A DNA stretch of 64,000 nucleotides from Ulota crispa (taxonomy: Eukaryota > Streptophyta > Bryopsida > Orthotrichales > Orthotrichaceae): assembly GCA_963920765.1 (NCBI GenBank), contig OY987244.1, positions 1,490,501 to 1,554,500 of the forward strand, given 5' to 3'. Each line of letters opens with the position of its first letter. Within the stretch, counting starts at the first letter, position 1. Both the position numbers and the translations under genes were made by a program. Below, one piece after another: positions 1 through 64,000 of the stretch. The notes under the pieces are model-generated. The model saw only the letters and a program-made list of their open reading frames with translations, did no database searches and had not been told where the DNA came from.

Positions 1-21
1 TTTATGGGTGCTCCTACCTTA
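1..21. mobile_element. Right end of a TA-flanked MITE cut by the window edge
   Basis: The first bases read as an inverted terminus (TTATGGGTGCTCCTACC followed by TTA). They match the right end of the element at 9736-10051 almost exactly. Only the terminus is in the window, so the size of the element is unknown. Confidence 0.55.
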
Positions 22-888
22 TTTCATAATATTTGAGGATGTTAAAGAACTAAGGGTATAATTGATACTCCTACACAAACGTATTTTTGATATTTCATAT
101 AATATAGGGGTATATTTTATAGTTTGAAAGAATCGAGGGGTATTTTTTTTGATATTACCCGATTTTCAAACTGAGAGCGTGCAGATTCAGAGGGTCCATG
201 GACTTGAAAATGGTATTTTCAAAGATTTTGTTATGGCCAGCCCAGAACGGTGCCTACAGCGAGGTGATATTATAGAGGAGCAAAGGCAGTGAGATAATCG
301 AGGCTACTTTGGAGGAGGATGACCGTGGTGCCGGAGTCACCGGAGGACCTATAGCCGTGGTTGCGTGCAGCTGCAACTCGAAAGTCGAAAGGGTAGGCAG
401 CGGCGAAAGCAGTGCAGGACGCAGCTGTCGCGGAAGACGCGGGGGACGCTCACCGCGTCGCCGCTCCTCCATTCCCGCCGCTCTGTGGCCCTCGCCTGTC
501 TCCTCCGCCCTTCATATACTCCCCCACTGCCCCAGACTTCCTCACTCCAACAGTCAAGCTTGACATCGATACATCTGGTCGGATTGGAAATACTTCTTCT
601 AGACTGCAATCAAAATCGATACTACCGTTCTCATAGTTCTCCATTCCACATGCTCTAGATTACGGACACATTCTCTGGATCTCCAATCGTAGCCTCAGGT
701 ACCTCAGACTGCAATTGGGACTTTATACTGTGGCTGACCTGCAATCGATTCTACTTCTTCGAGATCAGCTGTTTTATTTTACGGGCAGCTTCAATTCGAA
801 CCAATCTGGGATTGTTCCATCCGCTTTGACAAGGCTGAGCAGTCATTTTGGTGGACCGATTGATTGATTCACCAGCCACTGGTCCACG
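22..888 (+). promoter_or_regulatory. Upstream region and probable 5' UTR of the first XTH gene
   Basis: The stretch from about 300 to 560 is clearly more GC-rich than the surrounding DNA and contains short overlapping open frames on both strands that do not look like protein. It lies directly upstream of the first XTH start codon. A TATA-like CATATACT lies near 513-520. I read the region as core promoter plus a long 5' UTR; the transcription start is not determinable. The AT-rich part at 22-250 shows nothing recognisable. Confidence 0.4.
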
Positions 889-2350
889 ATGGAGTCGTCT
901 AGGAATACTCAGCGGCTGTCGATGGCAATGCTGGTGTGTTTGAGTTTGCTAGTGGGCTGTCAAGCTCAAAGGGGACTTGCAGGCCAGTTCACCGCATGGA
1001 CTAAAAACGTGCTTTTCTCGCCAGACGGGCGCGAAGTGCAGCTGAAACTTGATAGACTCTTTGGTGAGGGAATTACATTGTCTACTCTTGCTCCATTCTA
1101 GGTTTTCTCTTCAGTGCCAGGGTAGTTGGTCGCAACATGGTCAGTCAGTCACTGCAATATTGAGTGTCTGAGCCATAACCTCCGTGCTCTCGCTTTGTCT
1201 CCCATTCATACATTTTGTAAGTGTGTGTGCATCGATCCTGGTGGCTTTTGCGAACACTTGAATGCTACATGGACGCTCTTTATTACAATTGTACTGAATC
1301 AATGAGTGCATTGTGAATTACAGCTGCTGGAGCTGGTTCAAAAAGCAATTGGCTGTTCGGCGGTTTTGGGGCGTGGATCAAGCTCCCGGCGAATAATTCT
1401 GCTGGAACTGTGACAACTTTCTACGTAAGTCTCAAAAACGGATGTATCTGCTTTGCATACGATTGACCAGATTAGCAGATTCTAGATTTTCCATTCGTCA
1501 AAATGTCGGAAGCGATGAATGTGGCGAAGTTTCAGTCGCCCGTGTGCAAGCTCAAAATCAACACCCGTTACTGATTTTTAGATCTCTTCGCATTACAGCG
1601 TCACTTTTTTGACGATCTGACTCGCCATTTAAACGAACATGTCCGCTTTATGTAACAAATCTAGCAATGGCCTGTTTCTGAATTTGCGCAATTGCATCGT
1701 TGCAAAAAGTTTTAGTCTCATTAACTGTTTGTTTCTCTTTGCAGATGTCATCTTCAGGGCCGTACCATTGCGAATTCGACTTCGAATTCCTCGGCAACAC
1801 AACCGGCCAGCCATATTTGTTGCACACGAACATTTTCGTGAACGGCACAGGCAAGCGCGAGCAACAAATCTACCTGGGCTTTGATCCGTCCGCCGCATAT
1901 CATTACTATAACTTCCAATGGAATAAGGATCTGCTGGTGTTCTACGTTGACAACACTCCAATTCGCATGTTCCAAAACCTGCAGGGCATTGTGCCCGGGT
2001 TTCAGTACGCTAATAACCAGGCCATGGGCTTGTATCTGAGCATCTGGGACGGCAGTCAGTGGGCCACGCAAGGCGGTCGGGTGAAGATCGATTGGACTGC
2101 CTCGCCATTCCTTGCGACGTACAAAAACTTCCGACTGAAGGGATGCCTTGTTGATCCTGCTGACAAGAAGGGGATAAAGACTTGTCAGAATAGCACATAT
2201 GCTGCGCCTGGAGCGAGTGCACAGAAGCTCCCAATAGGGCGGGTGCGGCAGTTGCGAGCTGTGAAGGCGACGCAGGTGCATTACAACTACTGCGACGACA
2301 GGAAGCGGTTCCCGGTTGCGCCTCCGGAATGTGCTTACAATATCTTGTAG
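889..2350 (+). CDS. Xyloglucan endotransglucosylase/hydrolase (XTH, GH16), divergent, 3 exons
   Basis: Exons are 889-1063, 1324-1424 and 1745-2350, with GT-AG introns in phases 1 and 0, giving about 293 residues, the normal XTH length. The start is the first ATG before a hydrophobic signal peptide (residues about 10-27). XTHs cut and rejoin xyloglucan in the cell wall. The catalytic strand reads HCEFDFEFLGN, against the usual HDEIDFEFLGN, so both glutamates and the middle aspartate survive while the residue before the nucleophile is Cys. The N-glycosylation site follows at once (NTTGQPY). The usual LWFDPT is LGFDPS, and the C-terminal WV(Q/R)KNY-type segment is replaced by AVKATQVHYNYC; the closing PPEC is kept. 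The intron that the other two genes carry just before FYVDN is absent, with no codon gained or lost. The gene is probably functional as a secreted protein, but activity could be altered. Confidence 0.93.
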
Positions 2351-2773
2351 ACGAACAATTACTTTTTTCTAGCAGGGATTCTTCATTCGGTGGGTGAGGG
2401 ATTATTTGTTGGTGGACCACAATGGTTTACAATTTTTTTCTGTTGATAGACAGAATAATCAGCAGATCCGCTTCGGTTATGTTAGGATCCCGGTTAGACC
2501 GGTCATTCATTGAGTATATAGATTGATAGAGCTTTGGGATTTCCGCATTGGAAATAAAAAATTCGACCGTCTTTGCAATAATAAGTAAGTCCACATCAGT
2601 GTATTTGTGGCCAGCTTCAAAATTCGGCTTCAGAAGTGCTCTTACGCTTCGGTGTCTTGATGAAGCTATTTGTACTGCTGGGAGGAGATTCTCATGTGTT
2701 ACAAATATCATCTAAAAGTTCAAGTAAAAATCTTGAGAAAATTCGTTATTATCTATTATTGTCGTTTGCTTGA
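2351..2773. other. 3' flank of the first XTH gene, no further feature
   Basis: This AT-rich stretch follows the stop codon and should contain the 3' UTR. AATAAA-like strings occur, but none can be singled out as the poly(A) signal. The open frame on the minus strand at 2427-2711 resembles nothing I know. Confidence 0.3.
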
Positions 2774-3075
2774 GGGAACTTTTCATGGATATCCCTGAAT
2801 TCGCAATATTTATTTAGATCCGACGTTTTTATTAGAATTTACACATACTCTTGGATCAAAATTCAAAGGTCTTTGTTTTGTTGTGCATGTCACTTCCCTT
2901 CTTCCTTTGTGCGGGCTTTGCGTCTTTTTTAGTTTCATTGCATTCCCTTCTTCAACATTGATCATGAAGGAAGTACAAGCTCAATAAACAAGTGGCTGAA
3001 AATTTTGGTTCAAGAGTATTTGTATAATTTCTGAAAAAGCAAACTTCAGGGTTATCCAGGAAGTTTTTCCTTTTT
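2774..3075. repeat. Foldback MITE, about 300 bp
   Basis: The two ends are imperfect inverted copies of each other (GGGAACTTTTCATGGATATCCCTGAA on one side, TTCAGGGTTATCCAGGAAG inverted on the other). The inner arms around ATACTCTTGGATCAAAATTCA and its complement also pair. The same sequence family recurs at 61930-62292 and partially at 3648-3850 and about 19700-19830. Confidence 0.6.
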
Positions 3076-4742
3076 ATAATGTATTTCAATGTGGGAAGTT
3101 AAGGATATTGCATTTCCAATAGTAGACAACCTCACGTGCAATCAGAAGCCCAATGGATACATTTCTATTCAAGTCATACCTGCACATATATTATTGAGTA
3201 CAATAAAATATATCAAAACGGAATCTGTGATTGATGAAGCGGATATTGCTTGAACGATTTCAATATCATCTTAAGCTTATGTTGTTTGTGGAAGTATTGG
3301 CAAGGTTGATAGTAAAGAAGTTGGCATCAATTTTGTTTGCACTGGGTGGTTAGTCTGGTGATAATTGCATTGGCAAGAATGGCAGCAAAATAAAGTTCGA
3401 ATCGAAGGTTAGTATCACTGGCACCAATGGGAAGTGCAAATCGGTGCAAGGAAATGACTGCCAAATCTAACCCAGCACATACTGAGGTAGTTGAACTGTT
3501 ATTGGCTGGTTAGGTCCTTATTGATAACAGTTTAGTATTCTCTACCGTTATCAATGAAATGACAAGGGAGTTGATGATAGGTCACTTAAATACAGTTCTG
3601 TTCATGTTTAGTGTATTTCAAGTGAACAGAAGGTTTGTCTCTGTTGTTTTGGAGTTGCTATATACCCCTGGAGTTTGCCATATTTACATAGATACTCATA
3701 GTTTTTCAGAAATTACACAAATACCCTTGGTCAATAAATTTCTGGCATCTGTTATATTGTGCAGGCCTCTTTCTTGGGTGCACGTTGCTTCTTTTCTAGT
3801 TCTATTGCACTCCTTGTTTTAACATTGGTCATGAAAAAAACTTCTTAATTTCACCTCACCTCTTTACAAGTTGTAGAGGAACAGTTGGAGACCTAGAATC
3901 ACAAATAGGTGCCTACTATAAAAAACTTTGAAAACTCATCAACAATTCAATAATGTTTCAAAAACTATGAAAAATAGTGTGTTACATTTGACATCCATTT
4001 CTTTTTTACTGAAAATTAAACTAAAATGTTCTTGTCTCAAAATATCCATGAAAAAGGCAGATCAGCCCTTAAAGTGTTGCTTTAGCGCTTAGAAGAACTG
4101 CAGGATGTTCCACATTACGCTCTCTTGTGAAACTTCCTTGAGAACCCAATGGGCTTCCAAACTTACTCATTTGTGCACCAGGCTCTTTTCAAAGGTAAAA
4201 CACCAGATACCACAAAGATTTGATTTGGTTACAAATGAGCCAAATACTGAGAATTTTTTAGCCAAATGAGTTCCCATTTACGGTGAAATATTGAGTTGCT
4301 TTGCCAGATCTAGATGAGTACTGTAAGATGGATAGGTGAACAAATAACTCTTATACCAAACGTAGCTGCACAATAATGTTTATTGTTGTCATTCAAGCCC
4401 TTATTTCTGTGGGGTGTATTGCGGAGTGTAGTTGTTCAATCACTAGCATACAATATGATAGATTGTAAGGATACACAAGATGTACAATTGAGTGAATCTT
4501 GTGGGTCATGACTTAAGAGTTCCGAGACAGATAACGCTGTATTTGAGAAATGTTTCATCGGAGTACAACCTTGTTTTTAGATTAGTCAAAATTTTAAAAA
4601 AATTCCACCTTATACATTGTCGTTAACAATGAGATATTTTGCATGTGCAAACATGATTTTTAAAATCATAATGCACATTACATTGGTCACAAGCGAGGTC
4701 ACAAGTTTTGATGAGCCTTTCTTGAACTTGATAAAAAGGCCC
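3076..4742. other. AT-rich intergenic DNA with a half copy of the foldback family
   Basis: No gene is recognisable. Positions about 3648-3850 match the left half of the foldback family (ACCCCTGGAGTTTGCCATATTTACATAGAT-like text, followed by TTTTTCAGAAATTACACAAATACCC-like text), so this copy lacks its right arm. The open frame at 3559-3822 lies over it and is not a gene. Confidence 0.4.
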
Positions 4743-4981
4743 TTAACCCCTAAAGGACCAAGCAACCCTTTGCGACCAATACAATATAGGGTATTTTTCT
4801 TGTATTTGGAATGCATCTACACTTTATTACATTTGAGATCAACAAAGAAGTTAGAATGTAAATTAAAATTATTTTAGTGAGGTAGTCAAGACCCTAAATT
4901 AAAAAATTGTTGGTAGCAAATACCAGTTATACAACAACGTACATACTATGTATTATAGTAGCTCGGTCCTTCAAGGGTTAA
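4743..4981. mobile_element. TTAA-flanked piggyBac-like MITE, short subfamily A
   Basis: TTAA stands at both ends (4743-4746, 4978-4981). The inverted termini are CCCCTAAAGGACCAAGC and, read inward from the right, CCCTTGAAGGACCGAGC. The core contains TATTTTTCTTGTATTTGGAA, which is shared, partly in the opposite orientation, with the elements at 6932, 51294 and 56306. It is 239 bp with no coding capacity. Confidence 0.8.
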
Positions 4982-5260
4982 AATGGTTTTGGTATGTCAT
5001 GCAATATTCTAATTATGAACATGGAGTTTGTAGCAATAGAGAAAGTTTAAACCATATTTACAAGCGTATTTGTGATTCCGTTGAACTTTAATACCAATCA
5101 CAAATACAAACATTCAATTAAAAAAAATTAGAGTAGTGTTGACTACCTGTTTTTGTTAAAAGTTTTACTTTAATTCACAATAATTACGCATAGTTACATA
5201 ATTTGGGATTAGCAATTTGTACATTAAAAAAGTATATATGAAAACCAAGAACATGCAAGT

Positions 5261-5884
5261 AATGGCACAATGAAGGTACCCCGAGCACAACCATCTGGAC
5301 TGCCCAAAAAGACACTAAAATTCCCTAAAACTCTCCTTTTGAACATCTATTTGTACACATAATATTAGTTATTAACATTTTAGCAAATTTTTGACTGTAC
5401 ATGCATCTAGAAACTATTAAGTGTGTGTCTTTGCCATTTGAAAAGTAAAATTGCAATTCTTTAATGTTTTATATTGGATGTGGAAGAACTAACTCTAAAT
5501 TGTTGTTTAAATTTTTCCATAACAATTAGCTTTAGTACTTTATGGGCTAATACACTTGAAATGTATGGATCATTCATGTTTGTACAACTATAATCCAATT
5601 TTTCCAAATCCTATCAAGCAAATTTGTAGTCTGGATGAGTCCTTTACTTCATTTTGTTGAAATGAGAACGTTTTGAAATCTCTCACAAAAACACTCATCT
5701 GGACAAGATAACATACATCAATCAATCAATTAATTATTTTTTCTAATCTACAAGTATAAGCAACTTCTTGTCAAAAAGTAAACATTGTAACACTATCTAG
5801 TAGGACTTAATAAATAGAAGAAGTATTGTAGGTAAAACCAAATCAGCTTTAAACTGTCCTTTTTGGTACCCCAATTGTGCCATT
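5261..5884. mobile_element. MITE candidate with AATGGCACAAT...GGTACC ends
   Basis: The left end AATGGCACAATGAAGGTACC matches the right end read inward (AATGGCACAATTGGGGTACC) apart from a few bases. The 624-bp interior is AT-rich and non-coding. The superfamily is not assignable and a clear target duplication is not visible, so this is a candidate only. Confidence 0.5.
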
Positions 5885-6931
5885 GTCACGTGACACAAAA
5901 TGAGAAGATGATACAATTGGCATTTTTACAAGTTCAGAAAGAGCTACTTATAATTTGGTACAGACAAGAAGTGCAATATGATTTACAAAGAGTATATATG
6001 TAGTCATATAATCCATCATTATAATCAATGTCAGATTTTGAAGGACAAAATCCAAATTTCATATGATTAGGATTGGCCTTAAAAAAATGTCACATCTAAA
6101 TGAGATGTTTTTGTATACAAAACATTCAAGCACACCAGTAGTTTCTTTCAAGAATTTTGCAATAAATAATCTAGTTGTGTTTACTTATACCAGTTTACTA
6201 AACCGAATTAAAAATCATAAAATTATAGTAATGAAAATCTTGATTATCCTTGCAAACTGTAAGGCCTGGCTAACACCAAATTTGTTTAGGAAAAGTCTAA
6301 AATAATCAAAGTACGTGAATTGAGGTCAAATATAAGGTAAATAACACTTAAATTAAGAAAGGTAAAGACAAAGTGAAAATAAAAACTCATAAAATCAAAA
6401 ATTTCAAGCTAAAGGACTTAGTGCATACCTCCAATAGATGATGAGGTTATAACTAAATTTGTCCATTAATCAACCATGTATGCAATCCCCTGCAAATGCT
6501 ATAATTTTACTAAAGATCTAAAAGGTATTAAAGTAAAAGTCACTCAATGCACATCAATGTGTGGGAAAAATTGGCTGCTAGTTCATTGTTAGCTAGTGAA
6601 ATTGGAAAAAAAGGGTTGTATTTTGAAATTGCCAGTAAAAAAACCGGTTAGATTTTACTAAAAAATCTAAATATAGCACTAGTAATGTAAATTTAGAAAA
6701 ATATCCGGCATAGTTTGGAAGGAAACTAGTTGAATACATAAAACGCCGGTTTTTAGCTGGTGAAGGCCAAAAAATTTCCCAAACACTGAATTGGACCTTT
6801 TACTTTGCCGTCTTTTGCTCTTGTCAAAAGGTGGTCACAAAAACACCTATTTTGGAAAATATCACTTCCAATTCAAGTATAAGAGTAGTGCAAGAACTTT
6901 TGGATTGTTTTTTTGCTCCGTTTTGTGGTGA
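5885..6931. other. AT-rich intergenic DNA
   Basis: Nothing recognisable was seen. The 80-codon open frame at 6063-6305 has no known motif and the composition of random AT-rich sequence. Confidence 0.3.
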
Positions 6932-7172
6932 TTAACCCTTAAACAACTAGCTGACCATAGTACACAATATATACGGTGCTGTATAATTGGCATTTGCTAC
7001 CAAAAAAAAGTTTTCATTTGGGATCTTGACTAGCTCTCTAGAACTGCATTGATCTATTTTCTAACGTCTTTGTTGATCTCAAATGTAGTTAAGGTGTGGA
7101 TGCATTCCAAATACAAGAAAAATATATTGTATTATACTGTGTACTATGGTCAGTTGATCGTTTAAGGGTTAA
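6932..7172. mobile_element. TTAA-flanked piggyBac-like MITE, subfamily A
   Basis: TTAA stands at 6932-6935 and 7169-7172. The inverted ends agree over about 30 bp (CCCTTAAACAACTAGCTGACC against CCCTTAAACGATCAACTGACC read inward). The interior is the reverse complement of the core found at 4743-4981. It is 241 bp and non-coding. Confidence 0.8.
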
Positions 7173-7211
7173 ACACTGTTGGTAATGGATCATGTTACCC
7201 TTTTTGTGTAT

Positions 7212-7541
7212 TAAGGTAAGAGGCTTGTAAACTGACCATCTAAGAGCTGAAACTAAATTTTGGGGAGGTGGAACTTTTTGATATATTTTTCAGTAAATTT
7301 TCCTTGAAAGACAAGAGGAATTGGCATCTAACTCAAGTTATTTTGTATTTTTCAGAACAATGCGGAATTAGTTATGAAATTTTGAAGTAAAAAGGTCATT
7401 GGGCTCTAAAATTGTGCACCTCCTCAAATGTGCATCCACTACACATTATGGAAAGGCTGTGAATATACCATATATTGACGGAGATCATTTGGGAAGGTGA
7501 GCGGAATTAGTGCCCTAACACAATTCGAGCCTCTTACCTTA
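7212..7541. mobile_element. TA-flanked MITE with AGGTAAGAGGCT ends
   Basis: The left end TAAGGTAAGAGGCTTG and the right end (inward TAAGGTAAGAGGCTCG) form a near-perfect terminal inverted repeat bounded by TA. A relative of almost the same length (329 against 330 bp) lies at 54408-54736 and shares the internal string CATCTAAG(A/G)GCTGAAACT. The TA duplication suggests the Tc1/mariner group; this is inference. Confidence 0.7.
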
Positions 7542-8000
7542 CTAGTGGTGCCTTTTCTACACAATTTTCCTGCCTGCTGAACCCTACATAGGTTTCTCAA
7601 TTGGCTGCAGAGTACATCAGCATGAAAGATGAATTTCTGTATGCTACATTTGTTAGAACATTTGTAGTGCAGTCCCTCAATCTTTTGCTTCAGCTGTACA
7701 AAGTTTTGCTTCTGAACGCTTTTGAAAGGGCAGAAGATCCGAGCAATTTTTTTGCAAATAAGGTATGATTCTGTCAGTGAAGTCTGATTAAACATACCCA
7801 AATATCTTCCGAACTTTGATTAAGGTCAAGAATGGTATTTAAATATTGTATGCCATAAAAAGAAGAGGTCAAAGTCAATTAGTATAATGGTAAAATTTCT
7901 AAATTTATGCCCTGATTTCAATGTGTTCATATTGAGCAATGAATTAATTTTTCGTTATTTAGATCTGTTTTGGTGCACTGTCATTTAGATTTGCTTAGGT
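7542..8000. other. Intergenic DNA, no recognised feature
   Basis: The minus-strand open frame at 7439-7801 starts outside and runs into the MITE at 7212-7541, so it is not a gene. Two similar short strings near 7960-8000 (GATCTGTTTTGGTGCA and GATTTGCTTAGGTGCA) form a small direct repeat beside the plastid-derived relic. Confidence 0.3.
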
Positions 8001-9430
8001 GCATTTTTGGGTAAAAAAATAAACAAATTATTAATTAAAAATAAAGGATTAGACCTTTCTCATAGAGAACAAAAATTATTGGTTCAATTTTTTAATCCCT
8101 AAAGGACCAAAGTCCCCTTGAGGGACAAATGGGATTTCAGGCATGTACCTATGGCTAATTTACTTTTTGTGATTTTCTAAAACTTTTATTGAAGGTGGGG
8201 AATTCAAAGATCTACATGGGCATCTAATTTTTTCTTCATTCCAACATTTATTGAAGAAGTTATGCATGAATTTATGAAAAATGGTGTTTGAGGGGCAGCC
8301 AAAAACTTCTTTAAAAATTTCATTTTTTTCAAATAAAAAACTAAAGTAGGTTCTTTAGACTTATATAGACATGGGCAGCTTTGAACTATTCAATTGTGAT
8401 AAATGAAATGAAAGTTATGATGAGTTTTTGTTTGCAGGCAGTTCTAGATTCTCTACTCTAAAATAAACTTTGAAGTACATTAACTTACTCAATTTTCAAT
8501 ATTTTGAAAAAACAAAAACAAAACCAAAGGATGTAGATTGTTTATCACAACATCATAACTGTTGCAATTTTCATTTTTCACTTTTTTAATGAAATTCTTA
8601 ACAATTTAATGTTTTGAATCATTCTCTACTTCTTTTTACTTACTATTTTTTCCCATGTGTTGTATAGTTTCAAATGATTTGAAAATTCTCCCTCACATAC
8701 CTAACTTGATCTCCCACATGGGAAAAATAAACCTCAACTTTGTGTAGAGTAATTTTTTTGATCTAAGAGTGGTCAAAGCCTTCTGAAAATTCTGGGCAGT
8801 AGCAAAAAAAACTCATTTCTGCAATTCAAATGTAAATATCTCGTTCATTTGTGTGTAGATTGAGTTGAGTTTTTTCACCATGTTTACCTCTCGTAGTCTA
8901 CTGTAATATCTTACGGTTGAATTCTTGTAAAAAACTTTTTTTCTTAACATTGTACTTGTTGCCCCAAAGTGGCAATTTTCTGTGTTTTTCACAGAAAAAA
9001 TTGCTTGATCCTTTAGGGGTTAATCATTGATAAAAGTATTGAACAATATAGATCAAAACTTACTTCTAATGCTAGTTTTAAAGGTTTTCAATTTGGTAAT
9101 TCAACTGTGAAACAATACAAATTTACAAACTGTTTAGAAAACTTAACTGAAGATTATCAAAAAAGTTTAGTAAATTATCCGTTTCATCAATTTTATTTAG
9201 CAAAAAATTTAGTTTTTTTAATCTTAAAGGCAAAAAAGTATTTCCTTAAATATCCCGTGGTAAATTAGTACTTTAAAATCAACTTTATATAAAAACTTGT
9301 TCCACTCGAAGTAAAACTTTTTTCTTCCAAAGGAATTTTATTAATAGGTTCATTAGAAACTGGACGCTCTTATTTAGTTAAAAATCTACCAGCAAATTCT
9401 TTTGTTCCTCTAATAAAGATATCTATATAG
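8001..9430 (+). pseudogene. ycf2: Nuclear relic of plastid ycf2 split by a MITE
   Basis: Translating 8001-8091 gives INKLLIKNKGLDLSHREQ and then KLLVQF. After the element at 8092-9023, translation continues IDKSIEQYRSKLTSNASF, NYPFHQFYLAKNLVFL, and finally [20 protein letters not shown] with [12 protein letters not shown]. The last part is the P-loop (Walker A) region of Ycf2, the giant plastid AAA-type ATPase. Only about 170 codons of a protein exceeding 2000 residues are present. The frame has in-frame stops and a shift near 9265, and the segment ends at a stop near 9430. This is a nuclear plastid DNA fragment, non-functional. The spelling of the protein fits bryophyte or fern plastids better than seed plants. 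Confidence 0.85.
8092..9023. mobile_element. TTAA-flanked piggyBac-like MITE, subfamily B, inside ycf2 relic
   Basis: TTAA occurs at 8092-8095 and 9020-9023. The inverted ends are TCCCTAAAGGACCAAAG and inward CCCCTAAAGGATCAAGC. At 932 bp it matches the elements at 22554-23487 and 26485-27416 along its length. No open frame of useful size is present. Confidence 0.85.
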
Positions 9431-9735
9431 CATTCATTTGTAGAAATTATAATCTTTAAATTGTACATCATCAATTGTGCAAATAGTGAAGCTTTTGGAA
9501 ATCTATTTCCCTCCACCTTCTGTTTGGTAACCATGTGCAATAATGGGGTATTAAAACGGGGGGGGGGTATTTTTTTTTGGGTAGGAATTCTACGCTCCCT
9601 ATCTTTATTTAAAAAGCTACTATGATGTATTTGATAGCACCCTTTTTTTTTTTATAAATGAGTTCATGAACAATTTTTTGGCACCCTATTTTATTTATAA
9701 ATTGCAAAGTTCCATTTTAAAGAGACAGAAAGGTA
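9431..9735. other. Intergenic DNA with a G homopolymer
   Basis: The stretch contains a run of about nine G followed closely by T-rich tracts near 9560-9580. No gene or repeat end was identified. Confidence 0.3.
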
Positions 9736-10051
9736 TGAGGTAGGAGCACCCATAAACATCAAACTTAGGGTTTTGAACATGATGACTATTAATAAACAAG
9801 TAGCAAATTATAGGATCATATTAGGAATAGAGAAAAAATGAGTTTGCACTTTTGAATGTATAATTTGGACTAAGAGAATAAGTTGTGAATTTTTAAAGAG
9901 GAAACTCCCATTGCACCCATAACCACTTTTAAGACTTCATGTTCACATGTTGTACATCCTTGTAATTACATCTATTCACTTCCACAAATTTTTCAAGATT
10001 TTAGTGGTTTTGGTTATGGGGACAGTGACGCTTATGGGTGTTCCTACCTTA
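9736..10051. mobile_element. TA-type MITE with AGGTAGGAGCACCCAT ends
   Basis: The left end AGGTAGGAGCACCCATAA and the right end read inward (AGGTAGGAACACCCATAAG) are inverted copies. TA closes the right side; the left flank reads TG, so the duplication is imperfect. Inside, a second pair (CCCATAACCACTTTT and AGTGGTTTTGGTTATGGG) also forms an inverted repeat. The same terminus opens the window at 1-21. Confidence 0.6.
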
Positions 10052-12104
10052 AGATTTGAAAGTGCAAGAACACAAGCATAATTGAAAATACAACTAGCAC
10101 AACTGAAATTCAAACATGGAGCAAAGTAGAATGCAAACAAGTTCACAAATGCAAGTGCAAACTTCAAATAGGTTCAGGGCTTAAGGGTGAACAATTGAAC
10201 ATGAGCTCTCATACTGCGTTTCAAAACACATCACCATATAGCAAAAAATGAATCTAGTATGGAACATTTACAGTTAAAAAAAATTCTTAGAGTAGGGCAC
10301 GCCTAAGTTAATCAAGGTCTGCCGTGATCTAGCCTTTGGAGTTACAGTCTCAGATACTGCGACTCTGCAAAAAGTGTACAAAATGATGCAAATGGATTAG
10401 CAAAGTGGGAGTATGAGACTTGAACATCATGCATTGTGCCTAAACTCAGAGTACATGGAATTGAAAAAAGCATTGGTATCAACGTCTGCTTACTCGGTCA
10501 GTTGGTGTGAACCATAGTGTCAAGGATGGCTTCATGAAGCATGAATTCGGCAACTGAAAAGATTGCACTGTCCACTGTCAAGTCTTGGAATGGACTTGTT
10601 TTCTACATGTTGTTGCAGAGAGGCTGATCCAAAATCCAGTTTTGACTGAAAAGAGTGCAATTTGCCTGGAACTAAGCCTCAACAAACTCCTCTTTGAAGG
10701 GCCACCGTGGTTGCTCTAGGTTCTTGAACTCTTGTCTCGTTGAGGAGAATGCTGCCTACACAATCGTGCCATCTATGTATTCTTACCAGGACCTGCACGT
10801 CTCGTGAGCGCCAGCAATTGCGACAAAAACAACTACCTTTGGTTGGTGCAGAAGAGTCCAATCCCACAGATCTTGCCCTTGCGCCTACAGCAACACAACA
10901 GGGAGAACACAATTGCAGAGCGGGTATTCTAGACATCCATCTGATACATTCCACTCCATGTTTCTTGGACTAACATCCCCTGAGTTCCCTCCAACACTAC
11001 CCATCGAAGCTGTATTGACCTCCACCATAGACAATGCGGACACAAACGATGCAAGAGAGGATCAAACCTAGTAGTAGTAAAGCACTGATATCACGCACAA
11101 AAACAAGTGTATAGAATGAAACCCTGGTTCTAGAAGACAAAAAGAGCAGTACTCCCAGCAAGCAACAACAACAATATTGCAGCAAACCCCGGACTTCTAG
11201 CACTTGCGGTTTACAATGATTGCATAACAACGACAAGGGAAACGTTGAGGAACCCAGCAGTGGTTTTGCACAATCACCTTTGCCAAAGCTTGCACATCAC
11301 AAAAAAGATAGAGACTGAGAATAGAACTTCCAAACTAAAATTGACAATGCAATACCAAGTTGGATCTAGGGTATTAGGACTTGGCAAAGATGGCCGCCGC
11401 AATGTTGATAGATAGGTCAGTAGAATGCTAAGTGAAGAAAAAAAGAGGGCTCAGGTCTAGAAATGTAGAACCTTCTCATGGCAGTTGAAACATGGGCGGT
11501 GTGAATACTGGGAGGTGGTTGGGCCCTTCGGGTTGATTTAGTCACACTCAAATTTCAAACCTGTAATCTACTACCAAATCCATTCTCTCTAGCCAAATCC
11601 AGTATCGCAAGCAACTAGGACACCCCATAAATGTTGCCATGAGGGATGGGTAGGCACATGCCATGATGGTGCAATCCGGCAAATTCTGAAATTCATGCCT
11701 TTTGTTCTTACTAGAAAGTTCTCAGTTCTCAAGTCTTAAGGATACGTTAGCCTTAGTGATTGAACATACTAAAGGTTTAGGGGAAATGAAATGAACTTTA
11801 GAACAATACCTGATTATGTCATAGAACTCAAGATTTTTAATATTGAACAAAAACAACAACCACTCTCATCCCACATTCCTAAGCCTTGCACTATAAACCA
11901 TATGTACATACAGCACTTTTCTCACAAAAACTTCTCAACAAACTCATCTAAAAAACTTCCATCAACATGTTCAAGCTCAAAAACATCATTGCTAGCATCA
12001 AATGACATAGTCACAATGCAAATTATGGAATCTATGTCTATCCAGATAGAATCAGAGTGGTCATACTTAAATTTCAAAAATCCAAGGACTCTCCTGAAAT
12101 ATCA
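10052..12104. other. Downstream flank of the degenerate transposase-like gene
   Basis: This stretch is moderately richer in GC than typical intergenic DNA here, especially 10500-11700, and may be the 3' part of the mobile element whose gene lies at 12105-16335. Open frames at 10679-10954 and 10997-11236 (minus) and 10740-10973 and 11791-12372 (plus) have no recognised domain. No terminal inverted repeat could be found by eye. Confidence 0.3.
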
Positions 12105-15100
12105 AGTAAACCATGAACCCTCATGCAATATTACCCTTTTTCTTACTTTTGTTGACATCTCGATTGAAAAGGTCAATTGGTTGTCTACAATTCCCCACCT
12201 TGTTCCCACTATTTGTCTCATCTTTTGGACTCGACCAACACACCAAGTGCCCCAATCAGCTCTGTCGAGGACACAAGTGCTCTTCAAATTCTTGGATGGC
12301 CGTCCTTTGGAACGCTTCCCTATAGCTGAAAGTAATAGAGGGGTAGATCTTGTACTTCTTTGCACAAAATAAACTCCACAAACCATCCCAAGCCCTAACA
12401 ACATTGTCTTCATAGAAGACAAAGCCCAAATATAGTCATCTGAATTGTCAAAGTACATAGAATTCTTAACTCTAGTGAGTCTATCCTTTGAAAGGAACGG
12501 GTTAGTGTTAAGCTGTGATACAAGCGTAGACTTGTAGATATTATGACCACCGAATTCAACAAAAGGGATTATCTTTTGGGCTGGAACACCAATGATGACG
12601 CCACTGCTGTTTGACTGGAGTAGATCCACCACTGCATCCGCCGTCTTGGCTTCTAGCAAAGGTAATGAGTCAAACCCGTCATCAACAATGTCTTCCTCAC
12701 CCTCCAGCCCAAAATCTGAGTCTATGCCAAAACTCTGTAAGGGACGTGACTGCGAGTCCTCACTAAGAACCTGAGCGTCGCCGTCTTCTCCCCTCACTGG
12801 CACCATAACAGGAATGTAAGCAAAGGATTGGGAGTCATCCCGTTTGGCCAACCAAGGGATAGTAAACCAATTCCCATCAAGGCCATGTACAGAAGGGGCC
12901 ATGGTCAGTAGCATCAACAGCTTCCGGGCCTCTTTTAGCCCTTCTTGAAGGGCACAAGTTACATTGGTAGGGGTAGATATTCTACTATAATCAGCCAAAT
13001 TGCAAGGAAATTCATGCTCAAGAAGAAGGTGCAATTCAACCCAAACATTCTTCATCTTGTTATGCACTTTCCCGAATTTCAGCCCCCCTTTTCTATGCTC
13101 ATTGGCCGCTAATTGGTTTAGGATACTAGCTGTATCAACAAGTTGGTGGAAATCATATGCCCTCTCATGGCCTTCCGTTCCACTAATTTTGGAAAAAAAA
13201 AATTCACATGCGTCACTCTAGTGAGGTGCAAAGGAACTGCCAAGCTTGGATACTTGTCCCTAAAATGCGAGATTAGCAAGACAACAAAGTGACAGGACAT
13301 CTGTACATCAAGAAAGCCCTGATGGGAGACAAAATTGATAGCAGGCCAAAGTGTTTTGGAATTCCCTCCAATAGCATGATTTTTGTGTTTAAACCAAAGC
13401 CTCCAAATTCAAAAGAAAAAAGAAACCTTTGCTGCTAACACTATTCTAGCCCTCAAATCCAACCTAGGAGACAAAAAAATTTCAATGTAGTTAGCGCAAA
13501 TCTCCAAGTATAGTTTAGTTCCAAGGGTGCGCTCTTGATGCACCTCATTCGAAGTTTGTAAAAGTGCTAAGCAATCTCTAGTTTGCTTTTGGCACAATCT
13601 CTGGGCAAATGCCCAGTTCTGGTGATCCTTCTGATTTGAGTCCTCTAGCTTCAGGCCGTGCTGCTCAAAAGAGAATTTATTGTAAACAAGTCCAATATGT
13701 GTTAAACTCATTACATTTGACCCAAGCCGTGGAGTTCTTACCGGCAAATCCATGGGATTAATGAGTTTTTTTCCATTATGTATAAAGTCTCGATAGTGTA
13801 AATCGGAGGCATTATTGTCATCATCCAAGGTTGCCGTGAAAATCCAGCCAGGCCACCCCGTCATTAAGCGTCACCCAGGGGTACCCCTATACTCTTTGAG
13901 CATTAGCTGCAGCCGCCTGGAATCTCTGTCACTGGAGTGGCCTACAATCGGCCCTACTGCATCCTTGTAGTGAGTGTCCCACAAGCCTTGAATTCTGCCC
14001 CATTGGCATTTCACCCATTAAGAATCAAACGCATTGCAAGTATAGTACACACACAAAACTAATCTAGGTAACTTGAAGTGAAGAGGGCTCACCATCACTA
14101 CTCTAGCAAAACCTCCAACTTTGTTAGAACAAAACTCATCAACAATTTTGTTGTACCCACTCTCCCCATTGCCAACAATTGGTTTAAAATATGATTGATA
14201 GACATGGTTTTCTAGTGGACCACAAAACCCAGCTAGAGTGTCAAATCTTTCCTCATAAGACACCCTAGATCTCACCTTTGTTTTGTCCTCCGCTAGTATC
14301 ACTGGAACTGGCCCTTCTATCCCACATGCCATTTTTGCATCTCTGTAAACGTCTGCAATGTTCTGAAACTTTTTTTGATGCTCACCTGGCAAATGTTGGA
14401 TTCCCTTCTTATTATCTCTTTTTATAGTACTGTAACTTGGTCTAGCATAATTTAGAGCAAACAAATTGCACATTCTCCGACCTCCATACACCTTCATTGT
14501 TTGGGCAAGCGCCTTTGAATTCTTTGAAAACCAGAAACCCTCCTTCCTGCAATTTAGGTTAGCAGCGACATCCTGCAAAAAATCCCATAAGGCCGGCTTT
14601 CCCCCAAACACCCCATATCTAAGCGCCCATAGAATGTCCTCGCAAAACTTAAACAAGTTGTGTTCATTAGAAGAAGAAATTGCAAACTCTTCTAGGATTG
14701 GTTGGCTAACTTTCAACTACGCAATCCTCACTTTTGCTGCCCAATGGTACAACCTTGCAATTCTTAGTTTTTTAGCTATTGACCTACTATGTGTAGTGAG
14801 TTCATGCAGAGAAAGGTACCCAATTCTCCTTCCACCCTCTGTAGTTCTTGTCCCTTGTTTTTCAGTACACAAATCCTCCTTTACCACCCTTAGCCTGAAG
14901 TCTATTTGCAATGAAATTGAGCAACACATACTACATGTTAGATTAGGCCAAGGTGAGTTAGTGACTGAAACTCTAGAGCATTGACGGTGTTTAAAAATTC
15001 CAACAATTACCACAGAATCACCTTCAACCTCCAAAATTTCTTGCAGCCAAGATTCAACATACCAATTTAGACCAAGTTTGACATCCATTAGCAAATTGTG

Positions 15101-16335
15101 CACCTCAAAAGACTTTCCGCCATACATAATTTGTAGGCCTCTAAAGCCCCAACACATCAGCAGTTTACAATCACTGCGGTCTATAATGAAGGAATTACTT
15201 ACCTCCTATCTATGGCTGTAGAACAAATGTAGCAACCTCTAGCTTGTGTGGAAACTGTCGCCAAAAGATTTTGTTGGTCTTCTTCTACTATCAGAAAGTA
15301 CCGCTGTTGACTTAGGGTTTTGCCTCTCCAGCAACTTCTCTAAATGTCGACTGCCCATTGCATGGTTCATTAAATTTGCCTCCAGGTTCTTTTTTGGAGG
15401 GCATAAACTGTACACGTTGTTGCAAGTGAAGCATCACATCTTCCACCAAAAGCTCTTCAATTCAGCTGACTAAGGATCCCCTCCAACCAACTGAAAAGTC
15501 TCCCATGTAGGATCCAGGGAATCATTGACACCCTTTAAGATGTTAACACCTTCTTGTACCAATTTCTTGTGATCTTCATTTGTCAAGACCACAATTTTTT
15601 TACCCTTTGCCAAAGACTGCAAGTGATTGCACTAGTCCAAACCCTTTCTGGAGCACCAACTACAAATGTGTTGGTTGCTCATAATATGGCTTTTTCTAAA
15701 ATTAGAGAATAAGCTTGAAATTTGGTCTTTTGAGTGTTGTCCATCTATACCGCCAAACCCCTTCTTGCACTCCAGGCAATATAGAATAACAATGGCATTG
15801 CCGGCCTGATCATAAGATTTCAGAGCCCAATTGTGATCCTTGAGGGACACCTCCTTCAACGCAAGCCTCAATTTCTCTTCCCCCCCCCCCCGATACATTG
15901 CCATTATTTCCGCAGGTAAGAGACTAGATTGAACTAGACTCTTTCCCGTTGAAGCGCTGATCCCAAAACACAATGGAAGTTCATCTGCAATATCATTGTT
16001 CCCACTACTCAATGGAGGGAACTCAACTGCCTCACCGTCCATGTTGGTACTTTGCAGGCTATTGATGACAGGTTCTTCTCCTCCAGTGCGCTGTCGCTTC
16101 CGGGGCAAATCCACCACCTCATTGTCCATTGCAAGGATCATGTAGACGGAGTGGTCAATATCGTTTAGGGACTCCAATGTAATTGCCACTCGGCACAGCT
16201 CCTCCAGGTCCAGTACTGATAGTCAAATTTTACTACACTTTTCCCTTCTAAGCAAACCTTTAGGTCTGCTAGTGTCTCACCATCAATAGCTTTCATTGTA
16301 CCCATGCACTTTGGAGGAGCATTCTCATCAGCCAA
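12105..16335 (-). pseudogene. Degenerate zinc-finger, transposase-like gene
   Basis: One minus-strand frame can be followed from 16213 to about 13200. It is interrupted by stops near 15630, 15473, 15437, 14717, 14026 and 13868. The coding look continues in other frames on each side: 16335-16215 (APPKCMGTMKAIDGETL) and 13190-12105. The latter shift falls at an A homopolymer near 13195. Visible parts in order: a nuclear-localisation-like PRKRQR; a C-x2-C...H-x5-H finger (CLECKKGF...FRKSHIMSNQHI); a second C-x2-C...H finger (CFTCNNVYSLC...NHAMGSRH); a block with VPVILAEDKTKVRSRVSY and FDTLAGFCG; then DAVGPIVGHSSDRDSRRLQL; then DFIHNGKKLINPMDLPVR; and a C-terminal KGRPSKNLK hook with WCVGRVQKMRQ. 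The acidic residues in AEDKT and SSDRDS could be catalytic, as in DDE/D enzymes, but the superfamily is not assigned. It is neither a piggyBac transposase nor a retroelement by motif. Some stops near 15240-15480 could instead mark introns. Confidence 0.65.
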
Positions 16336-17540
16336 GGTCTACAGCTTTATTTTTTTTGTTGCCATCAAAAGATCAATCCCCTAAAGATAAACCTTAAAGC
16401 ATGAGAGATGAAGAAATAGCTAACAAATAAACCCTCAATTGGACACAACAACAACAATGAAAAGGTCTGCAAAAACACCACATAATACAACCTTAACCCC
16501 CAAATTAGGCAATGCAAATGATAACAATGGGTGTGAAAACCTAAACCCCTAAACCCCAAGATCTTTTATTTTGATTGGACAATATTGAGGAGACTTGGGA
16601 AAACCTAAGCTAAATGTAATAAAATCAATGCAATTGAATGGACTAAGTCTTAAAGCGAAAACCAGTGGATAATAGATTTTTCCAATACAATTTCCAATAT
16701 GAGTGGAGACAATGAATCCTAAATCAAACAAGCAGGCTTTAACAATAAAATAAAACAAATCACCACGCATCATTTCTTATCTCACTTTGATTTTTAGAAG
16801 CGGCTGAAAAGGTAAAATTGCCACAGCAATGCAACGTCCTTTGAATTGCAAACTGAATAAAACCCTAAACAGTAGACGTCCACCTCCTTTGTGAACACGC
16901 AACCTGCACTCAAGTTGTGAACAAAAAAACAGAACCCTCAAGTGTTTTGCACAATTGCATAAGTATGAAACAAACCTTGACCCCAGAGCAGCTCTTACCA
17001 AACGCAAAGCAAATAACAATGTAATTGCATAACACAATGAAACGCCAAGAACCTGATTGCAAGATAAGCAATGAGGGGAGAATTTTAGATACTTCTAGTA
17101 ATTGTAATGCCTAGATATCACCGTCAATCAGGGTTTACACAGCTACTCATTGCCACTTCCACGGCTGTACAGTGCGCAGCAAACACAAAGCCACAGAAAC
17201 TGTGCACGTTGAATCAGGAATCACGAAAGAATTGAACACAATTTTGTTAGAGCAACAACAAGAAACCCTAAACTAGCTTGCAGATCTCGCAATGAATGAA
17301 GGAAGAGAAAAGTAACGGAAACCTTGCCATCACCCATGGAATTGCAAGGGAAATTCACCGCACAAAGGGATCCCATGTGCAACAACACATACCACTGCTC
17401 TTCACTTCAAGCATGGGAAGGAATCTTTAGGTTCACAAGAAAGAACCCTCCCAAAAATTAGTAATGTTCAAAAGACTAGGGTGTTAATTAAGTGGCAATA
17501 CTAATTAAGTTATCTAAACACAAAAGGAAGCAAGACCACT
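16336..17540. other. Upstream flank of the transposase-like gene
   Basis: This is presumably the promoter and 5' leader side of the degenerate gene, possibly still inside its element. Short open frames (16365-16559, 16549-16773, 16777-17037, minus) show no motif. Strings such as AAACCCCTAAACCCC near 16548 resemble plant telobox text but are not arrayed. Confidence 0.3.
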
Positions 17541-17690
17541 TTACACATAAGCAATTGAAATTTTAATTTTAATTGAAGTATCCAAGACTATGCCATACAT
17601 AGTGGACATGAAATAAATGGTTTTGACCCTTTTGTCATGGAGCTTCAAAAAAAGATTACACAAATAAGCTTCTTAGCCCTTTTAGCAATC
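17541..17690. repeat. Dispersed repeat, copy 1 of 2
   Basis: The segment containing CTTTACACATAAGCAA, then CTATGCCATACATAGTGGAC and ATGAAATAAATGGTTTTGACCC, recurs about 680 bp downstream at 18224-18370 in the same orientation with scattered differences. It may be a local duplication or two copies of one element. Confidence 0.65.
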
Positions 17691-17773
17691 ATTGACAAAA
17701 AAAGGTAAGTAGTCAAAGTGTAACCAATGATTGAAATTTGATTGTTGTATGTTTTTTCATAAAAAGAAAAAAA

Positions 17774-17903
17774 TGATATCAAATAACACTAATATAGGTG
17801 GATGGGGGAGACGCCACCGCTCTTAACGGTGTGCATGAACCCCAAACATGCAAATTGAGTTAACTTCACCATCCACCTAATAAAAGTGTTATTTGTTATC
17901 ATC
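17774..17903. mobile_element. Small hairpin MITE, about 130 bp
   Basis: The left arm TGATATCAAATAACACTAAT with TAGGTGGATGG pairs with the right arm, read inward TGATAACAAATAACACTTTT with TAGGTGGATGG. The centre carries a short, more GC-rich loop. The superfamily is unknown. Confidence 0.6.
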
Positions 17904-18223
17904 AACCTAAATCCTCAAGAATTTATATGGAGACGCTTTGGAACCATTGTTCACAATGCACACGCTATATTTTCTTGATTTCCTTTGTATGAGAAATATA
18001 CAAGAAAGCAAAATGATTTGCAAATGAATATGAAACGTACATACCTAGTGTTTTTATATACAAAATGTACAAGTAAAAGTGCTTTAATTCTAGTAAGTAT
18101 AAAAATAAAATAGGAAAAAAAAAGACTAAAGTAAAAGTAGAAAAAAAAGTAATAAAAAAGAAACAGAATGCTCAATGTGTGGCCTTGCTAGAAAAAATGC
18201 TTTAATTTTAGTAAGCAAGAGAA

Positions 18224-18370
18224 CTTTACACATAAGCAACTGATAATTGAATTTAGATTGAAGTAATCAAGGCTATGCCATATATAGTGGACATGAAATA
18301 AATTGATTTTGACCCAATTGTCATGATGTCCAAAGAGGAAAAAATAAATAAGACCCTTATCTCATGTAGC
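18224..18370. repeat. Dispersed repeat, copy 2 of 2
   Basis: This matches 17541-17690 in the same orientation (CTTTACACATAAGCAACTGA, CTATGCCATATATAGTGGAC, TTGATTTTGACCC). Confidence 0.65.
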
Positions 18371-19126
18371 AATTAGTTTAGAAAAGAATAAGTAGTCAAG
18401 TAGTCACTAATGACTTGGCTCACGCTGAGAATGATGAGTAAATGCTGAGAACGCTGAGAACGCTAAGTAATGTAATGCTTCTAGAGCTCTAACCGTACAT
18501 CGCTGGCAGGTAAGCACTACAACTGCCACGTGGCCGACTGAACAAAGAACCCGTCACCCTTTTCATTGACTGCACTTGCAATTTGGACATGAGTTGCAAA
18601 ATCATTCATCCAAATTGCTCAAACACTTATAAGGAAACTCATCCTACTAAACATTTTTTTTGGGAAGCAATTTTCCCTACCCATTTTTTTTCTAAAATGG
18701 AACTATTATTTACTACTATATTTTTTAAATAATGGAGCAAAAGACAAATGTTCAATGCTATGGTAGATCTAAAAAATATATAAATTTTATCTCCAATGAA
18801 TAAAATTGACCCTATTTTTTATCTCACTTAGTTTTTTAAAATTTTGGTACTCACCTCCCCAAGCTATTTCCAAATGTTCAAATGTTGTATTTACATGGAA
18901 GTTGAATGTTGTTGTTAAGTGGGTTTCAATAAAAATTCCAATATTTTGCTTAGATGTAATAAAAAGAACCTTCTATCTTATACGTTGATTGTTCACATTT
19001 ATTCAAGTAATAGATTATTATTTTTTGTTTGTGTCATCTATTATATTTTCAAACTTTATTTGTACTAGTATGCACCATGCTCTTTGCTGTGTATAATTTT
19101 TTTATGTGACTTTTTACCCACCCTTG
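18371..19126. other. Intergenic DNA
   Basis: A few GCTGAGAA(C/T)-type short direct repeats occur near 18424-18468 (GCTGAGAACGCTGAGAACGC). No gene is recognisable. Confidence 0.3.
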
Positions 19127-19445
19127 TGATGTCTACATTTGGATTTGTAAAATTATTATGAGACTCTAAAAAATAAATTTTTTACATCCTAATTCTTTTG
19201 TCTTTAAAAAACATAATGCCTACATCTGGACCTGTAAGATCATTATAAGATTCTAAAAAAAAGTTTTCTTTACATCCCATTTTTTTTTTAACATAACGTC
19301 TATATTCGGATTCATAAAATCATTATGAAACTATTCTTTACATCCCAATGTTTTTGTTTTAAAAAAACGCAATGTCTACATTTGGATTTTTAAAATCATG
19401 ATGAGACTCCACAAAAGATCTTGATATCCTAAATTTTCTAGAGCC
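19127..19445. repeat. Degenerate tandem repeat, four units of about 75-88 bp
   Basis: Four successive units begin with ATGTCTACATTTGGATTT or a close variant, at about 19128, 19216, 19297 and 19372. Each continues with AAAATCATTATGAGACTCT-like text, a T-rich stretch and TACATCC. The units differ by substitutions and small length changes. Confidence 0.7.
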
Positions 19446-20259
19446 ATCTCCAAAACCTGTTGCGCGACTGCAACAACAATGGATTTCCAACAAATGTGTG
19501 CGGAAGCTCAGCCCAAGTCTTTCGACATTTTAGGGGAGGAGCTGGACAGCTCGCTGCGTTTGACCTCACTCCATGAGTGAGTAGAGCTTGTTCCACAAAT
19601 GGCTCTCAATAACACTAATTTTTTTTGAAGCTCGAAACAAACCGAAAGGCGCTTCAGTAGATGATAGAAATAATTGGATGAAAACCACTTGAATGGAACA
19701 AAAAAAAGTATTCAAATGTTGTATCCTTATTATGAGAAAATTTGATGGATGCGCATGGAGGGTGTGATGTTTGTTTAGATGCTCTTGGTTTTTCAAGAAT
19801 TGCACAAACATCCTTATGTATTAGTTATTTCTCAGCATAAAAATGTTTTACTAGGAAATTGAAAGGCTCATTATATCACAAGCCCTACCTAAAAGTTGGT
19901 GACATGCAACTTTGTTAATTGTCAAGAAGAAAATTTCTATAATCATGAAAATATATCAACACTAACTGTGTACTTTTGAAAAGAAAAGACATTTATACAA
20001 CATTGTAGATTATAGGGATATCCATCAATTTTCCCCTTGTTTTATAAAGTAGAATGTGTTAGAAAATTTATTTTACCATCCATTCACATGGTCTAAATCT
20101 CACAAACTTGTCTCTGTAACTATTGTATTATGCAAGACATAAGCTTACAAGTTTGTAACACCTTAGAAACTAACTCTTTCAATAGACTCTTAAAAAAATT
20201 CTTCAAAAAATTATGCTAAAATCTTCTTGATATTCACCACAAACTCAATTGAATACTGT
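19446..20259. other. Intergenic DNA with a weak copy of the foldback family
   Basis: Around 19775-19830, text like TTGGTTTTTCAAGAATTGCACAAACATCC matches the arms of the foldback MITE at 61930-62292. No gene is recognisable; the open frame at 19566-19811 overlaps this repeat. Confidence 0.35.
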
Positions 20260-21142
20260 ATAGTATAGTACCCTCCAACAAGTCTACGTACCACCTTTTT
20301 ATGGCATTCATAAAAGTTGGTGTAACAAAAAACATGATTGGTATTTTATCCTCAGATTTTTTGTATGTGATCCTTGTGCAATCATAATCAAGCATATCAA
20401 GTTTTGGTTACTAAAAATCAAAATCCTATTTTTGGTAAATTATTTTGTGTCAAAATCATGGTTTTACAAGAAAGTAGATTAAAAAACATTGGTGATGAAT
20501 TTTTGAGATTTGATTGCACAAATATGTAGGAGACATCCATACACACATCTTTGTTTCAAACAAGCATTTCTAGAAAGTTACAAAATTTCTTCAACAGAGA
20601 GTTTAATGTTAGGGTGATCATGACCAAATTTAGTAAACTACGTATTTCTTCATGGAAATTAGTTTTTTTGGCAAAAAGAACATATCATCGTGTTTAAAGG
20701 TACAAACTTAATCACAATGTATGAGTCAAATAACAAAAATTAATTTCCATACAGAAATATGTAGTATACTAAATTTGGTCATGATCACCCTAACATTAAA
20801 ATCTCTATAAAAGGAATCTAGAAACTTTTTGGAAATTTTTGTTTGAAACAAAGATGTGCATATGGATGTCTCCTACATATCTAGGCAATCATATCTCAAA
20901 AATTCATCACCAATGTCTTTTAATCTACTTTCTTGTAAAACCATGATTTTGACACTAAACCATTTACTAAAAATAGGATTTTGATTTTTAGTAACCAAAA
21001 CTTGGTATGCTTGATTATGATTGCACAAGGATCACATACAAAAAATCTGAGGAGAAAATGCCAATTACATTCTTTGTTATACCAACTTTTATGAATGCCA
21101 TAAAAGGGTGGTACATAGACTTGTTGGAGGGTACTGTACATA
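20260..21142. repeat. Long foldback element, arms about 410 bp
   Basis: The left arm (about 20260-20672) and right arm (about 20733-21142) are reverse complements with scattered mismatches around a loop of about 60 bp. Examples are AGTACCCTCCAACAAGTCTA on the left and TAGACTTGTTGGAGGGTACT on the right, and TTAGGGTGATCATGACCAAA with TTTGGTCATGATCACCCTAA near the centre. The outer ends match those of the element at 27781-28603, and the middle of the arms is related too. It is non-coding; transcripts would form a long double-stranded hairpin. Confidence 0.85.
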
Positions 21143-22289
21143 CAAAGAAAAAAAAAAACATGTGAAAATAAATGAATTTTGTTTGTTATCTTGTACTAGT
21201 ATAGGCACTTGTCAGTCCGACGGGAGGCAAAATAAAATCAAGCCCACTTCCGCAATGCATTTCCTCCGCAAGAAAACAATTCTTACTTTTTGTCAGTGCT
21301 CTCCAATTTCAAATTTTATCCATGCACTAAACAGTTGTTTTTCTTTACAACACATTCCCTTGCAATAAAGCATTTGTTGTTCTATATCTTTTATATCTTT
21401 TATCCATGCAGTATAAGGAACATCACAATCTTTCACGCAAAAAAAATTATTTATTTTCTACCAACATAATTTTTTTACCACATTTTTTCTCATACAAATT
21501 TTACCTATGCAAATTTCTTACCCAACCAAATTTTCATCCATGCATGTTTATTTACCCACATAATAAAAATATTGCAATAAAAGGATTGCCAAATGGGTAA
21601 ATTGCATTTTGGTATACAGATATATAAATGTAGTAAATAGATGGTAGGTACTTAAGACATGGCAGGTAGGTAAGTCGTGGTAAGTAGGTAAGTCATGGTA
21701 GGTAGAAAGGATTGTGGTAAAAGCTTCACCAAAACACGAATCGTATTCTATTATATAGAAGATAGAAGGAATTGTTTATGAGTTGCTTCAATTTGTAATG
21801 AAAAACAATATTGAGTGCAATAGCAAATACAACCATGTGAACTTGATTTTTGGGTCACAATTTAAACTTCTTACAAATCATTATTTGGTTATTCTTCTAA
21901 ATTGCACCTTACAATTCATCATTGCATTTTTGAAAATCTAGAGTGTTCTCTAGCCCTCAAGGGATCAACCTTTAAGAACACTAAGGTCGGTATAAAATTA
22001 GTACTTCAAAACCAAATTGACTCCAAACATGATTTCTATCATTCCATTCTAATAGCACAAATGCAAACTATGTTTTAATCACTTTTGAATGAGGATTAAC
22101 TGAACAATTTTTTTCAATACAATAATCACAATGTTGTTTTAAAACCATATATTCGTCATTTCTATAGTGGATGATATCTCTTCTAAGATTCAAGGATTAT
22201 ATTCCTTTCTTTCTTTTGTATAAGCTTGTGGTTAGATAAAAAAAAAACAGCATTTACACAAGTTATCCCCTTGAGATTGTCCACACGTA
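21143..22289. other. Intergenic DNA with a short GGTAGGTAAGTC repeat
   Basis: Near 21640-21710 the string GGTA(A/G)GTAGGTAAGTC recurs three to four times. The remainder is AT-rich without recognised features; open frames here are short and motif-free. Confidence 0.4.
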
Positions 22290-22557
22290 CTAAAATATCC
22301 CGGAGCTACTAAATGTGCAGTTAATGATTTCTTAAGTGGATTAGTAGAATTAAACAAGGCTAATGATTTAGTTCCTAATGATGCATTCATTAAGTATCAA
22401 CAAGGGTTTGTAAATTTTGAAATGAAAGATTACAATGCAGTTTTTTTAGACTTTAACAAAGCTCCCAATTTAAATCCTACTCATTCAAAAACATTGAAAC
22501 ATTATACCAAACTTAAGCACAAAATCAAAGACTATTTAGGTGCATTAGGTGATTTAA
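22290..22557 (+). pseudogene. Tetratricopeptide-repeat gene relic interrupted by a MITE
   Basis: An open frame encodes text with the 34-residue TPR rhythm: LVELNKANDLVPNDAFIKYQ, EMKDYNAVFLDFNKAPNLNP and IKDYLGALGDL. This fits repeated units of the D-x-x-G-A-L-x-D-(L/F)-N-K-A-x-x-L-x-P type. About 80 codons remain. The frame is broken off by the element starting at 22554; removing the element at TTAA leaves the frame open for about 18 more codons (IPQLTW...) to a TGA near 23540, without TPR character. No start codon fits the whole stretch, so I read it as a gene fragment or an orphan exon. Confidence 0.6.
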
Positions 22558-23487
22558 CCCCTAAATCCCTAAGTGTCCCCTTGAGGAACAAATGGGATTT
22601 TGGGCAGGTACCTACGGCCTTAATTTTTGTCTTGATTTTTTGAAACTTTGTTCAAAGATAGGAAAACACATTAGCTTTTGGGAAATATAATCTTAATTCC
22701 AATCTATGCCCAAAAGCAAAAAGTTATGCCTAGATAAGCAAAAATTCATGGAGATTGGTCAGCAAATTTCTTTTTACAAAATCTTAAATTTTTTTCTTCA
22801 AATTTTTTCTTCTCATAGATTATAGTTTTGTCTACAAGCAAAGCTTTTATTCATTCCATTTGGACTCGTTATGAGAAAGTTATGGACAATCTTGTTTTTC
22901 GGGCAATTCAAGCATCTTCTTGAATAAATAACTTATTAACTTTATTTTTGTATGCAATTTTAACATTTTTTCAAAAGAAAAAGTTGAAAAGGATAAATTA
23001 TGCTTTCTAGAACAATCTCAACATTGGGATAATTTTGTTTAAATTCCATTGCAAGGTTATTAACAGTTTAAGTTTTTGTTCAATCTCATACCTTCTTCTA
23101 CCTAATGTTTCCTTTAAGAACAAAAATTAAGTATTTGTTGTTTTGATTATTTTCCAAAGATTTTCATCTCAATTTTCCACCATAAGAAAATAAACCTCAA
23201 AACTTTGTGGTGCAAAAATTTATAGTTTAAAAAGTTCAATGTCAAATAATCTAGTCATGCAAGGTGCAAAAAAGTTTATTTTTAATACTTTAAAAGCAAA
23301 TATTTTGCAATATGTGCAATCAAAGGTTTTAATTGTTTTTCTTCCACATCTTGTGCTAGTCTAGTACAAGATCCTATGATTAAATATGCAAAAATACCAG
23401 TTTTCAAACTTCTTTACTCTCTGCAATAGAAATGACAATTTTGAGTGTCTTTTGACAAAACAAAGGCCCTAGGGCTTTCGGGGTTAA
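22554..23487. mobile_element. TTAA-flanked piggyBac-like MITE, subfamily B, inside TPR relic
   Basis: TTAA stands at 22554-22557 and 23484-23487. The ends are CCCCTAAATCCCTAAG and inward CCCCGAAAGCCCTAGG. Length (934 bp) and interior, for example GGACAAATGGGATTT-like text soon after the left end, match 8092-9023. Confidence 0.8.
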
Positions 23488-23856
23488 TCCCTCAATTGAC
23501 ATGGCCGTATTCAATTTTGATTTGCCTTTATAATCCATGATTAGTCAAAGTTCACCAAGTGGAAGAATGTGCAATATATGAGAGTATATGATGATCTCCA
23601 AAAACTTTCATAGTGTAGGATTGGTCTAAGATTGTATGAATAGTCCAAAACTAGTTAAATACTCTCATGTATTTTTCAATTCATCACAACAACTATGGTT
23701 GATGACATTTTCTTGTTAGATTTTGTGACCTTCTATTTTATGAATGTGTTGGCAAGCACCAACACCCTTGTAAGCTTTTGTGGTCTAGACCTACAAGACT
23801 AAACAATCCACCTGATTAGTAGATTTCAAAAGTAGAATCTACTTCTAATGGAAACA
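23488..23856. other. Flank between two MITEs
   Basis: AT-rich stretch carrying the right-hand remainder of the disrupted TPR relic; nothing else recognised. Confidence 0.3.
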
Positions 23857-24222
23857 TTAACCCTTAAAGGACTGATCCAGAACCTGTGGCTCAAATCAAG
23901 GAGAGTGCATTGTTCATGGGCAGTGAACAGCCTGTGGCATGTGTCCAAGAGAAATAATATTCTCCTCAATAGAAGGAAAAGTCAATAGTGTATCCTGCCC
24001 TCACAAAAAGGGCAGCAAGGACTTTGTACATCTCTTTACAAATTGGTGTTTTAAAAAATATAAAGGCATTGAAAGCAGCTATTTTTGGCATTTAGTGATG
24101 TGGCACATCTCCCTGACCACTTTCAAGAAAAAAAATTTGAAAAAAAAATCTTTTTCCACCCTCAAGGTGTGTTTTTGGCATTGAAAGGACGATTTTTGTC
24201 CTCTTGGACGGTTAGGGGTTAA
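23857..24222. mobile_element. TTAA-flanked piggyBac-like MITE, subfamily E
   Basis: TTAA stands at 23857-23860 and 24219-24222. The ends are CCCTTAAAGGACTGATCC and inward CCCCTAACCGTCCAAGAGG. The right subterminal part (GGACGATTTTTGTCCTC) is itself a small inverted repeat and matches the left part of 24385-24749 in inverse orientation. It is 366 bp, non-coding. Confidence 0.75.
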
Positions 24223-24377
24223 ACGCACCAAACTGGAAAAACACATCAAAAAGGGCTTTGTCCCCCCAATAGCATTGCAATTAGAGAGGGTTGAGTGCAA
24301 GATATATTTCATCCAAAACTTCCATCATGATATATATATTTGCACCCATAGCTGTGACTTGCTTACTCATAGGCAAG

Positions 24378-25387
24378 TTAACCCTTAACCCCTAAACGTT
24401 GAGGAGGACAAAAAACGTCCTCTAGCTTTGAAAAAAGATTCTATGATTCAGAAAAGTCGCTTTTTCATCTGATTTATTTTCAAAAGTGACCATAAACACG
24501 TGGTCCATCATGGAAGACAAAAAATTACCTCTTGAGATGCATTTAGTTTTTTATGTAACCCAAATTGTGCTAAGATTCAGAAACATGGTGTTAGCTCCCA
24601 AGCTGCCCTTCTTGCAATTTCATGAGGACACCATGCATTGTTGACTTTTCCAACTTTTGAAGCAATACTACTAGTGCCCATGTGCAAAACACTGTAGACT
24701 GCTACAGGTAGGGCATGCCATGGTGATCCATCCGTCCTTTAAGGGTTAAATGCCCAAGGCCTTTTTTTCAATTTCTAGGAATTTGCTCTAAACTAAACAA
24801 AAAGCCAAAATTTTAATAAGTTGTATCAAAAAATTTAAATTGTAATCATACAAATTCAAACTAGATATGTTAGACATCATATAGGAAAAGAAAGTACAAC
24901 AATATTGCTTATGGATTGAAAAATTATAATGTTTGATCAAGAGGGTGTCAAAACTGCAAAAATAACTTGTAGTCTTTCAATCCTTTTTTATGTCAAATCT
25001 ATAATGTTGATCACCAAAAAGATTGAGGTTAAAGGACATAACATACATAATTCCAATCTATTTATGGCTTTTCAAAATCTTGTTTACAATTTCTTAAAAT
25101 GAATTTCTAGTGTGAAATTTTCTCCAAGATCTAGTGTACTTGAGGCTCATTTTCATGAGCTCTCAACACTAAAAAAGTCAAGATTGCAATGGACACCCTT
25201 GCACAAAATCTTGAATAGAAAATTCACAATCAATAGTTTTTGAAATTAGGTTTTTGATGCTAAAACTAGACTTCAAAAAGAATAATTCTAAAATATAAAA
25301 TATTAAAAATAGCAACTTAGTTAGGTTTATTGAATTTCAAAATATCGTTTGCACCAAAATGTGGTGCCTTGGGCATTTAGGGGTTAA
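24378..25387. mobile_element. TTAA-flanked piggyBac-like MITE, subfamily C, carrying a nested insert
   Basis: Outer TTAA copies lie at 24378-24381 and 25384-25387. The right end read inward is CCCCTAAATGCCCAAGGC. The left end reads TTAACCC, then the nested element 24385-24749, then ATGCCCAAGGCC. Without the insert the element would be about 649 bp and its left end would match the right. The interior matches 33828-34484 in inverse orientation (TTATAATGTTTGATCA and its complement). Confidence 0.8.
24385..24749. mobile_element. TTAA-flanked piggyBac-like MITE, subfamily E, nested in 24378-25387
   Basis: TTAA at 24385-24388 and 24746-24749 flanks CCCCTAAACGTTGAGGAGG on the left and inward CCCTTAAAGGACGGATGG on the right. 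It sits at a TTAA inside the left terminus of another family member, so the pair of TTAA copies reads as a target-site duplication. It is 365 bp, a relative of 23857-24222. Confidence 0.8.
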
Positions 25388-26484
25388 GTTAGAGCAATAA
25401 CATCAGGAGTGAGAAATCCTGAAAGTTTTTGTGCTACAGGGTCTTGTTGTCTAATTGATTCTTCATAGGAATGTTTTTTTGGGGATAACAAATGGGGAAT
25501 TAAAACAAAACAAGAATTATAGGTAGGGACACAATTTCAAAATTATTACAAATAGGGACACAGATTCAATACCCTTTACTAGTATTTCTTTATTTATACT
25601 TAATTTCGAGAGATCTCTAATTTTTTTGGAAGTTAACTAACACTTAGTGTAATGCATCTAAATCAACCAATGTACAAACCAAAAATTTCTAGAAACTCAT
25701 GAATCATTTTTTTGAAATTGTGCCCCTACTCGTAATTAATTTGAAACTGTGCCCCGATTTGTAATATTTTCAATATTGTGCTCCTATTTTTATTTCCCCT
25801 TTTCTGGGGTCGAACAGTGAATTCTAAATATCAAAATTCCTTTATTTCTCCAAAAAAAAACCAAATTTTTTGTTGCTAAAATCATATTTGAGAATAAACA
25901 TTTGATGTGTATCCAAACATGGCTACATGATGGATTTTGCTGTCACCACCCTGGCAAGAGTTTGAAAATCCTTGGGAATGTCACTGTGCTGACTGTACCT
26001 CGGCTAGGTAGGTAGCTCTACTGTTCACCTGTTGTTACCAAACAAGAAAATGTACTGACTTGGGACCTGGGAGGCTGGGACCTGGGACCTGGGGAGTGGA
26101 TACCCTAGACCTAGACCTAGACCAAGCGGGGTCCCAAAATTTGGAAACAGACGACCGAGCCTTGTAAGTTACCGTCCTCGATTTCTCCGTCCTTCTCTCA
26201 GAAGTGGAAGTCCACCTTCGCCTTAGAGATTGGGAGTCCCTGCATCAGTCCTCTGCATGAACCCAGACTTTTTGTACAGACGTTGTAAACAGTATGAACT
26301 CCAGCTTCTGCACAGAGCAAAAATAAATAAATAGTATAATTACCTATTTTATATGTATACACAAGTGTAGGTACCCATAGTATCAACATATGCACCACGA
26401 CCATTCTTGCAATAAATAGATTTTGCAGTAGTAATCTTATCACAAAATTTAAACAATTTAAAATTTAAAATTATGAGTGACTAG
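25388..26484. other. Intergenic DNA with short GGGACCT repeats
   Basis: Near 26069-26095 GGGACCTGG recurs and near 26104-26123 CCTAGA is repeated in tandem, in a locally GC-richer patch. No gene is recognisable; the minus-strand open frame 26198-26443 has no motif. Confidence 0.3.
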
Positions 26485-27416
26485 TTAACCCCTAAAGCAC
26501 TAAGCTCAATTTCTCATCAAAACCATTCCAAAACTGTCATTTTAGTATAAGTATCAAATTTTAGAAAAAGAATTTTTTTTGACAAATGTAGTTGTAAGAT
26601 CTTGTACTATACTAGTATCAAAAAATGTAAAAAAAAAAATTAGGAGTTTTCACCATGTAGATTGTTAGATATTTGAGTTTGAAATGACAAAAAGCCCTTT
26701 TTTGTCTCTGCTAAAATCTAAGCAATTGCACTTCACCAAGTCATATTTGTATGAAAAAAACCCCAAAATGGTTGTAATATTTTGGATTTGTTCTTCAAAG
26801 CAAGTTGGGTACACACTTGAAAATTTTCAAATCATTTGGAATTGTAAAACACATGGAAAAACAATAGTAAGTAAAAAGAAGTAGAGAATGATTCAAACCA
26901 CTCAATTGTTAAGAACTTAATTATGGAAATGAAAAATTCCAATTCCAATGGTGATAATGTCTTGGTAAACAATTTACATCTTCTGGTTTTGTTTCTTTTC
27001 TAAAATATTGAAAATTGAGTAAATTAATGGACTTCAAAGTTTATTTTAGAGTAGAAAATTTATAACTGCCTACAAACAAAATCTCCTCATAACTTTCATT
27101 TCATTGATCAAAATGGAATGACTAAAAGCTTTCCAAGTATAAATAAATCTAAAGAACCAATTTCAAAAAACAAAATTCAAAAAATGTAATTTTCAAAGAA
27201 GTTTTTTGGTTGCCCTCCAAGCAAAGAAAACTACATATCATGCAATGACTTTTGAATCATGGAGTTAAAAGTTATGAAAATTGTTGGGCCTTAAAGCTAC
27301 TCCTTGGACACATCATGTGTGAAAATTTCAAAGAAAAAAATGAAAACTCCATTGGTAGTGAGCTGCCCAAAATTGCCATGTTGTCAAAAAAAGGAGTTTA
27401 GTGCTTTAGAGGTTAA
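26485..27416. mobile_element. TTAA-flanked piggyBac-like MITE, subfamily B
   Basis: TTAA stands at 26485-26488 and 27413-27416. The ends are CCCCTAAAGCACTAAGCTC and inward CCTCTAAAGCACTAAACTC. The interior is the inverse of 8092-9023 (TTACTCAATTTTCAATATTTT there, its complement here). The length, 932 bp, is identical. Confidence 0.85.
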
Positions 27417-27780
27417 CTCACAAATGCCATCAACTTGATTCAAAATAAAGTCTCAATGTGAATCAATTTATGCATAAATTCCTCTCTTCCTTGTTGATTG
27501 TTTATTAAAAAAACAAACATGTCATTGTAAGTTACATCATGACACTCTCTCTTAGTCAATGAGGATGAGTGAGCAACTTCATGACTCATGTGGTGGTTAG
27601 TAATATAGTATAACAGGTCACTAGATATTACATCACAACACTTTTGTTTAGAACAAGCGACTTCACTAAAACCCTAAACTAGAGGGATTATTTTATTTAT
27701 ATATGTAGTTATAGTTAAATAACAAGTAAATAAAATTTGAAACCAAATTTTACATTTCACTTCTAAGCAATTTCTATGCA
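27417..27780. other. Intergenic DNA
   Basis: Nothing recognisable between the MITE and the foldback element. Confidence 0.3.
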
Positions 27781-28603
27781 GTACAATACCCTCAAATAAA
27801 CTTTGTCGCCTTGTGTTTTTCCACTCACAGGCCATGTCATGTCGTGTTTTGAAATTGAGGTCAATTAGGCTTCTTTGATCTTGCATTTTTTACATCTCAT
27901 TCTTGCCCCTAATCCTAACCAAGCATACCAAAATTCAACCTCAAAAAACTAAAATTCAAATTTTGACGAATTGCTTTATGTCACAAATCATGATTTTACA
28001 TGGATTTACAAGAAAACTGATTGAAAAACATTGATGACAAATTTTGGAGATTTGATTGCATGAATTTATAAGTAACATCCATACACACATCCATATGCAT
28101 ATCTTCCATGCTAAAAAAAAAAAACTCCTTAAGTAAACAAAATTTGATCTTCATAAGGTTTAGTGTGACATATCTATTTTACAAGATTTGGACATATCAC
28201 ATGTCACACTAAACCTTATGAAGATCAAATTTTGTTTACTTAAGGAGTTTTTTTAGCATGAAAGTTGTACATATGGATGTGCGTATGGATGTTACCTATA
28301 CATCCATGCAATCAAATCTCCAAAATTTGTCATTAATGTTTTTCAATCAGTTTTCTTGTAAATCCATGTAAAATCATGATTTCTGACACAAGACAATTTG
28401 TCAAAATTTGAATTTTGATTTTTTGAGGTTGAATTTTGATTTTTTGAGGTTGAATTTTGGTATACTTGGCTGGGATTAGAGGCAAAAATGAGATGTAAAA
28501 AAATGCAAGATCAAAGAAGCCCAATTGATCTCAAATCCAAAACATGACATGCCATGTGAGTGGAAAAACACAGGGCAACAAAATTTATTCGAGGGCACTG
28601 TAC
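27781..28603. repeat. Long foldback element, arms about 390-400 bp, short loop
   Basis: The left arm (27781-28171) and right arm (28201-28603) are reverse complements. The innermost 47 bp (28125-28171 against 28201-28247) pair perfectly around a 29-base loop. The ends read GTACAATACCCTC and inward GTACAGTGCCCTC, like the element at 20260-21142. Near 28419-28458 a 21-bp unit (TTTTTTGAGGTTGAATTTTG) is directly repeated. Arms include A runs but no coding sequence. Confidence 0.9.
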
Positions 28604-29609
28604 AATACAAAATCATGAATTTTCCGAAAAGATGTTCCTTCTTTTTACTTTGATATGTCTGTAACTATAGGCAAGGCCAAATTCATTTTAGTTTTTACGC
28701 ATAGTAAGATCCTTAGAATGAATAGGACATTAAATGGTTTAAGATTTAAGTTACCAAACGATGCATAAATCTCAAAGTGACTGTCATTTTCTATGCTTAT
28801 ACTAATATTTTGGCAACTCATCATAACTAAGAAAGATAATAATTTCATTAGTCAATCACAATAAAGGTAGTATTCACAATTTGAAAGACATTTCTGATCT
28901 TACTTGAGAATTTTTGAAATTGAAATATAGTCAACATGAAATTGTCTTATAAATATGTTTTTCCATTGCTTTCAAAAAGATCAAAGTTGTTTATCATTAG
29001 AAATTTTTTGAACCCTTCACAAGGTCCTTAAGATTTGACACTCTTAACATTTATTGGGCTTAGATTAGGTACATTAGAAGCATGTGTGAAGTGTCTTTAT
29101 CTTATATGGTTTTCCTATTGTACATCACAAAAACTATGAATAGAAAATGGCAATCTAGTACTATGTCACAATTTCTTAATTATTCTCCTACTATTGTCCA
29201 CAATCATAACTAAATGTTACCCTCACAAGTATTAGGTTGAAGATGTTAATATAGAGAAAAAGGGCCATGGTAATATGTACATGTAATTGTGACCCCCAAT
29301 GAAAATTGGATATGTCAATGTGAGCCATGATTGTAGTCAAAGGCATAGTAGGGTGTAAGGAAATTTTGTTATCCCAAAGTACAAATTAAAACAATTAAGG
29401 AGACCCCTTGAAAGGGGTTCTTAGGGGCCTTGAGGAGGGCTCATATTTTTTTACCTTTAGTGAAGGCGTTATTATTGTACAATTGTGTTGTGCATTGTAT
29501 AAAAAATAAATGCTCTCCATTGTGATTGATCTAGGTTATACTAGGGTGACTTTGTACTACAAGCCAAGGCCAGTTTCCAACCTTTGACACTACAAGCTTT
29601 CTATTGGTT
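28604..29609. other. AT-rich intergenic DNA
   Basis: A short hairpin near 29402-29421 (ACCCCTTGAAAGGGGT) is the only structure noted. No gene is recognisable. Confidence 0.3.
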
Positions 29610-30010
29610 AATTCTCTGAGATGGCCTCAAGGTCAAAATTTTGGGACACATTTTGACATTTAAAATATAAGATTTTATACTGTCCCAATTGGTTCTCTAA
29701 AAACCAAAGGCTAATTCTTGGCCACATTGTCAAGTTTTATTAAAACATGAGTACATGATTGTTTGAATAAAAAATGTTCTTTTAAGATTGCCAAAACCAT
29801 AGGATGGAATAAAAGCATAGATTGCTTCGTTAGAATTTGTTTTGTTGTTGATCCCTTTTCTCCTATAATCTTGAAGGCTTGCACTTTTTGGGCTCATGAC
29901 CTTTACACACAAGGATATTGGCCCCATTGTACTCATATGATAATGGGTGGATTGGGTGCTTGGGGCTATTTTTGAAGCTGTTTGGGTGGAAATTTGGTTG
30001 AAACTGTCTC
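29610..30010. repeat. Old dispersed repeat, copy 1
   Basis: The stretch around TTTTATTAAAACATGAG, GATGGAATAAA, TTTGCACT-like text, ATGACCTTTACACACAAG and TGGGTGCTTGGGGC lines up in order with 36455-36920. The two copies share orientation and are heavily diverged. Confidence 0.5.
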
Positions 30011-32527
30011 AAGTTTTCATATCTTGAACTCTTAGTGTATAGCAACCTAGGAAGGTTTCACATGTGCCTTGAAATTTTCATAAATATTGAAAGGTGTTGG
30101 AGGAGATATTGTACACATTGATAATTCCTATTATCGACTATGTGGTAATGTGTGTGAGTGGTTGACACCATATATATAGCTTGTAAATGTATGTTTTAGA
30201 TGGTATTCAACACATAGTTTAAAAGCCTACCATGTTGTCATGTGACCTACCAAGGTAATGTGTCAATGATTCAACAATCTAATGTATCCACATACACTAG
30301 AAGTGTCATGTTGTTAAGATATAAATTTGTATCATGCAAGAGCTAGGAGAGACGTTCATTTGATGTTGATGGTTCTTTTGTGTCCTCTATGAATGAATGG
30401 TGAATTCATTTGTATTTTGCATCATTTAAATACTATTGTAACAATAATCTCATGATATTTTGTGACATAAGAGAACCAAGTTCTTCTCACCTTATGTTTG
30501 AAAATTGAAAATAAATTGTGATAATATTTTGTAGAAAGTTGCTGTAAAATCATCTTAAAAGAAGTTGGGATTGGTACTAAAGATCTCAATCCAAAAAAAT
30601 CACATTCTTGGGTTGCTACTTGTGATCACAAGAAGGCAGCCATTAATGAAGAAAAAATTTAAACTTCAACTTTTTTTTGTTTACATTAATGTGCAAAACT
30701 TCCACTCAAAATTGTGTATTGCTACAACAACACAAAAAAATAATGATCTGGATATCGATACTAAATGTAATATTTAACTAGCCAATTTCTCAAAGTAACT
30801 TGAGCTAATTGTAGAAATCACATTTGGGACTATTGTGAGGGAGTCAAAGAGGATGGAACTCAAAATTTGCAAAAAAAACAAAAATACTTCACGAAAAAGC
30901 GATCCTTAAAAACTTGCTCCCAAGAAAATAAATTCTACTTTTTGCAAATGTTGCACTATCCTTTGACTTGTGTTTTAAGACATTTCAATCTTACCTTTAG
31001 GCTTCATTACGTTTCTTTAAACTATTGAAGGATTTACTTGTAGTCCTTTGTGGTATAAACATACTATGATTTTTAAAAGGACATGACGGTGGTGTTCACA
31101 AATCAACTACACAAGAAGGGATAAGGTTGAGTGCCCACAAACCAATTACACGTGAAAAGATATTTTCTAGATAACAACAACAGTTTAAAATTTGCAAAAT
31201 ATGAAGATTTTGTGCACAAATAAAAGATTAATCCATTTTGTTTAAGGAAACTCTTAAATTCACCACAACTTTTTGCTAAATTCACCACATTGCACAATGT
31301 TTAGAAAATAAAAAACAAAGGAAGGTTTTATATTTATCCAAAAACCATTTAATGATGATGCCAAATGTACTTATTTTAAACTTATAGTTATATGCTAAAA
31401 ATTATGAAAGTTAAACCAATTAAAAAAAAGAAAAAAGGGAAGAATGGACAAAGTTATGGGACATATAATACACACGCATGCAACCAATAAGTATGAAGTT
31501 TGCCCTTCTTTTTCTATACGAAACTCCTAGACATGGTATAATGTCGTAAAATAAGCAAGAAGGTGCAGTGAATTTAGCAGTTCCCTTTCTTTGTGGAATT
31601 GTCCATTTTGCTTTTGCAAGTCTCAAAGGTATGGGGTCCATGAAGGAGCCAGGACAGACTGAATGTTTACATGATGATAACCAGCCCAGCTCAGTGATTT
31701 TTAATGATATCCATACGGTGGAGACTGCTTTGTCCCAGTGGTCACGTCCAGCTTACAATGCCACGTCCTCGGGAGGAACACCCCATGTATGGGCATCATC
31801 ATCACTAGTGGCCCTTGTGGAGACATCATTTGGCATCAATCCAAGGTAGCATCACTTATTACCATACCGTGCATATGAAGGCATGAAGATTAGGCACATG
31901 TGTAACAATGAGCAAGGAGAGATCAGAAAAGACAAGAAAAAGTCAGACGAATGACCGGTTGAAATTTGAATCAACTGGAAAAAAAACGGCTAGTTGGTTA
32001 TTTAGGAATTTTCTAGACATAATAAAAGTATACAGGTACATCAAGTGCTTGCACTAAAAAAAGGTGGTTCAAATTGAGAAATCTAGATTCTTACTGAGGA
32101 AGCACAAAATCTCCACCAACATTGATGTGGAATCTCCATAATTGAACTTGTAGTAGGCACCAATCCCAAATTAGGTTAGGCTTATCATGCATATTGTGTA
32201 GAAAATATTTAAATTTCAGTCGGAAAGAGATTGAATCAATTGAATAAACTTTATCTTTATGTGAAGAGCACGGCTTTTGTGTGCATGGTGTTTGCATTGG
32301 AGGATGTTGTTTAGGATATATTCACATTAAAGAAGGAAATATAAAACTCATGAGGTCAACTTTTCAAAATCTCATTGAGTGTTTGTAAAAGTGGGCCAAA
32401 TTTAATCCTTGAACCAATGTGGCATATGTCATGATTGTTGGGTATTGTATTAAACTAGTGATGGTTGCAATTTGCTTTCATGAAATAATAATCTTTAAAG
32501 TATGTAGATAGGGAACAACAAGGGTGA
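30011..32527. other. AT-rich intergenic DNA
   Basis: Mostly featureless. A GC-richer patch at about 31600-31860 is described separately. A short frame near 30561-30654 (GTKDLNPKKSHSWVATCDHK) has a protein-like look but no context. Confidence 0.3.
31568..31849 (+). CDS. Unrecognised open frame in a GC-richer patch, doubtful
   Basis: An open frame of 93 codons (ending VALVETSFGINPR, then stop) lies in a patch with more balanced composition than its AT-rich surroundings, which suggests former coding DNA. I recognise no domain. A GT follows the last codons (AAGGTAGC), so it could be an exon fragment. The opposite strand is also partly open (WTIPQRKGTAKF), so strand and coding status are uncertain. 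Confidence 0.15.
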   Translation: MNLAVPFLCGIVHFAFASLKGMGSMKEPGQTECLHDDNQPSSVIFNDIHTVETALSQWSRPAYNATSSGGTPHVWASSSLVALVETSFGINPR

Positions 32528-33369
32528 TTAACTCCTAAATGGCCAACGTACCAAATTTTAGTGTTCAAGAAATTTTGAAACCTTTCTAAAGGCATATTTG
32601 GAAAAAAATAGAGATGTTGTGGTTTGGAGTTAGCTTCAATGTTCAATTTGAATGTCCTATTATCTTGGTGGAAACTAATTGCAAGCATGCTTGCTACAAG
32701 CTAAAAAGCCTCATTAAAGAGTTTGTGACTAGCTACCACATTGGAAAAATATGCAGCAAGTTGAAAATAAAATCAAGATCTCCCTCTAAGCTGCCACCGT
32801 CCTTATATAAAAAATTCATCACCTAATAAAAATTAGATGAGTTTTTGAGCTAATTTCACCCATAATGTCTCTCTTATAGGTATTAGAATTCATTTTCTTT
32901 TGAATTCTATTTTTTCAAGATGATTCTTGGCCTATAATTGGAGCACAATTTTTCTTTTTGTAAGGTGGTAGCTTAGTGACTATTGCATTGTGAGGCTCAT
33001 TTTGAAATTGTTGTCATGGATTTGGAAGGGGATTTATTAGTTTTGGAATAGCAACAACAAAGACTAAATCATTCTAAGTGGTTGTTTCCCAATTTTATAC
33101 ACAAAAAAATTCATTTTGGCATAACAAAGTTTGGCAGTTGCAAAAAAAAAAGTAAATTTTGTACTCATCCACATTCAATCACATATATCTTAACACCTAA
33201 GTGACATTTTTGGAGTTTATTTGGTAACACCATCTCAAACCCTTGAAATTCAAAATTTTACAATTACAATTTTTGTTTAATGTTTAATAATAATCTTACA
33301 ATTGTAGTTTAAAAACTTCTGAAATGCCTTCATGAGACAAGAAAATTATCCTTGGGCAAGTAGGAGTAA
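32528..33369. mobile_element. piggyBac-like MITE, subfamily D, decayed right end
   Basis: The left end is TTAACTCCTAAATGGCCAACG. The right end has decayed to CTTGGGCAAGTAGGAGTAA, against CTTGGGCATTTAGGGGTTAA in the relative at 53394-54348. Shared interior includes TTGCATTG(T/C)(G/A)AGGCTCATTT and GTCATGGATTTGGAAG. It is about 842 bp. Confidence 0.7.
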
Positions 33370-33581
33370 CTGCAACTCCTACTTGCAAGTTGGAGTTTTT
33401 TTTATTTTAAATTCCCAAGTTCTTGAAGTTTACTATTCCCCTTTCCTGTGAATGAGTTCTCAATTATGGCAATACATCCTCACATGAATTGTAATAAAAT
33501 CTCCTATGGAATTAGCAAGGTTATGCTCAACACCTTGACCCTTGGTGCTAATATATCCTTCAAATGAAACTGTGAGTACCT

Positions 33582-33831
33582 TTAGCCCTTGAGCGCCCGA
33601 AAGGAAGTATACTTCCTTTGGAAGATTCAAAAATAGGTACCTAAGTCATGCTAGTACAATGTACTAGAATTAGGGTAGGGTGGTACAAGGGTGACATGGA
33701 GTGGGGTACCTGGGTTCTTAGTGATTATGATTGGTTTCACATGAATTATCTTAGTTTTGTAAAAACCACAGGCTTGTGAGTGTGAATAGGTATGCCTAAA
33801 CCAGATTTTGAGCTGGGCGCTCACGGGTTAA
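33582..33831. mobile_element. piggyBac-like MITE, single short type with GAGCGCCC ends
   Basis: The left flank TTAG (one base off TTAA) is followed by CCCTTGAGCGCCCGAAAGG; the right end read inward is TTAACCCGTGAGCGCCCAGC. Just inside the left end lies a perfect small palindrome, AAGGAAGTATACTTCCTT. It is 250 bp, non-coding. Confidence 0.7.
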
Positions 33832-34484
33832 CCCAGCGGCCCAAAATGACATTGAGGACAGAATGTGTCCTCAATCAATTTTTGAAATTCAATAAAACCT
33901 TGCCAAATTACAATCTTTAGTAATTTGTTTTTTTGAAAATTTCTTTTTGAAGTTTGGTTTTAGCTTCAACAATTTGATTTTGCAAATGATTGATTATGAT
34001 TTTTCTATTCAAAATTTTGTGCATGGGTGTCCATTGCAATCTTGAATTTATGTAGTATTGAGGACTTGGGCTTGGGAATGAGCCTCAAATACACTATATC
34101 TTTGAGAAAAAAATACACTAGAAATTCATTTAAAAAAACTGTGGAGTAGATTTTGAGAAGCCACAAATTGATTGGGATTATGCATATTAGGTCTTTTAAC
34201 CTCATATTTTTTTGGTGACCAACTCTTTAAATTTGACATGTGAAAAGAAGATTTATAAACATCAAATCACTTTTACAATTTTAACACCTTCATGATCAAA
34301 CATTATAATCTTTCAATCCAAAATAAATATTGTTATTTTTTCATTTCTAATGTAACATGTCTAGTTTGATTTTGTACGGTTACAATTAAAAAAAACTGAT
34401 ACAACTTATTAAAATGTTTACTTCTTGTTCAAGTTAGAACAAATTCCTAGAAACTCAAGAAATTCCAGGTCGTTTTGGGGTTAA
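33828..34484. mobile_element. piggyBac-like MITE, subfamily C
   Basis: It begins at the TTAA that closes the previous element and ends at TTAA 34481-34484 (inward CCCCAAAACGACCTGG). Its left end has about eight extra bases (AGCGGCCC) before AAAATGAC. The interior is the inverse of 24378-25387 (ACACCTTCATGATCAAACAT, TTATAATCTTTCAATCCA). It is about 657 bp. Confidence 0.7.
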
Positions 34485-36302
34485 GGCAGATGTCCTTTTT
34501 GTACTTGATGATGAAGAAGTTGGTCACCTCATTAGCAATGCTTAATTACATTGACACGTTGAGCGTGGTCAATTGAATCAACCAATACAGTTTACAATCA
34601 TGAGCAAGATTTTGTTGTTAAGGAAGTCTTTGTGAAACAACATTTTACAAAATGTATTAATTTTGTCATCAATGTTCTCCAACAATTTCAGCAACATTGT
34701 TGGATGCTTTTTAAGATTTCAAGTAGTTGCATTTTGTATTAAACATTTACAAAGGTTTAAATTTCACACATTATTTATTTATCAATAGAGATGCCTAATC
34801 TATATTAGGCATGTTTATTTCTAAAGGTGTTTCAAAAAGTGTGATCTACCAACTCTAGAATAATAATGGATGCTCACTTCATAATGTTCTATGCAAAGAC
34901 AGTGAAATTAGGGGGTAAATTTGGAAAGTTTATCAATCAAGAGTTTTCCTTTTCTAATTTTGCATACGCAATATTCAAATGCCATTTTAGAGTTTCATCC
35001 AACTTTAGAAAGAATTTGACAAAAAAACATAGGCTTTATTAAAATACAATCATGACAATGAGAAAAATTGTTTGATGATAGGAACTTTGATTTTGGGCAC
35101 CAAAAGCTTTATGTAGGAGTACATTTTCAATATCTAAATTTATCACTTTAGTTGAAATGCTCTTAATCACTTAAATCAACTTAACATTATAAATATAAAT
35201 GTACATAATGTGATCAAACTTGAAGCAATTAAACTTTTGATTATAGGCAATACAAAGCCCTTTTTGCTCTTTTTCAATCCTAGTTTGTTTTAGTTTGTAG
35301 TATTCTATATCATTGTAAGAAGCGTAACTAATGATAGGAACTTTGGTCATTGAATGTTGAACTATTTCAAAATTTTAAGTCCATTTCTATTAATATGAAA
35401 ACTTTCATACCTAGTGTGCCATTGTGCATAATTGCATCATTTCATGTATTTCCCTTTGTTGAGATGCAAAGAGCTATTATTCAAACATACACTCAATTGA
35501 TTTTGCAATAGGTGAAGGGTAATGACATGGACAAATCTGCCTTTGAACATGTTTAAAAATAATTTACATAAACATATTACATCCATATATGAAAGCTGTA
35601 ATTATATTTTGTAGGTTACTAGGGAATCCACAATTTTTTTAGTGCCACCTTTTTGAATAGGAATCTTTTATGACGCTTTCAATTTTTCAAAGAGTATCTA
35701 GTTCAATTTAAGATTACTCTCTACTTACATTTTTGTTTTAGCACCCCACTAGAAGTTAAATTATTTGTGATGTAAAACAATTTTGCAAGAGCAGCAAGGC
35801 TCTACAATCTATACCACCTTTCAAATAATTCCAATAAAGATCAACTTATCACAGTAATTACATATCAATATCAATTGCCACAACGTTACAAAAATCTATA
35901 ATTAGATAAATACAAGCATTTTGGGTGCCCGAATTGTAACATTGCAGGCATGGGGAAGTGATAAAGACATCCAAGTAATTTTGTTGGTTAAAACTTTGTT
36001 CATATAAAAGGTCACTTGAAAAAAAATTGTCATGGCAAAACACAAACTAACTTCAATTTCATGAACGGGTGATCAAAGTGAAGGTAGCAATTGCATTTTA
36101 CCCTCTTTTATAGCACATTCTATGAATCTTCTTAGAATTTCACATGTTGTGTGCACATCTATGCATTGATTGCATTCTCCTCTCTCTTGTTGTACATTTC
36201 ACAAGCATCTCCAAAATCTTTTATGTTATTTGTAGTAATTTAATATAGCAAAGCTTCTACTAATTCTTTTTTACCACTATGCTAGTATTAAATTTGAAAA
36301 TA
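34485..36302. other. AT-rich intergenic DNA
   Basis: No gene, repeat end or structured element was recognised. Confidence 0.3.
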
Positions 36303-36380
36303 AAATATTTGCAGAAGTGTTTTTAGCCACTCAGTGAACTAATTAAGCAAATTGCATGTGAGATCATGGGTGTGCACATT
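36303..36380. repeat. 65-bp dispersed motif, copy 1 of 6
   Basis: Contains AGTGTTTTTAGCCACT, then a spacer, then a GTGAGATCA-type end. Copies in the same orientation are at about 41930-41990, 46955-47020, 47096-47160, 54905-54970 and 62818-62890. Confidence 0.45.
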
Positions 36381-36454
36381 TAAAGGGCTAATTCACGTTA
36401 CAAGTAGAGGCTTTTTTGGAGCATGCAAGTCCAAATCTTGACCACTCATAAGTT

Positions 36455-36920
36455 TGATTTTTTGAAAATGGCCCCAAGGCCTTTACACTAGAGGGTAATG
36501 CCATGTTTTTAAACTACACGAGCTATAATTTAAAAAAGAAGAAGGTATAATATAGTTCCAACTTTAAAAAAATGGGTGCACCAAGAATGAAAAATCAGCT
36601 CATGGTCTAAAGGCCACTGTTAAGTTTCATTAGAATATAATTAATCATTTTTTTAATTGGTTTTGAGATAGCCAACATCTTTTGATGGAATAAATATTGC
36701 ATTAACTCTACTTGGTCTATTTTTTTTGTTCCTTCTCTTTTGAAAATTTCAAAAGTTTGCACTAATGAACCTCAATCTATGACCTTTAGGTCTTTAGACA
36801 CAAGAGAATTGGTTCCCATCATATAATTATACTAATGAGTGCTTTGGGGCAATGGGCCTCTATCATACCATTTGGACTTATAAATTTTGGTTGGAATGGT
36901 TCTAAACAATGTGCAAGGCA
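36455..36920. repeat. Old dispersed repeat, copy 2
   Basis: Collinear with 29610-30010: GGCCACTGTTAAGTTTCATT, GATGGAATAAATATTGC, GTTTGCACTAATGAAC, TAGACACAAGAGAATTGG and GCTTTGGGGC occur in the same order. Strongly diverged. Confidence 0.5.
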
Positions 36921-37375
36921 CAATTGTCACATTGGGCAATATTTGGTTGTCAAACAAGATTGCGGACATATGAACAAATAACATAGATGGGTACATCGTA
37001 TATCCATCACTTTTTAGGGTTTTTTAGGGTTTTTTACCTAAAAAAGAAAAATCCAATTACAAATTTTTATTTTCACTACGTGATATGGTTTTAAATCCAC
37101 AATATGAGCTTATGCTGGCAACAATGAGTGTTACTAGCATGTACAATGTAATATTCTTTTTGTTTTATCATTTCTCAAAATCAATAATAAGTTGACTACA
37201 TTGTACAAACGTGAGCTCAATTGAGCACTTTGGGCAGATCAACAAGCATACAGACGAGTGGTCCAATGTGACAACCATGGTGCAAAGAGAACTAACAATA
37301 AGTATATTATTTACCCATTCAAATGCAAAATATCGATTGAGCTTTGAAACTACACCAAAAGAAACTAGCTAAAAA
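36921..37375. other. Intergenic DNA with two TTTTTTAGGG units
   Basis: Near 37014-37037 TTTTTAGGG is followed by TTTTTTAGGG, a two-unit telomere-like string too short to be an interstitial telomere. Nothing else was recognised. Confidence 0.3.
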
Positions 37376-37490
37376 TATGTTCACACTTGGTCTCAAGAAG
37401 GGTAATAGCAAGGACAAATTAAATCCATTTGAACACACTTTTAAATCATACTACTAATACATACCCCTCTTAACACCAAGTGTGAACATA
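37376..37490. mobile_element. Small hairpin MITE, about 115 bp
   Basis: The left end TATGTTCACACTTGGT is identical to the right end read inward. The match continues with a few differences (CTCAAGAAGGGTA against GTTAAGAGGGGTA), so the arms are about 30 bp. Confidence 0.6.
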
Positions 37491-37849
37491 CCCTAAACTA
37501 AATTTAAAAAAGAAGTATAATTATGAAAAAAGTACATGCAGTATTCGTTGCATGCCTGTGAAAAACCGTTTGAAAATGGAAATTGCTAGATATTAGCACA
37601 CGAAGTATAAAAGTCTCTCGGCCAAATACTTTTACCAAAATTTTCACTCTCTGAACTGCTAGAGTAAAGCGTCCCTAACTGCACATGTCATCTCTGAACG
37701 ATTGTCAGTGAGGGTTCATGCAGGGGCCCAGATGGGAGGGTGGACAACTGGGGGCAGTGGGGGGTAAAGTTAGAGAACTTGACAACCCAGCCCATTCAAA
37801 GTTGTGCTGGAATCTGAGAGTCCCAGCAGAAATCCAGTCGCTGTCACAA

Positions 37850-37880
37850 AGAGAAAGAGAGAGAGAAAGAGAGAGAGAGC
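37850..37880 (+). repeat. GA microsatellite upstream of the second XTH gene
   Basis: An uninterrupted purine run of GA dinucleotides with occasional GAAA units. Such tracts are common in plant promoters and can bind GAGA-type factors. Confidence 0.8.
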
Positions 37881-38439
37881 CAGGACAGGTCTGACAAGGG
37901 GCAGCCCAGCAGCTGCCTCCACTCCACTCCACCAGTGCCGAGAGATCTGGCGATGGTGACCGTCCGAGACCCCCCCACACTCCCACAACTCCCACAGCGA
38001 GTTGCAGACGCCGCAGGCGCAAGCGGACGTACAACGCACTCCCAGTCATCGAGACCCAGCTGGCTGCCTGCTAATTCAATGCCTAATCCTCGTCACACGT
38101 GCTAATTTACGCCTAAATCACGCTCGATTAATGTCTGTAACTCCCCCTCTCAGTCTCTCCACATGCCTTACACCACGCCATACCCCAAAGTCCAGCTCGC
38201 GTCATTATAAGCTTGCATCCCCCCAGCCTCACTCCTCCTATGATGCACAGGATTAGTGCAGATTAGCTTAGCTCAGGCAGGCTTTTCTTTGGGTCCAGCT
38301 GCTGCTTCGGTAGCGTAATCATACATAGGCAGTGATTACAGTACTGCTGCAGCTCATGGGCTTCTTCTTGACCTGCAGCAGCTCGCAAGCGAGGTTGTGA
38401 ATCAGTGCTTCAGCTGGCACGTTACTTACCTCACTGCAG

Positions 38440-38446
38440 TATAAAA
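38440..38446 (+). promoter_or_regulatory. Probable TATA box of the second XTH gene
   Basis: TATAAAA stands in a balanced-composition context with no other good match nearby, upstream of the start codon at 39041. The predicted transcription start is about 30 bp downstream. Confidence 0.5.
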
Positions 38447-39040
38447 CTTGCATCTGTTATAGTGTGTGACGTAGCCTTTCTCTCACTTCATAACTGGTTT
38501 GGTTCCGCGCCGTGCAAGCTTCTAGGTTTGCGCTCTTGCCATTGCAGCATCTCCTTGTGTCTTGAACGTGGTTTGTGAAACCTCGCATGCATGCTACTGC
38601 ATTGCATGCACTGGTGTGAGTGGTCGTGTTCTTTGATTTTGAGTTGAAGTGACTCTTGCAAACGGAATAGCTTGCATTGAATGCTGTATCATAGTCGTGG
38701 TCTTAGCCTTGATGTCTGTAAGGAGCATTGACTGTGACGAGGTAGGGGAACTCGATTGCGAAAGCAGAGTCTGGACTAAACCCTATCAATGCAGGGGTTT
38801 TAGGGAACGGCTACATTTTGCGTCTTGTAGCTGCTGGCATGTGTAGCTGAGGAAGTCAGAACGGGTCATATCGGTGTCGTTTCGCCATTTACACTTGAGA
38901 GCTAGTGATCAATGTGTTTCTGACTGGTTATTGCGTTTGCAGCAGACGTCGATTCTACCACGCGCTTATTGCCTCCACTGTGAAGAGTCCCATAAGTCAC
39001 CTTTTTGTTTCCTGGTGGTCGAGACTCTCTTGTTGCAGCC

Positions 39041-40701
39041 ATGGTGGTCGTTGGTAATGTCGAGGGTGTGAGATGGCGGGTGCTTCTGGTGACGATGTGT
39101 GTGGTGTTGGTGGCTCTGAATGGGAGACCTGTGCTGAGCCAAGGCGTTGGGTCCCAAACTGGGCCAGTTGGTTTTACCGATACTTACGAGAGTCAATCCG
39201 ATGCGCAGCATTTTCTTGTGCTGAACAATGGCCAGCAAGCGCAGTTAGTTCTCGATGAATACTCTGGTACGTCCTTGAAACATTCTCATGCGCTGATATC
39301 CAAAAGGCCGCACTCATCCTCGCAAGCACCACAGAAAGAGTTGTTCTTTATAGATGCAGTATAGGCTCTTTCAGAAGGATTTCGTTGGCATGCATATCAG
39401 TGCCGATATTTTAGGGTGTTTTAGAAGCTACAGTGTCAAGCTGCATCAGCCGTATGGTATGGTTTTCCCTCCATTTCAGCTTTTCTTCGTCGCTCTCTAT
39501 AATTTTTTGCAACGGTCTTCTTATATGCTGACGCATTGATCAAATGGTTTGTGTGCAGCGGCTGGGTTTGGCTCCAAGTATAAGTACCTATTCGGCAAGA
39601 TTGGAATGCACATGAAACTAGTGCCTGGAAACTCTGCTGGCGTTGTGACAGCATATTATGTAAATCCCAAACCTCACTTGTTTAAGTCTTTCATAGGTTT
39701 TTTCTGCGCCTTTTTTTAAAGCCTCATTTAAGTCTGTTCCAATTTCACCAAAGATTTAACGTTTTTCGTAGCAGATCTTGTTAACGGTCAAATTCAGCTG
39801 ACGGATATCGCTGTCCTCAATCGGTTGCAGATGTCATCACAGACACCAGGCTTACACGATGAAATGGATTTCGAGTTCCTTGGAAACGTGTCCGGGCAAC
39901 CCTACATCCTTCAGACCAACGTCTATGCAAGTGGCCAAGGAAAACGGGAGCAACGCATATACCTGTGGTTTGACCCAACTGCAGATTTTCATTCTTACTC
40001 TGTCTTGTGGAACAAACAACAGATCATGTAAGCTCTCACTCCCGTTTCTTGCTTTGAAATAAAATCTCCTTAATTTGTACACCAACAGGCCCTCCATTTT
40101 TCTTCAGTAGTCTTGCGCAGGAATCTTCCCCTGTTCCATTTTATTCAGTTGTTTGATGCATGTACATGCAATGTTCTGCATGGTACATGTACAATTTTGT
40201 AATATGATCAAGTGAAATGGTGCTTTATCCTGGTTCTTTGGGGTTTTTATCTAAGTTTCTTGTACTTTAGTTAAAAATATCGGTGTGGATTTCTGGTGCA
40301 GATTTTACGTGGACAACACACCCATCCGTGTGTACAAGAACAACAAGGACATCGGAGTGCCGTACCCAGACTCGCAGCCAGTGGGGATCTACAGCACAAT
40401 CTGGAACGGAGAGAACTGGGCGACTAACGACGGATGGACGAAGCTGAATTGGACGTACAGTCCGTTCGTGGCCTCGTACGAATCGTTCGCCGTGGACGCT
40501 TGTCTGGTCCAGAACGACGACACAGCCAGCTGCATTGCCCCGACCAACAGCTGGTGGGAGCAGTCGGAGTACCAAACGCTGGGTGAGCATGAGGTGAATG
40601 AACTGGAATGGGTCCGGAAGAACTACCTCCTCTACGACTACTGCGCTGACCGCAAACGCAGCCCCACGGCTCCGCCCGAATGCGCCCGGAATCCGTTGTA
40701 A
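39041..40701 (+). CDS. Xyloglucan endotransglucosylase/hydrolase (XTH, GH16), 4 exons
   Basis: Exons are 39041-39266, 39559-39659, 39831-40027 and 40302-40701, with introns in phases 1, 0 and 2, giving 307 residues. The ATG is chosen because it opens a good signal peptide ([15 protein letters not shown], residues about 12-26). The catalytic strand is [11 protein letters not shown] with the N-glycosylation site N-V-S right after it. Then come [48 protein letters not shown], and the C-terminal XET domain [12 protein letters not shown] and PTAPPEC with conserved cysteines. All catalytic and cleft residues are typical. The enzyme should be secreted and cut and religate xyloglucan in the wall. The N-terminal segment before the GH16 core is somewhat longer than in the other two. 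Confidence 0.95.
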
Positions 40702-43700
40702 ACGATGCCATCAACTCGACCTCCGTCCCGTTATTCAAATTTTCCTTGTCCCTCCATGTGGGATGAGAGTGATTAGACAGACAGACAACCAGATATTCCT
40801 TTGAGACCTAGTATGCTCCGGATCATGTACAGGTACACTGAATTTCAGTAGTCAGGTCACGACCATGGCTTAGTTGCATCTGCAGGCAGTGTCTGTGTAA
40901 GATTAGCTAGGTCATGAATCTGTGTACGCATGCATGCCAGTTCCTTGAGAGCTGTGTTGCAAGTTTTGAAATGCATTGATTTCTAATTGTTATATCATTT
41001 GTCTTGATTTTGGATTATCGCTTCGTGTTCATTCGAGATACGATATTGCTGTAACTCTGTTTTCTTTTAGAGTAACTCGTGTTCAACTGGCTAAAGTTTC
41101 CAGGGTTGCTACCAATTTTTTTATGCAGCTGAAAAACTTGTGAATTTTACAGTGTTGAAGTTGAGAATTTTAGCTTTTTAGCAGCCCTGTGGATCGAATA
41201 CCAGTCTAGATCAAACTGTTTTTGGAAATTAGGAGAGAAGCCATGCTGCTTAATTGGCGAAAAAAGAATATACGTTTATGCATAAGAAGTAAGCTCAATT
41301 CATAAATCAGATTCTAAGTTAGTATGTGCTCTATTTATTTATTATGTATGCATAAGAAACAACTCAAGTTTTAAGTTATAGGTCCTTCATTCATGATATA
41401 GATGAATAATTTGATTATCAAATTCATAGAAACTGCGTCCTTACGTGTTTCAAGTCCAACCCATCCTTTGGCCAGTTTTGTTTTTAGGGCTATTCTGTTT
41501 CATATTCTAGTTAATTATATATTATAGAGTAGACAATCCCATCATAATCAAGTATCTATTGTTGGGGTCTTCATGGTATGAGTTATTTCTAGTATCCTTT
41601 TATCCGGTTCTTTTTTCTTGTACTTAGGGCTTGAATAGAGCGATAACAGAAGCCGTAGAAGCTTCTACTGTAACATTGCCATAGCCAGATGCTAAGGAAT
41701 GCTTTTAGGCTCCTCCACAATATAAAAAAAACCACATACAAACATAATTAGCAAGAAAATACCAATAATATATCAAATATAATAAATATTTTTTGTTTTT
41801 GGGTGATGATGAGGTAAATATATTTGATCCTTTATGATCATTAATTTCTGTCGTGTTTTACATGGATTTAGATCACCTACGGTAATTTTTTATCTATGAT
41901 GATTTATACTTATATAATCAGATTGAAATCGTGTTTTTAGCAACTTGTGCTAAAAGTGAAAATCATGTTTGGGATCACTGCTCGTGTTTGATGCTCTGCA
42001 GGTGTTGTGATGTATATTTTTGAATTCTTGGACTAGGTTTCATGGCAGAGTTTTTGAGATAGTCTTGCGCAGTTAAGCCTTGCCACAGAACTGTGATAAG
42101 GGCCAATTCAGTCTAAAAAGATCGCTGATATTTGAGTCTAGGTTTACAGAAACTGAGCACACTGAAACCCACTCTGGGGGGGACTGGGGACTACTGCCAG
42201 AGGACCTGCTTTGCTGACGTCGACCTGGCATTTTGCAGGCAGTGGTTCTCAATTGAAAGTGAATCTAGTAACATTTCTACCCTTTCTTTTTACGGCTACC
42301 ACGAATGTGAACATCACGGTGGTAAAATTAGCAAAATTTCTACCTACACAAAATGTGATTTTGGAAATTTAGCACAATCAGTAACGTAATCTAGGCACAT
42401 GAGCGAACTTTGTCAATCACATTTAGGATGATAGCATTTCCCAATTTCAGCTGGCATTCACGAGCATACACTCGAATTACTATACTGTACTTACACTGCA
42501 AACTACTATTATTAGGTATCTTTGAAAAAATCAGGTCGGTTTTTTACCAGGTAATCTCAAATTCCAACCGGTTATTTTACCATTTCAGCAGGCCGGCTTT
42601 GTGTTGATAGCCTGTTCTCTCCGATCGTTTCGGTTCACTCAAGGTGGCCAAAACTCAACCTACTCATGTAATTAATAATTGAATGGACTATGTAGGATCT
42701 TAGTGATGAGGAAATATCTCAAAGTTTTGCATATTGTTCCACTTAGTCACGTTTAATTTGTCATATACCAAAGAGAAATAAAGATGCATCATAGATTAGC
42801 AAAAAAACTCATTTATCTTACAACCTAGACCAGGTTTTTAATTTGAAACTTTGGACTTTGGAGTGTTTAGAATTAGTTGAACACAACATGAATATGTACG
42901 TAGAAAGAAAATCCTTTTGGGCTGTGTTTTTCCTCCTTTAGATTTGTGTTGTACAATAATAATAGCTTGATCAACATTTATGCATTTTGTGTCATAGTCT
43001 CACATAAGGTTTCCATTGCCAACGCTAATTGTTGGTATCCAAATTTCGTGAAGGTTCTATGTTCTTCTAAAAGAACAAACCATTCCATAAAAGAACATTT
43101 CTGGAATTTCATCACTGACAAAAATAAAGTCCACGATTGACAAGAACCAAGTTTGCCATAATCATAGTCAATATAGTGAAGCAGAAGAAAACACAGTTTC
43201 TGTTCTAAAGAGACTGCACTGTCCTGAAAACAAATTTGAGGACTCCATTTTTTAATGGGTTGATACTTGATAGGAAAATCCAATTTGTTTTGTTTTCAGC
43301 ACATCCGGACCTGGTGGTTTCCTTTAATCTCAAACGTGGTTTTCAAAATTGGCTGAAATATCAAACTCAGAAGTCAGAACCGAGGTTTCACATCCTTTGT
43401 AGCCATAAAAAAACCCAACAAAACTCTTATTCTATTTTGTATCAATTTGGCTATATTTGTGAACACTGCTGGTGTCCAGTGACCCCAAATATGGTTTTCA
43501 TGGTTTCCTCAGAAGCAAGGGATTTTTTTTTGCTAACAGGTGCTTAACATCAAGTGTAAAACTTCTGGTGCTTTTTTTGTAGTCATTGTGGTAGAAGTTT
43601 TGCTAACTTTTTAGCCACATTGTGATTTGTGAGTACTTGCGAATAGTAGGTGATGTCCATGAATCCACTGGCATGTTTAAAAGCTGTTTCAATTTTGAAC

Positions 43701-44018
43701 AGCCACATTAGAGACATACGGCACTGGCAGTGCCCATCCTCGGATTAAATGCTCTTTACATCCGTTGCAATTGCATTCACAGAAACAGCTGCAGTGCAGT
43801 GCAGTGCAGAGCGAAGGCCTCAGAGTCTCATCAGGCCTGCCACGTTGCAGGAGTAGAGTACATTACAGTACTTCACTTCCCTGCAAGAGTACCTTGCATG
43901 GTACGCTGGACTTCCAATTCCTCGCGGGCTCTGCAATTATTTGGGCCTAAACTCCAATAATGTTCTTGAATGTGGCTTTGTTTACTATAACTTCTCCCAA
44001 GTTTAGTTCTATGCTAAC
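40702..44018. other. 3' flank of the second XTH gene and intergenic DNA
   Basis: The first few hundred bases are the probable 3' UTR. The rest is AT-rich without recognised genes. GCAGTGCAGTGCAGTGCAG near 43792-43810 is a short direct repeat. Open frames at 42132-42389, 42978-43283 and 43236-43547 show no motif. Confidence 0.35.
41930..41990. repeat. 65-bp dispersed motif, copy 2 of 6
   Basis: Text GTGTTTTTAGCAACTTGTGC and GGGATCACT in the same order and spacing as the other copies. Confidence 0.4.
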
Positions 44019-44249
44019 TTAACCCCTGAAGGGCCCTTGGGCTCTAGAGATACGGTACCAAATACGGTCGCAGCCAATATTCAGAAGTTTGAATCACTTG
44101 GAAATTAAGTGTTACAACCATACATATTGCAAGGTTGTATGATGGTGGGTGCATAATTTTTTTGGAAAGCCCTTATAGTAGCTCAAATATGTCCGTACAT
44201 ATGGATGTATATATAGCTGCAAAGGGCGTTTGGGCCCTTCAAGGGTTAA
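44019..44249. mobile_element. TTAA-flanked piggyBac-like MITE, single short type
   Basis: TTAA stands at 44019-44022 and 44246-44249. The ends are CCCCTGAAGGGCCCTTGG and inward CCCTTGAAGGGCCCAAACG. It is 231 bp with an unrelated interior. Its right part is duplicated immediately downstream. Confidence 0.8.
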
Positions 44250-44330
44250 CCCTTGAGTGATGTCCGTACATATGGATGTATATATAGTTGCAAAGGGCGT
44301 TCGGGCCCTTCAAGGGTTAACCCTTGAGTG
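44189..44330. repeat. 71-bp tandem duplication across a MITE junction
   Basis: Bases 44189-44259 are repeated as 44260-44330 with about two differences (GCTGC/GTTGC and GTTTGGG/GTTCGGG). The unit runs from inside one MITE, across its right TTAA, into the first bases of the next element (CCCTTGAGTG). Confidence 0.9.
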
Positions 44331-45078
44331 CCCAGGCCATTTTCACCAAATTTAGGGTTTTGGGAGACCTACAACTTTGATGCATTGTATCTCAGTCAAT
44401 TGGATGATCCACAAAAATTTAACCATTGAAAATAATGGAACACCTATTTAGAAAGCAGCTTGCAAATTTTTGGAACAATCGATTGTGGGTGATGGGAGAT
44501 TATAACATTTGATCAAACAACATATGATGGCAAAATCTCAAATTTTGGCACGTATTTTCTATTCAAATTTTTTTACAAAATTCTATAAACCCCTAATTCC
44601 TCTCAATTTTGGTGAGTAGCAATGTTAGATGTGAATGCACCCACTTACAAATTATTGAAGATTGTACTTCTTTTTATGTTAAGTTTTAGGGCTTCAAATT
44701 TATATTGCACAAAAAACAAAGACTGGCATAGCCGGTGAGGGTTGCCATATCAAGGGTCTAAAAAATGCTTGAACCCTTGGCAACAAATTTTCTGCTACCA
44801 CAAAGCACATGCAAGGAAGCTTACAAGGGATATTGACTAGTTGTAGCTTGCAAGATATTGCTTGCCACTATGTTATGTATGGTGATTCACCCAATCAAGG
44901 CTCTTGAGGCACTTGCACAACATTTGGCTTGCCTTGCCATTAATCCATTTGCATGGACTACTTGAATATCTTCATAATTGTAGTTAAAAACCGGATCAAA
45001 TAATTAGATCTAATGCCTCAAACAAGCTTTTGGAAGCATGTGGGGACACTTTTGGTCCTCCAGGGCATTCAGGATTAA
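44317..45078. mobile_element. TTAA-flanked piggyBac-like MITE, subfamily F
   Basis: TTAA stands at 44317-44320 and 45075-45078. The ends are CCCTTGAGTGCCCAGGCC and inward TCCTGAATGCCCTGGAGG. The interior is related in inverse orientation to 58427-59209 (GATGGGAGATTATAACATTT and its complement). It is 762 bp. Confidence 0.75.
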
Positions 45079-46291
45079 GGTGAGTGCACCCATACCCAAT
45101 CATTTAAGCAATTATGCTACAAAGTACAAAGAGCTTGAGGCAATGCATATTTTTCTTGTGTAGGAAGATAAGAAATATTGGAATTGCAAATTTTTCAAAA
45201 TTTTATTTGCAAAAATGAGTTTACTATGAATTTGGGAGTCAAAAAGTGCTTTTGACCCATTGCCAACCTCTAAACTCATGCAATTCTGATAATAGACAAA
45301 CTATTTTCTGCTCATTACTCCTTACTTTCCCCTTCACCACTTTGGAACATATGACATGACTTAAATGGTCCCAAGGGAGATGCAAGCTAAGGGTGACCAT
45401 TTGTGGCAAAAAAAGTCCTTTTTTGAGTACAAAATGGAGTGTTGTTGTGTTCCCAACAAGAATTCTCCCTCTTCTCAATGAGAGTTCCAAATTCCAAAAG
45501 TTGGCCATCCTAATTTATGCCATTCTAAGACACTTGAGAAAAGAAAAAAACTAAAAAAAATGATTTAACTTAGAGAAATCAATGTCCAAAAATTTTAGTC
45601 ATTCATGAGCACATTGTATTCCCAATGAGAATTCTCCCTCTTCTCAATGAGAGTTTCAAATTCCAAAGGTTGACCACCCTATTTTATGCCATTCTAAGAC
45701 ACTCAAGAAAAGAAAAACACTAAAAAAAATGATTTAACTTGGAGAAATCAATCCCCCAAAAAGGCCAAAAATTGCAGTAATTCAGGAGCACATAAAAGTC
45801 CTTTTCTCCAAAATATAAATTACATTCATAAAAAAATTATTTCAAAATGTAATCATCCCAATCTTCCAATAATGATGCCAAAAGATTGTGCCCATCTTAT
45901 GAGTCTACATATCAATTCAAGAGTCCTTTTTAGCAAGAAAAAAGCACTGTGACAATTTTAGGAGCTATGTTCAAAAGTCCTTTTCTCTTATCACATTAGA
46001 GATATATATTTTATTTTGGTGAATTGGATCATCAACAAGTTGACTTTCTAAATATGAGTCCTCTCTCTCTTAAAGACTTCATTTTTCAATGAAACTATAT
46101 CCATTTGCTAAAAAAACCCTTCATTTTTACCCTTGTGACTTACATAGTAGTCACCCTTAGCTTGCATCCTCCCCCCAACCTTCAAAAGAAAAGAAAAATG
46201 CATTCCAAGCTATGCTCGAGACTAATATTGGAAACAACACACCCTATTGGTTGGGTTTGAAGCAATGTTGGCAATGGGTGCACTCACCTTA
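45076..46291. mobile_element. TA-flanked MITE with AGGTGAGTGCACCCAT ends, 1.2 kb
   Basis: The left end TAAGGTGAGTGCACCCAT is repeated exactly, inverted, at 46274-46291. The insertion site is the TTAA closing the previous element, whose last TA serves as its left flank. The interior holds a 169-bp tandem duplication and no convincing gene. Confidence 0.8.
45450..45792. repeat. Tandem duplication of about 169 bp inside the MITE
   Basis: The block starting TTCCCAACAAGAATTCTCCC recurs from about 45619 as TTCCCAATGAGAATTCTCCC. Both continue with TTCTCAATGAGAGTT, TATGCCATTCTAAGACAC and AAAAAAAATGATTTAACTT. Confidence 0.8.
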
Positions 46292-48233
46292 CATAAGTTT
46301 TGAAGTTCAGTGTGTTAGAATGTTGTCTCCAATGCAACATGTAAAATGGTTTGACATACACCAAAATGATTGAAAAGAAGCCTATTTCAAGAGGGCTTAG
46401 CCTATTGCACACATGTCAATGATGTGGGGCCAAGATGGAAAAGCCCTGATTTTTTATTTGCCAAAAAATGTAAGAGTTAGATATGTTTACCATCCAGAAG
46501 TTGGAATAGGAGGTTTTGAATTCATATTTGGAATTAGAAATCCTGATTTAGTCTACTATTGTACAAGGAGATACAACCAAACTTTATCAGAATATGGAGC
46601 AAATTATTACTTGTTTGTAAAAAAAGTTGAGATTCTCAACCTTGGCTTCACATTGAGAAATATGAGGTAGCCATTTGATATTTTCAAGAATTGCTTGTAT
46701 TTTGTAAATATAACCAACACTTCAAACCATCCTCCCAAATTAAATCTACATAAATTTTTGTATCCAAGTACCTGTCTTGATGAAATCTCCTTTAATATTG
46801 CAAAAAAAGATGAGTCTTAATTGATTTAATGCATGTTTGCTGGGTAGATATAATGAGGGTGATTTTGTCCCTTGAAAATGAAAATGGAATGAACCTCTGC
46901 TAATGTGAGACATGTAACTGATTGTACTGGAATTGTTCTTATAGTTGAATTCCTAACACATTTAGCAAAGTTTTCAGTTACTTAAGCTGATTATGAAAAT
47001 AGCATGAAGAATCACTAAACACCGCCATGAGAGCACCGGTATTCACAAATGCGAAATTTACTGCCACTTGAAAGCTAACTAAAATTCGAGTCTTTTAACA
47101 CATTTAACAATGTATTGCCTTGTTACTTGAGAGGATTGTGAGAATTACATTTTAGATCCCTGAAATGAGGAATTTTGTTTTGTTTTGTTTCCAACAGACG
47201 GCTGCGCTACCCTAGCCCACTCTTCCTTCAAGAACAATGTTTTCAGTGTCTATATAATCAATTATTTTTAAAATGGTACAAACAATGGGTTGACTACAAT
47301 AGATACACTCCAAAACATGAAATCATGTAAGATCATCCGTATCTTTGCATGCAACTTGGAGCTCTAGAAAGTAGGCGTCCAAAGTGCATCCACAATCATG
47401 AGCTTGTTCAAAAATCTCAGATGCCCCACTCTTGCCTTTGAGCAAGTACTAGTAGGCACTGAGAGCATATCACAAAGGACAGGTGTTGAGCTTCAATTGC
47501 AGCCCTCTTCTATCAACCAATTAACAAATTTCAATAATCTTGGATTTGGGCTTGTTAATGATTCATCAAATCCTCAACGTTTCAATTTTTGAGTTACAAT
47601 TGAGCGAGCCTTGTCTCCTATAAAGCATTGGGAGGTTTGCAAAACAAAGCAACATGGCTAAGTTCTTGCGAAGCTGTTGAGCGTGTGTGGATGCAAATGC
47701 TCTAAGTGACTATCACTTTGGCATGTCAAAGTTTGAAATTCCTCATTACAGAAACGACATTCAAAACTACTGATTCCAAGTGGTACTAGACTTCTTTGAT
47801 ACATGGTAGTAACGACGATCCCTGATAGGAACCAAAAACAAATCAAGGCGGTTGACCTTTTATTAATAAATCGTGAAGCGCTGATCCAGATGGGGAGCAA
47901 CCTCACAAACTCTCGCAACCATTTGTACATGCGACAGCACAAGCTTCCCGAACGCCGAAACATGAGAATGCATGCTGGCAAGAAGCTCGAAACCATCATC
48001 ATTTTCAACAACGGAATCCTTACAAATCCAATAGAACTCAACTATAGTTACTAAATCAATATGCCGTTTTTCTCACCTAAAACTCTCTACCATTCAAGTG
48101 CCGCCGCTCCATCTCTTGGTTTTGACCAAGTTAGAGCACCGACCTTTTGAAAATGAGTATATAAACTACTAATGTAAGTAACCATGGACTAGCACTTTTG
48201 TTGGAATGGGCAAGCGGAGAATCGTTTGAAAAG
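46292..48233. other. Intergenic DNA and 3' flank of the third XTH gene
   Basis: The part next to 48234 should include the 3' UTR of the minus-strand XTH. Open frames at 46413-46670, 47658-48041 and 47803-48054 have no motif I know. Two copies of the 65-bp motif are listed separately. Confidence 0.35.
46955..47160. repeat. 65-bp dispersed motif, copies 3 and 4 of 6
   Basis: Two copies about 140 bp apart (46955-47020 and 47096-47160): ACACATTTAGCAAAGTTTTC with AGAATCACT, and ACACATTTAACAATGTATT with TTAGATCCC. Both are in the orientation of the other copies. Confidence 0.4.
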
Positions 48234-49812
48234 TTATAACATGGGGACGTTTGGAGAGCATTCCAGAGGTTCCGTGGGGTACCGCTCGGTGTCGGTGCAG
48301 TAGTCGTAGATTTGGTAGTTTTGCTTGACCCACAGGATTTGCTCCGCCTGGTCATGGTCGATGGTTTGGAAAGCAGAAGCCTCCCACCAGTGGCTGGTGG
48401 TGGCAGTGCAGGGGCTGATGTTGTTGTCGGTGACCACGCACCCGTCCAGAGTGTCGAACTCCGTGAAGGAGACGACGAAGGGTGCGTGAGTCCAGTTCAA
48501 CTTGACCAGCCCTCCTTGCGTCGCCCACTGGTCGCCGTTCCACAGGCTGGCGTACAACCCCATGGGCTTGCTGTTGGGATACGCCATGCCTTGCTGGTTT
48601 TTGAACACTCGAATGGGCTTGTCATCCACCATGAATCTGCCACAAACCACGTTAATACCACGTTAATACCAAAGCTTTTCAGCAGGTCTTCAAAACTTTG
48701 GAACAGAACTTGGGATCAAAACTTTGGAATGAAAGTTGGTAATGAAACTTTGGAACAAAACTTGGGAACAAAACTTGGGAACAAAACTTGGGAACAAAGC
48801 ACTGGAATGAAGATTAATTGCTGCATGTTGCAGTTACAGGCAGCATGGTTCATTACAAATTGGTCGACTAGGTTTGGATTTGTGATGGTGGTGAGATGTG
48901 TGTGTACATGATCTGGTTCGTGTTCCAGAGGACACCGTAATTGTGGAAATCTGCACTTGGGTCGAACCACAGGTTGATTCGTTGCTCCCTGCCTCCCACT
49001 CCATTGGCAAACACATTGGTTTGCAGCACGTATGGCTGTCCTGATGAGTTGCCCAGAAACTCGAAGTCTAGCTCATCATGGGCTGGTTGGGCAGAAGATA
49101 ACTGCTCATGCACACACCACCATCAATTAGAACACGAATTAATTGGCTCGGGAAGCACTTGCATTCACGGTTTTTTTATAAGCTTCTACCTAATGCACTC
49201 CTAACGTTTATATGCAAATGATGGATTTTTGAATTCGAAAGAAATGCATCAAGAATGGCTTAATTCTCATCATCTAGACGACGTGTTAAATCAAACAAGG
49301 TGGCTAAAAGCCACCACTGCTGATAATAGCTCCATAGAGTTGAATGGTGGAAATGTACCGAGCGAGTACATTTTCAAGAGACTTACGTAATATGCAGTTA
49401 CAGTGCCAGCCGAATCACCCGGCACTAGCTTGATCTTCATAGTGATGTTGCCAAATAAATACTGGTACTTGGATCCAAATCCAGAAGCTAACCCAAACCA
49501 CATTAAAAAAGAATTCAGTCAGTGTATATGGAAGAAGCGGCAGAAATGCAGACCTGAACAACATTGGTAAAGAATGGATATGACCTAGAAAATTGCTATT
49601 TAAAATTGTGGAGATTGCAACAGCAAGGGCAGTAGATTCTTACCGGCAACTTGATCCAGCACAATCTTGGCCTCTTGACCATCAGGCGAAACTTGAACGT
49701 GGACCCCGTCGGTGGAGAAAGCAGTGAACTCCTCGTCAAATGTAGCTCCATAGACCATGCCCACCATAGCCAAGCACAAGACTGCAAAGATTGCCCTACT
49801 CTGGAACCCCAT
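48234..49812 (-). CDS. Xyloglucan endotransglucosylase/hydrolase (XTH, GH16), 4 exons
   Basis: In transcript order the exons are 49812-49644, 49487-49387, 49101-48908 and 48636-48234, phases 1, 0 and 2, giving 288 residues. The first ATG opens a signal peptide ([16 protein letters not shown]) followed by [11 protein letters not shown]. The catalytic strand is [11 protein letters not shown] with glycosylation site N-S-S. Then follow [50 protein letters not shown] and the XET C-terminal part [12 protein letters not shown]. Near the end PPEC is PLEC, a mild change. The 71-bp intron-like spacing seen in the others is kept, but intron 3 carries a tandem repeat. It is in opposite orientation to the gene at 39041-40701, about 7.5 kb away, so it is a convergent neighbour. 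It should be a secreted wall enzyme. Confidence 0.95.
48690..48812 (-). repeat. Tandem repeat in intron 3 of the third XTH gene
   Basis: Units of 13-15 bp of the form GGAACAAAACTTG (plus strand) recur about eight times; three consecutive GGGAACAAAACTTG copies are exact, the others degenerate. The array lies wholly within the intron 48637-48907. Confidence 0.85.
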
Positions 49813-51293
49813 TGCAGCTTCGAGAGAGACGATGTGGAAAAGCTCTAACCTGCTCTTTTCACAACAGTATGCTCGGAAACAAAGATTCGAACGGCACCGG
49901 CATCAGCTCTGAACTTGAAAAAGAAGAGCAATGAGTGACCTTTCTAGCGAACGATTTTATTATCAAGTGGAAGAGAAAAGCTGTGCAAGTTGGAGTGACG
50001 ACAAGAGGTGCACTGCAGAGTGATGGAGATCGGGAGTGAGTTGGGAAGAGGACCTCGAAGACCGTGAACTCAACGCTGCTGTTGCTTGGAACGAAGAGAC
50101 GATCTTTAATGACTTCTGCAACAAAAACAACGCGGTTGTGGCCACAGCTGTGGATGCAGCGTTCAATGTGCCATGAATGAATCCCTCTGCACCACATTGA
50201 GTGTCCATGGAGCATGGAAGGTTACCAAACGCATAAGCTACTCTTCGACATGAATATGCCCCCATCAACGTGACCTTGACGATGACAGGCATGACTGGTT
50301 TGCAAAAAAATAGCTGGTAAGTTAAGTTAAGTTATTTCTAGAGCCGAATCTCCAGATGGCATGACGGGTCGTTATTACGTCTCTGCAGGAAAGTGCTTCC
50401 TCTCATGCAATTTTCCACAAACGTGGCCTTTGCAAAAAATTTACTATGCCGAAATAAAAAAATTGGAGCTCGAAAATGTGCACAATTATGCAGGATGAAA
50501 TTCGAGATTACAGCACTGATTCAGCAGTGAAAATTATGAAAACTACGTTTTGAGATCACTAGTCGCAAGCAAGAATTTTTTGTACTTATTATGTTTTTGT
50601 TTTTGTTGACTTGAATGAAAGCGATTGGACACGTTCACTTGCAACTGCAGAAAACCAAATGACTGATGCAGTGTTTTTTGTTATTATTGCATCTCAGAGG
50701 ACGTATTTACTCGAGTGGGTATCAGCCACAAATTATTGCGCTCAAGCTCTCACTGATTTACTTGTGATTTTGGAGCCAGCGTAACTGGTGAATTCTTAGA
50801 AGCAAACTCCTGGGCACACCTGGAAAAGGGCTGTGAGGAAGTTATTGTTTTAGAACACTCCTGAGGAGCCGCCTCAATAACTCTTGGCACTGGGATTTCA
50901 GACATTTTCGGTGCATAATGTTTGAACCCGTTTCAGGTGGAATGTCAAGCTTTTGAGTTTCTTCTAAAATGTGGGGCACTGGAGAAGGGTGAGTTATCAC
51001 AACAATGCCGAACAATTTTATGCTTGTACGCCAATTCTCCAAGGGAAGTTAACCTAATTGCAATCTGTACCCAAAAGTGACTCTTTTGGGTTCGTGCCAA
51101 AAAATTGTACTTTCACAAACATTGGAGTGTCTGGTCGGCTTGGGAATCGCGTTAAAAATTTCAGAAAGTACTCATGCAAAAAACTACATCTTTGGTACGA
51201 ATTAAGTTTCAGCGTTACCTGCAGCAGCTGAAGGCATAGCCTTCTCCTCCTTTTTCTTGATTTTCGCTTCAAGTTTTATTTTTTGTTATTGTG
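49813..51293 (-). promoter_or_regulatory. Upstream region of the third XTH gene
   Basis: The part at 49813-50300 is GC-richer than the surroundings, as upstream of the other two XTH genes, so it is read as 5' UTR and core promoter. A minus-strand frame of 109 codons at 49963-50292 is open but unrecognised. GTTAAGTTAAGTTA near 50318-50331 is a short direct repeat. From about 50450 to 51293 the sequence is AT-rich and featureless. Confidence 0.35.
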
Positions 51294-51516
51294 TTAACCC
51301 CTAAACGTCTGAGCGTGCTGCTCCGACCAGGGTATTTTTCTTGTATTTGGAATGGATCCACACCTCTACTACATTTGAAACCAACAAAGAAGCTGGAGAA
51401 TAGATCAATGCGGTTTTAGTGAGCTACTTGAGATCCCAAATTAAATTTCTTATTGGTAACAAATGACAATTATACGTCAGCATATATACTATGCCCCATG
51501 GACGTTTAAGGGTTAA
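51294..51516. mobile_element. TTAA-flanked piggyBac-like MITE, subfamily A
   Basis: TTAA stands at 51294-51297 and 51513-51516. The ends are CCCCTAAACGTCTGAGCG and inward CCCTTAAACGTCCATGGG. The core TATTTTTCTTGTATTTGGAA is shared with 4743-4981 in the same orientation. It is 223 bp. Confidence 0.8.
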
Positions 51517-52567
51517 CCTCGGTACACAATGTAGGGTAAAGTCAGTTACTAGAACAACGCTATTTTTGTGAGTGTAAAACAATGAGCCATGAGTAATAAG
51601 CCTAGATTTTGTGAGCGATAACCAATCATGAACTCAAAATTAATGAAAAAACTAAAAAAAAAAGGCAAGTATTTCAAAAACCAAAATTTAAATGCATAGT
51701 TATAGGGTTCTATGTATGAAATTTAATAATCTAACAAAAAAAGAAATTCCAAACTTATAGCTCAAGGCTCACAATATAGCAGCATAGCATTCCCCTTAGC
51801 TATTGAAAGCTATAATATCCTATTATAGTCGAAAATACATGGTATTTATAGTTGAAATAAAGTTTGATTATGAATACCATTTCATAACCCTCTCTTGTCA
51901 CCTTCATTGTCACATAGCGTAGGACAATTGAAAAGAGGGAGAATGGTAGCTAGTCATGACCTTCTTTCCATTAGTTTTTGAGGGAGTCATAGATTTCTAA
52001 AATTGGATGGTTTTTTTATAATTTGCCTTAGAGATATGTATATAACTCATTGGATGGTCTGCAGCTTGACTAGGTATGTACAATGGTGCTTGGATAATTA
52101 ACACTTTGGGCTAGAAAATAATGTTAGCCATATCCAAACATTTATCATAAACAAGTATTTCATTTGTAATATTTTTTTTAGTTTTAGTGGTTGTAATTCT
52201 GGAAGTGCTTTCCAACCCGTGTTTCTAGTTAATTAATCAAATTCCTTTTTAGTTAATGAGGGAGAATGGGCATTGACAAAATAACAAGCATTGATTGTAC
52301 ACAAGTACTTGACCTTAACCAAGCTCATAAATAATACATAGTTTGGACAAAAGGGAGTGGGACTGTGATCTTATTGTTTCTGTTACAAAAGCTGACATTA
52401 ACCAAGCACCACTGTAGTATGAACTAGCTCAAGTGGCTAGTAGGGACGCTAAAATCTCCAATTTGATAATAAAATCCACTCCTCTTTACTCTAGTAGCAA
52501 TACAAGAAACATTTGGTAGTAATTTTTTTAATATTAACCTCAATTGTGCACTTTGGATTTTCAAGCC
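51517..52567. other. AT-rich intergenic DNA
   Basis: No feature was recognised. Confidence 0.3.
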
Positions 52568-52802
52568 TTAACCCGTAAGCGCCCCAGCGATAGGATCCTG
52601 TCGTTGGAAACCCCAAGTTTATCTCATTTTCTCTCAATCCGTATTGTGAAAAAAGTTGTGGCTGGTCCACATCATCAAAGAAGGTAGTCCTTTTGCAAAT
52701 CCTATAGACACTTTTTTTGAATGTAATTTTCCAAACTGTGGTGACCATTAAACCCCCATTTTCTCCTAAACCCTAAAACAACTCTGGGCGCTCAGGGGTT
52801 TA
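52568..52802. mobile_element. piggyBac-like MITE, single short type with AGCGCCCC ends
   Basis: The left end is TTAACCCGTAAGCGCCCCAG. The right end read inward is TAAACCCCTGAGCGCCCAGAG, so the right flank is TTTA, one base off TTAA. Just inside the left end CGATAGGATCCTGTCG is a small palindrome, comparable to the one in 33582-33831. It is 235 bp. Confidence 0.7.
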
Positions 52803-53393
52803 CTTAGTTACCTCTAATAAACTTCCGGTACTGAGCCCTGCAAGAGTAGGACAATCTCATGATGCTCTTCACAGGGGCCTGTGAAAGCAGTGAGAGTCCT
52901 TGGCAAATGGCAACGGAAGGTCCGCAGAGTCTTAATTAGACCGGCACGGCCCTTTTTGACAGGCCCCAATTATTTGGACCAAAGTCGCTGTTCTGCTGCC
53001 ACTCAGCCATGACCCAATCACCCAACTCTGCAATTCTCTGCATTTCTTTAATTTGGCTGCATAATTTCTTACAATAGTGCCTGGTTAACATGAAGGCATG
53101 GGGACATAATCTCTTTTCATCTTACTGAAGAATTCATTGTAGCAGAATTCACCATGTGGAAAAGGAAAGTCATGCTTCTAGACTTCCTCCCTGCATGCAG
53201 GGTGCTAGAGTAATGGTAGAGGCAAATTTCTCTTATGTAGACACGTTTTGTTCATAAAGCAACCCCTGGACATTAATGCAAGAGGTGCTTTTTTCTTATG
53301 AAAACATTTTTTCTTACCTAGGCAAAGAACATGTGTTCCTAGCTTGACTAGGATAGGGACAGTCATGTTAGGCAAGCATTTTTGTTACATAGG
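52803..53393. other. Intergenic DNA
   Basis: No feature was recognised. Confidence 0.3.
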
Positions 53394-54348
53394 TTAACCC
53401 CTAAATGCCCAAGGCACCAGATTCTGGTGTTCAAAAAATTTCAGGAAACTTTGAAACCCTATTGAAGTTATAGATTTTATTGTTTTGAGGTTTTTTTTTG
53501 TGGAAAAGTTGCGGTTGAAGTTAGCTTCACCATTCAAATTCAACTTCCTTCATATCTTATTCCATTTGTTTTTGGTGGACGGTTAACTACAAGCATACAT
53601 TTTCAATTGTGAATAGTGCCGTGAATAGTATTGTGAATAGTGTCATGAATAGTGTCATGAATAGTGTTGTGAATAGTGTAACAGAGCCTATGAGAAGTTG
53701 CCACATTGAAAAGACGGGCATCAAGTTGAGCAAAAGGTGAAGATTTCCCTTGGGCACTCCCTCAAGCAATAAGGGCCTTTTTACTAAAATTTTGACATCT
53801 AACAAAATCTAAAAGTGCTTTTGGACTAATTTCACTTGGAATGTCTTTGTTATAGAAATTAGGATCATTTCATCGTTGAATTTTCTTTCATTCATAATGA
53901 TTTTTGGTCAATAATTGAAGTTGAAAATTTCTTTGTATGAGACGGTTGTGTTTTGACAGTTGCATTGCAGGCTCATTTGTGAAATTGTGGTCATGGATTT
54001 GGAAGAGGGGCCATTGGTTTTGAAGTAACAACAATAAACACTAAAGCATCCTAAGTGGTTGTCTCCCAATTTTGTATTTAAGAGTTGCCAATTTGCATTA
54101 GAAGTTTTGGGCAGCTAAAAAAAAAGCAAAAAATTCCATACTCATCATCATTCAATCACAAATATCTAAATGAACGCGCAACCATTTGGGATTCTTTTTG
54201 GGTAATGCCATTTAGAAACCTTAAAGTTCAAGATTCAACGGTTACAATTTCTTTTTGATGTTTAATGATGATCTTATAAGGACAATTCAAAAACTTCAAA
54301 ACTACCTTCTGAAAACGAGAAAAACACCCTTGGGCATTTAGGGGTTAA
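53394..54348. mobile_element. TTAA-flanked piggyBac-like MITE, subfamily D
   Basis: TTAA stands at 53394-53397 and 54345-54348. The ends are CCCCTAAATGCCCAAGGC and inward CCCCTAAATGCCCAAGGG, an almost perfect terminal repeat. The interior matches 32528-33369. It contains the 12-bp tandem repeat at 53609-53680. At 955 bp it has no gene. Confidence 0.85.
53609..53680. repeat. Six 12-bp tandem units inside a MITE
   Basis: Six consecutive units of the form (G/A)TGAATAGTGTC, differing at one to three positions, fill 72 bp exactly. The corresponding part of the relative at 32528-33369 lacks the array. Confidence 0.9.
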
Positions 54349-54407
54349 TCCTATGGAGGCACCACTGTAGTCTCTTGATAACGCTGGTTTTGGATATTCT
54401 CTCGGTC

Positions 54408-54736
54408 TAAGGTAGTGTGCTTATAAACCGTCCATCTAAGGGCTGAAACTGAATTTTGGGAGGTGACTTCTTAAACTATTTTTTCAGTAAATTTTCCATG
54501 AAAAACAAGAAGAATTGACATTTAACCCAAGTTGTTTCATGTTTTTTGGAGCTTTGTGAATTTAGTTATGAAATTTTGAAGTGGAAAGGTCATAGGTCTC
54601 TAAAACCGCCCACCTCCTCAAATTTACATCACTTTTATATTATTGAAAGGCTAGGAAAATTAGCATGTACCAGCAAAGTACATTTGATAAGGTGAGTAAT
54701 TTTAGAGCCTAAGCAGAATATGAGCAGAATACCTTA
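54408..54736. mobile_element. TA-flanked MITE, relative of 7212-7541
   Basis: It starts TAAGGTAGTGTGCTTATAAA and ends with ACCTTA. The interior CCATCTAAGGGCTGAAACTG and TTTTCAGTAAATTTTCC matches 7212-7541 in order. It is 329 bp. The right terminus is more decayed than the left. Confidence 0.65.
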
Positions 54737-54904
54737 GTAATTCAAAAAAAATGCCCATAGACACTACAAAATTTGCATTGACTGTAGCCTACGCGTTCAC
54801 AAATGTGACAAGAGATAGCACATTTTCTAATTAACTTTCATCTATGGTCACAATAATGTTTGAATTAGAATAACATTTGAATTACCATGGTGTTGAATTT
54901 AAAG

Positions 54905-54970
54905 TTTTAGCATGTTTAGCAGTGTTTTTAGCCACTTGAGCCAACTATGAAATTCACAAGTGAGATCACT
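54905..54970. repeat. 65-bp dispersed motif, copy 5 of 6
   Basis: Best preserved with copy 6: TTTAGCAGTGTTTTTAGCCA, CTTGAGC, then GTGAGATCACT. Confidence 0.5.
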
Positions 54971-54986
54971 TCTACAAGAAAAATTG

Positions 54987-55115
54987 TCCAAATTGACACA
55001 TCTAAATTGACTAAATGTGTTCAAATTGACCACAAAAATAAAGTCCAAATTGACAAAAAAAAGCGTTCAAATTGATATGTCCAAATTGACCAAAAATGTC
55101 CAAATTGACACTGTT
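54987..55115. repeat. Degenerate CCAAATTGAC array
   Basis: The core (C/T)AAATTGA(C/T) occurs seven times in about 130 bp, often within GTCCAAATTGAC, at irregular spacing and all in one orientation. Confidence 0.75.
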
Positions 55116-56305
55116 CCCTTGTAGAGTTGATGTATACTGGAGTAGAATTGAAGCAGCCAAGCGTTTGCAATGGTTACACAGCCACCTTCTATGCAGGCGA
55201 AATTGATAACCTGACATGGAATTGTCAAATTTCTCTCAAAATATTTTTACTATTTTTACTAGTACTGGCTAATTTTATAAATTTTATAGGTAAATGTGCA
55301 TTAATGGATATACATTTGATGCATTTCATTTTTTTACTTACTTGCATGCCTTGGAGCCTTGGAGGGTGTGAGTTGCTTGAGCAGCAGAAAAAAAAAGTAG
55401 GAAAATGTATTTTTGGAGTCCTCATATCTAAAAGACTAAAACTGCAGTTAAGAAAAGGCCATTTTCATGGCACAAGAGAATTGTTAACTTAGAACATATT
55501 ACCAATTTAACTGTAAAAATTCCGGATACAATTATTATTGAATAAAAATCAATTTATCCCACATTTGATGATGTTAGCCTGTTAGAGATTGTGTTAGACA
55601 AGTGTGTACCGTTAAAAGACGTACCTAAATTCATTTCTAAGAATTTTACCGACAAGCAACACTTTTAACACCATAACTGAGCATACCTGTAGAGTGGATT
55701 GGTGGCTAGTTAATAATAAACCAGATTTTTTTTGGAAACCAAGGTTTCAAAATCTCAAAAATGTTATTTTGTTTGAAACATAAATTTGGATTTGCCTAGA
55801 ATTATCAACAATCTCTATTCAACCAAAAACAATTACAAATATTGATATGTTTGATGTGAAAATCTCCTTGAACTCTAAATTGTCCAAGATTTTCTCTCCC
55901 TCTTTGTAGCAAAAAACCACTTGACCAAGTCTTAAGTTGTTTGTTGTTGGACTTGAGAAGCCCAACGTGAAAAACTACGGTCCATTTTGGGGACAGGTGT
56001 GACTTAACCATTAGGAAAAATTTCAGCCCTCAATAAGGCCTTTATAAATTTTGTTCCTAATGTGGGAATCATCTCCAAACCAATCTTGCTGGTTGCCTAA
56101 AAAAATTAATTAAAAAAAATAGAAAAAGAAAGTCTTAAAAAATAATTAGAAACTTTTTTGATTTTTTAATTTTAATAATAATAATAATAAAATGATGTGG
56201 CACCAATGGTGCCACGTCATACTGCACATGTGTAGAGTTTGGTGTAATGTGCTCAAGGATCATATGCTTGGTAACTCAAGATCTTATTGAGAGCCCAAAT
56301 TTCTT

Positions 56306-56541
56306 CTAATGCCTTAAACGTCAGAAAGGCCCTTTGTGATTAGTACAATATGAGATATTTTTCTTGTATTTAAAATGGATCGACATCGCTACTATATTTG
56401 AAATCAACAAAAAAAAATTAGAATATAGATAAATATGATTCTAGTGAGCTATTTGAGATTCCAAGTTAAAATTGATAACAAATGCCAGATATATGGTAAC
56501 AAGTCTACTATGCTACTATGCCCCCTGACGTTAGGGGTTAA
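56306..56541. mobile_element. piggyBac-like MITE, subfamily A, decayed left end
   Basis: The right end is intact (TTAA 56538-56541, inward CCCCTAACGTCAGGGGG). The left end reads CTAATGCCTTAAACGTCAG where TTAACCC(C)TTAAACGTC is expected. The interior ATTTTTCTTGTATTTAAAAT and TTGAAATCAAC matches subfamily A. It is about 236 bp. Confidence 0.7.
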
Positions 56542-56965
56542 GATTTGTTTGTTCATTACCACACACCAAAGTCCACTTGAAGAGACTTACTGGGTGACAC
56601 AGTTGTTAAATACGGCACGAAAGAATTGCCAACAAATAATGGCAGGGTTGAGAATGATTGACTTCCCACTAGACTAGAGAGTAGACCATATCACGGAAGC
56701 TTTATGGACGGTTGAAAATGACTTGCAAGTGGACTAGGGTGTAGAAAATATCATGGAAACTTTGTAAGATGTGGGCCTGGCTAATACTAACTAACCGCTG
56801 TGTTTGGTCATATGTCCATATTCTCCAAAATAAATATTAAACAGAGCTTAGTTAGTGGCCACAATGATATTAATTTCTCTTCAACATACAACATTGCATG
56901 TGACATTAGAATTGATTATGTCAAAATTTCGCCATGTTAGAGAATCACGGTTTTGGTTGTTCATA
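56542..56965. other. Intergenic DNA
   Basis: Two related strings near 56640-56760 (TAGAGAGTAGACCATATCACGG-like and TAGGGTGTAGAAAATATCATGG-like) suggest a small old direct duplication. Nothing else. Confidence 0.3.
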
Positions 56966-57421
56966 TAGTGCACGACACTTATAACCAACAACTAAATTTC
57001 CACAACAATAAATACCAAGGCTTAACACACATACCCATTAGCTCAAAAGCAATTCTACCGGTCACAAAAATAAAGCTTAGGCTATATATTGGAGGTCTTG
57101 GATTTTTTATACCTATTTTTTTATGGAGCAGTAGACTTTCAAAATGTACGAAAAATACACAATTCTCTGTGTACACAAGAAATATTGGCCGGCCCGTTTC
57201 ATTTTATTAATTTAATGTAACCAGTAGAAAATCAGTACATCGGGATGACAACCAATCAGATTCTAGTATTGTATGAATGTATTAATATCCATAGACGACA
57301 CGTATCAACACACAAGATAAGGATACATTTTCAGCCAATCAAGAGTATGCTTGATTTTTTTGTCTGACAAGATTTCGCCACCTAAACTCTGAGTTGCTGG
57401 TTATAAGTGTCACGCACCGTA
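56966..57421. mobile_element. MITE candidate with GTGC(A/G)(C/T)GACACTTATAACC ends
   Basis: The left end ATAGTGCACGACACTTATAA with CCAACAAC matches the right end read inward (ATACGGTGCGTGACACTTATAA with CCAGCAAC). It is about 455 bp and non-coding. The superfamily is not assigned. Confidence 0.65.
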
Positions 57422-58426
57422 TGTAAAATTTCTCATTGACTATACGAATACAAACTCTATATCAATAAAGAATTCCAAAGTAAAAATGATAAATCATAAT
57501 GCACTTCGTATCAGTCAGAGTTGTAAATAGAATTTTCTTGAACATACAAGTACGCCATTAGAAATATTTACATATGCCTTTAGAATTTAGATGTTTCCAT
57601 GAATATGGTGTTTGAAATGTCCAATATGCAAGCATTTCCAAATTGTCAATTTAGAGGTCTTGTTTAGATTTTTGTGATAAATTTTGACAATTTCTAATTA
57701 TATCCATTAAGTTTCCCATGTCCCAAGTCTCATTGAAGCTTGTGAATTTGGTTGGTGTAGAGCCAACATTTGGAAATTGGCACTTTCCAATATATTCCCA
57801 GTCCCACATTCCAAATCATTGCATTTTATTTACATGGCAACACTTTTTGAAAGTTTTGGTGCCAAAAAAAGTGGGATTTTACTCAAGGTTTGGGTTGACC
57901 CTTTTGTCAAACCCAAATTTCAACCCAAGTTTCACCAATAATTTTTCATAAAATATTCATGACTTTCTTTAATATTCATTCGTTCTTTTAATAACCCAAC
58001 TAAATTGAGATCTCCCATTGAATTGGAATTTGCAGAGATAGGACATGCGACATAGTGTGAACTACCCTTAAGGCTTACATGTTACATAGGTATGGCCATT
58101 ACACATTATGTGCCAAAGCTTTTGAGCTCCCTTGAACTTTCAAGTGATTATTAAGTAATTGAAATATACCTACAAGTTTCTTGTCCATGCTCAACCCCTA
58201 AAGGATGTTGCCTACCAAAAATGTTGTTTACATTTGTATGAGAACTATTTAATACTTGAAGAAATGATTTTATGACAAATGTCAAAAACTCCTCAAAATG
58301 TCCTAGTTAATCAATCATATGTCTACGACTTTGCTGGAAATTTGCCTACTCCAATAAAATTCATGTGCTATCCAAACACCCCATCCCTATACAACGTGGG
58401 AGTCCATATACAAAACAGCAACATCC
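57422..58426. other. AT-rich intergenic DNA with an isolated CCCCTAAAGGA string
   Basis: Near 58193-58205 CAACCCCTAAAGGATG resembles one terminus of the TTAA family, but no partner end was found. No gene is recognisable. Confidence 0.3.
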
Positions 58427-59209
58427 TTAACCCATGAGCGCCCCAGCTCCCCATATATGGCCTCCCATGATTTCAAAGCCCTATTTTGAGAGACTGGATC
58501 TAACTTTTTGATCTTGCTATAAACTACAATTATGAAGGCATTCAAGTTGTTCATGCCAATGGAGTAATGGCGATGAAAATCAAATTGTTGTACAAGCGTT
58601 GCATGAGATTTGAGTGGATGAAACACCATACAAGGAGTGGTGGTAAGCATATGGGGTGTGGTGGCAAGCAGCGTTTTATAAACTGCAACCGGTCAATATC
58701 CCTTGCAAGTTTCCTTGTGTACACTTTGTGATAGTAAGAAAGTTGTTAGCAAGGGTTCAAGCATGTCTAAACCTTTATTATGGCAACTGTTACCAATTGT
58801 GCCAATCATTGTTTTTCGTGCAATAGAGATTTGAAACCCTAAAACTTGACTTAAAAGGAAGTGCAATCTTCAATAATTTACAAGTGTGTGCATTCACATC
58901 TAATCTTGCTGCTCACAAAATTTGAGATGAATTTGGGGCTTCTCAAATTTTGTAAAAATCATCAAATAGCAACTACCTACCAAAAAGTGAGATTTTGTCA
59001 TCACATGTTGTTTGATCAAATGTTATAATCTCCCATCTCCCACAATAGATTCTTCTCAAAATTTACAAGTCATTTTATAAGTAGGTATTTCACTATTTTC
59101 AATGGTCACTTTTTGAGAATCATCCAATTGACCAAGATACGATGCATCAAAGTTGTTGGTCCCCAGAAACCCCAATTTAGCGAAAACAGCCTGGGCGCTC
59201 AGGAGTTAA
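58427..59209. mobile_element. TTAA-flanked piggyBac-like MITE, subfamily F
   Basis: TTAA stands at 58427-58430 and 59206-59209. The ends are CCCATGAGCGCCCCAGC and inward CTCCTGAGCGCCCAGGC. The interior is the inverse of 44317-45078. It is 783 bp. Another TTAACCCCTC string begins at 59213, right beside it. Confidence 0.75.
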
Positions 59210-60619
59210 GTCTTAACCCCTCAAAAAACAACTATACAACCATATTGCCAGTTGTCATTTTTGAACTTACCTTAGTCGTTTAGATAGCGTATACATTTTA
59301 AACGGATATCTTTACTCTAAAATAAGACGTGATATCTACCTATGTAAAAGAAGTTTGAGCTGATTTTGTGAGAAGGTGGGGTGTCTAAATCTTGACAAAG
59401 AATGGTTAATTGATATCTATAACAAAACCGATTGATTAGATACACCTTTGATGGTGCTAATAAGTACCGAGTATAACGTCAAAAGAGTTCTAGCAATATT
59501 TGTATTGTTGACGTTGAAAAATGTATACCTATTTATTTTAGACCTTTGAGTCAATTTACCACTATTACAAAAAAAAATCCATATATACATGTGGTTGATA
59601 TAATGAAATGTTCTAAAAAATACTATGATCTTTTTAAATTTTGAATTAAGTTCAAAATCTAAATTAACATTTTGCATAAGATTTAGTTGTTTGAAGTTTA
59701 ACACATAGAGCTTGCACTTATACTAAAAAATGTAGTAGTTTTCAATAGTTTAATATGGAAGTAGAAACTAACCTCATCAAGTTTCATTTCCTTAGCTAAC
59801 TCGATGACAAAAAACATCATATTTCTTAAATTGGGAATTTTGTAACACTTTGGGTTTAAGTTGACCAACTTAAACCAAGCATTAGGGTACAGCTTGGGAA
59901 TCTGGTTTTTGCAATATCACAATTAGATTTAAGTAAAGAACATCCACTTTAAGAGTGAAAGGATTTTTAATGTTGAACACCTAAATTGAGACAATGGTCT
60001 AATTGGAAGTTTGCAACACAATATAAAATGACACAAATGTTTTTGCAGTCTCATATAAATAAGGTTCTTTGATGTTAACACTCAAATCAATAAATAGAGT
60101 GACAGTGATAGATGTAATTTTCATAAGAGTAATGAAGCACTTGTCACCTATGTAGAATTATAGAATTCCATATTTCAATATAAACTATAAATCTTCCAAA
60201 CAAACGAGGTAACAACTACTCACTTACTTTTCATTTTTCCACATTTTGGAAAAGCCTTGCTACTCCTTTAGCTACATAGCATTCAATAGCACTAGTAAAG
60301 GCTGCTCTCCCTCCAAGACAATGGTGTGGAATATTCTACACCATTCTTTAACTATGGGACACTTGGCTAAAATTGTCAAAGTTTATGAAAGAGAGGCTCA
60401 ATTTTGTGCACATACGTCGATGTGAGGGGCTAGCCATGCTAGAAAATTAATTAATTAGTTAATTAACTAATAATTTTGTCACGATGAAGTTCATGGATGA
60501 TATTGGATGATACTTGAAGAGAGAGAAAGGCAGCCTCTCTTTAGGCTACTAAGTATTATGTACCGGATCCACTACATCAAAACAATACTTAGATAATGTT
60601 GGAAGCTTTTTGCCCTACT
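59210..60619. other. AT-rich intergenic DNA
   Basis: A palindromic TTAATTAATTAGTTAATTAA-type string lies near 60449-60470. No gene is recognisable. Confidence 0.3.
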
Positions 60620-61581
60620 TTAACCTCTAAAGGACCAAGTGGTTGTCCAACAACCACTTGAGAACTTGGGTAGGGTCATATGGAGTCAATTTTTATTGGA
60701 TGTTCTCAAAATTGTTACACAAGGTGTATATGTATCTCCCAAGTGGAAATGTAAATTTCCCCAATTGGATGCCTGATTCAAAACTTTTGCTGCCCAAAAG
60801 AATTTGGGGAGCTTGGGCAATTTGGGCATCTTTAGAAAATCTTATGTTAAAACTCTTAACAACTTTTGAAATTTGGCTACTATGTAACTAAAAAAACATG
60901 GTGTACAATTGTCAAAAAAACAAATAAATTGAGCTCTCACATCACATTCTAAAGGGAGTCAAACTTTTTAAACTATGTTTGGGCAATTTCAAGAAAAAAT
61001 ATTTATCTCTAATTTCAGGCCCTATTATCTCTCAATTTACACATCCAAAGCTCTTGAAACTTTTTTTCACATATTCCGGATGTTTGTCGCTAACTTTATA
61101 CCATTCAAATTTCAATAAAAGACTTCCTCATTGCACAAGAAATCATGAAAGAATGACTAATGTATTGCCAATTCACCAAGCCTCCTTGCATTGCAGGGTG
61201 ATTTAGAATAAGCTAGATTCTATATTTGCATCCAAATTTTTTCATGAGTGAACCTATGTACCTAACATCATGTGCTTGTGAATGGTTAAAAAGCTCCTTT
61301 TTGTGTAAAGAAAAAAATTTACTCTAGGAAGGCTCAAAGTCTGCTAACCTTGTTTTGCAAGAATGAAAAAAAGTTGTTTTTCTCACTTCAAACATTATAA
61401 TCTTACAATTTGCACGGTCATATGGGCTGAATTTCTTTCACACATTAGTTTATCTATTTCACACACTTTTGTAAAGTTGAAGTTTAGAAAAAATACATAT
61501 TTCAATTTTGGGCAATGGACTAAAAATCGGCAGTTTCTGAGATTTTTTCTCAAAAAACACCCTTCCTCCTTTAGGGGTTTA
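60620..61581. mobile_element. piggyBac-like MITE, about 960 bp
   Basis: The left end is TTAACCTCTAAAGGACCAAG. The right end read inward is TAAACCCCTAAAGGAGGAAG, with the flank TTTA instead of TTAA. An extra inverted pair (GTGGTTGTCCAACAACCAC) follows the left end. Length is like subfamily B but the interior is only distantly similar at best. Confidence 0.7.
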
Positions 61582-61929
61582 CTCCAATTATTTTGAAAGT
61601 CAAACCATTTTGTAGTTGTCTTGCGCTGGGGTTCCAACAAATAAGTCAAGTATGAAAAAGGACCTAAGATCAATAATTCAATTGCAAATATAATCAAACA
61701 AAAGCCTACCAACAAGATGAATAAAGAGACAAAAGTTGGAATTTTAGGTCAAGAATGAAATAGAAACCAACTTCGTTGAGTTAATTCAATTGTAAAGAAA
61801 TCAACAACATGTTTGACAAATTGATAAAAAAAACGAATACATGAACATACACAAAAAGTGGAGCAAACAATGACAATTTAATAGATGTTACTATGTTAGA
61901 AGTGAAAACTGAAAAGTCACTCAATTTTT

Positions 61930-62292
61930 TAGGGAACTTTTTATAGATATCCATGGAGTTTGCGATATTTGTATAGATGTCTTTGATTTTTCAAAAATTG
62001 CACAAATACTCTTAGACCATAATTTTCAAATGTTTATTTTGTTGTGTATGCCATTTTTCTTCTCCCTTTATGTGCATGCTGCTACTTCCTTCTCCCTTAA
62101 GTCCCTTTGTGCACACGTAGAACATGAAAAAAACAACTTGCTCACAAAGGAAGAAGGAAGTGGCATGCACAATGATTAGAAAGCCTGAAAATTATGGTTC
62201 AAGGGTATTTGTGCAATTTCTGAAAAACTAGGATCTCCCGGGGTATTCATACAATTATTGTAAACTTCAAAAGTATTCATCAAAATTTCCCA
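61930..62292. repeat. Foldback MITE, about 360 bp
   Basis: Left arm TTTTTCAAAAATTGCACAAA and CCATAATTTTCA pair with the right arm (TGAAAATTATGG and TTTGTGCAATTTCTGAAAAA). The centre holds a purine-rich segment pairing with CTTCCTTCTCCC. Same family as 2774-3075. Confidence 0.65.
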
Positions 62293-63877
62293 TTTTTTTA
62301 TATGCATAGATTCAAATGACATTGTAAGTCCATTGTCAAAAGAAAATTTGTTAGATTTTTGACATATTCCCAATTTACAGTTTTCGTCCCAACAACTAGA
62401 AAATTTGGACCATATGGTGTACACCATAGTTCAGCCACTCTAGCTGGTTGTATCTTATATTTGCAGGTCAAAATGTTAGGTAATATGTGGCGGGACAAAA
62501 GATTTGGAGTGTTAGCTGCTAAAGGCCGTGTTATGGAGAAATTTCTTGTCTCTGGGATAAATGAGAACAACCAATTCCAAGCGGAGGCCAAGCATTCTGA
62601 AGTTCTCCGCCGTTGCTGCAACGGAGTGGAGTTCTCGTACGCTAGTGGAGGAATTAACGTTTCCCCCGCTTATTTAATATTCCCGCTCTCCCTGATGACA
62701 AGTGTCTTTAGCAGCAGCAGCATTATTCATGGATCTGCTATATATTTTTTGGCCTCCTGAAGCACAGTACTCACCATGATCTCACCACGATGTTACATTT
62801 TAAAACCGAGCAAACTTTACACACAATTTAGTAGTGTTTTTAGCCACTTAAATTAATCATAAAAATCACGTTAGCGATCACTGTTCACTGGTAGCGACTG
62901 TTTCTTTTCACACTGAATATTATAATTATTACATACAATTGTGTTTTTTCTCATTAACTGGATACGAAATTGCAGAGTAGTTGTATACGGTCATCCCCTA
63001 AACGAGCTGGGCTCAGGTGAGTACCTGTACAATACTTAGTTGAAAAGGATCGTCGCACCGTATCACACACCACTAGCAAATACAAATTCATGTCATATTC
63101 CACAGGCAATGTTCTATGAAAACTGTGTGAAAGTTTACAGTAGACTGAGTCCTTCAGCATTTAAGTTAAGTTACTAAGCTTAGATGCTCACTTCGTTGTG
63201 ATGGCCTTTCGCAGGCGCCTTGCAGGGGTTGGGAGGAATTCTTGCTGGTGATATTTTTTTTGACAGGGAGCTGTACTGTACAGTACAGTTGTGGAAGAGA
63301 AATTGATGCTTGAATAGTATCATCATCCTTTGAATGAATGTATCGGACTAGCTAGTTAAACACCCTGTGTTTACAGGACTTAACTTCGTATGCAACGGAT
63401 CCCTGCAGAAGTCGCAGAGACGTTTCGAGAGGTCAAGCAGTACCAGGAACCATTGAACCACGTAGGTACAAGGACTCATCTGCTCTTCTGCTGCCGCCTG
63501 CCGTAAGCGCAAGGGCCGCTTGTCATTGTGGCCAACCAAGTCGAGAGGCAGTGGGATTTAGTGGTCAAATTTTGTTGAGAGATCAAAGAAATGGGTTGAA
63601 AATAGATAATAAGATATTGATTTTGAAATTTTTGGCTGGTTTTGGTGTGAAGTTTCTAAATAGCCAAGTCCAAAGGTCAAGCCCAAAACTCAAATTTTCA
63701 ACAATTTCACAACCTCATAACTTGAATAGTCATAGTGTGAAGCCTCCAAAGGTCAAGCCCAAAGTCCAAACCCATAACGTTTTTGTTCAAGATTCCAATC
63801 TAAAAGTTTTTGACTAAGTTTTCATTGAAATTGCTACAGATTGCCATTTCTACTACGTCGTAGTAAAATTGTGATAA
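62293..63877. other. Intergenic DNA
   Basis: Around 62460-62760 composition is more balanced and both strands have open frames (62359-62760 plus, 62298-62621 minus), with no recognised domain. Copy 6 of the 65-bp motif is at 62818-62890. TACTGTACAGTACAGT near 63273-63288 is a small palindrome. Confidence 0.35.
62818..62890. repeat. 65-bp dispersed motif, copy 6 of 6
   Basis: Contains TTTAGTAGTGTTTTTAGCCA, CTTAAATTAATCATAAAAAT and GCGATCACT. Confidence 0.5.
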
Positions 63878-63983
63878 ACAAGTAAGTGACAGCAACTAAA
63901 CCACAACTGCACTAACTATACAACAACTACAAAATGACTCCATTTCACTTGTACAGTTGTAGTTTAGTTATTGTCACTTAGTT
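63878..63983. mobile_element. Small hairpin MITE, about 106 bp
   Basis: The left arm AAGTGACAGCAACTAAACCA with CAACTG pairs with the right arm read inward (AAGTGACAATAACTAAACTA with CAACTG). The loop is about 35 bp. Confidence 0.65.
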
Positions 63984-64000
63984 GTTTAGGACTTTTTTTT

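Follow-up and report, generated by a model that had tools for sequence, protein, structure and literature searches.

The 64,000-bp stretch of Ulota crispa DNA analysed here over its full length (the window, 64% A+T) carries 19 short segments with inverted ends and TTAA at their borders, and it raises the question of what kind of transposase moved them. The TTAA-specific piggyBac superfamily is best known from animals and has mostly been studied in them. Our answer, which we hold with a probability of about 0.84, is that the segments are non-autonomous, MITE-type transposons that were once mobilised by one or more transposases of the piggyBac superfamily in a plant lineage, and that they diverged for a long time while still mobile. 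The elements are as follows (percentages are identities; TIR, terminal inverted repeat).

4743..4981, + strand: A1, family A; 239 bp; TTAA both sides; 75.7% to A2, the alignment running precisely from TTAA to TTAA
6932..7172, - strand: A2, family A; 241 bp; TTAA both sides; long TIR, inverted arms of 44 nt at 86%
51294..51516, + strand: A3, family A; 223 bp; TTAA both sides
56306..56541, + strand: A4, family A; 236 bp; left CTAA, right TTAA
8092..9023, + strand: B1, family B; 932 bp; TTAA both sides; 68% to B3, the alignment running precisely from TTAA to TTAA
22554..23487, + strand: B2, family B; 934 bp; TTAA both sides
26485..27416, - strand: B3, family B; 932 bp; TTAA both sides
60620..61581, + strand: B4, family B; 962 bp; left TTAA, right TTTA; nhmmer E 9.6e-184 to a family model that includes B4
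23857..24222, - strand: CL, family C; 366 bp; TTAA both sides; 63% to CR along its length
24385..24749, + strand: CR, family C; 365 bp; inserted in the left TIR of D1
24378..25387, - strand: D1, family D; 649 bp once the nested CR is left out; TTAA both sides; 78% to D2
33828..34484, + strand: D2, family D; 657 bp; TTAA both sides, the left one common to G1; left TIR irregular
32528..33374, + strand: Dm1, family Dm; about 847 bp; right end decayed, right TTAA read as minus one base; 70% to Dm2 (BLAST)
53394..54348, + strand: Dm2, family Dm; 955 bp; TTAA both sides; TTAACCCCTAAATGCCCAAGG at each end
33582..33831, + strand: G1; 250 bp; left TTAG, right TTAA
44019..44249, + strand: H1; 231 bp; TTAA both sides; a copy of the J1 start directly after the right TTAA
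44317..45078, - strand: J1, family J; 762 bp; TTAA both sides; 76% to J2
58427..59209, + strand: J2, family J; 783 bp; TTAA both sides
52568..52802, + strand: K1; 235 bp; left TTAA, right TTTA

All 19 starts given in a preliminary description of this DNA are left boundaries of TIR-bounded elements with an inverted partner end, so that the segments can be taken as real elements, with irregular or decayed ends only at the left TIR of D2 and the right end of Dm1. Their union measures 10,791 of the 64,000 bp (16.9%), in agreement with the earlier sum of about 10.8 kb or one sixth of the window. Self-BLAST and nhmmer place them in eight families, counting D and Dm as one, with sizes from 223 to 962 bp. 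Four of the 15 within-family or D/Dm pairs (A1/A2, B1/B2, B1/B3 and J1/J2) align end to end in self-BLAST, to within five bases of the TTAAs, while the remaining pairs align in part or overrun an end; nhmmer with family models, which were built from the same copies, aligns every copy over practically its full length. The elements are apparently non-coding: their longest stop-to-stop open reading frames, of 39-92 aa, are in each of the 19 shorter than the longest that 60 shuffles produced, and no 3-base periodicity was found in nine pairwise alignments. CR sits inside the left TIR of D1 (24385 within 24378), and a computed join of its flanks with a single TTAA yields a normal, uninterrupted TIR (TTAACCCTTAAATGCCCAAGG), the joined D1 aligning to D2 over 415 positions. 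Two further elements adjoin others, G1 at the TTAA it has in common with D2 and H1 beside the J1-start copy. What looks like a twentieth element, at 44246-44320, is a tandem duplication that spans the junction of H1 and J1; the preliminary description rightly omitted it.

The TIR common to the families spans about 16 bp, roughly CCC(C/T)T(A/G)AAnGnCCAAG, with a longer one in A2. The ends had earlier been read as CCC(C/T)TAAA or similar; C stands at bp 1, 2 and 3 in 34, 35 and 35 of the 38 ends, and the shared pattern continues to about bp 16. Perfect CCCYTRAA cores number 31 in the window, 18 of them preceded by TTAA, against means of 8.9 and 0.0 in 20 second-order Markov randomisations; the motif TTAACCCYTAAA reaches a score of 12/12 at 14 places, where 10 first-order randomisations average 0.0. 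The CCCTAAA-like heptamer within the TIR and the base composition of the window could suggest a chance or low-complexity artefact, such as telomere-like CCCTAAA repeats in AT-rich DNA, but this reading is already refuted by the randomised counts, by multicopy families with TTAA bounds and by the nested-insertion join in D1, and its probability is negligible. A study of corals describes a piggyBac motif of CC[C/T]T and TIRs of 12-19 bp (PMC2872659); C at bp 1-3 and a TIR of about 16 bp agree with the definition given there. At bp 4, C is found in 23 of 38 ends and T in 11, making CCCC commoner than CCCT, whereas the coral motif has T in this position.

TTAA is exact at 33 of the 38 sides, and on both sides of 14 of the 19 elements, confirming that TTAA or a one-base variant lies on nearly every side. 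The inexact sides are the left of A4 (CTAA) and of G1 (TTAG), the right of B4 and of K1 (both TTTA on the + strand) and the right of Dm1. From outside to inside the four positions are kept at 36, 35, 37 and 36 sides; about 5 of 152 TTAA bases are changed, departures are spread over outer, core and inner positions alike, and within the window no variant target site was seen in duplicate. Because TTAA is a palindrome, a TA duplication within a fixed TTAA target yields an identical sequence, and duplications of 4 and 2 bp look the same in these elements. MITEs of the Tc1/mariner-like Stowaway type that combined a duplication of the 2 bp TA and ends ACCC...GGGT with a very strong TTAA preference would therefore also show TTAA on both sides, and a TA-flanked repeat is present in the window (7212-7544 and 54408-54739). 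However, the outer base, which a plain TA element leaves free, is as well fixed here as the inner base and as the TA core that every TTAA contains; the TA-flanked repeat has a TTAA-fitting outer base in just one of four cases; deviations from TTAA show no preference for the outer position; and a palindrome near bp 25, described below, fits piggyBac geometry when measured from the CCC tip. The TA duplication, put forward earlier as the lesser alternative, is thus weakened by the conserved outer base, even if the palindromic target reads the same either way, and we consider it very unlikely. Stowaway and Tourist elements are likewise small, non-coding, TIR-bounded and abundant in plants, but they target TA or TWA (PMC12595863) rather than TTAA. 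PIF/Harbinger Tourist elements, with a 3-bp TWA duplication, appear to fit less well, since with TTA or TAA as the direct repeat the two tips of an element would be unequal.

Another superfamily with 4-bp duplications might also have been the mover, namely Kolobok or Sola, the latter with duplications 4 bp long. Sola is listed for Physcomitrella and Capsicum (PMC9033089), and Kolobok, with its T2-MITEs, makes TTAA duplications (PMC9587614, PMC6004289), so that the earlier statement that TTAA and CCC together define piggyBac goes too far. The Kolobok termini are described as 5'-RR..YY-3' (PMC9587614, PMC6004289), against the CCC..GGG observed here, where each of the first three positions is C in 34-35 of 38 ends, and membership of Kolobok is rejected on these grounds; taken together, a mover from Kolobok or Sola is highly improbable.

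The piggyBac reading is supported by a feature that is absent from the preliminary description: six of the 19 elements, from five of the eight families, have at one end a palindrome whose centre, counted from the CCC tip, lies at bp 24.5-25. Its sequence varies between families, whereas its position is constant. The palindromes, with p values against the window background, are listed here together with a weaker one in CR.

60636..60660, no strand: B4, left end; centre bp 25; CAAGTGGTTGTCCAACAACCACTTG; p 0.00037
24186..24202, no strand: CL, one end; bp 17-33; AGGACAAAAATCGTCCT on the - strand; p 0.0022
24404..24422, no strand: CR, left end; bp 16-34; GAGGACAAAAAACGTCCTC; p 0.013
25351..25367, no strand: D1, one end; bp 17-33; GCACCACATTTTGGTGC on the - strand; p 0.0011
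53414..53430, no strand: Dm2, left end; bp 17-33; GCACCAGATTCTGGTGT; p 0.0011
33600..33619, no strand: G1, left end; perfect, 20 bp, centre bp 24.5; AAAGGAAGTATACTTCCTTT; p 0.00037
52584..52607, no strand: K1, left end; imperfect, centre bp 24.5; CCAGCGATAGGATCCTGTCGTTGG; p 0.0013

Within 0.5 bp of centre 25, six of 38 ends have p<0.005 (families B, C, D/Dm, G and K), and weaker palindromes occur in CR and B2 (p<0.02). Families H and J are weak (0.18 and 0.27), family A has no palindrome at centre 25 (family p = 1), and that of D2 lies near bp 32 of the left end. Fisher combination across the eight families gives p = 1.6e-7 at centre 25, with a scoring picked after the palindromes had been noticed by eye; this centre is the best of the 87 that were scanned, from 14 to 100, while beyond its peak the next best reaches 0.014, and the signal persists when any one family is left out (worst 1.1e-5). 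As a control, TTAA sites outside the elements were scored on 666 sides; none has p<0.005, where about 3 are expected. Averaged over all ends, centre 25 stands 2.4 SD over the mean, level with centre 83, which is not decisive; in the best-end profile centre 47.5 lies above it, and 8 of 300 shuffles reach the observed maximum. Strong palindromes at centres 24-26 number 7, 8, 10 and 13 at four stringencies, against 1.9, 3.8, 4.8 and 10.1 expected, and the signal thus depends on stringency. A second copy near the opposite tip was looked for in the elements and not found.

The same CCC tips are present in Trichoplusia ni piggyBac. This transposon is also alike in its TTAA target and asymmetric ends, its first 16 bp being bound symmetrically and its left-end palindrome at bp 17-33 by a dimer of cysteine-rich domains (PMC7351741). 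In piggyBat of Myotis lucifugus the palindrome, at the left end only, lies 3 bp past a motif at bp 11-16, and its sequence has no relation to the piggyBac palindrome (PMC11707139). A subterminal palindrome is accordingly known from piggyBac and piggyBat and is not a universal criterion of the superfamily. The elements described here differ from T. ni piggyBac in being non-coding, in residing in a plant, in palindromes that vary by family and in having no second palindrome near the other tip, where piggyBac has the same 19-bp repeat at both ends; piggyBat is an intact coding element with the motif three times in its left end, against one copy here. Acropora CMITEs, which are piggyBac MITEs, share TTAA duplications, TIRs such as CCCTTTAAGCCCTA and element-in-element insertion at TTAA (PMC2872659), but they are about 100 bp long with a conserved interior, whereas the present elements measure 223-962 bp and belong to several families, in a plant. 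With TTAA target, CCC tips, a TIR of about 16 bp and the bp-25 palindrome in five of eight families, piggyBac-type mobility as first proposed is well supported. By analogy with solved piggyBac complexes, the transposase core would bind the shared 16-bp TIR and a dimer of C-terminal cysteine-rich domains the one-end palindrome at about bp 17-33, after which the enzyme would cut at the CCC tips and join the element to TTAA, duplicating it. What we infer here is that there was such a transposase with a cysteine-rich domain, that its cut was staggered and that the duplication measures 4 rather than 2 bp.

These elements had also been described as a burst. Amplification from a single recent master would suit their density, 19 in 64 kb, with one nested insertion and two elements abutting others. 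Nevertheless, the nine of 16 within-family copy pairs that were compared are 50-78% identical (K2P 0.27-0.83), several families have little in common outside the TIR, and outside the 19 elements the nhmmer family models find no match at E<0.2 in the window except the tandem duplication (44259-44320). Such identities give no sign of recent single-master amplification in the window, and the few changed TTAA bases make the insertions appear more recent than the divergence of the copies. A single recent burst is therefore very unlikely; diverged copies with little TTAA decay suggest instead that the lineages diverged over a long time while mobile.

As for the enzyme itself, the claim that a piggyBac-type transposase is or was active stands for the past, because the insertions exist; no coding sequence for a piggyBac transposase, whose domain is DDE_Tnp_1_7 (PF13843), was found among the 18 of 33 window open reading frames of at least 110 aa that were scanned with Pfam. 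The view that piggyBac is not a usual land-plant group is not supported, as PiggyBac appears in a Ceratopteris repeat table (PMC6890710) and among the MITE superfamilies of angiosperms in a review (PMC10004981). PiggyBac MITEs are thus already on record for angiosperms, and the present set is a new, well-marked addition. If abundant piggyBac-type elements with intact end architecture are indeed housed by a land plant, the superfamily has a real plant history and a native plant transposase should be findable. A palindrome of fixed distance and variable sequence offers a means of telling, from the sequence alone, TTAA MITEs of piggyBac type from Kolobok or TA elements, and its variants are natural material on site choice by the cysteine-rich domain.

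More tentatively, this plant lineage may have been a long-term host of diverse piggyBac transposases with common TIR recognition and differing specificity of the cysteine-rich domain, its MITEs keeping the 16-bp TIR and exchanging the palindromic docking module; we regard this as possible, though rather doubtful. If true, palindrome swapping at near-fixed geometry would be a route for piggyBac-type MITEs to switch transposases. D1 and D2 are 78% identical yet have different end palindromes: the D1 end resembles that of Dm2 (67% over 146 positions), and the D2 palindrome GAGGACA...TGTCCTC, set behind its irregular TIR, resembles GAGGAC...GTCCTC of family C.

All 19 segments of the preliminary description have an inverted partner end, the left terminal inverted repeat (TIR) of D2 being irregular and the right end of Dm1 decayed, and exact TTAA flanks 33 of their 38 sides. 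Their union is 10,791 bp, in agreement with the approximately 10.8 kb first estimated, and they are situated between the genes of the window, whose base composition is 64% A+T. Inverted ends resembling CCC(C/T)TAAA were also borne out: the perfect core CCCYTRAA occurs 31 times in the window, with TTAA before 18 of the 31, compared with a mean of 0.0 TTAA-preceded cores in randomised sequence. Clustering through self-BLAST and nhmmer, as originally proposed, grouped the elements as follows, each being named by family letter with a number, or CL and CR for the copies of family C.

Families of the TTAA-bounded elements
Family A: 4 copies, 223-241 bp
Family B: 4 copies, 932-962 bp
Family C: 2 copies, 365-366 bp
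Family D: 2 copies, 649-657 bp
Dm (grouped with D): 2 copies, about 847 and 955 bp
Family J: 2 copies, 762-783 bp
Singletons G, H and K: 231-250 bp

End-to-end alignment within 5 bases of the TTAAs is seen for 4 of 15 BLAST pairs, the rest being partial or overrunning an end. The weak BLAST alignment that overruns A1 and A3 on their right was considered as a shared host repeat and rejected. The palindromic ends of D and Dm are related (E about 5e-9), and nhmmer also gives weak matches (E 0.0003 to 0.004) between right halves in three pairs, B/Dm, D/J and K/J, so that the families connected in this way may have a common origin. Most ends have in common a TIR approximating CCC(C/T)T(A/G)AA(G/C)G(C/A)CCAAG, about 16 bp long; further into the element, left and right differ in most cases, A2 with arms of 44 nt being an exception.

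Nested and abutting elements demonstrate that TTAA is the target. CR (24385..24749) sits in the left TIR of D1 (24378..25387) in the order TTAACCC-TTAA-[CR]-TTAA-ATGCCCAAGG. Joining the D1 flanks with one TTAA gives TTAACCCTTAAATGCCCAAGG, which differs at 1 base over 21 bp from the other end of D1, and an alignment of 415 positions (77.6%) between the joined flanks and the end of D2 (33828..34484), which carries no insertion, runs through the junction. Among the 19 joined-flank queries no other case was convincing, the remaining spanning matches being to the element's own neighbourhood or having E values of 0.003 or worse. A single TTAA serves both partners where G1 abuts D2 and where H1 abuts a duplicated J1 start. 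As TTAA is itself a palindrome, these sites fit a duplication of TTAA or of TA equally. The deviating sides (CTAA at A4, TTAG at G1, TTTA at B4 and K1, one lost base at Dm1) are spread over all TTAA positions and are never common to both sides of one element, the pattern expected of later mutation. An internal contrast comes from a probable TA-target MITE, present as two copies (7212-7544 and 54408-54739) that are 74.6% alike, with ends AGGTA...TACCT and TA on both sides; the bases outside it are T, C, C and G, of which one in four fits TTAA.

Two further candidates in these regions were rejected. The segment 44246-44320, tried as a twentieth element, is actually a stretch of about 71 bp, tandemly duplicated, that spans the H1/J1 junction and imitates an extra element where two elements abut. 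The segment 23857-24749, tried as a single 893-bp foldback element, consists of CL and CR, copies of family C in opposite orientations, of which CR, on the right, is the insertion in D1.

The preliminary description treated TTAA together with CCC termini as defining piggyBac. TTAA alone is not diagnostic, since Kolobok transposons also duplicate it, but the RR..YY termini described for Kolobok (PMC6004289, PMC9587614) are absent from these elements. The piggyBac MITEs of corals combine TTAA with TIRs such as CCCTTTAAGCCCTA (PMC2872659), and these are not unlike the TIRs here. No PF13843 was found in the 18 of the 33 window ORFs of 110 aa or more that were scanned, and piggyBac-type function accordingly stands as a strong analogy drawn from ends and targets, short of a demonstration.

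Inspection of the ends by eye first revealed short palindromes next to the inner side of the TIR; these were scored afterwards, with the positional tests postdating both a terminal-region score and an averaged profile. In one end each, B4, CL, D1 and Dm2 have a strong palindrome centred at bp 25, counted from the CCC tip, and G1 and K1 have one centred at bp 24.5. When each end was scored at bp 25 +/- 0.5 against all other window positions, 6 of 38 ends gave p<0.005. With each family represented by its best end, Bonferroni-corrected, the combination of all eight gives p = 1.6e-7 at centre 25, the top of 87 centres scanned (the next outside this peak being 0.014), and leaving out one family at a time raises this to 1.1e-5 at worst. 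For the control, sides of TTAA sites outside the elements, 0 of 666 reached p<0.005 with about 3 expected. The letters vary: TGGTTGT..ACAACCA in B4, AGGAC..GTCCT in family C, GCACCA..TGGTGC in D1, AAAGGAAG..CTTCCTTT in G1 and an imperfect CGATAGG..CCTGTCG in K1.

The signal is confined to part of the set, with only 6 of 19 elements at p<0.005 and CR and B2 at p<0.02. At centre 25, B1, B3, Dm1 and D2 fail p<0.02, the palindrome of D2 lying instead near bp 32; a palindrome at that position is absent from family A and weak in H and J. The first score, over the terminal region, showed a modest excess (mean 4.19 against 3.42 in the interior, 3.65 outside and 3.11 after shuffling). Averaged over all ends the profile is not decisive, centre 25 being 2.4 SD above the mean and level with centre 83, and in its best-end version centre 47.5 stands above centre 25, the observed maximum being reached in 8 of 300 shuffles. 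Strong palindromes at centres 24-26 numbered, observed against expected, 10/4.8, 7/1.9, 13/10.1 and 8/3.8 at four stringencies. In 15 of the 19 elements a second copy of the end palindrome was sought elsewhere in the element, and none had one close to the opposite tip. The 95% level of the shuffles was exceeded in CL and CR alone, by matches lying about 209-234 bp from that tip, and was equalled in B2 and D2.

PMC7351741 describes, in the cryo-EM structure of piggyBac, symmetric binding of the first 16 bp and, in the left end, a palindrome (bp 17-33) occupied by a dimer of cysteine-rich domains. For piggyBat, PMC11707139 places a palindrome 3 bp past the motif at bp 11-16, in the left end only, and a third copy at bp 107-120 after a motif at 99-104; by our arithmetic from this spacing the first would be at about bp 19-32. 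The same paper describes the palindromes of piggyBat and piggyBac as unrelated in sequence. The arrangement here is closer to piggyBat than to Trichoplusia ni piggyBac, because no second copy was found near the other tip. By eye, the right ends of B, D, Dm, J and K are often T-rich over about bp 18-27 (as in GGTGTTTTTT and CTGTTTTCG), the positions at which left ends may have the palindrome; this is possibly a second recognition feature.

Recent texts differ on piggyBac in plants. It is occasional in plant genomes such as red algae in one (PMC12732532) and present in plants in two others (PMC8086355, PMC10140906), PiggyBac is counted among seven angiosperm MITE superfamilies (PMC10004981), and a Ceratopteris repeat table holds 1,230 PiggyBac entries (PMC6890710), whereas a term search of a 2025 plant MITE review (PMC12595863) gave no mention of it. 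As such records exist, differing though they are, these elements belong to a kind already known. Among the literature matches listed, none described these elements or a palindrome-based criterion for TTAA MITEs in plants, and the novelty may lie in a palindrome of fixed position and variable sequence in plant MITEs.

The elements show no sign of coding capacity: the longest stop-to-stop ORF of each (39-92 aa) is below the maximum of 60 shuffles in 19/19, and 3-base periodicity is absent in nine pairwise alignments of the 16 within-family pairs. These nine pairs are 50-78% identical (K2P 0.27-0.83), yet the TTAAs, which partly guided the choice of elements, deviate at 8 of 152 bases as counted, four of them through the Dm1 right end read out of register, or at 5 of 152 if that end lost one base. 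Against a bias from choosing elements partly for their TTAA, nhmmer with every family model gave, apart from the 19 themselves, only one match with E below 0.2, the tandem duplication at the H1/J1 junction. On these sequence comparisons the insertions look more recent than the separation of the copies, the lineages having diverged while mobile, the opposite of the burst first proposed. Viral contigs scanned for the TIR pattern gave 0 matches, as did Rfam at gathering thresholds.

A coding remnant at 12102-16222 (minus strand) was rejected as parent: no TTAACCC-type pair occurs among the 25 of 81 inverted pairs listed, and a nearby TTAACCC-like match at 16493 (11/12) faces away and is without an equally good partner. 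Neither Pfam nor NCBIfam gave a match above cut-off for its five ORFs (153-371 aa), and one of them, tried against PDB, had no match. The ORF series presumably resembles an unnamed transposon-type protein of non-seed plants, and is possibly a remnant of another DNA transposon.

Two large MITE-like foldback palindromes (20257-21144 and 27781-28603), self-complementary at 87% and 83%, 67-71% alike in pieces and with ends near TACAGTACCCTC, form a family distinct from the TTAA elements. A tandem repeat at 45445-45793 has two copies, 85% alike, of a unit of about 170-180 bp. The window also contains plant cell-wall genes, two translated ORFs matching GH16 and XET C-terminal domains above Pfam cut-offs, and within this analysis the assignment to a plant relies on its xyloglucan endotransglycosylase genes. 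The cluster of related genes or gene parts for this enzyme (XTH) has three members, at 1682-2350, 39825-40701 and 48234-49105, the first and last confirmed by Pfam and the second recognized by DNA similarity and translation.
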